From Phycisphaerae bacterium (GTDB taxonomy: Bacteria; Planctomycetota; Phycisphaerae; UBA1845): DNA of 40,182 nucleotides. Below the pieces are notes generated by a model. It saw nothing but the letters and a program-made list of their open reading frames with translations, did no database searches and was not told where the DNA came from. The stretch is from positions 1 to 40,182 of the forward strand of contig JAJDDR010000483.1 of assembly GCA_029260255.1 (NCBI GenBank), read 5' to 3'. A program made the position numbers and the translations under genes. The first letter of the stretch is position 1. Each line of letters opens with the position of its first letter. Shown in pieces: positions 1-40,182 of the stretch.

Positions 1-50
1 CGCAGCCCCGCGCGCTCTTCCTCGGTCAGCGTCACCACATACTTTTTCAT
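1..50 (-). CDS. N-terminus of a probable IS630-like transposase/HTH protein, cut by window edge
   Basis: Reverse complement of 1-50 reads MKKYVVTLTEEERAGL(R), resembling the start of IS630-family ORFs; only 16 codons visible. Confidence 0.45.
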   Translation of the reverse strand, partial: MKKYVVTLTEEERAGL

Positions 51-134
51 CGTCGGCCTCCTTGCCTATGGGATCCATTCCCCAAATCGGCAAAGGAGGA
101 CCGTTTGACCCATCAATTCACGTGGGTCGGAGTA

Positions 135-2993
<2,859 letters not shown>

Positions 2994-3173
2994 TTAATCT
3001 TCTTGTGGACGATAGTTGCGTACACCACCCGGCCGGGATCGCGCCTGAGCCCGACCGGTGCCCGCCGCGATCCACCGGTAGCGGATGCGGAGCGGCGAGG
3101 TTGAAATCGCAGCGCGGGAATATAGCAGATGTGAATTGCAAGTCCAGCGTTTTGAGAAACGGAACGTTGCTTT

Positions 3174-3304
3174 GGGTGTGACCATTGATTGTGGCATGCC
3201 AGGGGTAGGGCGGGTTCCACCCGCCTTCTTCCTCGGTTGCGGCGGGTAGAACCCGCCCTACGGCATGTCTCTGACCAACGATGCCACAGAGAATGGTCAC
3301 ACCC
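3174..3304 (+). mobile_element. 131-bp MITE-like palindromic element, copy 1
   Basis: TIR gggtgtgaccatt (3174-3186) / aatggtcacaccc (3292-3304); flanked by 9-bp direct repeat CGTTGCTTT at 3165-3173 and 3305-3313. Confidence 0.9.
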
Positions 3305-3617
3305 CGTTGCTTTGGGCTTCCGCCACGGCTTGGGCTGGGTCCGGCCGACCGCGGATCGGCGTGCAGCGGGAAATAAGTCCGAAAAGCGGGATTTTCGGGG
3401 GTGTGCCGGTGGCGGCGGACCGAACGGCTGCACCGCGCTCCAGAACGCGGGGTTCACAACCAACGTGGCCGACCTGACCGACGGTGCCGACGCGGGCCTC
3501 GGGCATGTCGGCGACGTCAAGTCTCACCTGCTTTCGGCACGCGCCCCGCAAACCGGCAGGCTGGAACCTGGTGCTGCGCCACGCATCGTACGACGAGACG
3601 GGGATGAAGCCGCCAGA

Positions 3618-4363
3618 TTGGAAGACGCCTGCTGGGCGCTTTTGGATGTGATTGGGCTGATTCAAGGCCAAACGCCGGATCACTCGATGATCGCCGATTT
3701 CCTCGGCAAGCACGGCAAGGCGCTGCGCAAGCTCTTTCGCGACACGTTGCAGGTTCTGATCGAGGCGAAGCTGGTGACGCTGTCCCACGTAGCCATCGAC
3801 GGAAGCAAGGTAGAAGCGGACGCCGGCAAGAACTCCGTCCGCAGTGAAGAGAAGATCCGCTCGTGGCAAGCACACCTGGACGAGAAGATCGCCGCGTTGG
3901 AGCAGGAGCGGGCCGAGAACGAACAGCGCGAGGCCAGCCTCTTCGGGGAAACCAACAGTGAAGCGGGTCCATTGTCAGAGGCTACGCAAGAAGCGCTGGC
4001 GTTGGTTGGTGAAGACCACGTGTTGACCGAATCGCAGTGGGCGGCGTTGCCGCGAAACAACCAAGGCTTGATCGACAAATCGGCGTGTGTTTACGATGAA
4101 TCCCGGGACGTATTCAGATGTCCCGCCGGTCAGACATTGGCGTTCTTGAGCACCAGTCAAGACAAAAAGAAGTGGGGCACCGCCAAGGGGTGTGACCATT
4201 CTCTGTGGCATCATTGGTCAGGGACATGCCGTAGGGCGGGTTCTACCCGCCGCAACCGCGGAAGAAGGCGGGTGGAACCCGCCCTACCCCTGGCATGCCA
4301 CAATCAATGGTCACACCCACCGCCAAGCGCTCGGAGTGTCGTCTGGGCGTGGATCGATTACCT
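3618..4363 (+). pseudogene. Decayed IS1182/IS5-type transposase fragment, interrupted by MITE copy 2
   Basis: VIGLIQGQTPDHSMIADFLGKHGKALRKLFRDTLQVLIEAKLVTLSHVAIDGSKVEADAGKN...YRCPAGQTL-like segment (FRCPAGQTLAFLSTSQDKKKWGTAK), then element insertion at ACCGCCAAG; lacks the DDE C-terminus. Boundaries approximate. Confidence 0.75.
4188..4318 (-). mobile_element. 131-bp MITE-like palindromic element, copy 2 (inverted relative to copies 1, 3, 4)
   Basis: gggtgtgaccatt...aatggtcacaccc; 9-bp direct repeat ACCGCCAAG at 4179-4187 and 4319-4327; internal asymmetric segment in opposite orientation. Confidence 0.9.
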
Positions 4364-4370
4364 TACTTGC

Positions 4371-4970
4371 ATGGAACCCCCCGAACTGCAGCCGGAGATA
4401 CTGCTCGGCGCGTACGCCTCGGGCATCTTTCCGATGGCCGACGACGACGGCGAACTCATGTGGTTCAGCCCCGACCCGCGGGCGATCATTCCGCTCGACG
4501 CGTTTCACGTGTCGGACAATCTACGACGCCGGTACGCCTCGCACCGATTCACGCTCACGGTGAACCGCGCGTTTGAACCTGTGATGACCGCGTGTGCCGA
4601 CCGCGGCGAAGGCACGTGGATCTCCGAGGAGATCGTCGCGGCGTACGCGCGGATTCACGTGCTGGGCTTCGCACACAGCGTTGAGGCATGGCGGGACGAC
4701 GCGCTGGTCGGCGGATTGTACGGCGTGGCGATGGGCGGGGCGTTCTTCGGGGAGTCGATGTTCCATCTCGAGACGGACGCGTCCAAGGTCGCGCTGGTGT
4801 TCCTCGTGGAACGGCTGAACGAACGCGGGTTCTCGCTCCTGGACGTGCAGTTCATGACCAGCCACCTGGCGCGGTTCGGGGCGATCGAAATACCGCGCGA
4901 GGCGTACCTCGAACGACTCGAGATTGCGTCCAGCCGGACGTGCGTTTTTGCCGATGAACCGGACACCTAA
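4371..4970 (+). CDS. aat: Leucyl/phenylalanyl-tRNA--protein transferase
   Basis: MEPPELQPEILLGAYASGIFPMADDDGELMWFSPDPRAIIPL...GLYGVAMGGAFFGESMFHLETDASKVAL...LLDVQFMTSHLARFGAIEIPR; start chosen at 4371 rather than the 593-aa ORF start. Confidence 0.92.
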   Translation: MEPPELQPEILLGAYASGIFPMADDDGELMWFSPDPRAIIPLDAFHVSDNLRRRYASHRFTLTVNRAFEPVMTACADRGEGTWISEEIVAAYARIHVLGFAHSVEAWRDDALVGGLYGVAMGGAFFGESMFHLETDASKVALVFLVERLNERGFSLLDVQFMTSHLARFGAIEIPREAYLERLEIASSRTCVFADEPDT

Positions 4971-4995
4971 GCGGTTCCGGAGGCGTAGCGCGATC

Positions 4996-6960
4996 ATGGC
5001 GGTCACAACCCGTACGCTTCCGGAGACCGGTCCTTCCACGACCCTTCCGCGCTTGCCCGCCGACGCGCACCGAGTGTTCCTCGACAACATGGCCGCGCTG
5101 TGGCGACACGATCCGCAACTCGCGCAGCGCATCGACGAGATCGACGACGACGATCGACCGGCGCTGATACCGACCCGCTCCGGCGCGGTTACGGTGGCCG
5201 TCGATGCGCCGAGCGGACCGACGCTGCTGCACAGCCGGTACGACCCCGTCAAGGAAGCGGTCAAACTGATCGACGGCGTGGAGATTGATGACAAGTTCTG
5301 TTTCATCGTGTTCGGTTTCGGGTTGGGGTATCACGTACGAGAACTCTTCGGACGCCTCAAGGGGGACGCCGCCATCGTCGCCGTCGAACCGTCGATGGCA
5401 CTGCTGTCGGCGGCGCTGTCCTGCGCCGATTTCGCGGACATGATCCGCTCGGGCCGTCTGATCATTCTGGATCGCCTCGACAAGAGGATCGTCCACCAGA
5501 AGCTCAATCCGCACAACACGCTGATGATGCTCGGTGCGCGATTCCTCAATCATCCGCCGTCGCATCGTGCCGCCGCGGAGTTTCATGCCGCCGCCCGCAA
5601 GCTCATCACCGACCTCATCGCGTTCTCGCGCATGACGCTGTTGACGCTCGTCGGAAACGCTCAGGTCACCTGCCGCAACATCGCCAACAACCTGCCGCAA
5701 TACTTGAGCACGCCGCCGATCAACGTGCTCCGGGATCGCTTCAAGGGTCGCCCGGCCATCATCGTCTCGGCCGGTCCGTCGCTGCGCCGGAACGTCGAAC
5801 TGCTCTCGGAGGCGAAGGGCAAGGCGGTGCTCTGCGCGGCCCAGACGATGTTCAAGCCGCTGCTCGCACGCGGCATCGTGCCGGACTTCGTCACCAGTCT
5901 CGATTTTCACGCGATGTCCAAGCAGTACTTCAGCGACGTCTCGGACTTCCACGACGTACACCTCGTGGCGGAGCCCAAGGTGAGCTGGCACGTCACCGAC
6001 GACTTCGCCGGACCCGTTTCGCTGTTGCGCAGCTCCTTTGCGGCCGAGCTTATCGGTGACGAGTTGGCGGCGCGCGACGGGTTGAAGCCGGGCGCTACGG
6101 TCGCGCACCTCGCGTTCTACCTTGCAGAATACATGGGATGCGATCCGATCATCTTCGTCGGTCAGGATCTGGCCTTCACCGGCCACTGCTTCTACATGCC
6201 GGGCGTCGAGACGCACCTTACGTGGCAGAGCGAGATGAACCGATTCAACACGATGGAAACCAAGGAGTGGGAGCGGATCGTCCGCAACCGATCGATTCTG
6301 CGGACGATCCCCGACGTCGATGGCCGGGACGTGTATACGGACGACCTGCTGTTTACATACCTCGAGCAGTTCGAGCGCGACTTCATCGGTGCCGGCGCGC
6401 GGATCATCGATGCCACCGAAGGCGGGGCGCGAATGCGCGGCACCGACGTCATGACCTTGCAAGAGGCGCTGGACGCGTTCTGCACAGAACCGCTGCCGGG
6501 GGACGCGTTCGATTACCGGCGCACGTGCGACTGGAACGACCCCGCGCTTCTGACGCAGGGTCGCGCCGAGATCGAGAAACGCATCGAAGAGATCAAGGAC
6601 GTTCGCGAGACTTGTGTCGAGATGCTGTCCGTGCTGCACGAGCTCGAGGGGCTCACGGATGACCCCGCCCGGTTCAACCGCCGCATCATTCGCGTGGACG
6701 AACTTCGTGCCTCGATCAGCCGCGCCGCGCGCTCCGTGCGTATCGTCAACGCGGGCGGTCAGCTCGCCGAGTTGCAGCGGTTCACCGCCGATCGGAAGCT
6801 GAACGCCAGTGACGTCACCGGCGCGGACCTCGCCAAGCGTCAACTCGTACGTGACATCAGATTCGTCGAGCGCTTCCGTGATGGCGCGAACGCGATGATC
6901 GACATCCTCCGCGACGCGCTCCGGCGGTTCGACGAACATGAAACGGACGAACGATCATGA
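4996..6960 (+). CDS. DUF115 / 6-hydroxymethylpterin pyrophosphokinase MptE-like (Maf-type glycosylation) protein
   Basis: GRPAIIVSAGPSLRRNVELLSEAKGKAVLCAAQTMFKPLLARGIVPDFVTSLDFH; GCDPIIFVGQDLAFTG motif typical of DUF115/MAF_flag10; stop overlaps next start (ATGA at 6957). Confidence 0.82.
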   Translation: MAVTTRTLPETGPSTTLPRLPADAHRVFLDNMAALWRHDPQLAQRIDEIDDDDRPALIPTRSGAVTVAVDAPSGPTLLHSRYDPVKEAVKLIDGVEIDDKFCFIVFGFGLGYHVRELFGRLKGDAAIVAVEPSMALLSAALSCADFADMIRSGRLIILDRLDKRIVHQKLNPHNTLMMLGARFLNHPPSHRAAAEFHAAARKLITDLIAFSRMTLLTLVGNAQVTCRNIANNLPQYLSTPPINVLRDRFKGRPAIIVSAGPSLRRNVELLSEAKGKAVLCAAQTMFKPLLARGIVPDFVTSLDFHAMSKQYFSDVSDFHDVHLVAEPKVSWHVTDDFAGPVSLLRSSFAAELIGDELAARDGLKPGATVAHLAFYLAEYMGCDPIIFVGQDLAFTGHCFYMPGVETHLTWQSEMNRFNTMETKEWERIVRNRSILRTIPDVDGRDVYTDDLLFTYLEQFERDFIGAGARIIDATEGGARMRGTDVMTLQEALDAFCTEPLPGDAFDYRRTCDWNDPALLTQGRAEIEKRIEEIKDVRETCVEMLSVLHELEGLTDDPARFNRRIIRVDELRASISRAARSVRIVNAGGQLAELQRFTADRKLNASDVTGADLAKRQLVRDIRFVERFRDGANAMIDILRDALRRFDEHETDERS

Positions 6961-8594
6961 AGTGCATCGCGGCGATCGAAGTGGACCTGAACGAGTCGCC
7001 CATAGGCACGAAGAGCCGCGCCGATCGTGAGATGCACGGCAAGCCGGTGCTCACGCGGACGATCGAGCAGATGTGCAAGTCGAAGCGTATCGACCATCTG
7101 TTCGTCCTGTGCCCTTCGAACCAGTCCGAGCGGTGTACGCGCCTGGTACCTGACGAACTCTCCCGCCGCGTCACGGTGCGGGTGAGACGCATCGATGCCC
7201 AGCCGTATCGTGCGCTGATTCGAACGGCGCGCAAGTGGTCGCTCGACGCCTGGCGCGGCGGAATCGGCGGAACGTGCTCCATGGACGAGTACACGCGTAG
7301 CGATGAACTTGCACTGTTGGCCCATGACGAATCGGCGGAGGCACTATTGTGCGCCTCGGCCTGCGCGCCGCTCATCGATCCGGTGCTCATCGACACCATG
7401 ATCGACCATTCGGAGCGCACCACCGACGAAGCTCGCATCACCTTCGCGCAGGCGCCGCCCGGGTTGGTGGGCACGGTTTACCAAACGGACTTTCTCATGG
7501 AGATCGGCGCGCAGCACGTCCCACCCGGGATGGTGCTGAGCTACAAGCCGGATCACCCGATGATGGACCTGGCCCACAAATCCTGCTGCTACACCGCGCC
7601 GGCGGCGGTGCGTCACGCCGGCGGGCGACTGATCGTGGACACCGATCGGGCGTTTGAGACCGTCGGCGCGTACCTGTCGACCGGCATGCCGATCGAGGCG
7701 GAGACCGTCGGACGCTGGCTGATCGAGAAGGCTGACGCGGAGATTCCGGACCTGCCGCGCGAGGTCGAAATCGAGCTCACCACGGAGGACCAGCTTCCGG
7801 GCACCGTCCTCCGTCCCAGGGGTCCAGCCGTCGGTCGGCGTGGACCCATCGATATCAACATCGTCGCCAAGATCGCGCGCGAGCTGGGCGCCGTCGACGA
7901 CTCGTTGGTGCTGCTCGGCGGGTTCGGCGAGCCGCTGCTGCATCCTGAGTTTGACGAGATTCTGTCCGTTTTGAGGGAGCACGGCGTGTACGGAATCGCC
8001 GTGCGAAGCAACTGTCTGGCGCTCAGCGATGAACGAATCGACGCGCTCGTGTCCAACAAGGTCGATCTCCTCGCGGCCGCGCTGGATGCGTGGACACCTG
8101 AACTCTATCGAACCGTCCACGGTGAGGATCGACTCGAAGAGGCCGTCGCCAACGTCCGGCACCTGGCTGCCCGCCGCGCCGAGAGCGGTTTCGTCGCTCC
8201 GCTGGTGGTCCCGGAGATGACCAAGTCGGTCGACACGCTCGACGAGATGGATGCGTTCTTCGACGGCTGGGTGCGCGAAACCGGCTGGGCCAACTTCGTC
8301 GGCTACAACCACTACTCCAACCGGCGGGACGATCGTTGTGTCATCGAAATGGCGCCGCCGACGCGACGTGCCTGCCGTCGTATCGGCACGCGCGCGACGG
8401 TTCTGGCCGACGGTCGCATGATTGTCTGCGATCAGGATTACGAAGGTCGACATGCCGCGGGTACCCTCGCCAAGGCGACGCTTCGGGAGATCTGGCACTC
8501 GGAGGCGATGGACAAGGTTCGGCGACGCCACCGCGGAGGGGAATACGACGCGTTATCGATCTGCGGTAAGTGTGCCGAATGGCACCGACCGTAG
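6957..8594 (+). CDS. N-terminal nucleotidyltransferase-like domain fused to radical-SAM-like/SPASM protein lacking the CxxxCxxC cluster motif
   Basis: C-terminal LLGGFGEPLLHPEFDEIL (radical SAM GGE-type motif) and SPASM-like CRRIGTRATVLADGRMIVCDQDYEGRHAAGTL...ICGKCAEW; N-terminal HGKPVLTRTIEQMCKSKRIDHLFVLCP. Confidence 0.75.
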   Translation: MKCIAAIEVDLNESPIGTKSRADREMHGKPVLTRTIEQMCKSKRIDHLFVLCPSNQSERCTRLVPDELSRRVTVRVRRIDAQPYRALIRTARKWSLDAWRGGIGGTCSMDEYTRSDELALLAHDESAEALLCASACAPLIDPVLIDTMIDHSERTTDEARITFAQAPPGLVGTVYQTDFLMEIGAQHVPPGMVLSYKPDHPMMDLAHKSCCYTAPAAVRHAGGRLIVDTDRAFETVGAYLSTGMPIEAETVGRWLIEKADAEIPDLPREVEIELTTEDQLPGTVLRPRGPAVGRRGPIDINIVAKIARELGAVDDSLVLLGGFGEPLLHPEFDEILSVLREHGVYGIAVRSNCLALSDERIDALVSNKVDLLAAALDAWTPELYRTVHGEDRLEEAVANVRHLAARRAESGFVAPLVVPEMTKSVDTLDEMDAFFDGWVRETGWANFVGYNHYSNRRDDRCVIEMAPPTRRACRRIGTRATVLADGRMIVCDQDYEGRHAAGTLAKATLREIWHSEAMDKVRRRHRGGEYDALSICGKCAEWHRP

Positions 8595-8700
8595 CCCGCC
8601 TGCGTGATATTTTAGGCGGGTGCCACTGGCAGCTTGCCTGCCAGTGTGTATGCCCTGTGCGCCCGCCTGCGTGACCACACGGGCGGACAAGCCGCCCGTG
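8595..8700. repeat. Cluster of three consecutive perfect hairpins (REP/terminator-like)
   Basis: cccgcct(8595-8601)/aggcggg(8614-8620); cactggcag(8624-8632)/ctgccagtg(8638-8646); cacgggcgg(8678-8686)/ccgcccgtg(8692-8700). Confidence 0.65.
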
Positions 8701-8958
8701 GGTCCGACCAATCCGGGTTCCCTGCCTGCAACCCACGTCTCTCGCCCGACCCTGAGAGCGACTGAGGACGAAGCGCGAAGGAAGCCGTCGATGGTCATGA
8801 TCGCCACGGACGATTCCAGTTGAAATCCGCAGTGATACACTGTGATACGGACACACGCCGATTCTGTCACAGACGCTCGAGTCCATCATTTGATGAGAAT
8901 TGCGTGAGGTGGAGACTTGGTTTGTGATACGATCACTCACGGAAGGGAAGGGGATGAA

Positions 8959-9717
8959 ATGCGACACTTCGTGCTCACAACGATGACGAGTTTGGCGGTG
9001 CTGGCCTTGGGCGCCGGGGGTGCGCGGGCAGAGGGAGTTTGGTTTTCGTTTCACGAGGCGAGCGGGAGCGGGTGGGCCAACCTGTTCGACGGCGGACCGG
9101 TCGTCACCGATGAAGACGCCACCACCGGGCCTGACGACGCGCTGATGATCTTTACAGCAATCGACAGCACCCAGCCGGGCTCGTTCGGTGCGGGCGTGAC
9201 GGGGGCGGGCGTATCTTGGATCGTCCCACTGTTCGAAGAGGACGGTATGCACCTGTCGGTTGGGCTTGATGCATGGTACAGCCCGTCGCTGTTTCCCGGG
9301 GGGGACAACCCCGGTGGCGCTGCCGAGGCCGAGATCCACTCGATCATCGAGTTCATCATGCCGGCGGACGAGCTTCTTTGGGATTATCAGCTCCAGATAC
9401 GCGATACGATCGACTTCGACGGTACGACCAGCGTTGTTTTTGAAAACGTGACACAATCGCAAGTGGTGCTGGAGCTCACGTCGGAGGTTTTTCTACCGAT
9501 CGAGACTACGCTCACGGGTCAAACGGGCGATCTGATGCGCCTGACGACGACGATGTCCGGCGCCGGGAGTACGGGTCCGCCGGGCGGGGGAGGGTACGAA
9601 TCAACATTGCGCATGGGCTTCGCCGTTCCGGAGCCCGGGACGTTCTTTCTGGTTCTGGTCGGGTTGTTCTTGTTGGCATTGCGCAGAAAGGACGGTGTGA
9701 ATGAGTTCTTGAAATGA
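8959..9717 (+). CDS. Secreted PEP-CTERM sorting domain protein
   Basis: Signal peptide MRHFVLTTMTSLAVLALGAGGARAEG; C-terminal VPEPGTFFLVLVGLFLLALRRK; RBS-like ggaagggaagggg before ATG at 8959. Confidence 0.85.
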   Translation: MRHFVLTTMTSLAVLALGAGGARAEGVWFSFHEASGSGWANLFDGGPVVTDEDATTGPDDALMIFTAIDSTQPGSFGAGVTGAGVSWIVPLFEEDGMHLSVGLDAWYSPSLFPGGDNPGGAAEAEIHSIIEFIMPADELLWDYQLQIRDTIDFDGTTSVVFENVTQSQVVLELTSEVFLPIETTLTGQTGDLMRLTTTMSGAGSTGPPGGGGYESTLRMGFAVPEPGTFFLVLVGLFLLALRRKDGVNEFLK

Positions 9718-9826
9718 CGGACGTACGCCCACCACCAGCATTTCGCGGTGGACGGCGCAAAGGGCCGGAGATCAGTACGTGGAAGTATCATGACAAGTCA
9801 GTCTGAGAACATTGGAGGTTTGAAAG

Positions 9827-11224
9827 ATGAGACGAATGCAGTGCATTTCTCTTGTGTGCGTGTGTCTTCTTGCGGGTTCGGCGACGGGGCAGTTGGTGTA
9901 CTACGTCGACAAGAACGCCACGGGGTCGGGTTCGGGCCAGGATTGGTGCAACGCCAACCCGAATCTCTCGAACGGGATATTCTTTGCCCTTCTACTCAAT
10001 TACACTGAGGTCTGGGTGGCCGACGGGACGTACGTCCCGAACGGCGATCGCACGGCCACATTTGCCCTGAACAACTTGCTCGTGATCAGGGGCGGCTACG
10101 CGGGATGCGACGCGCCGCCTTCGGACCCGGATCTGCGGGACGTTGACCTGTACGTCTCCGTCCTGAGCGGGGACACCGGAACTCCGGGGCAAAACAAATA
10201 CCACGTCGTGACCGGAAGCGGGACCAGCGTCATCTGGGCGGAACTCGAGGGCTTCACCATCACCGGCGGGCTGGCCGATGGCGACGAAACCCTGGGCCAG
10301 CGCGACGGCGCGGGGTTGTACAACGTCGCCGGGAGCCCGAAGATCACCGACTGCACGTTTTCGAACAACACCGCGCTGGGCGATGCGGGCGCGATTTTCA
10401 ATCGCGGTTCCAGTCCGCGGCTGAAGGAATGCAACTTCATTCAGAACAACGGGCACAACGGCGGGGCGATCATTAACCTCGACCACAGCAACCCGTTTCT
10501 GAACAACTGCTTCATGTAACCGTTCACGGGTCGGCGATCAGGAGTGACGGGATCGCCGGGTACCGCCGACGACTTCCGGATCAGTGCGTTTTCACCGGTC
10601 ATCGACGCCGCGGGCAACGCGGAGATCCCGGCCGGGTACATCGATCCCCGGCAGGAAAGTACCGACGGGGTCAACGTGGACTTGGGGATCACGCAAGTTG
10701 CGATCTTGTTCGACAGGCCTGTGGTGAGCCTCGCGACGGGGAACCCTGTCACCGTCGCCGATTTCAGCGTCACAAGTACCGGAGGTACTGCTCCCGGCGT
10801 CTTCAGCGTCGACAATTCCGGGAACCCAACGATCGTTGTGACGTTTGACGCCATCATTCCCTTGCAGCAATGGACGACGGTTATCGCCGCCGTGAAGAGC
10901 CAAGCCACCGGGAACCCCATCGTCAATGTCGGTAATCTCGGGGCCGATGACGAACCGGACCGGTTGGACATCGGTTTCTTGCCGGCGGATGTTGATCAGA
11001 GTGGAGACGTGGGTCCGTTCGACATTTTGCAGTTCCGGCAGTACGTCAACCTGGTCATCGTGCCGACGGAGGGCGTTCTCGGCGACTACATCGATACCAA
11101 TCGAAATGGAGTCGCCGGCACGGGTGACCCGTTCGATCTGCTGGCCCTGCGTCAACTGGTCAACGGTGTCTCGCCGCCGGCCACGAAGGTCTGGAACGAA
11201 CAAACACTGCCGACCCGTCCGTAA
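9827..11224 (+). pseudogene. Beta-helix (pectin-lyase-like) protein with C-terminal dockerin-like module; split by in-frame TAA at 10517-10519
   Basis: ORF 9827-10519 (signal peptide, DGAGLYNVAGSPKITDCTFSNNTALGDAGAIFNRGSSPRLKECNF beta-helix repeats) and ORF 10544-11224 (PGTADDFRISAFSPVIDAAGN...DVDQSGDVGPFDILQFRQYVN...DTNRNGVAGTGDPFDLLALRQLVNG) are in the same reading frame. Confidence 0.65.
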
Positions 11225-11251
11225 GGAACACGGATCGCAAAACGCCCAACT

Positions 11252-11288
11252 CGACGGACCTGGGACCTGATGTCCCTCAGGTCCGTCG
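11252..11288 (+). terminator. Strong hairpin downstream of the beta-helix/dockerin gene
   Basis: cgacggacctgggac...gtccctcaggtccgtcg near-perfect inverted repeat; no clear U-tract. Confidence 0.45.
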
Positions 11289-11498
11289 TTGCGCATGAGC
11301 GGCTTGCCCGATGAGCTTGCCACGCGAAACCAACTTGCCTGAACCCCGTTTCGGGTCCATGACGCGTGACGGCCCTAGGGGAACGAACGTCGCATCCAAG
11401 ACGCGCGGCCCCCCGCCGACGCTTGAAAGGGCACTTGGTGGGCTCTACACTTCGGTGGTGGCTTCGATGCAAGTGCAAACGCGAGAGCGGCGAACTAC

Positions 11499-13178
11499 AT
11501 GACGACAGAGGCAGGCAGATACGTCGGCATCGACCTGGGAACCACCTACTCAGCCATCTCCTACGTGGATGGCCACGGGACGCCGATCTCAGTGAAAAAC
11601 CGCGACGGCCAGCCGGTAACGCCCTCGGTCGTGGCGATCGCTTCGGACCGCGGCGTGCTCGTGGGGCAGAGCGCCAGAGACGCCGCCCTCGTGCGTCCCG
11701 ATATGGTGGCCACGAATTTCAAACGCGACATGGGGGATCAGTTCTATCATCGCCGCGTCGGCGGGCGAGAGTTCTCACCCGAAGCGCTGTCCGCGCTGGT
11801 CTTGCGCAGGCTCAAGGACGATTTCATCAGCGCAGTCGGACCGGCAAGCGGCGCGGTCATCGCGGTGCCCGCGTATTTCGGTGACAGCCGGCGACGCGCC
11901 ACCGAGGACGCCGGTAGGATCGCCGGGCTGAATGTGGTCGGCATCATCAACGAGCCGACCGCCGCGGCGCTGGCCAACGCCTTTCGCCAATACCTCGAAG
12001 CGGGAGGCTCGACGATCCGCTTCGAAGTCGCCGCCATCGCGGCCACGGCGCCATCGACGACGCTGGTGTTTGACCTCGGCGGCGGGACGTTCGACGTAAC
12101 CATCATTCGTATCAGCGGCGAGAACTTCAACGTGCTGGCCACCGGTGGCGAGGTGCGTTTGGGCGGCGTCGATTTCGACAAGCGCCTGGCCGACGCCGTG
12201 GCGGACGATTTCGTGAGGCATCACGGCGTCGATCCGCGCGGCGACGCCGGGATTTACGCCAAGCTCCTCGCCGCGGCCGAAAACGCCAAGATCGAGTTGA
12301 GCAGCGCACAGCAGGTGGCAGTACGGCTCAATCACTTGGGGCGGCACGTCGCGGTTCCCTTCACGCGCGATCGGTTCGACGGCATCACGGCCGACCTGCT
12401 GACGCGCGTCCAGATGTCCATCGAGATGCTGCTGGAAGACGCCCTGCTCACCTGGGACCGCATCGATGACGTGCTGCTCGTCGGCGGCGCCTCGCGCATG
12501 CCGATGATCCACAACATGCTGGAGCGCATCTCGGGAAAGCGCCCGAACATGGCCACCGCGCCCGAGCAGATCGTCGCGCATGGGGCGGCGATTCACGCGG
12601 CCATCATGCAGATGACCGACTCGCCGGTCGCCGTGGCGGCGGACGGCGCTCGCTCGATCATCCAGGACGAGCTTACCGAGGCCTCGGCTGACTGCGGGGA
12701 GGACATCCTCTCGATTTTCAAGCCGGCCGTGGTCGAAGCGGCATCCAAGGTTCGCCTGACGGACGTGAACTCCCACAGCCTCGGCGTAATCGTGCGTTCG
12801 TCGCGCGAGAACCGGCTCGCCAATTCGATCGTGATCCCCTGCAACACGCCGCTGCCGACGTCACGCACGAAAGTGTTCGGCACCGAGGCGGAGAGCCAGC
12901 GCATCGTGCGCGTCCTCGTCGTCGAGGGCGAGACGCGCGACCCGCGCGGTTGCACGCAGATCGGCGAGTGCGTGATTCGCGATCTACCCAAGGGACTGCC
13001 GCAGGGCTCGCCGGTCGAGGTCACCTTTCAATACAACACCAGCGGGATCATCCACGTGCAGGCGCGCGAGACGACGACGCACACCAGTGCCGAAGCCAGC
13101 GTACAGCGGGAGTCCGGCTTCGACCAGATCACGCTCGACGAATTGACCAACGCCGTGTCGCAACTGACAGTGGAGTGA
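11499..13178 (+). CDS. Hsp70/DnaK family protein
   Basis: YVGIDLGTTYSAISYVDG; GIINEPTAAALA; TTLVFDLGGGTFDVTIIRI; DDVLLVGGASRMPMIHNML; shortened divergent C-terminus. Confidence 0.9.
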   Translation: MTTEAGRYVGIDLGTTYSAISYVDGHGTPISVKNRDGQPVTPSVVAIASDRGVLVGQSARDAALVRPDMVATNFKRDMGDQFYHRRVGGREFSPEALSALVLRRLKDDFISAVGPASGAVIAVPAYFGDSRRRATEDAGRIAGLNVVGIINEPTAAALANAFRQYLEAGGSTIRFEVAAIAATAPSTTLVFDLGGGTFDVTIIRISGENFNVLATGGEVRLGGVDFDKRLADAVADDFVRHHGVDPRGDAGIYAKLLAAAENAKIELSSAQQVAVRLNHLGRHVAVPFTRDRFDGITADLLTRVQMSIEMLLEDALLTWDRIDDVLLVGGASRMPMIHNMLERISGKRPNMATAPEQIVAHGAAIHAAIMQMTDSPVAVAADGARSIIQDELTEASADCGEDILSIFKPAVVEAASKVRLTDVNSHSLGVIVRSSRENRLANSIVIPCNTPLPTSRTKVFGTEAESQRIVRVLVVEGETRDPRGCTQIGECVIRDLPKGLPQGSPVEVTFQYNTSGIIHVQARETTTHTSAEASVQRESGFDQITLDELTNAVSQLTVE

Positions 13179-13355
13179 AACCGGACGCGTATGGAAACCC
13201 GAGATGTTGAACGTCGCCATTCCGAGCACAGCGAGAAATCTAGCTGCATCCGGTGCAAGATGCTTCGCGGAGTTTATCCCGAGCACGATCGAGGGGCTCA
13301 GCATGACGGTCGACGAATCATCCCCTCTACAGTGTTCCGCGCCGTGTGACATGCC

Positions 13356-14330
13356 ATGACCACCGACGCCTCCGACCCCTACGCGACGTACCTCGGACTG
13401 CCCCACGGCCCGCGACCGCCGAACTACTACGACCTGCTGGGGCTCGAGCTGTTCTGCAGTCATCACGAGCGGATCAACTTGGCGGTCCGCAAGCAGTTCC
13501 GCATCATCAAGCGCTTTCACGATCATCATGATCGAGGCACTCGGGAGGCGATCCAGGACATCATGAACGGGATCGCCACCGCGCGGGTCGTGCTCACCGA
13601 TCCGGACCGCAAGGAAGGCTACGACATCGAGATGGCCGATCGACTTGGTATCGATCGCGATGCACACATCGCCGCCATGGTGGCCGCCCCACTGCCGGAA
13701 TGCGAGATCACCGTGATCGCCGGTCCGACGCTGGTCGAGAACCGGTTCGAGCTGGTCGAGGGCGCCCGTTTTTCGATCGGTCACAGCATGCGGTGTCTGT
13801 TGCCGCTCGCGCCGGGTCGGGCGGCCGAACGTCACGCCATGATTCACCATACGGGCGGCGAATGGCTGCTCCGACCGATCGATCGATCGTGTACGGTTCA
13901 AGTGAACGGCAACGTCGTTCAAGAGTTCGTGCTGGCACACGGCGATCTGATCGACGTCGCGGGGTACCGGCTGTTGTTTTCGCGGATCGACCGGCGCGAC
14001 GAGATTCGCGCCGCGCGGTCGGCCGGTCCGCCGCCGCTGTCGCTGATCGTTCAGAAGGGTCCGAGCATTCCATCGCCGGTGTTCAACGCCCTGCCGCCGC
14101 AGCGCGTCGTCATCGGGCAGGGCGACACCGCACTGTGGCAGATAGCGGATAGCGCCGTGTCCCGTTATCACTGCGCCATCGAATCCGCCGGCGATCACTG
14201 GGAAGTCGAAGATCTCGACAGCACCAACGGCACTACAGTCAACGGCACCAAGATCAAGCGCCGCCCCCTCGACGACCGCGACGTTCTCACCCTCGGCGCG
14301 TTCGACATCCTCGTCAGCCTGCGCTTTTGA
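13356..14330 (+). CDS. J-domain-like N-terminus plus FHA domain(s) protein
   Basis: NYYDLLGLELFCSHHERINLAVRKQFRIIKRFHDHHDRGTREAIQDIMNGIATARVVLTDPDRKEGYD (J-like); C-terminal FHA signature VSRYHCAIESAGDHWEVEDLDSTNGTTVNGTKI; an earlier degenerate FHA-like segment IGHSMRCLLPLAPGRAAERHAMI. Confidence 0.8.
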   Translation: MTTDASDPYATYLGLPHGPRPPNYYDLLGLELFCSHHERINLAVRKQFRIIKRFHDHHDRGTREAIQDIMNGIATARVVLTDPDRKEGYDIEMADRLGIDRDAHIAAMVAAPLPECEITVIAGPTLVENRFELVEGARFSIGHSMRCLLPLAPGRAAERHAMIHHTGGEWLLRPIDRSCTVQVNGNVVQEFVLAHGDLIDVAGYRLLFSRIDRRDEIRAARSAGPPPLSLIVQKGPSIPSPVFNALPPQRVVIGQGDTALWQIADSAVSRYHCAIESAGDHWEVEDLDSTNGTTVNGTKIKRRPLDDRDVLTLGAFDILVSLRF

Positions 14331-14522
14331 TCCCGCCAGCCCGAATCGCCCCGATATTCCATTCAATTGATTGACTTTCCAGCGCACCGGCACACGCGGC
14401 GTAGTATCATAAACTCAGACGCAAGAGGCCCGTCGTGGTCACGTTGGTGGACGTGCCCGGTGACGCAACCGCAACGCCGGCGTGCACGTCGTAACGGATC
14501 GAGTGAGGAAGCGAGCGACAAA

Positions 14523-17500
14523 ATGAATGTCAGCACACGTATACTCCTCGGTACGCGTCGCGCGACGCTGCCGGTGGTCGCGGTCTTGGTGGTCCACCTG
14601 TTGACTTCGCAACCGGCTGTTGCCGATGGCGGCGCGGTTCTCTGTTCACACGGGGATCCGCTTGCGGTTCACGGTGCCCCGGGCGCCGATCCGCTGGAGG
14701 CCGGCGGAGGGAACCTCGAATTCCTTCTCCACAATCCACCCTGGCCCGATGGCACCCAGCATCTGCTGGTTCAGAGTTCCGGCTTTCTCACCGCGGACGA
14801 CTTCATCTTCGCCGAATCCGCAGCGATCGTGGCGGTGCGGTTCTTCTACGGCGCCGACGCGTTTACCAAGGACCCCAACAACCCGGGCAGCGACTTCTTC
14901 CTGCGCGTCTGGGAGGACGACGGAACCGGAACGCGCCCGGCCGAAACGCCGATCTTCATCTCCGGACCGCACAACCCCGGCGACGGCATCCTCCAGATCG
15001 ATCTGTTTGACACCGACGGTTTCGGCGCGGACTCCCTGCTGGGCGCCACATTTAATTTCGGTTCCGAGTTCTTCGTCGCCGACGCGGAGACGAAATACTG
15101 GACCGGCATGACCGGAACTCCGCCGCCGAGTGCAGAGTGCCTCGGCGTAACCACATCGAACACGCCGGCGACTTCCTTCGAGCCAATGGTCCAGTCCACG
15201 GCAGACGGATGGGAACCGGTCTTCGTGGGCTTTGACCCCAAACTCCCCACGGACATGGGAATGTCCCTCTTCGGTCCAGATGCCGGCGGCGGGACAACGG
15301 TCTTGACGCTGTCGGGCCAGTCCGAGGCTGACTGCACGGTCCGCGTGACGCCGACCACCGCGTTTATCAGTGAATGCGACGGCGGCAAGTGCGATTCCGA
15401 TCCGCTCTACGGCGCGGACTGTTACTCGGAGGCCACCCTGCCGGCCGGTTTGGAACCAAGCGAGATGGCCGCCGCCCTGGCGATCCAATTCGCCCAACTT
15501 CCCGGACACTGCAACGACGCGATCGGAGCAGAGGCGGCCGGTCCGTATGTGATCGTAACCACAACCGAGGGCAGGAAACCCAGGCTGTGCGTGTCCATTG
15601 ACGGTGTCCCGATCGGACTTGCCGGAGGCGTGAACCACTGTGAGGTGGACGGATGCGGTTATCACTTTGAGGTCGGTCACGGCGACTGCAAGGTGCCTCT
15701 CATCGCCGAGGGCGTGGACCACTTCGCCACGCCGCCGACGGATTGTGATCTCAACATCGCGGGCGAAGCCGGGACGTGGGTGGAAGTCGTCGCGGCTGGT
15801 GCGTTGTTCGATCAAGACGGTCTACCCCCGGCCGGCGACGTCGATCTGCGCATTCGTCTGACCGGCGTTGCCCGAGACTTCGCAGCGGACGACTCCGACA
15901 TGGCGGTGCGCCGGACGGACGCGTTCACCTTCGGACGCTGCTCCGGCGACTTCAGCAGTTCGGACGGCCCGCCGGGTGTCTACGCCCCCGACGGTGTTGT
16001 CGATGCCTTCGACATTCTGGCGTTCGACTGGTGCAATGGACAGACCGAGCCGTTCGCCAAAGACTGCGGATTCTTCGACTACGACGGCGACGATGCCATC
16101 GACGGAGACGACCGATTCGTCTTGCAGTGCCTGGGCTTGTCGGGCAGTAGTTCCGAGTGTTGCCCCTGCAATACCGATCTGCCTCAACACGCGGACACGG
16201 CCGTTCCGACCACACTGACCCGAATGCACCTGCGTGGATGTGCGTACTTCGAGATCACCCGCGACGACGTACTCTGGCCGGAGAACTGGGTAGTGGATTA
16301 CTACGTTTCAGACCACGAGCCATCGGCCGGCGCGGACGAAGTGGGTGACTGCGAGGAAGGCGACGACGAGGGCTCCGACGGCAACAACGTCATCGCCACA
16401 GCCAACGATCTCGGACTGCTCGCCGAGGGATTCCCGCGGCAGATCGGAGGCATCAACGGAAACTGGGCGGGCTGCGACATCGCTCCGTTTTGGCCCCAAG
16501 ACCACGATGCGGACGTCTATCGCTTCACACTCGGAGCCGACGCGAATGTCCTGCTTCGCGCAGACGGTATTGCCAACGTGGATTGCCCGTGCAATGCGGG
16601 GTCCAACGGTATCATTTCCCTGTGGTTGTACGACACGCAGGGGAGACTACTCGGGCATGACGACCCAATAGGCGCCGCCGATCCCGTACTGCAATTGTCG
16701 TTGTCGTCGGGCGAGTACTATGTCCTCATTGCGTCCGCGGGCCAAATCCAACCGCCGCATCCCAATGGGATTCCAGGAGACCCGTTCTGCAGCATCGCGT
16801 TCGCACCCGAAGTCGACGGAGGAGGCTCGGACCCGACGGGATGTTACGACCTTCACTTGGCCGTCCTGCCGCGCTCGGAGATACGTATCGTGCAAGAGAC
16901 CCCCAGCGGCGGCTCATTCGACGCGCGGCTTCTTGTTCAGCCTCTGATCACGTTCCAGAAAGTGGCCGACCCGTTCCGCGCGGTACTCATCGACACCGGC
17001 GACATCGGTACCGACGCCATCGTCCTCGAAGCGTCCGGCCACTACGTCACCGATCTGGACGCCGGGTTGGGCATCATCCCCGGCGACGCGGGTTTCGTCC
17101 CCGGCGTGCGCGACGACGGCGGAATCCAGACCGTCGAGCCGATTCAATACGAAGACCCTGCATCGAATCAGACGGCGCATCGTGTCACGCCGGCACGGGA
17201 ACGACCGTGCGAGACGATCTTCGATGGCTGCGCTTATGCGCAAGCGCCCGATGCGGAACAAGCATTGCCGGCCGTGGGTGCGGTCTTCTCGTCGATGGTC
17301 TATTACCCGCTCGCCGACGACTTTGAGGTGAAGAGCGGAACGGACATCGAGAGCGTGACGTTTTGGGTTACACCGGCGGGGTTGGTCAGCCGGGACGATG
17401 AGTTCGTCGTGCGGATTGTCGGCGATACGATCGGCGACCCGGGAGAACCGTGCAACTCGATGCCCGACGGTATCAATCTCATCTCGGAGGGAACCATGGG

Positions 17501-19640
17501 TGACCCGGTTATCGCAGCAGAGTTGGGCGATGTGGATCGCGTCTCGGTCGATCTGGCCGAGCCGTTCACCGCCCAGCCGGGCGTGACCTACTGGCTCGAG
17601 TTGGCGCTCGTCTCGGACGCGCCGACCGACGACCGCGTCTCGTTCGTGATGTCGACCGAAGGCGACGGCAGTTTCTTCCACGACGTAGTTCCCCACGCGT
17701 CTGGGCAGGGCGATTGCGACGCGCTGTTTGACGGCGACGGCTGGGACTGCAACGTCGTTGCCGACGATTCGGCGACCCCCGATTGTGATGAGACCGACCC
17801 CGACGGCGATCGGCGAACAGACGGGAACATCGCGTTCTGCGTCGGCGCGCGCGCACGACCGGCGTACGTGGATCTGCCGGGTGACGTTGGCGTTGGCACA
17901 TGGCGGATCGCACCCGGCGAGATCGTGTGGGCGCAGCCGTTTGCCGTTCGGAACGACGGTGTCGCGGGTTTCGTCTCCGACTTTGCGTCCGGCACGAGTG
18001 GCGGCGATCAGGCCGCCGACAGATTCACATTCTTCGAATCCGCCACAGTTACGGACGTACACTGGCGCGGCCTGTATACTGCAAACACGCCCGATCCAGC
18101 CGGCGATGAGTTCACATTAGAGTTCTGGTCGGACGGCGATGACGTCCCCGATCAGATGCTGCGCTTGTTCACACCGCCCAATTCCGAAATCGACCGCACC
18201 TCCGGCGAACTGACGGGCGACCCGGGTCAACAAGTGTTCTCATACACCTATCAGTTGCCCGCTGTCCCGGCGTTCGAAGTGAATGCCAATCAGACGATTT
18301 GGCTGTCAGTGATCAACAACACGATCAGCCAGGAATACAACTGGAGGCTTGCGACGGGCGGCGCCGGCAATTCGGACGGCCAGGCGGCAGTGCGGGTTGG
18401 GCTGGCCAACGCCCCCCCGTGGGAGGCCATACCGGGGCAAGGCGAACCGCCGACGGACTTCTCGTTTGACATCACAGTGGCGGGTAACACGAAAATCGTC
18501 ACGGGCGACAGCATTGACTGCGCTGCGGCCGCCCACGTGGCGTCGGGCCTCGGATACCGGTTTGACTCGCGGCTTTGCATTCTCAATGGATATCAGCCGT
18601 GGGAATCCGACCCGGCCTTCGACGCTCTTCGCTGGCGAAACATCGGGGCGCCCTGGAAGATGTACGAAGAGCTGGACGCGAACGACGCACCACAGAGCGA
18701 ACTCGCCAACCTGTTCGCACAGATCGGCGGCATTTCAACAGTGGAACTCGATTGCCTCACCGAAAATGTGCCGGGCAACAAGACGGTCGCGGCTGTCTTC
18801 AGCGGTTTGGCGGCATTCGATGTCGATCCCTCGACCAACGGCATCGGCGTAACGGGCGAATTGCACCGATTGTGCAACGAAGCGCTCGTCGAACGAGTTG
18901 ATCCCACAACAGCGCTAAATCAGCGATTGAGCATTCGCAGCGTCCGCTGGACGAACGGTCCCGCGACGTTCATCGCAGGACCCGAGGAAATAGCCGGACC
19001 CCGCATCGTGTGCGGCGGCGGGGACGAAGGCGAGACACAGCCGTGCTGCGGCTACATCGATCCGCGGACAGAGACGAGCAATGGTGTGGACCTTGACATG
19101 GGACTGCAACGGACCCGCCTCCGCTTCGATCAGCCGATCTTCAAGTGCGACGGCTCGGACGTCGACGTTTCGGCCTTCGCCATCACCGAGACCGGCGGCG
19201 CGGTCGCGCCGACCATCACCGGCGTATCCTCCATCGACGGTGATAGAGCGTACGTCGAGGTGACTTGGGACCGCCCAATCACGCTGCAGGAATGGACGAC
19301 GATCATCGCCATCGACATCTGCAACGCTGACGGAGTGCCGACCCCATCCAACGGCGACCTCGGCCCCGGCGTGAACGAGCCCGACCGCGTCGACTACGGC
19401 TTCCTTCCCGGCGACATCGATCAGAGCAGTTGCGTCACACCGTTCGACCTGCTGAGGTTCCGCCAGATCATCAACGGCGTGATCATACCGCATTGCGAGG
19501 TCCACTTCTTCATCGACGTCAACCGCAACGGGTCGGTCGATCCGTTCGACCTCCTCGTGTTCCGCCAGTTGGTGAACGGCGTGGGACCGATCGTGACCCA
19601 ACCATGGGCCGGTGAGTGCATGAACAACCCGCAGCCCTGA
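14523..19640 (+). CDS. Very large secreted multidomain protein with PPC-like and dockerin-like repeats
   Basis: Signal peptide MNVSTRILLGTRRATLPVVAVLVVHLLTSQPAVADG; DHDADVYRFTLGADANVLLRA...SGEYYVLIAS (PPC-like); C-terminal DIDQSSCVTPFDLLRFRQIINGV...DVNRNGSVDPFDLLVFRQLVNGV. Confidence 0.8.
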   Translation: MNVSTRILLGTRRATLPVVAVLVVHLLTSQPAVADGGAVLCSHGDPLAVHGAPGADPLEAGGGNLEFLLHNPPWPDGTQHLLVQSSGFLTADDFIFAESAAIVAVRFFYGADAFTKDPNNPGSDFFLRVWEDDGTGTRPAETPIFISGPHNPGDGILQIDLFDTDGFGADSLLGATFNFGSEFFVADAETKYWTGMTGTPPPSAECLGVTTSNTPATSFEPMVQSTADGWEPVFVGFDPKLPTDMGMSLFGPDAGGGTTVLTLSGQSEADCTVRVTPTTAFISECDGGKCDSDPLYGADCYSEATLPAGLEPSEMAAALAIQFAQLPGHCNDAIGAEAAGPYVIVTTTEGRKPRLCVSIDGVPIGLAGGVNHCEVDGCGYHFEVGHGDCKVPLIAEGVDHFATPPTDCDLNIAGEAGTWVEVVAAGALFDQDGLPPAGDVDLRIRLTGVARDFAADDSDMAVRRTDAFTFGRCSGDFSSSDGPPGVYAPDGVVDAFDILAFDWCNGQTEPFAKDCGFFDYDGDDAIDGDDRFVLQCLGLSGSSSECCPCNTDLPQHADTAVPTTLTRMHLRGCAYFEITRDDVLWPENWVVDYYVSDHEPSAGADEVGDCEEGDDEGSDGNNVIATANDLGLLAEGFPRQIGGINGNWAGCDIAPFWPQDHDADVYRFTLGADANVLLRADGIANVDCPCNAGSNGIISLWLYDTQGRLLGHDDPIGAADPVLQLSLSSGEYYVLIASAGQIQPPHPNGIPGDPFCSIAFAPEVDGGGSDPTGCYDLHLAVLPRSEIRIVQETPSGGSFDARLLVQPLITFQKVADPFRAVLIDTGDIGTDAIVLEASGHYVTDLDAGLGIIPGDAGFVPGVRDDGGIQTVEPIQYEDPASNQTAHRVTPARERPCETIFDGCAYAQAPDAEQALPAVGAVFSSMVYYPLADDFEVKSGTDIESVTFWVTPAGLVSRDDEFVVRIVGDTIGDPGEPCNSMPDGINLISEGTMGDPVIAAELGDVDRVSVDLAEPFTAQPGVTYWLELALVSDAPTDDRVSFVMSTEGDGSFFHDVVPHASGQGDCDALFDGDGWDCNVVADDSATPDCDETDPDGDRRTDGNIAFCVGARARPAYVDLPGDVGVGTWRIAPGEIVWAQPFAVRNDGVAGFVSDFASGTSGGDQAADRFTFFESATVTDVHWRGLYTANTPDPAGDEFTLEFWSDGDDVPDQMLRLFTPPNSEIDRTSGELTGDPGQQVFSYTYQLPAVPAFEVNANQTIWLSVINNTISQEYNWRLATGGAGNSDGQAAVRVGLANAPPWEAIPGQGEPPTDFSFDITVAGNTKIVTGDSIDCAAAAHVASGLGYRFDSRLCILNGYQPWESDPAFDALRWRNIGAPWKMYEELDANDAPQSELANLFAQIGGISTVELDCLTENVPGNKTVAAVFSGLAAFDVDPSTNGIGVTGELHRLCNEALVERVDPTTALNQRLSIRSVRWTNGPATFIAGPEEIAGPRIVCGGGDEGETQPCCGYIDPRTETSNGVDLDMGLQRTRLRFDQPIFKCDGSDVDVSAFAITETGGAVAPTITGVSSIDGDRAYVEVTWDRPITLQEWTTIIAIDICNADGVPTPSNGDLGPGVNEPDRVDYGFLPGDIDQSSCVTPFDLLRFRQIINGVIIPHCEVHFFIDVNRNGSVDPFDLLVFRQLVNGVGPIVTQPWAGECMNNPQP

Positions 19641-19661
19641 ATTCGCGCGGCAACGGTGTGG

Positions 19662-19680
19662 CACCGGTTTTCAACCGGTG
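19662..19680. repeat. Small REP-like hairpin
   Basis: caccggtt ttc aaccggtg, between convergent genes. Confidence 0.5.
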
Positions 19681-19736
19681 GAACCCATACAACGGACCAG
19701 CTCGTCTTCGCCATCGCCCGATTTCGCCACGGACCG

Positions 19737-20705
19737 CTATTCGCCCCCCGCCCTACGTTTGGCGGCGAACGTCTCGTTGAATGCGCGTAGCGCGTCGGGA
19801 GATGTGTCCAGGCGAAAGTTCAACTCACCCTCTCGGCGCTTATCGAGGTTGAACCAAACGACGGCGCGCAGCTGAGTCCGGCGCAGCGCCGCCGCGTGCG
19901 CGTCGCGGACCCACGCGGCTTTCCGCCCCGGCGTTCCCTCGGGGCTGCCGAACTCGGATACCATGACCGGCTTGCTCGGATAGCGCGTGGCGAAGGCGTT
20001 CAGCACCCCATCAAACAACGCGTCGAACGACGACCACTTGTGCCATTCGCGATACGCGTCGCCCCAGTTGTACCCGTCGACCGCGACCCAATCGACGCCC
20101 GCGTCGCCCGGGTAGTAGCGATGCATGTCGTTCTCGGGACCGGTCGGATGGCTGGTGACGTTGGCCGACCAGACCCACTCGACGTTCTTGGCGCCGACGT
20201 CGTCGAAGATGTCACGCGCCCGCCGCCACGCCGCCTTGAACGCCTCCGGATCGCCGCCCCAACTGAACCAGTCGCCGTTGAACTCGAATCCGAAGCGCAG
20301 CAGCACGCGCCGGCCGTCGCGCTTGGCATCCTCCGCCCATTTGCGGAAGAAGTCGTCCCATTCGCCCGCCAGAATACGCGGCAATTGCTTGGTCTGGTTG
20401 TCATGCCACCGCCACAGTTCCAGCGAGATGATCGGCGTCGCGCCCATCTTGTGAATGACGTCGGCCGCCCCCTGGGGAAAGGGTCGCCCCAGGTCGCGAT
20501 AGAACATCACGTAGTCGGGCACAGACGCCAGTCGCCCCACCTCGCGCTTGAGGTTCTCCTGAAACGGCTTCGCCCCCCAATAGATCTGGTAGAAGCCCCA
20601 TTCCAAAGGGGCTCGCGATTGTGTCCCACCTGCAAAAAGAAACGGAGTGACGCAAAGCGTCACTCCGCACGAGAGAATCACAATATGCCTCAGCGCGAAC
20701 CGCAC
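19737..20705 (-). CDS. GH26-like glycoside hydrolase (beta-mannanase type)
   Basis: RRVLLRFGFEFNGDWFSWGGDPEAFKAAWRRARDIFDDVGAKNVEWVWSANV; YYPGDAGVDWVAVDGYNWGD; PVMVSEFGSPEG. GTG at 20705 preferred over 20765 because the latter overlaps rpoD. Confidence 0.8.
   Translation of the reverse strand: MRFALRHIVILSCGVTLCVTPFLFAGGTQSRAPLEWGFYQIYWGAKPFQENLKREVGRLASVPDYVMFYRDLGRPFPQGAADVIHKMGATPIISLELWRWHDNQTKQLPRILAGEWDDFFRKWAEDAKRDGRRVLLRFGFEFNGDWFSWGGDPEAFKAAWRRARDIFDDVGAKNVEWVWSANVTSHPTGPENDMHRYYPGDAGVDWVAVDGYNWGDAYREWHKWSSFDALFDGVLNAFATRYPSKPVMVSEFGSPEGTPGRKAAWVRDAHAAALRRTQLRAVVWFNLDKRREGELNFRLDTSPDALRAFNETFAAKRRAGGE
20643..20667 (-). terminator. Intrinsic terminator of rpoD, inside the GH26 5' coding region
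   Basis: Minus strand: cggagtgacgc ttt gcgtcactccg followed by TTTCTTTTT; 11-bp perfect stem. Confidence 0.75.
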
Positions 20706-20709
20706 GCGA

Positions 20710-22443
20710 TCAGACCACCGGCTGTTCAATCTGCCCGCCGAGGAACCCCTCGAGCTTGCGGGCACGGACGGGGTGCTGGAGTTTGCGGATGGCCTTGGCT
20801 TCCACCTGTCGGACGCGCTCGCGGGTCACCTTGAAGATCTTGCCGACCTCTTCGAGCGTGTAGGTGTAGCCGTCGCCGATGCCGAAGCGGAGCTTGATAA
20901 TCTCGCGCTCGCGGTAGGTCAGCGTCTTGAGCACCTCCTCGATGCGGTCCTTGAGCATCTCGGACCCGGCGGACGAGACCGGCGAATCGGCCCGCGCGTC
21001 CTCGATGAAATCGCCGAAGTAGGAATCCTCGCTCTCGCCGACCGGCCGGTCGAGCGAGATGGGATGCCGGCTGATCTTCAGAACACGTCGCGCTTCGCTC
21101 ACCGGCATGTCCGCACGCTTGGCGATCTCTTCGATCGTCGGCTCGCGGCCAAGATCCTGAAGGAGCTGCTTGCTGATGTTCCGCAGGCGGCTCATCGTTT
21201 CGATCATGTGGACGGGGATGCGGATCGTACGCGCATGGTCGGCGATGGCACGGGTGATCGCCTGGCGGATCCACCACGTCGCGTACGTGCTGAACTTGTA
21301 TCCGCGTTTGTACTCGTACTTGTCGACCGCGCGCATCAGACCCGTATTCCCCTCCTGGATGATGTCCAGGAAGCTGAGACCGCGGTTGCGGTACTTCTTG
21401 GCGATGCTCACCACCAGGCGAAGGTTGCCGCCGGAGAGTTTTCGCTTGGCGTCCTCGTACTCACTGAATACCCGGCGAATCGCGTTGATCCGCTCGGTCA
21501 GCGACTCGCTGTTGGATCGGACCAGCGATCGGATGCCGTCGAGCTCCTCGGACATGGCGAACAGGTCGTCCTCGGAAACCGTCCGGCGTTTCTCCTCGGC
21601 GGCCAGACGGCGCTCGAGGTCTTTCATCTTCCGGTTCCAGTTGACCAGCCGCTTGAACAACGGCTGAATCCGGCTGGTCCTGAGAGACAATTCCTCGAGC
21701 AGACGCGAGATCTTGCGCCGCCGCGTGTTCATGACGATCGTGCGCTCACGGACGGCCTTCTTGGCCAATCGCCGCTCCTGGAGACTCTCCCAGGTTTCGT
21801 CATTCTGTTTGAGAAGGGCGTTCACCGTGTCGAGGTTCGAGGGAAGGCGAGACATGATCGTGCCCTTGGCCATGTGCTCCCATGTGGAAATCTTCATGGT
21901 CCGATCGAACGGCAGGCGGCCGGCCTTTACCTCCTGAAGGATCTTGGTCGCCTGGTCGGCACAGTAGTCATTCTCGAGCACCAACTTGCGGAACGCCATC
22001 CGCGTGAGCTCGACCTTCTTCGCCAGGCGAATCTCCTCCTCGCGCGTGAGGAGCGGAATCTCGCCCATCTGCGACAGGTACATCCTCACCGGGTCGTCGA
22101 TTCGGCGCACGTCGGGCGTGACGACATCGGCCGATCGCTTGGCGGACGCCGCATCGGGCTCGCCGTTGGTTTCTCCGGATCGGACCTTGTCGCGACCACG
22201 CTGCTTTTTCTTGCGTGCCATTTCCAGCCTTGCCGCGTCGATCTCGTCGAGCATCTCCACGCCGGCCGCATCCAGTCGAATCATCAAGGTCTCGAGCTTG
22301 TCCGGATCGACCGCCTCGTCGGGAATCGAGTCGTTCAAGACTTCCCAGGTGAGATAGCCGTGCTCGCGCCCACGCTCGATGAGCTTGCTCAGCGCTACTT
22401 CGACCAGGTCAGTTTCCACGATCGTATTTGTGTTCGTTTCCAT
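20710..22443 (-). CDS. rpoD: RNA polymerase primary sigma factor
   Basis: [127 protein letters not shown]. Confidence 0.97.
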
Positions 22444-22451
22444 GAGTTCGG

Positions 22452-24332
22452 TTATTCCTGCCTTCCCGCACCTTCCGGGTCCTGCGACGCGACAACGCGC
22501 GGCACGCCGCAATCATTCATGGCACGCCGATGTGCGAAGTGAGATTGACCGGCCAATCTTTGCCCGATCTCCGTGAGACGGTCACGCACGCCGGACGGAT
22601 CCAACGCGCAACCGTTCGCCTCTCCTCGCCTCAACTCCTCCGTCAGTCGTTCCGTTTCGCGAGCCGCGTCGACCGCCGAGAGACGCTGCGCCGCACCATC
22701 CAACGTGGCGGCGTAATTCCCGACGCCGGCGCCCCGAATCGCGAGATCCGTCAGCAACTCCGCGTCCGCCGCATCCTCGACGCACGCCTGCAACTCCCCG
22801 AACTGGAACTCACCGTATGTCTCAACCAGATCCCGTACGTGGGCCGCGATTCGTTGTTGGCCCGGCTTCGCAAACCGCTGCGGATCAAACTGATCGGCCA
22901 CGGTGTCGTACAGCCCCGGTTCGTTGACCAGGACCTCCAGCATCGTCACCAATGCCGTTTGCTCCACGCCGCGCGGGCGACCGTCCGTTTCGGATCCGCT
23001 GCCCGGGGGTCCAGCACTCCTCCCAGCTCGCGTCCGACTGGTGAACAGACTCCGAACCTGCTCCGGCGGAACCGAAAGGAGGCTCGACACCTGCTCGATG
23101 ATGATCCCCTTCTGGATGGCGTCCAAAACGCCGAACCCGGAGAGATCACCCACCAGCGTGACGAATTCCGAAACCGCGTCACGTCGCGATGCCGCCGAGT
23201 CGGCCTGCCGATAGCGACTTCGAGTGCGATTCCACTTGAATACTAGCGCGTCCACGGCGGAATTCAACAAGTTCCTAAAGCCTTGTGGTCCAGTATGTTG
23301 CAGGTACTCGCAGGGGTCCTTTCCTTCTGGGACGTTCGCTAGTTTCACAGCCAGGTTCTGCTTCAGGGCGACTGCCACCGCGCGGTCCGCTGCCGCCTCG
23401 CCGGCGGCGTCCGAATCGAAGAGCAATATGACCTGCTGGCAGTACCGGCGAAGCTGGGCCATGTGCGTTTCGGTGGCCGCCGTACCGAGTGCCGCGACCG
23501 CGTTGGAGAAGCCGTGCTGATGCGCCGCGACGCAGTCGGTGTACCCTTCGACGAGGATCGCGCTGCCCTCCCGTTCGATCGCTTCGCGAGCTAAGTCTAT
23601 GCCAAATAAAGACTTACTCTTGTCAAACAGCCCCGTCTGGGACGTGTTCATGTACTTGGCTTTGTCGTCGATGAGCGTCCGCCCGCCAAAGCCGGTGCAT
23701 CGGCCCATCGTATCGCGAATCGGGAACATCAGGCGTTCGCGGAAAGTGTCGTAGTGTGACCCTCGCTCGTTCGCGCGGCACAGCCCCGCGTCGAGGAGCA
23801 ACTCGGCTTTGAACCCCGCGGCGGTAGCCGCCCGCAGGAGCGGGTTTCCGTCCCCCGTGGCGAGCCCGATGCGGAACGCCGCGATGGTGTCCGGTTCGAT
23901 GCCCCGCGAATCGAGGTAGGCACGTGCGCTGCGCCCGAGGTTCTCGTTCTGCAGGTTGCTGCAGAAGCGATCGCACGCCCACGCATTGGCCCGGGCCATG
24001 TCGGCGCGGCTCGATCCGGCGGTCCTTGCCCCATCCGATTTCGCGGAGAGCTCGATACCCGCTCGATCGGCCAGGATACGCAAGGCCTCCGGGAACTCGA
24101 CCGACTCGCGAAGCTGGACGAACGTGAAGACGTCGCCTCCGACGTTACAGCCAAAGCACTTGAAGAACTGCCGCTCCGGATTCACCGAGAACGAAGGGGT
24201 TTTCTCCTGGTGAAACGGGCACAATCCGATGAAATTGCGCCCCTGGCGCTTGAGCGCCGTGTGCTCCGAGACGAGCTCCACCAAATCCACGCGAGTGCGG
24301 ATCTGTTCTTTGATCGCGACGACGTCGTGCAA
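22452..24332 (-). CDS. dnaG: DNA primase
   Basis: Zinc finger [91 protein letters not shown]. Confidence 0.96.
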
Positions 24333-24479
24333 GGAACTGGCTATCCGCCTCTCGTTGACTCTAAGGATGCCACGTCATTCGCTGCGGGCAGGGGATCGGC
24401 CCCTGGTACTCCAGGCCAATCCGAACGTGGGATTCAAGCAGGACTCGATACCACCCGCAACTACGCCACTGTATAACTG

Positions 24480-24508
24480 GATATACCTCGCGGATAGCGT
24501 CCGGTCAA
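24480..24508 (-). promoter_or_regulatory. Candidate sigma70-type promoter for dnaG-rpoD
   Basis: Minus strand TTGACC - 17 nt - TATATC, ~150 nt upstream of the dnaG start. Confidence 0.35.
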
Positions 24509-24629
24509 ATAAGAATCGCGTTTTTATGGCGAAAAGACCCCTTTCGCCAGGTGGCCACCCCACCTTGCACCGCGATCGGTCATTGCCGCGCCGCGCGAGC
24601 GATTGCACGACGGCGCGGGGGAGCCGGCA

Positions 24630-25976
24630 TCAGTAGCCCAGGAAACGCAGGAATACGTCCTGCGTGAGAATCGGGATCGACAGCTCCGCCGCGGTAGCCA
24701 CCGTCTCACGGTAGTGGTCGAAGTGCTCCTGGAGGAGCCTGTGCCGCTCGGCGGCGCCGGGATCGCGCCGCCCGGTGTCCGCCGAAACAGCCGCCGGAAC
24801 CAGCGGCGCGAAGCCCGCAACGACGAAATCCGCACGACTGGAAAGGGACTCGAGAACCTCACCACCCCAATCGTTGACGATGCCCTTGATGTGGTCGGCG
24901 CCGTGCTGATCGTCGCGACCATCCGCGTTCAGGTCGAACTGGCCGACGATCACGAACCGCAACGGCCTGTTCGGGTCGTACACCGGGTTCGCGATCACGT
25001 CCCCCTCGAGGATCACCTCGGAGGGACCGAGCGCGACCACCTCGCACTCAGCGGTGCGGTCGTAAATCCGCAACACTTCGATCCGGCCCTTGGCTCTTCC
25101 GTCGGGCGGGATGCCCGTCGACGGGTACACCGCAAACCGCATCCCCGACGTAAGCTGATGCTCGCGACCGAGGCTGATGTAGGCGACGCGCTCCTCCGGG
25201 ACCGATTTGACAACCTTGCCGTCGGCCGTTCGGACGCTGAGAAGCTCGCCCGGCGTGATTTGCAACTCACCCACCTTGGCCCGGAAATCGGCGTTGCGCG
25301 CCTCCAACTCCTCCCGCCGCTGGACTTCGGCCGCGAGTTCATTGCGATGACCCTGCGACTCACGGGAGAACCGTTGGTTGATCTCGTCGATTTTGGCTTC
25401 AAATCCGTCGACCTCGCTGTCGCGCTCGGCGGCGTAGGTGGCGCGGCTGGACTCAATACTGTCAACACGTCCCTTGAGTTCGCTGGTGGCCGAATCGAAG
25501 TCCGCCTTGAGCCGTTCGTGGACTTCGATCTGTTCGCGCAGCTGTTCATCGGCCTGTTGGGCACGTCCCTCGGCGATGAGCCGGCGCTCTCGTTCACTCT
25601 TGAGATCGGCATAAAGAGCGTCCATCGCCGGAAGCAGTTGGGTCGTCTCGAAGGCGGTGGTGTCCTCGACCAGCCCTTCGGAGACGACACGACCGAGGAA
25701 TGCGGCGGCCTTCTCGCGAACCACCGTGACGTCGTCGGTTTCTTCGCCGACGGCCAGGACGGCCACTTCCGTCAATCGGTCGGAGAGGTCGCTCTTCTCC
25801 CGGTTGATGCTGGTGTTCGTGGCCCGCAGGCTGTTGATGTCGTTGTTGATGCCCTCCTGATCGGTGTACAACCAGACCAAAAGGACGGTCGACGCCAGCC
25901 ACAGGAAGACGAAACCGATCATCCAGACGTGTACCGCGGTAAAGCCGCCACGACCGGGTGTTTTGGCTTGTGCCAT
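24630..25976 (-). CDS. Membrane-anchored coiled-coil protein of unknown function
   Basis: N-terminal TM VWMIGFVFLWLASTVLLVWLY then long heptad-rich region (SDLSDRLTEV...ELAAEVQRREELEARNADFRAKVGEL); start ATG at 25976. Confidence 0.7.
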   Translation of the reverse strand: MAQAKTPGRGGFTAVHVWMIGFVFLWLASTVLLVWLYTDQEGINNDINSLRATNTSINREKSDLSDRLTEVAVLAVGEETDDVTVVREKAAAFLGRVVSEGLVEDTTAFETTQLLPAMDALYADLKSERERRLIAEGRAQQADEQLREQIEVHERLKADFDSATSELKGRVDSIESSRATYAAERDSEVDGFEAKIDEINQRFSRESQGHRNELAAEVQRREELEARNADFRAKVGELQITPGELLSVRTADGKVVKSVPEERVAYISLGREHQLTSGMRFAVYPSTGIPPDGRAKGRIEVLRIYDRTAECEVVALGPSEVILEGDVIANPVYDPNRPLRFVIVGQFDLNADGRDDQHGADHIKGIVNDWGGEVLESLSSRADFVVAGFAPLVPAAVSADTGRRDPGAAERHRLLQEHFDHYRETVATAAELSIPILTQDVFLRFLGY

Positions 25977-26197
25977 GCTACGATGCTCCGTTGGTTCGAC
26001 AGACGCACCGGTCGGATCGGTGCGGTTCGTTGCTCGCCCTGATCGCGAGCGGCGTCCCGCGTTTTCGCGAGATTTCTGCTTTCGACGCAACGCCGCGTTG
26101 GGCTGTGAGACCCCTGCCGCGGTCGGTTGCCAATCCGGGCGATTGTCCGCCGCCGCCGCCGCCAAGTCAAGAATCACAGGACCGCGGGGAGATGTTG

Positions 26198-26328
26198 GGG
26201 TGTGACCACTGATGGTGGCATGGCAAGGGTAGGGCGGGTTTCACCCGCCTTCTTCCTCGGTTGCGGCGGGCAGAACCCGCCCAACGGCATGTCCCTGACC
26301 GACGATGCCACAGAGAATGGTCACACCC
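26198..26328 (+). mobile_element. 131-bp MITE-like palindromic element, copy 3
   Basis: gggtgtgaccact...aatggtcacaccc; 9-bp direct repeat GAGATGTTG at 26189-26197 and 26329-26337. Confidence 0.9.
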
Positions 26329-26359
26329 GAGATGTTGGAGTGCCTCCCAAAGAGACGAG

Positions 26360-26447
26360 CATTCCGGGTGGCCACGCTCGCGTGGCCGTGGCTCGCAAGC
26401 TGTCGCCGCATGCCCACGCAAGCTGTCGCATGATGCCACCCGGAATG
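26360..26447. repeat. Second, unrelated inverted-repeat element with nested hairpin and internal direct repeat
   Basis: cattccgggtggc (26360-26372) / gccacccggaatg (26435-26447); hairpin ggccacg-ctcg-cgtggcc (26370-26387); direct repeat cgcaagctgtcgc at 26394-26406 and 26417-26429. Confidence 0.6.
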
Positions 26448-26583
26448 GGATGCCCCCTGTGGAGCCTGCCCGCCTGCAGCCGTCCGATAGGGGGGTGCGG
26501 CTGGCGCGGGAAACAATGAAGCGCCCTCGGAACCGACGCAAATATTTGGCAGAAGGCGGCTTATGTAAATCGATGCGGCGGCG

Positions 26584-27261
26584 GTGTGGCGTCGCGTCGC
26601 GGCTAACCGGTACCATTTGCGTGTGTCTACCATCAAGGATGAACCAGACCGGCTGAAGCGGGCGAGCGAAGAGGCGGCGGATGATGCTCGGTTGGTGGAA
26701 GAGGTCCGCGGCGGGCGGGCGGAGGAATTCGACGCCCTCGCAACACGTTATCAGCGTCGTGTTTTCGCCGTCGCGTATCGGCTGCTCAGCAACCGGGACG
26801 ATGCGTGGGATGTTGCGCAGGACGCGCTGCTGAAAGCGTTTCGGAACCTCGATCAACTCGAGGACCCGCGCCGGTTCGGTCCGTGGTTGATGCGCATCGT
26901 CACCAATCTGTCGCTCAACTACCGCCGGGCGCGAAAGACGGCGTCGGCGGTCGAATTGGACGACGCGGTCGAGGGCGCGAGCCGATTGCGGACCCCGGAC
27001 GGCGAACTCCTGGGTGGTCCGGGGGTGGCCGACGCGGAGAAGCGCGACCCGGAATTGCGTTTGGAGATCGCGGCCGCAATGGAGCGTCTGCCGGAGAAGC
27101 AGCGAATGGCGTTCGTGCTGTCGTGCATCGAACGTGTTCCACAAAAGGAGATCGCCGGAATGCTCGACTGCACCGTCGAACTGGTGAAGTGGAATGTGTT
27201 TCAGGCGCGCAAGGCGTTGAGGCAGTCACTTGAAGGGTGTCTGAAACGGGATCGGGATTGA
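26584..27261 (+). CDS. ECF-type RNA polymerase sigma factor
   Basis: RRVFAVAYRLLSNRDDAWDVAQDALLKAFRNLDQLEDPRRFGPWLMRIVTNLSLNYRR; MERLPEKQRMAFVLSCIERVPQKEIAGMLDCTVELVKWNVFQARKAL. True start may be a GTG inside the ORF (VSTIKDE). Confidence 0.9.
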   Translation: MWRRVAANRYHLRVSTIKDEPDRLKRASEEAADDARLVEEVRGGRAEEFDALATRYQRRVFAVAYRLLSNRDDAWDVAQDALLKAFRNLDQLEDPRRFGPWLMRIVTNLSLNYRRARKTASAVELDDAVEGASRLRTPDGELLGGPGVADAEKRDPELRLEIAAAMERLPEKQRMAFVLSCIERVPQKEIAGMLDCTVELVKWNVFQARKALRQSLEGCLKRDRD

Positions 27262-27266
27262 CGTCG

Positions 27267-27848
27267 ATGAGCGAACGAGACGAGTCAACACAGTCCGACG
27301 ACTATATGGTCAGTATGTACCTCGATGGCGCGCTCACCGAGGACGAAGCACGCCGGCTCCTCGCGCGTGTTGAGCGCGACACTGAGTTGGCCCGTCTCCT
27401 CGCGGAACATCAGCGGGTCGAGCGCTGGGCGACTGAATGGGGCGATGAGATACCGACTGTCGATTGGTCGCGCTTTGAGGCGGAATCCAGGCGGCGGCGC
27501 GCGTCGCTGAGTTCGCCCGACCGGCGCGGTCTTGTTTTCAAGTTGTATGTGCCGATGGCCGCGGCCGCTGCGATCATGATTGCGCTTACGGCGTCTCAGT
27601 TCGTGGTGCGGGATGTGTCGCCCGGTGTCGTGATTGCGCCGAGGGTGGCGGTTGTCGAAGTTCTGCGTTCCGCGGCGCCGGAGTCCGTGGAAGTGCGCCA
27701 GACGTACGTTTCGTATGCGCGCGGGTCGCGCGACGATCGGGCGAAAGGGCTGGTGCGGTCGGCTGACGGACCCGCGGTCATCGCCTGCGCCACGGTGGGC
27801 GGGCGTTTTGATTGGTCGTCCGTCGGCGGTGGTATTTCTGCGAATTGA
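27267..27848 (+). CDS. Putative anti-sigma factor (single TM)
   Basis: Immediately downstream of the ECF sigma gene; SMYLDGALTEDEARRLLARVERDTELARLLAEHQRVERW then TM FKLYVPMAAAAAIMIALTASQFVV. Confidence 0.65.
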   Translation: MSERDESTQSDDYMVSMYLDGALTEDEARRLLARVERDTELARLLAEHQRVERWATEWGDEIPTVDWSRFEAESRRRRASLSSPDRRGLVFKLYVPMAAAAAIMIALTASQFVVRDVSPGVVIAPRVAVVEVLRSAAPESVEVRQTYVSYARGSRDDRAKGLVRSADGPAVIACATVGGRFDWSSVGGGISAN

Positions 27849-27855
27849 GACTCTT

Positions 27856-28992
27856 ATGGCACGCTCACGATGCGTTATTGATTGGATACGCCGAAGGCAA
27901 CCGCGATGGACATTGTCGGCGGTCGCGATCCTGGCGGCCGGCGGTGCCGCGTATCCCTCGGCCGCGGACGCTCAGGTGAATATGGAAGCCCTGATCGGTG
28001 CGGCGCTCGACCAAACCAGTGATTTCGAGGTCGTCGACAAGCCTCTCGCCGAGGCGTTCCTGCTCGTGGCCGAACAGACGGGGATTGCAATCTCGATCGC
28101 ACCCGGAACGTTGGCGCTGCTTCCCGAGGGTGCGGGTACGCGCATGACGGCGCGAATGAGGAACGTTCCGCTCAGGGAAGGGATGGATCAGTTGCTCGAG
28201 CCGCTCGGTCTGCGGTATCGCATTGCGGGTGACGGTCTGCGCGTTGAAGCGGGCCATGCGCTTCGGCGTATCGGGCGTCGGGCGACGTGGGACGAGTTGG
28301 AGGCGGTTCGTTGGCTGGGCGAGGAGCTTCAACCGTCGGACGCGGAGCAATTGGACAAGCTCCGGCGGGCTCTGGAGTTCAAAGTGGGCTCGTCGCCCGA
28401 TTCGCAACGGGCATTCACGATGCTGATCGAGGCGATGCCGAAGGTGGGGGGGGAGACGATTGCCGAGTCGCTCGACGCAGCGTGCGGCGGGCTCGCATGG
28501 GCGTGGTACCCGTCGAGCGAGAAGATCGTGGTGCTGCCGGCGACTGAACACATGAAGCGCGTCTTGCGCCTCGCGGTGACACTGACGGCCAATCACCGGG
28601 CGTTGTCCGAGGTGTTGCTCGATCTTGCCGCACAGACCGGCGTAACGCTTCGTTTCGACCCCGATGCGATCGGATCGCTGCCGCGGGAGACGCAGCGCGA
28701 TTTCACCGTTCGGTTGGCCAACGTCCCGCTGGAGCAAGCGCTCGAGGTGATCAGCGGGACCACGGGGCTGGCGTTCAAGATCGAGACTGATGCGGTGCGT
28801 TTCTTCAACCCGCGGCAAGCGACTGTCACAGAGCGCGTCGCAGCCGTCCTGGTCATTCCGGGTCGCGGCGAGATTCCACTCTACGAGCGCGATCTGCCGG
28901 AGGACGTGCGCGAATCGCTGCGCGCGTTGATCGAGCGACTCGCCAAAGCAATCCCGCCGCCCGGTGATTCCGAGACAAGTGGGGACGATTGA
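27856..28992 (+). CDS. Secreted protein with two STN-like (secretin/TonB short N-terminus) domains
   Basis: Signal peptide; PLAEAFLLVAEQTGIAISIAPGTLALLPEG...RNVPLREGMDQLLEPLGLRYRIAGDGLRV and ALSEVLLDLAAQTGVTLRFDPDAIGSLP...LANVPLEQALEVISGTTGLAFKIETDAVRF. Confidence 0.75.
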   Translation: MARSRCVIDWIRRRQPRWTLSAVAILAAGGAAYPSAADAQVNMEALIGAALDQTSDFEVVDKPLAEAFLLVAEQTGIAISIAPGTLALLPEGAGTRMTARMRNVPLREGMDQLLEPLGLRYRIAGDGLRVEAGHALRRIGRRATWDELEAVRWLGEELQPSDAEQLDKLRRALEFKVGSSPDSQRAFTMLIEAMPKVGGETIAESLDAACGGLAWAWYPSSEKIVVLPATEHMKRVLRLAVTLTANHRALSEVLLDLAAQTGVTLRFDPDAIGSLPRETQRDFTVRLANVPLEQALEVISGTTGLAFKIETDAVRFFNPRQATVTERVAAVLVIPGRGEIPLYERDLPEDVRESLRALIERLAKAIPPPGDSETSGDD

Positions 28993-29193
28993 GCAAGCCG
29001 AACCATGACCGCGCCGGCGTGGGCCTGCCGCCCCGCACGGGAGGCAGGCTCGCCCGCTCGTGACTGAGGGGTTACTTTGCGGTCGTTGGGGACGCCGCTA
29101 GAATGCCCCGTTGTTCGGTCCGGTTGGACCGCCCATGAGCCGTCCACCCGGACGGAGTCGCACGAGCTGCAAAACGGTGGGAGATGAATCGCA

Positions 29194-30549
29194 GTGCTTG
29201 AACGTATGGTCGCGCGACCGAACCGATGGACGGCGCTGGCCGCGGCGTGTGTGGCGATGGGTCTTGCCCCACGGGGTCTCGTCGGTGCGGCGCATTCGGC
29301 CGAAGCGCGGATCACGGTGAAGGAGCGCACGGTCGATCTGGGTCGGTTGAAAGAAGGGAACAAGGGAACCGCGAAGTTCCTGCTCGAGAATCACGGCGAC
29401 GCGGTCCTGCACATCGAGCGGGTGTTCGCGACGTGCGGATGCACCGTTCCGAAGAAGCTGTCGCCGGAGGACGCCCGCGTGCAGCCGGGCGAGTCGCTGG
29501 AGATCGAGGCAGTGTTCGACACCAAGGGTCGCCGCGGCCGGCAGCGCAAGACCGTCACGGTGCTGTCCAATGATCCGGCGGAACCGGAGTTGAAGCTCTT
29601 TCTGACCGCGGAGGTCGTCGCGCTGTTTGAGGTGCTGGTCAAGGACCGCCCCAGCCTGCGCATGGCGTTCGGCAAGCACAAGCCCGGGGATGCCGTCGAA
29701 GAGGTAATAGACCTGCTTCCGACCGAGCCGGGCTCCACGTTGTCGCTGGTCTCGCTCGATATACGCCACGCGGCGCTGACGTACGAAACGGAGGCCACCA
29801 CCAGAGACGATCGCGAGGGCGTCCGCGTGAAACTGGCTATCGATCCCGATGCGTCGGTCGGTCCGGTGTCGACCAGCCTGCTCATCTCCGCAAAGGTCGG
29901 CGACGAGCGGGCGGATTCGAGCCTGGCGCTGAGCGGCGAAGTCGTCGGCGTTCTGGCCTTCAGTCCGGCGACCATCAAGCGGTTGCAGCCGGCGCTGCCC
30001 GGCACGTCGCTGCCGCCGGTATCGGTGTCGTCGGATCTCGACCACCCGTTCGATGTTCTCTTGGTCGACGGAGGGCCTAACATCGAGGCGACCGCCGAGC
30101 GTCAATCGCCGTACAGCTATCGAATCAAACTTCGTATCGCGGAATCGGCGTCGCCCGGTCCGTTCGGTCAGTTCCTCGACATTCGAACGAGCGTTGTGGA
30201 ACAGCCGCTGGTTCGGATACCGGTGTACGCCGCGGTGCGTCCGAGAGTGCAGGTCGAGCCGCCGTTCGTTGTGCTGCAATCGGGACTCGGTAAGCATACC
30301 TCGAGACTGGTCAAGATCGCGTCGTCTTCCAACGACGCAATGGAACTCGGCACGATAGTGACGGAATCACCGTATATCACCGTCGAGCCGGCCGAATCGC
30401 CGGGACGAAAGAGCAAGACCTTCAAGCACCTGCGGATCAGTGCCGGCGGCGATGCGCCCGTGGGGATACACCAAGCGGTGGTTCGCGTCACGACGGGGCT
30501 CACCGGGCAGCGGGAAGTGTTGATACCGGTGACGCTGTTGGTTCGGTAG
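29194..30549 (+). CDS. DUF1573 domain protein (secreted)
   Basis: VDLGRLKEGNKGTAKFLLENHGDAVLHIERVFATCGCTVPKKLSPEDARVQPGESLEIEAVFDTKGRRGRQRKTVTVLSNDP. Confidence 0.8.
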   Translation: MLERMVARPNRWTALAAACVAMGLAPRGLVGAAHSAEARITVKERTVDLGRLKEGNKGTAKFLLENHGDAVLHIERVFATCGCTVPKKLSPEDARVQPGESLEIEAVFDTKGRRGRQRKTVTVLSNDPAEPELKLFLTAEVVALFEVLVKDRPSLRMAFGKHKPGDAVEEVIDLLPTEPGSTLSLVSLDIRHAALTYETEATTRDDREGVRVKLAIDPDASVGPVSTSLLISAKVGDERADSSLALSGEVVGVLAFSPATIKRLQPALPGTSLPPVSVSSDLDHPFDVLLVDGGPNIEATAERQSPYSYRIKLRIAESASPGPFGQFLDIRTSVVEQPLVRIPVYAAVRPRVQVEPPFVVLQSGLGKHTSRLVKIASSSNDAMELGTIVTESPYITVEPAESPGRKSKTFKHLRISAGGDAPVGIHQAVVRVTTGLTGQREVLIPVTLLVR

Positions 30550-30600
30550 GGTGCGCGGGAAGCCTGCGTTTCGGCTGAAGAGGCCGGTGTATGGGAGTCG

Positions 30601-30777
30601 ATGATGCCTAGAGAGCGAGATGGCGACGGGGAGCAGAACGCCCCGGAGTCCAAATGGAACGATCCGAGCATTCCGGCGGGAAACTCACCGCCGCTGCCGT
30701 CATGGCCGCTCTGGGTGTCGGCCGCGCTGTGGTGCGGCTGGACCGGCGTGCTGCTGGTGACGGCGCTCGGTCGCTAG
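30601..30777 (+). CDS. Small single-TM protein (58 aa), absent from supplied ORF track
   Basis: MMPRERDGDGEQNAPESKWNDPSIPAGNSPPLPSWPLWVSAALWCGWTGVLLVTALGR*, closely follows the DUF1573 gene; hairpin ggtgtc-N8-gacacc (30784-30803) directly after the stop. Confidence 0.55.
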   Translation: MMPRERDGDGEQNAPESKWNDPSIPAGNSPPLPSWPLWVSAALWCGWTGVLLVTALGR

Positions 30778-30913
30778 CGTGGTGGTGTCTCGAAAATGAC
30801 ACCGTTATTCTGAACCGAGCCGCGACCGTGAGGGAGCGGTCCCGAGTGTGCCTCCGCGTGTCCCCTCTCTTACGGTCGGGGCTTGAAACAATGCCATCTC
30901 TGATGGGGCGTCC

Positions 30914-32722
30914 ATGGCCGGCGGTGTTCAGGAAGCGACGGAGCGAACGGCGTTCACCGACAACATCTCCGCGTTGCGATCGCGCCGGCCCGATCTAGCG
31001 GATCGGCTGGCGGGCGTAGCGATTCCCGCAACCGCCACCCCGGCGGTCGCGCGGGACGGCACGGCGACTTTTCGATTGGTCGATCAGGACGGTTCCCCGC
31101 GATGGCTCGGGCGGACGTCGACGCCCGCGGTCCGCGCCGCGGCGTTGGTGGAGGGGTACGGCGCCGAGAGCGGCAATGTTCTGCTTCCCGCGATGGGCAG
31201 CGGGATGGAGGTTGTCGCGTTGCTCGATCACCTGGCGTGCCATGCGGCCGTGTTCGTCCACGAGCCGGATGTGGTCGCTCTTCGGTTGGTGCTTGCGGTT
31301 CGCGATTTCTCGGGAGCCCTGCGTGCGGGGCGCTTGGTCATCCTCTCGTCGGCGGACGCCGCAGAGGCGCTGGTCGGGTTTTTCAATGACGCGCCCGGAT
31401 ACGAGTTTCCGCAGAAACTCCTGATATTGCCGGACATCGATGACTCGGTGATCACGGCGCTTCGCACATCGTTGGAGCACGCTTCCCGGCGGGTCGGTCA
31501 GATGCAACTCGCATACGTGGCACAACGACGTGCCGCGCTCGGCGCTCGCGCGCGGAACCGGGCGGGCTTGAACTGTATTGGAATCAGCACGATCGATCCG
31601 AGGTCGACGGCAATGGAGGCGGTCCGGTCTCTGGCCGATGCGTCGCGCGATTCGGGCCTGACGGCGGTGGCCAACACGCCCGACGCACCGGATAAGTGCC
31701 ACACTTCGGCACTAATTGGCGCGATCGACAATACCGCCGCGGACGGGGCGGTGCTGGTGAACTGCGGGTGGGGTCCGCTGGCGCAACACATGCCCGCGGA
31801 CTTCCCGGCGGTGAGCTGGCTCCTGCCCGACACGCGACTGATCGCCGGAATGACGGACGGGTTTGGGAACCGCCACGCCGTAATGGCGTCAACCGCGGCG
31901 TTGCGTGCCGCCGCGATCGAAGCCGGCGCACGCGCGGATCGCGTGGCGATGCTCGACGTGGGGTTCGATGCCACCGTGTTTCGACCGGTCGACACGCCGG
32001 AGGCCGATCGGTTCGACGTTGCGTTCTTCGGTGATATCGCCAACCTCGAGCCGGAGCCGTTGGGGATCACCCTGGCGAGCCAGGTGTGCGTGTGGAAGCA
32101 CCTCCGCCTGGAGGCGGCCGACAGGTTGAACGCGCCCGCGGATCGAGTGCTCAAAGCCGCCGAGCGCGCGAGCGGAGTTCGCCTCGGTGACGACCACATT
32201 CGGCGCGAGTTTCTCCGGCTGACCGACGGGATGATCATGCCGACGATGGTGAAACGCGCGCTGGTCCAGGCGTTGCTTGATGCGGGTTTCGACGTTCGGA
32301 TCTTCGGAAGCGGGTGGCAGTACAGCCGCGTTCCCGCGCCGGTTGTACGCGACGCGCCGAGCACGCCCGCCGCGCGCAACGAGGTCTACAACGCCGCCCG
32401 GGCATGTATCAGTCCATCGTGCGATCATGAATCGGCACGAGCGTGCCTGGAGGTCGCCCTCACCGGGGGCTGTTCGTTCTTTCACGCGCCGCACGACCTC
32501 CCGCCTGCCGATCACGCGCGGCGCTCCGACGCGGTGGCGGTTCTGCCTTCGTTTGTGACGCCGCGGGAGATGTGCGCGTCGGTCAAACGCCATCTTCGCG
32601 GTGACGTCGGGATGACCGAGGCTTGCCGGCGTGCCGGCGACATCGTGCGCCAGCGGCACCTCCTCAGTCACAGGTTTGCCGAGATCCGCGCGGCGCTTGC
32701 ACGATTGATCAGCACGTCGTAA
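30914..32722 (+). CDS. Two-domain protein: DUF115-like N-terminus plus CgeB/GT4-like glycosyltransferase C-terminus
   Basis: GSGMEVVALLDHLACHAAVFVHEPDVVALRLVLAVRDFSGALRAGRLVIL; FDVAFFGDIANLEPEPLG...ALLDAGFDVRIFGSGWQ...NEVYNAARACISPSCDHESARACLEVALTGGCSFF. Confidence 0.65.
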   Translation: MAGGVQEATERTAFTDNISALRSRRPDLADRLAGVAIPATATPAVARDGTATFRLVDQDGSPRWLGRTSTPAVRAAALVEGYGAESGNVLLPAMGSGMEVVALLDHLACHAAVFVHEPDVVALRLVLAVRDFSGALRAGRLVILSSADAAEALVGFFNDAPGYEFPQKLLILPDIDDSVITALRTSLEHASRRVGQMQLAYVAQRRAALGARARNRAGLNCIGISTIDPRSTAMEAVRSLADASRDSGLTAVANTPDAPDKCHTSALIGAIDNTAADGAVLVNCGWGPLAQHMPADFPAVSWLLPDTRLIAGMTDGFGNRHAVMASTAALRAAAIEAGARADRVAMLDVGFDATVFRPVDTPEADRFDVAFFGDIANLEPEPLGITLASQVCVWKHLRLEAADRLNAPADRVLKAAERASGVRLGDDHIRREFLRLTDGMIMPTMVKRALVQALLDAGFDVRIFGSGWQYSRVPAPVVRDAPSTPAARNEVYNAARACISPSCDHESARACLEVALTGGCSFFHAPHDLPPADHARRSDAVAVLPSFVTPREMCASVKRHLRGDVGMTEACRRAGDIVRQRHLLSHRFAEIRAALARLISTS

Positions 32723-32732
32723 TACCACAACC

Positions 32733-34016
32733 ATGAGCGATCACGATCAGGCTTGCATGCCAGGCGAGGAGGCGAGCCGTGCGCGCTTGCCTCTCTTGGT
32801 GGCCGTCGTTCTGATCGTGGGTGTCCACTTCGCCGGGCGGGTGGGCGCGTTCTGTTCGCCGATTCACGCCGACAGCTACGCCTACGGCACCGTCGGGTAT
32901 CGTCTGGCGCAAGGCGAGGTGTTCTATCGCGACGTCAGCGACGTGAAGCCGCCGGGTTTGTACTTCCTCTATGCGCTCTTTTACGCGTTCCTTCCCGCGG
33001 GGCGGGTGACGATGATCCCGGCCGACACACTCTTCGGGCTTCTCGGGTATTGGGCGGTTTTTCTGCTGGGTAGGGACCTCTACGGGCGATCGGTCGGCGT
33101 CGTGGTCGCCGTGATGGCGGCCTTGATCGTGAACTTCTTCATCGTGATGGACTTCATAACGGACGCGTTCGGACTGGCTGAGGCGTTCATGATCTTCCCG
33201 CTGGCGATGGCCGCACGCAGCTACCTTCGTGGAACGACGGGAACGCGGGGAGCGCCGTTTCTCTGGTGCGGTCTTTGGCTTGGCATGGCCTTCGCGATCA
33301 AGCAGACGGCGCTGCCGCTGGCCGGGGCGATCGCGTTGCACTGGACCGCCCGCTGGGTGGCGCGCCAAAGCTCCTTCGGGTGTTGGCTTCGCGGCGCGCG
33401 GTCGATGCTCGTGGGGATGGTGATCGCGGTGATGCCGATGGTCATCATGGTGGTCGCCCAGGGAACGTGGCGACGGGCGCTCGAGCTTCTGGGTCCGGCC
33501 GCGGCGGGTATGCTCGCTCGTGAGTCGGCGTGGCCGACGCAGTGGAGCTACGTGTTGCCCCTCTGGGTACCGCTGGTGTGGTGCGTGTTGGCGATCATCT
33601 GGTGGGCGGAGCGTGGCGTGCGGTCGCGACGCGTCGCATCGGTGGCGCCGGGAGACCTGACGTTCTTGTTGGTCTGGTGCGCCGCTGAGTGCGTGATGCT
33701 GGTCTATCTGCCGCTTCGCGCGTTTCACTATTATGTACTTTCGTCGCTGCCCGTGGTGATTCTGTCGGGCGCATTCTGGAAACTGTTGATGGAGACCCTG
33801 CGGAATCACGCGCGGCGGGTGATGGTGTGTGGCGTTGCGGCCGCGGCGGTGTTCTCGATGGCGTTCGTTCGTCTGATTCCAGATATGATCGTGCCCGCCG
33901 CGATCGCGCGATACCGTCTCTACGACGCGACCGCGGACAGGGCGCACTTCGAGAAGGTGCTGTCGTTGAAGATAAACACGTTCGGCGCGCCGCCGCCGCC
34001 GCCGAAGGCCGATTGA
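32733..34016 (+). CDS. PMT/GT39-like membrane glycosyltransferase (paralog A)
   Basis: Multi-TM; GVHFAGRVGAFCSPIHADSYAYGTVGYRLAQGEVFYRDVSDVKPPGLYFLYALFY. Confidence 0.7.
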   Translation: MSDHDQACMPGEEASRARLPLLVAVVLIVGVHFAGRVGAFCSPIHADSYAYGTVGYRLAQGEVFYRDVSDVKPPGLYFLYALFYAFLPAGRVTMIPADTLFGLLGYWAVFLLGRDLYGRSVGVVVAVMAALIVNFFIVMDFITDAFGLAEAFMIFPLAMAARSYLRGTTGTRGAPFLWCGLWLGMAFAIKQTALPLAGAIALHWTARWVARQSSFGCWLRGARSMLVGMVIAVMPMVIMVVAQGTWRRALELLGPAAAGMLARESAWPTQWSYVLPLWVPLVWCVLAIIWWAERGVRSRRVASVAPGDLTFLLVWCAAECVMLVYLPLRAFHYYVLSSLPVVILSGAFWKLLMETLRNHARRVMVCGVAAAAVFSMAFVRLIPDMIVPAAIARYRLYDATADRAHFEKVLSLKINTFGAPPPPPKAD

Positions 34017-34024
34017 GAGTGCAC

Positions 34025-35068
34025 ATGACCGGCGGACGGAACGAACTTCACGAGGACCGACCGGTGTTGCGGGTGGTCGCGCTTCTCGCGAGCTGCGGGT
34101 GGATCGCGGCCATCGTGGTCGCGCGGCGCGGAACGAATCTCGCGACGGACGATCAGTCGCTGGCCATGTCGGTCGCGGCGGCGGTGGTGATCGGCGTGTC
34201 GTTTGTGGCGGCGACGTTGCTGCTGTCCGGTGTTTTGCTTGCGGGTGGCGCGGCACGACGACGCGACGGCGCTCTCGTGGCGGGGATTCTGTTCTCGGTA
34301 ACGATTTCGGGGTTGATCGCCGACGGACGGCTCGTCGCGTGGGATGCGGCGGCCGGGTTTCTCGCCCTCGCGGGAGCCACGGTGGTCCTCTGGACGCCGA
34401 GTCGTTGGATCGGCGCGCTGCTGATCGGCGCGGCGTGCGGCCTTGCGCCGCTGTGTGCATCCGCGCTGAGTGTGTTGCTCCTCGTTGGTCGCGGTGGGCA
34501 TCGGATTGCGGGAGCGCTCGCGGCGGTGGTCGTCGGGGTTGGTGTCTGTGTGGTGATTCAGTCGGTGACGGGGCGGACGCCGGGCGAGAGTCTGACCGTG
34601 GGGGACGACGTCATGCGGATCGGGCCGCAGAACCTGTGGCGATTCGTGGCGTCGTGGCTCGATCTGGTTACGCCCGTGTTGGTTCTCGCGCTGATCGCGG
34701 CGGCGGACCGGTTCTTCAGTCCGGAAGCCGGCGACACCGACGATGCCGCAAGTGACGTCTCGCAGCCAGACGGCATCTCTCCGGGACGCTACACGGGCGC
34801 CGGTGCGCTGACGGTTTGGCTGGCCGTCAACGCGGCGGTTGCGTTGCTGCTTTCGCGCGCAATCGTGGGACACGGCTTCTTGCTGGTGTTGCCGGCGTTT
34901 CTGCTGGCGGCGGCCGGTTGGCGTGCGGTGTGCTGCCTGCCGTTTGATCGTTCGGACTTGACGCTGTCGCTGTTCTCCGCGCTGTGTCGGGCGATGCCAT
35001 TTGCCTTGCTGTGGGTGCCGTTTCGCAAGGCGGGAGAGATCGTGTTGGTGGCCTGGTACGGATCATGA
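34025..35068 (+). CDS. Multi-TM integral membrane protein
   Basis: MTGGRNELHEDRPVLRVVALLASCGWIAAIVVARRG... many hydrophobic segments; ATGA overlap with next gene. Confidence 0.6.
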   Translation: MTGGRNELHEDRPVLRVVALLASCGWIAAIVVARRGTNLATDDQSLAMSVAAAVVIGVSFVAATLLLSGVLLAGGAARRRDGALVAGILFSVTISGLIADGRLVAWDAAAGFLALAGATVVLWTPSRWIGALLIGAACGLAPLCASALSVLLLVGRGGHRIAGALAAVVVGVGVCVVIQSVTGRTPGESLTVGDDVMRIGPQNLWRFVASWLDLVTPVLVLALIAAADRFFSPEAGDTDDAASDVSQPDGISPGRYTGAGALTVWLAVNAAVALLLSRAIVGHGFLLVLPAFLLAAAGWRAVCCLPFDRSDLTLSLFSALCRAMPFALLWVPFRKAGEIVLVAWYGS

Positions 35069-36369
35069 ACGGCGCCGGGATCAACGGGCTGGATGGGAAA
35101 GAGGTTTGTGGGACGCGGGGTCGAGCATGTGTGATCGCGGCGGCCGTCGCGCTGATCGTCGGAGTGCATATCGCGGGGCGGGTCGGGGCGTACTGCTCGC
35201 CGCTGAGTTCGGATGACAGTTACATATTCGCCGGCTTCGGCTGCCGGATGGCGCATGGCGATGTTCTCTATCGCGACATGAGCGACATCAAGCCGCCGGG
35301 GCTCTTCATGGTGTACGGGTTGGTGTACCGCGTCGCGCCGGCGGTGCGCGCGGCCGTCGTTCCGGTCGAGACGGTGTTCCTACTCCTAGGCTATGCGGCG
35401 GTGTACTACGCCGCTGCGGAGGCGTTCGGCAGACGAGCGGCGCTCGCCGTGACGGTCCTGTCGGCGCTGACCATCAACTACTTCTCCGTGACCGGCGTCG
35501 CCATTGTGGGGTTCGGCGTCGCGGAGAACTTCATGGTCTTTCCCGCGGCGGCCACGGCTTGGATGTATGTGCGGGCGTTGCGGACGGGACGAGAAGGAGC
35601 GTTGCTCGCGGCGGGCGTTTTCATGGGCGTGGGCACGTGCCTCAAGCAGACGGCGCTGCCGTTGGTCGTCGCGCTGACCATTCACTGGACGCTTGTGATG
35701 TTGATTCGTCGGCGTTCAACGGCGCGTTGGATTCGGGGGCTGCTTCGGATGTTCCTCGGCGGTTGCATCGGCTGGGCGCCCGCCATCGCCCTGCTGGCGA
35801 TGCAGGGGACGCTGCTCACTGCGGTGCGGCTGCTGACATCGGATGCGGGTGCGATGCTTGCGCGCGGGTGCGCCTGGCCTGACGAGTGGCGGGACGTATT
35901 GCCCTTGTGGGTGCCGATGGTTTGGGCGGCTTGGGCGCTGGCGCGGCGGATTGAGTGCGGCGTTCGCGGTGAGTCGATGATGGAGACCGGGTCTGCGCGC
36001 GTCGTGACCTTCTTGATGCTGTGGACCGCGGCGGAGGTCGTGATGCTGTGGCGGCTGCCGCTGCGCTCGCCGCATTACTACGTGGTTTCCTGCGTGCCGT
36101 TCATGCTGCTGGCGGGTGTGCCGATCGCGGCGTTCGGCAGGAGTGTCACCAAAATGGCACCCAGAGCGCGGACCGTGGCGTGGTCCGTGGCCGTGGTTCT
36201 TTCGGGCGTTTTTCTGCGACCTGTCGTGGATGAAATCGTGCCCCGCGCCATCGGAGCCTATCGCAGTTACGATTGGGCGGAGGAGCAGCGGCGTTTCGAC
36301 GAGGCACTCGATTGGGGTCCGATCCACTTCGGGCGGGGGGATCCGTTCATCGCGGAGCTGGAGCGGTGA
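35065..36369 (+). CDS. PMT/GT39-like membrane glycosyltransferase (paralog B)
   Basis: GVHIAGRVGAYCSPLSSDDSYIFAGFGCRMAHGDVLYRDMSDIKPPGLFMVYGLVY, clearly paralogous to 32733-34016; ATG at 35065 overlaps previous stop. Confidence 0.72.
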   Translation: MNGAGINGLDGKEVCGTRGRACVIAAAVALIVGVHIAGRVGAYCSPLSSDDSYIFAGFGCRMAHGDVLYRDMSDIKPPGLFMVYGLVYRVAPAVRAAVVPVETVFLLLGYAAVYYAAAEAFGRRAALAVTVLSALTINYFSVTGVAIVGFGVAENFMVFPAAATAWMYVRALRTGREGALLAAGVFMGVGTCLKQTALPLVVALTIHWTLVMLIRRRSTARWIRGLLRMFLGGCIGWAPAIALLAMQGTLLTAVRLLTSDAGAMLARGCAWPDEWRDVLPLWVPMVWAAWALARRIECGVRGESMMETGSARVVTFLMLWTAAEVVMLWRLPLRSPHYYVVSCVPFMLLAGVPIAAFGRSVTKMAPRARTVAWSVAVVLSGVFLRPVVDEIVPRAIGAYRSYDWAEEQRRFDEALDWGPIHFGRGDPFIAELER

Positions 36370-36430
36370 GCCGCGGACGGATCGAGGAATGACGGGTTGC
36401 GGCGAATCGATCGCATTCAACGAACCGAGT

Positions 36431-37195
36431 CTACGCAAGCTGCGCGATGAAGATGTAGTTCACGTCGTCAATGTCCAGCAGCGGGTTGTAAAACTCCGAC
36501 GCGCGCACGTCGACGCTCGCAAACACGGATTTCAGATGACCGACGAAGGCGTCGTCCGGCGGATCGGCCGACCAGAGGGCGAACACGCCGTCGCGGTGGA
36601 GACGCTCGGTGAGCTTCGTCAGGCCTTCGAGCGTGTAGAACGCCGCGTGCGCCGGCTGGAGCAGGCTCTGCGGTGAATGGTCGATGTCGACCAGGATGGC
36701 GTGGTACCGTCTTGACCCGATATTGACAGTGTCACTCTGGTTGCCGGGCGGGGATTGACCGGATTCCGGGTGTGCCATCGTGGCAAAGAAGTCGCCACGC
36801 AGCAGGGTGCAGCGGGCGCTCGTCGTGAGTTCCTCGCTGACCGGGAGCAGCCCGCGGCGGTGCCAGTCCATGACACGGTCGACGTACTCGATAACCGTCA
36901 CGGATGCTACGTTGCTTGCGTCCAGGGCGGCCTTGGCCGTGTAGCCCAGGCCGAGACCACCGACCAGAACGTCGCAGGCGTCGTGCGGGACAAGGGGTAA
37001 TGCGTACGTCGCGAGCGCGAGTTCCGCGTCGTTGACCAAGCTGGACATGAGGAACTCGCCGTCCAGCGCGACCTCGAAGACCTCAGTGTCGTCAAGCGAT
37101 AGAACCTGCCGGCGGCGGAGGATCAGTTCGCCGATGGGGGTCGGACCGTAGTCGAGTTCTTCGAAGGCCCGCGGGCGCCTCTTCGGTTCCGGCAT
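36431..37195 (-). CDS. Spermidine-synthase-like / SAM-dependent methyltransferase-fold protein
   Basis: MPEPKRRPRAFEELDYGPTPIGELILRRRQVLSLDDTEVFEVALDGEFLMSSLVNDAELAL...VLVGGLGLGYTAKAALDASNVASVTVIEYVDRVMDW...YHAILVDIDHSP. Confidence 0.72.
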   Translation of the reverse strand: MPEPKRRPRAFEELDYGPTPIGELILRRRQVLSLDDTEVFEVALDGEFLMSSLVNDAELALATYALPLVPHDACDVLVGGLGLGYTAKAALDASNVASVTVIEYVDRVMDWHRRGLLPVSEELTTSARCTLLRGDFFATMAHPESGQSPPGNQSDTVNIGSRRYHAILVDIDHSPQSLLQPAHAAFYTLEGLTKLTERLHRDGVFALWSADPPDDAFVGHLKSVFASVDVRASEFYNPLLDIDDVNYIFIAQLA

Positions 37196-37197
37196 CT

Positions 37198-38310
37198 TCA
37201 ACTGCGGCGGCGGCCGCTGCCGCGCGTGTGGAAAAGTGCATACGACAAAGCGAGGAGCGGCAGCATCTCGATCCCGAGGATGCCGCAGAGCCAACCGAGA
37301 GGCGTGCCCGACAGGCTCGCGCCCGCCGGTTTGAACTCCGCGATGGCGCGGTTGAGTCGCGTTTCGAGGCGCTTTGCACTGTCCGCCGGAATGCCGAGTT
37401 CGATGATCTCCGCCGCTTCGTCGAAGGGGCGGCCGAAGACCGCAACCACGCCGGTTCCGTCGGGCAGGTTGGCTACGTTCGTCGTGAACTCCGCCTCCAG
37501 CGTGAGCTGTTCACCGGGCGTGACGGTGTAGTCATACTCCAGGTCCTGCTGGAGGATCACGGCCACCTGAGCCGAGGCGAGCGCGGCGAACTCGATGTCG
37601 GGCAGGCCGGGAACGGAGGCGCTTCCGGCATCGTCGGGGAGAATCGCGAGGTCGCCGGCGAAGACCAACAGGTTGTTCGCGTCCTCGAACGCGATGGTGC
37701 CGTTCGGACCGCCGCGCAACGCAACGCGCTCGCTGACCAGAACCGTCTCCGTTTCATCGGCGTCGATCTTGCGCACGACGAACGTTACCTCGCCGAGCAA
37801 GCCGGTGAGGTCGCGCTGGGCGCTCGTCGACCATGCAAAGATCGCGCCCGAAGCGAATACGGCGCTGCGCACGGTCTGCGTGCGAGTCGTGGGGTCGCCC
37901 AACTCGTCCGCCGAAAAGCTCACCATGCGACGTTCCACGACGCTGCTGGTCAACTCGTAGCGGGTCGACGCGTCGCTCGAAAAGCAGTTGGCTTCGATGG
38001 CGATTTCTTCAGGATTGCGCCCGGCGCCCGCGATGGTTGGATCGCGAAACTCGGACAACGCGATAGCCTTCGCGCTGATCGCGTCGCCTTCGTCCAGGCT
38101 CTCGAGGATGGCGCGGGCGTCGATCGGCGGCAACAGGCCGGACTCCCCGAAGTTCTCGATGGCTTCATCGGAGGATTCCGCCACGTCGTTGACGAAGGCC
38201 TGCACGGTGCTGCGGATCTCCGCCGTGACACTCTCCACGACGGCCAAGGCGTCGGTCGCCACGCAGAGCACGATTGCTACGGTACACGAGATGGTCATTC
38301 TGGCATGCAT
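37198..38310 (-). CDS. Secreted protein of unknown function with C-terminal hydrophobic/basic tail
   Basis: Signal peptide MHARMTISCTVAIVLCVATDALA; C-terminus PLGWLCGILGIEMLPLLALSYALFHTRGSGRRRS; ATG at 38310. Confidence 0.6.
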   Translation of the reverse strand: MHARMTISCTVAIVLCVATDALAVVESVTAEIRSTVQAFVNDVAESSDEAIENFGESGLLPPIDARAILESLDEGDAISAKAIALSEFRDPTIAGAGRNPEEIAIEANCFSSDASTRYELTSSVVERRMVSFSADELGDPTTRTQTVRSAVFASGAIFAWSTSAQRDLTGLLGEVTFVVRKIDADETETVLVSERVALRGGPNGTIAFEDANNLLVFAGDLAILPDDAGSASVPGLPDIEFAALASAQVAVILQQDLEYDYTVTPGEQLTLEAEFTTNVANLPDGTGVVAVFGRPFDEAAEIIELGIPADSAKRLETRLNRAIAEFKPAGASLSGTPLGWLCGILGIEMLPLLALSYALFHTRGSGRRRS

Positions 38311-38422
38311 GGTATGTGGTTCTCCACTCGCCTCGATAATGGTCGAACGATTGCCTGGACACCGAACTCTACGGCAAAACGAAGCTGGAGTCGACTTTTC
38401 TTGGACTTTCCCACGCCGCCGG

Positions 38423-38553
38423 CGGTGTGACCACTGATGGTGGCATGGCAAGGGTAGGGCGGGTTCCACCCGCCTTCTTCCTCGGTTGCGGCGGGTAGAA
38501 CCCACCCTACGGCATGTCCCTGACCGACGATGCCGCAGAGAATGGTCACACCC
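38423..38553 (+). mobile_element. 131-bp MITE-like palindromic element, copy 4
   Basis: cggtgtgaccact...aatggtcacaccc; 9-bp direct repeat CGCCGCCGG at 38414-38422 and 38554-38562. Confidence 0.9.
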
Positions 38554-38819
38554 CGCCGCCGGCGGGCGGCCGTGGCGTTGAAGTGAGACTGCGAGACGAG
38601 GATCATGGTAGCGAAGGCGTCTCCCGCCGGGATGGGGCAACGCTTGCCGGGTGTGTATCCGACCCGCGAAATCGAGAGTGACAAAGCGTACCCAGACAAA
38701 ACACCCGCGGCCAAACGCGTGCGTCCGACCGCGGGCGCCGGAGATTCGATTCTACCAAGCGAGCGCCTGAAGCCGCGACCGTCACCGGGTCCGCTGGTCG
38801 CGCCGTCGGCGGTGACCGG

Positions 38820-38954
38820 TGGTCCGCCGTCGAAGACGTTGGCCGTCCCGCTCCCACTGGCCTCATGCGTCCACTGCCAGATCCCCTCCGCCCCAGCAAC
38901 GCCGCAGAGCGGACCGATCATCACCATCGCCGATAGGACCCGCATCCGTCGCAT
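38820..38954 (-). pseudogene. 5' remnant of a PEP-CTERM-type gene paralogous to 8959-9717
   Basis: MRRMRVLSAMVMIGPLCGVAGAEGIWQWTHEASGSGTANVFDGGPPVTADGATSGPGD matches MRHFVLTTMTSLAVLALGAGGARAEGVWFSFHEASGSGWANLFDGGPVVTDEDATTGPDD; similarity ends there. Confidence 0.7.
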
Positions 38955-39354
38955 CTCTCCAACCTCCCTTCCAGGAAGCATCGTACCAAACGCCCACGTG
39001 ACCACTCCACCCGAATCCCATCAATTGACCGGCGCGACCGACCCCGCCGCTTGACAGAACCCAAACCGTGAAGTAAGGTTGTTGTTAGGTGCTACGCCCG
39101 CCACCCACCGGAGACAATCAGGATGGCATCACACGACTTCTGCCCACTTCCCACGATTGAGTGGATCACACCATATCCCCCGCCGCGTGGCACATCTCCC
39201 CAAACGCGAGCGGCTCCACGCCCCGCCCAGCGCGCAAAAAACGCGCAATTACCAAACGAACCCATTTGCCAGTACTACTTTAATGCTCGCGCTTTCCGGG
39301 AGCGCCAGCGCGGGTGTCGACACCTTTCTCACCCGGACTCAGCCGCGTGCGTCC

Positions 39355-40182
39355 TCACCGGACGGACTGAATCCCCAGAATCGGCACGACGACCACGTAG
39401 GCGACGAGTGTCACCACCGCGACACCCAGCACATTCAGCCACAGGCCAATCCGGCACATTTGGGCGATGGTGATCTCGCCGGAGGAGAAGACGATGGCAT
39501 TGGGAGGCGTCGCAACGGGCAGCATGAACGCGCAACTCGCGGCCATGGCAGCGGGGACGACCAGAAGCAACGGATCGACGCCGAGCCCCGCAGCGATCGC
39601 GGCGAGGATCGGTAGAAACGTCGCGGTCGTCGCGGTGTTGCTGGTGAGTTCGGTAAGGAAGATCACCAACGAGGCCACCAGCAGCGTGACAACCGGCGCG
39701 GGCAGCCCGCCGAGACCGCTGACCGAGTGTCCGAGAAACGCGGCGACACCGGTCGCCTTGACGGCCGACGCCAGACTGAGCCCGCCACCGAAGAGGATGA
39801 GTATGTCCCACGGGAGCTTCCGCGCTTCACGCCAGGTGAGAAGGAACTCACCACGGCGCAAGTCGATCGGGCAGGCGAACAGCAGCAGTGCCGCGCCGAC
39901 CGCGATGCCGGTGTCGGTAAGACCGGCAAGCGGTCGTGTCCCGTCGTCCAACTCGAGCGCGATCAGCAGAGGCCGCGTAATCCACGCACCCGCGGTCAGC
40001 ACGAAGACGATGAGCACCACCACCTCGGCCCGGGTCATCGGACCCTGTGACTCCAGCGCGTCACGGATGATCTTGCGTCCGCCGGGGATGTCGTCGATCT
40101 CGATGGGGAAGAACCAGCGCGTGAGCAGAAGCCACGTGATCGGCAGCATAACGACGACGAGCGGCAGGCCGATCATCATCCA
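39355..40182 (-). CDS. DASS/SLC13-family anion:sodium symporter, partial (runs off window)
   Basis: LTELTSNTATTATFLPILAAIAAGLGVDPLLLVVPAAMAASCAFMLPVATPPNAIVFSSGEITIAQMCRIG. Confidence 0.88.
   Translation of the reverse strand, partial: WMMIGLPLVVVMLPITWLLLTRWFFPIEIDDIPGGRKIIRDALESQGPMTRAEVVVLIVFVLTAGAWITRPLLIALELDDGTRPLAGLTDTGIAVGAALLLFACPIDLRRGEFLLTWREARKLPWDILILFGGGLSLASAVKATGVAAFLGHSVSGLGGLPAPVVTLLVASLVIFLTELTSNTATTATFLPILAAIAAGLGVDPLLLVVPAAMAASCAFMLPVATPPNAIVFSSGEITIAQMCRIGLWLNVLGVAVVTLVAYVVVVPILGIQSVR

Follow-up and report, generated by a model that had tools for sequence, protein, structure and literature searches.

MITEs, ISKra4-family insertion sequences (ISs) and REPINs are each already known, and the element described here is a chimeric variant of the bacterial MITE. 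Some members of the ISKra4 family insert upstream of promoters. Target duplications of 8 or 9 bp have been published for the Mutator superfamily (PMC3942029). For REPs of the GTAG type, dispersal by RAYT tyrosine transposases is thought likely (PMC3116915, PMC3733652). Moreover, REP dimers inside larger palindromes were described in 2013 in Anabaena variabilis and Halothiobacillus neapolitanus (PMC3733652). In this study, we describe a family of small repeats from a Phycisphaerae bacterium (GCA_029260255.1), four copies of which lie in the stretch analysed here, positions 1 to 40,182 of contig JAJDDR010000483.1 (the window, 40,182 nucleotides). Very probably it is a non-autonomous MITE family that bears the ends of ISKra4-family ISs and is moved in trans, a REPIN in its middle being copied along.

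A sequence-only reading of the window had reported four 131-bp copies between different perfect 9-bp direct repeats. All four sizes and flanks were re-measured and are exact (Table 1); the chance of a perfect flanking pair of 9-mers is about 4^-9 per site. Copy 4 has C, not G, as its first base. The inverted ends given as 13-bp repeats in that reading are present, but the repeat is longer: beyond the first 13 bp and a short gap it resumes as TGTGGCAT, making about 24 bp of imperfect terminal inverted repeat in all. Adjoining copy 3 is a second dispersed palindromic repeat of about 88 bp (26369-26457, ends CATTCCGGGTGGC / GCCACCCGGAATG); more than 20 places in the source genome resemble it, as do some in a genome of the same genus (G038).

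Table 1. Coordinates of the MITE copies, their REPIN cores and the interrupted transposase fragment in the window.
Feature	Position	Strand	Remarks
MITE copy 1	3174..3304	+	131 bp; perfect 9-bp duplication CGTTGCTTT (3165-3173 and 3305-3313)
REPIN core of copy 1	3205..3261	.	inverted REPs 3205-3225 and 3241-3261
IS1182-family transposase fragment, interrupted by copy 2	3618..4187 (start approximate)	+	NF033551, E=1e-24
MITE copy 2, inverted	4188..4318	-	131 bp; perfect duplication ACCGCCAAG (4179-4187 and 4319-4327)
REPIN core of copy 2	4231..4287	.	
MITE copy 3	26198..26328	+	131 bp; perfect duplication GAGATGTTG (26189-26197 and 26329-26337)
REPIN core of copy 3	26229..26285	.	
MITE copy 4	38423..38553	+	131 bp; perfect duplication CGCCGCCGG (38414-38422 and 38554-38562)
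REPIN core of copy 4	38454..38510	.	

The target of copy 2, which lies outside the MITE itself and between copies 1 and 2, is a fragment of an IS1182-type IS, at whose end the copy sits. Three other fragments of this IS in the genome (C451, C416 and C247; 95-97% identical) carry the target once, as ACCGCCGAG (ACCGCCAAG in the window), without an insert. About 2 bp past the target the window fragment diverges from them, and only the left side is strongly matched. In G038, homology to the surroundings of copy 2 starts only at the aat gene, so that the empty-site evidence for this copy is paralogous and not orthologous. Across the junctions of copies 3 and 4, G038 gave no match. The comparison with empty sites proposed in the sequence-only reading thus yielded paralogous sites for copy 2 and no orthologous ones for copies 3 and 4. 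These data also bear on the idea that the repeats are static regulatory hairpins, i.e. terminators or attenuators inherited vertically. The predicted fold is indeed strong (z = -8.35 as single-stranded DNA), but the flanks are unrelated and carry 9-bp duplications, one copy sits in an IS1182 fragment whose paralogs are empty, and an Rfam scan of the window returned no match; we give this explanation next to no credence.

The source genome comprises 5.75 Mb in 618 contigs and is 92.9% complete. Searches of the whole genome by BLAST, as earlier proposed, and by end pattern brought up about 65 related elements of several subfamilies, mostly 131 bp long, with one subfamily of 119 bp. In the loci examined, 71 end pairs were counted, of which about five are spurious additional pairings. 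Perfect 9-bp duplications flank 46 of these 71 pairs (45 distinct sequences) and perfect 8-bp duplications another six; several further 9-bp duplications have one or two mismatches. Target columns hold at most 0.14 bit each, which amounts to no target consensus. Window copy 1 has exact matches over all 131 bp on C402 and C19; the duplications of the three differ, suggesting that they moved recently. On two contigs (C257 and C616), two elements are direct neighbours, separated by a 9-bp duplication. The duplication CCGCTCCTG is shared by two copies (L022 and L039) from different subfamilies, by coincidence or as a repeated target. An alignment of 18 copies shows conserved ends and a conserved REPIN, with a variable right arm in between; since the copies are related, this conservation is no proof of selection. 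MITE behaviour is therefore supported by the terminal inverted repeats, the constant 8- or 9-bp duplications at unrelated sites, the identical dispersed copies and the paralogous empty sites for copy 2, and the transposition origin claimed from the window stands.

Regarding the core of the element, positions 32-88 (57 bp) consist of two inverted GTAG-tagged REPs (GTAGGGCGGGTTNNACCCGCC) with a short spacer, and thus form a REPIN. The sequence-only reading had set transposition against a REP; the outer element does behave as a MITE, but its core is a REPIN, and the REP matches the RAYT-linked one. Allowing up to two mismatches, the genome holds 184 REPs, 138 inside elements and the others standing alone, and stand-alone REPINs are present as well. 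Of the 11 matches to Y1 transposases in the genome, the one on C489 is clearly a RAYT (NF047646, E=6e-52). Its gene (L200 1343-1950) is intact, encodes 181 aa and is flanked on either side by the REP of the core, the two pointing the same way. Such a gene, together with the REPIN core and the stand-alone REPINs, would fit a spread of the element mainly as a REPIN via the RAYT system, with the outer arms carried along. The duplications, however, lie outside the arms and not at the REPIN boundary, and their constant 8-9 bp point to the outer ends as the substrate of a DDE enzyme, which makes spread mainly by RAYT very unlikely.

As to the source of this enzyme, IS4- and IS1-type elements had been named earlier as makers of 9-bp duplications, the family being left to inference. 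Judging by the IS ends found in the same genome, the source is most likely neither of these but ISKra4, of the prokaryotic Mutator superfamily. The window yielded no ISKra4 gene, in agreement with the earlier statement that it holds no matching transposase, although the IS1182-type fragment is present there. A search for a full-length IS with matching ends yielded ISKra4 ends on two contigs, both as fragments without an intact gene. One contig (C461) terminates in an ISKra4 3' end (GGGTGTGACCATCGATTGTGGCATCAGG) and the C-terminus of the transposase; the left end of the MITE matches this IS end in 23 of the first 24 bases. The other (C121) ends in a 5' IS end, which shares the end sequence and continues with a start codon. 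In another genome (G040), a stretch 95% identical to it runs into a disrupted frame, two pieces of which match ISKra4 (NF033572; E=8e-7 and E=1.5e-15). On C461 and C121 alike, the sequence breaks off exactly 140 bp into the IS. In a further genome (G037), at least 13 contig ends (L126-L140) fall 138-140 bp within the end of a related IS, which suggests a high-copy IS in that genome. Because these ends stop alike, we read the stops in the source genome as assembly breaks at a collapsed multicopy IS; of the ISKra4 transposase gene, the assembly there has fragments and the contig ends cut at 140 bp, and no intact gene. A 2272-bp end pair (L201) was considered as source IS and rejected, having no ISKra4 frame by eye and a duplication with two mismatches.

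ISKra4 elements with similar ends are found in three related genomes: one of 1550 bp to the contig end with a 417-aa frame (G004), one of 1550 bp with an 8-bp duplication and one stop (G002), and one of 931 bp, internally deleted, with a perfect 9-bp duplication (G007). Two observations count against an ISKra4 origin: the source genome has no intact ISKra4 transposase gene assembled, and the MITE arms differ from the IS past about 24 bp; the MITE is hence not a simple recent deletion derivative of it. Movement by another 9-bp-duplicating DDE family (IS4, IS1 or the related ISLre2) would make the likeness to ISKra4 ends a coincidence or a trace of shared ancestry. Several families make 9-bp duplications, and ISLre2 does match the same transposases, but it scores far below ISKra4, and the transposase C-terminus encoded by the matching IS of the source genome is that of ISKra4. 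We regard such an origin as improbable.

Copies of the element are also found in relatives. Degenerate copies bearing the REPIN occur in G038 and in other genera (G040 and, truncated, G007), so that the combination is probably older than the source species. A family-wide search with both exact ends returned the source genome, one REPIN-less copy in G040 and no others. The junction of arm and REPIN gave no match in a GTDB scan, which possibly did not cover the records nearest the window. In the Phycisphaerae MAG JAGLWJ (RS_12_20), ends of the same type enclose other palindromes, in a 191-bp element with the duplication GCCACGAAG and a 216-bp element with the duplication GACTGAATG; a 106-bp element without palindrome is present as well, its duplication having one mismatch. 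From these few cases, palindromic repeats may be captured recurrently by such MITEs. As a side observation, a locus of a Phycisphaerae MAG other than the source genome (L206 5198-5413) has three layers: between ends of the ISKra4 type lies a palindromic repeat, which itself contains a GTAG-tagged inverted pair.

We infer that the MITE is mobilised by an ISKra4 transposase. Acting in trans, this enzyme would recognise ends of about 24 bp (GGGTGTGRCCAT-N5-GTGGCAT) and, on inserting the element, would duplicate 8 or 9 bp of the target, with no visible preference for particular sequences. The 57-bp REPIN would have entered an ancestral MITE as a unit and would now be copied together with it. Tentatively, and as a possibility rather than a probability, the element may be doubly mobile, a REPIN with an ISKra4-type MITE as vehicle, the ISKra4 enzyme acting on the ends and RAYT able to act on the core, with palindrome capture repeated across the Phycisphaerae. 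MITEs and REPINs, both of them classes of small repeats in bacteria, are joined here, one selfish element inside another. This offers a concrete route by which a DDE transposase could spread REPs and a possible explanation for the earlier REP dimers within longer palindromes, and ISKra4 gains a probable MITE family.

With bacterial MITEs in general (e.g. MITEAba12), the family shares short length, lack of coding capacity, inverted ends and target duplications. Neither an ISKra4 MITE nor a REPIN within a MITE was found in the open-licence literature searched, which does not establish their absence from the literature. ISKra4-family ISs (p-MULT 4, Mutator superfamily; PMC3942029) resemble the MITE in end sequence and in their 8- or 9-bp duplications, and occur in the same genome and the same taxonomic family. 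Unlike them, the MITE is without a transposase gene, measures 131 or 119 bp, has arms that differ past about 24 bp and carries a REPIN in the middle. The 57-bp core corresponds to REPINs and GTAG-type REPs with RAYT (PMC3116915, PMC3733652), and the same REP flanks the RAYT gene here; in contrast to those systems, 138 of the 184 REPs are part of elements that have transposon ends and target duplications. The REP dimers of Anabaena variabilis and Halothiobacillus neapolitanus, too, lie regularly within an unrelated larger palindrome. In that case the outer palindrome was not recognised as a pair of transposon ends (PMC3733652), whereas here the ends, the duplications and the probable source family are identified.
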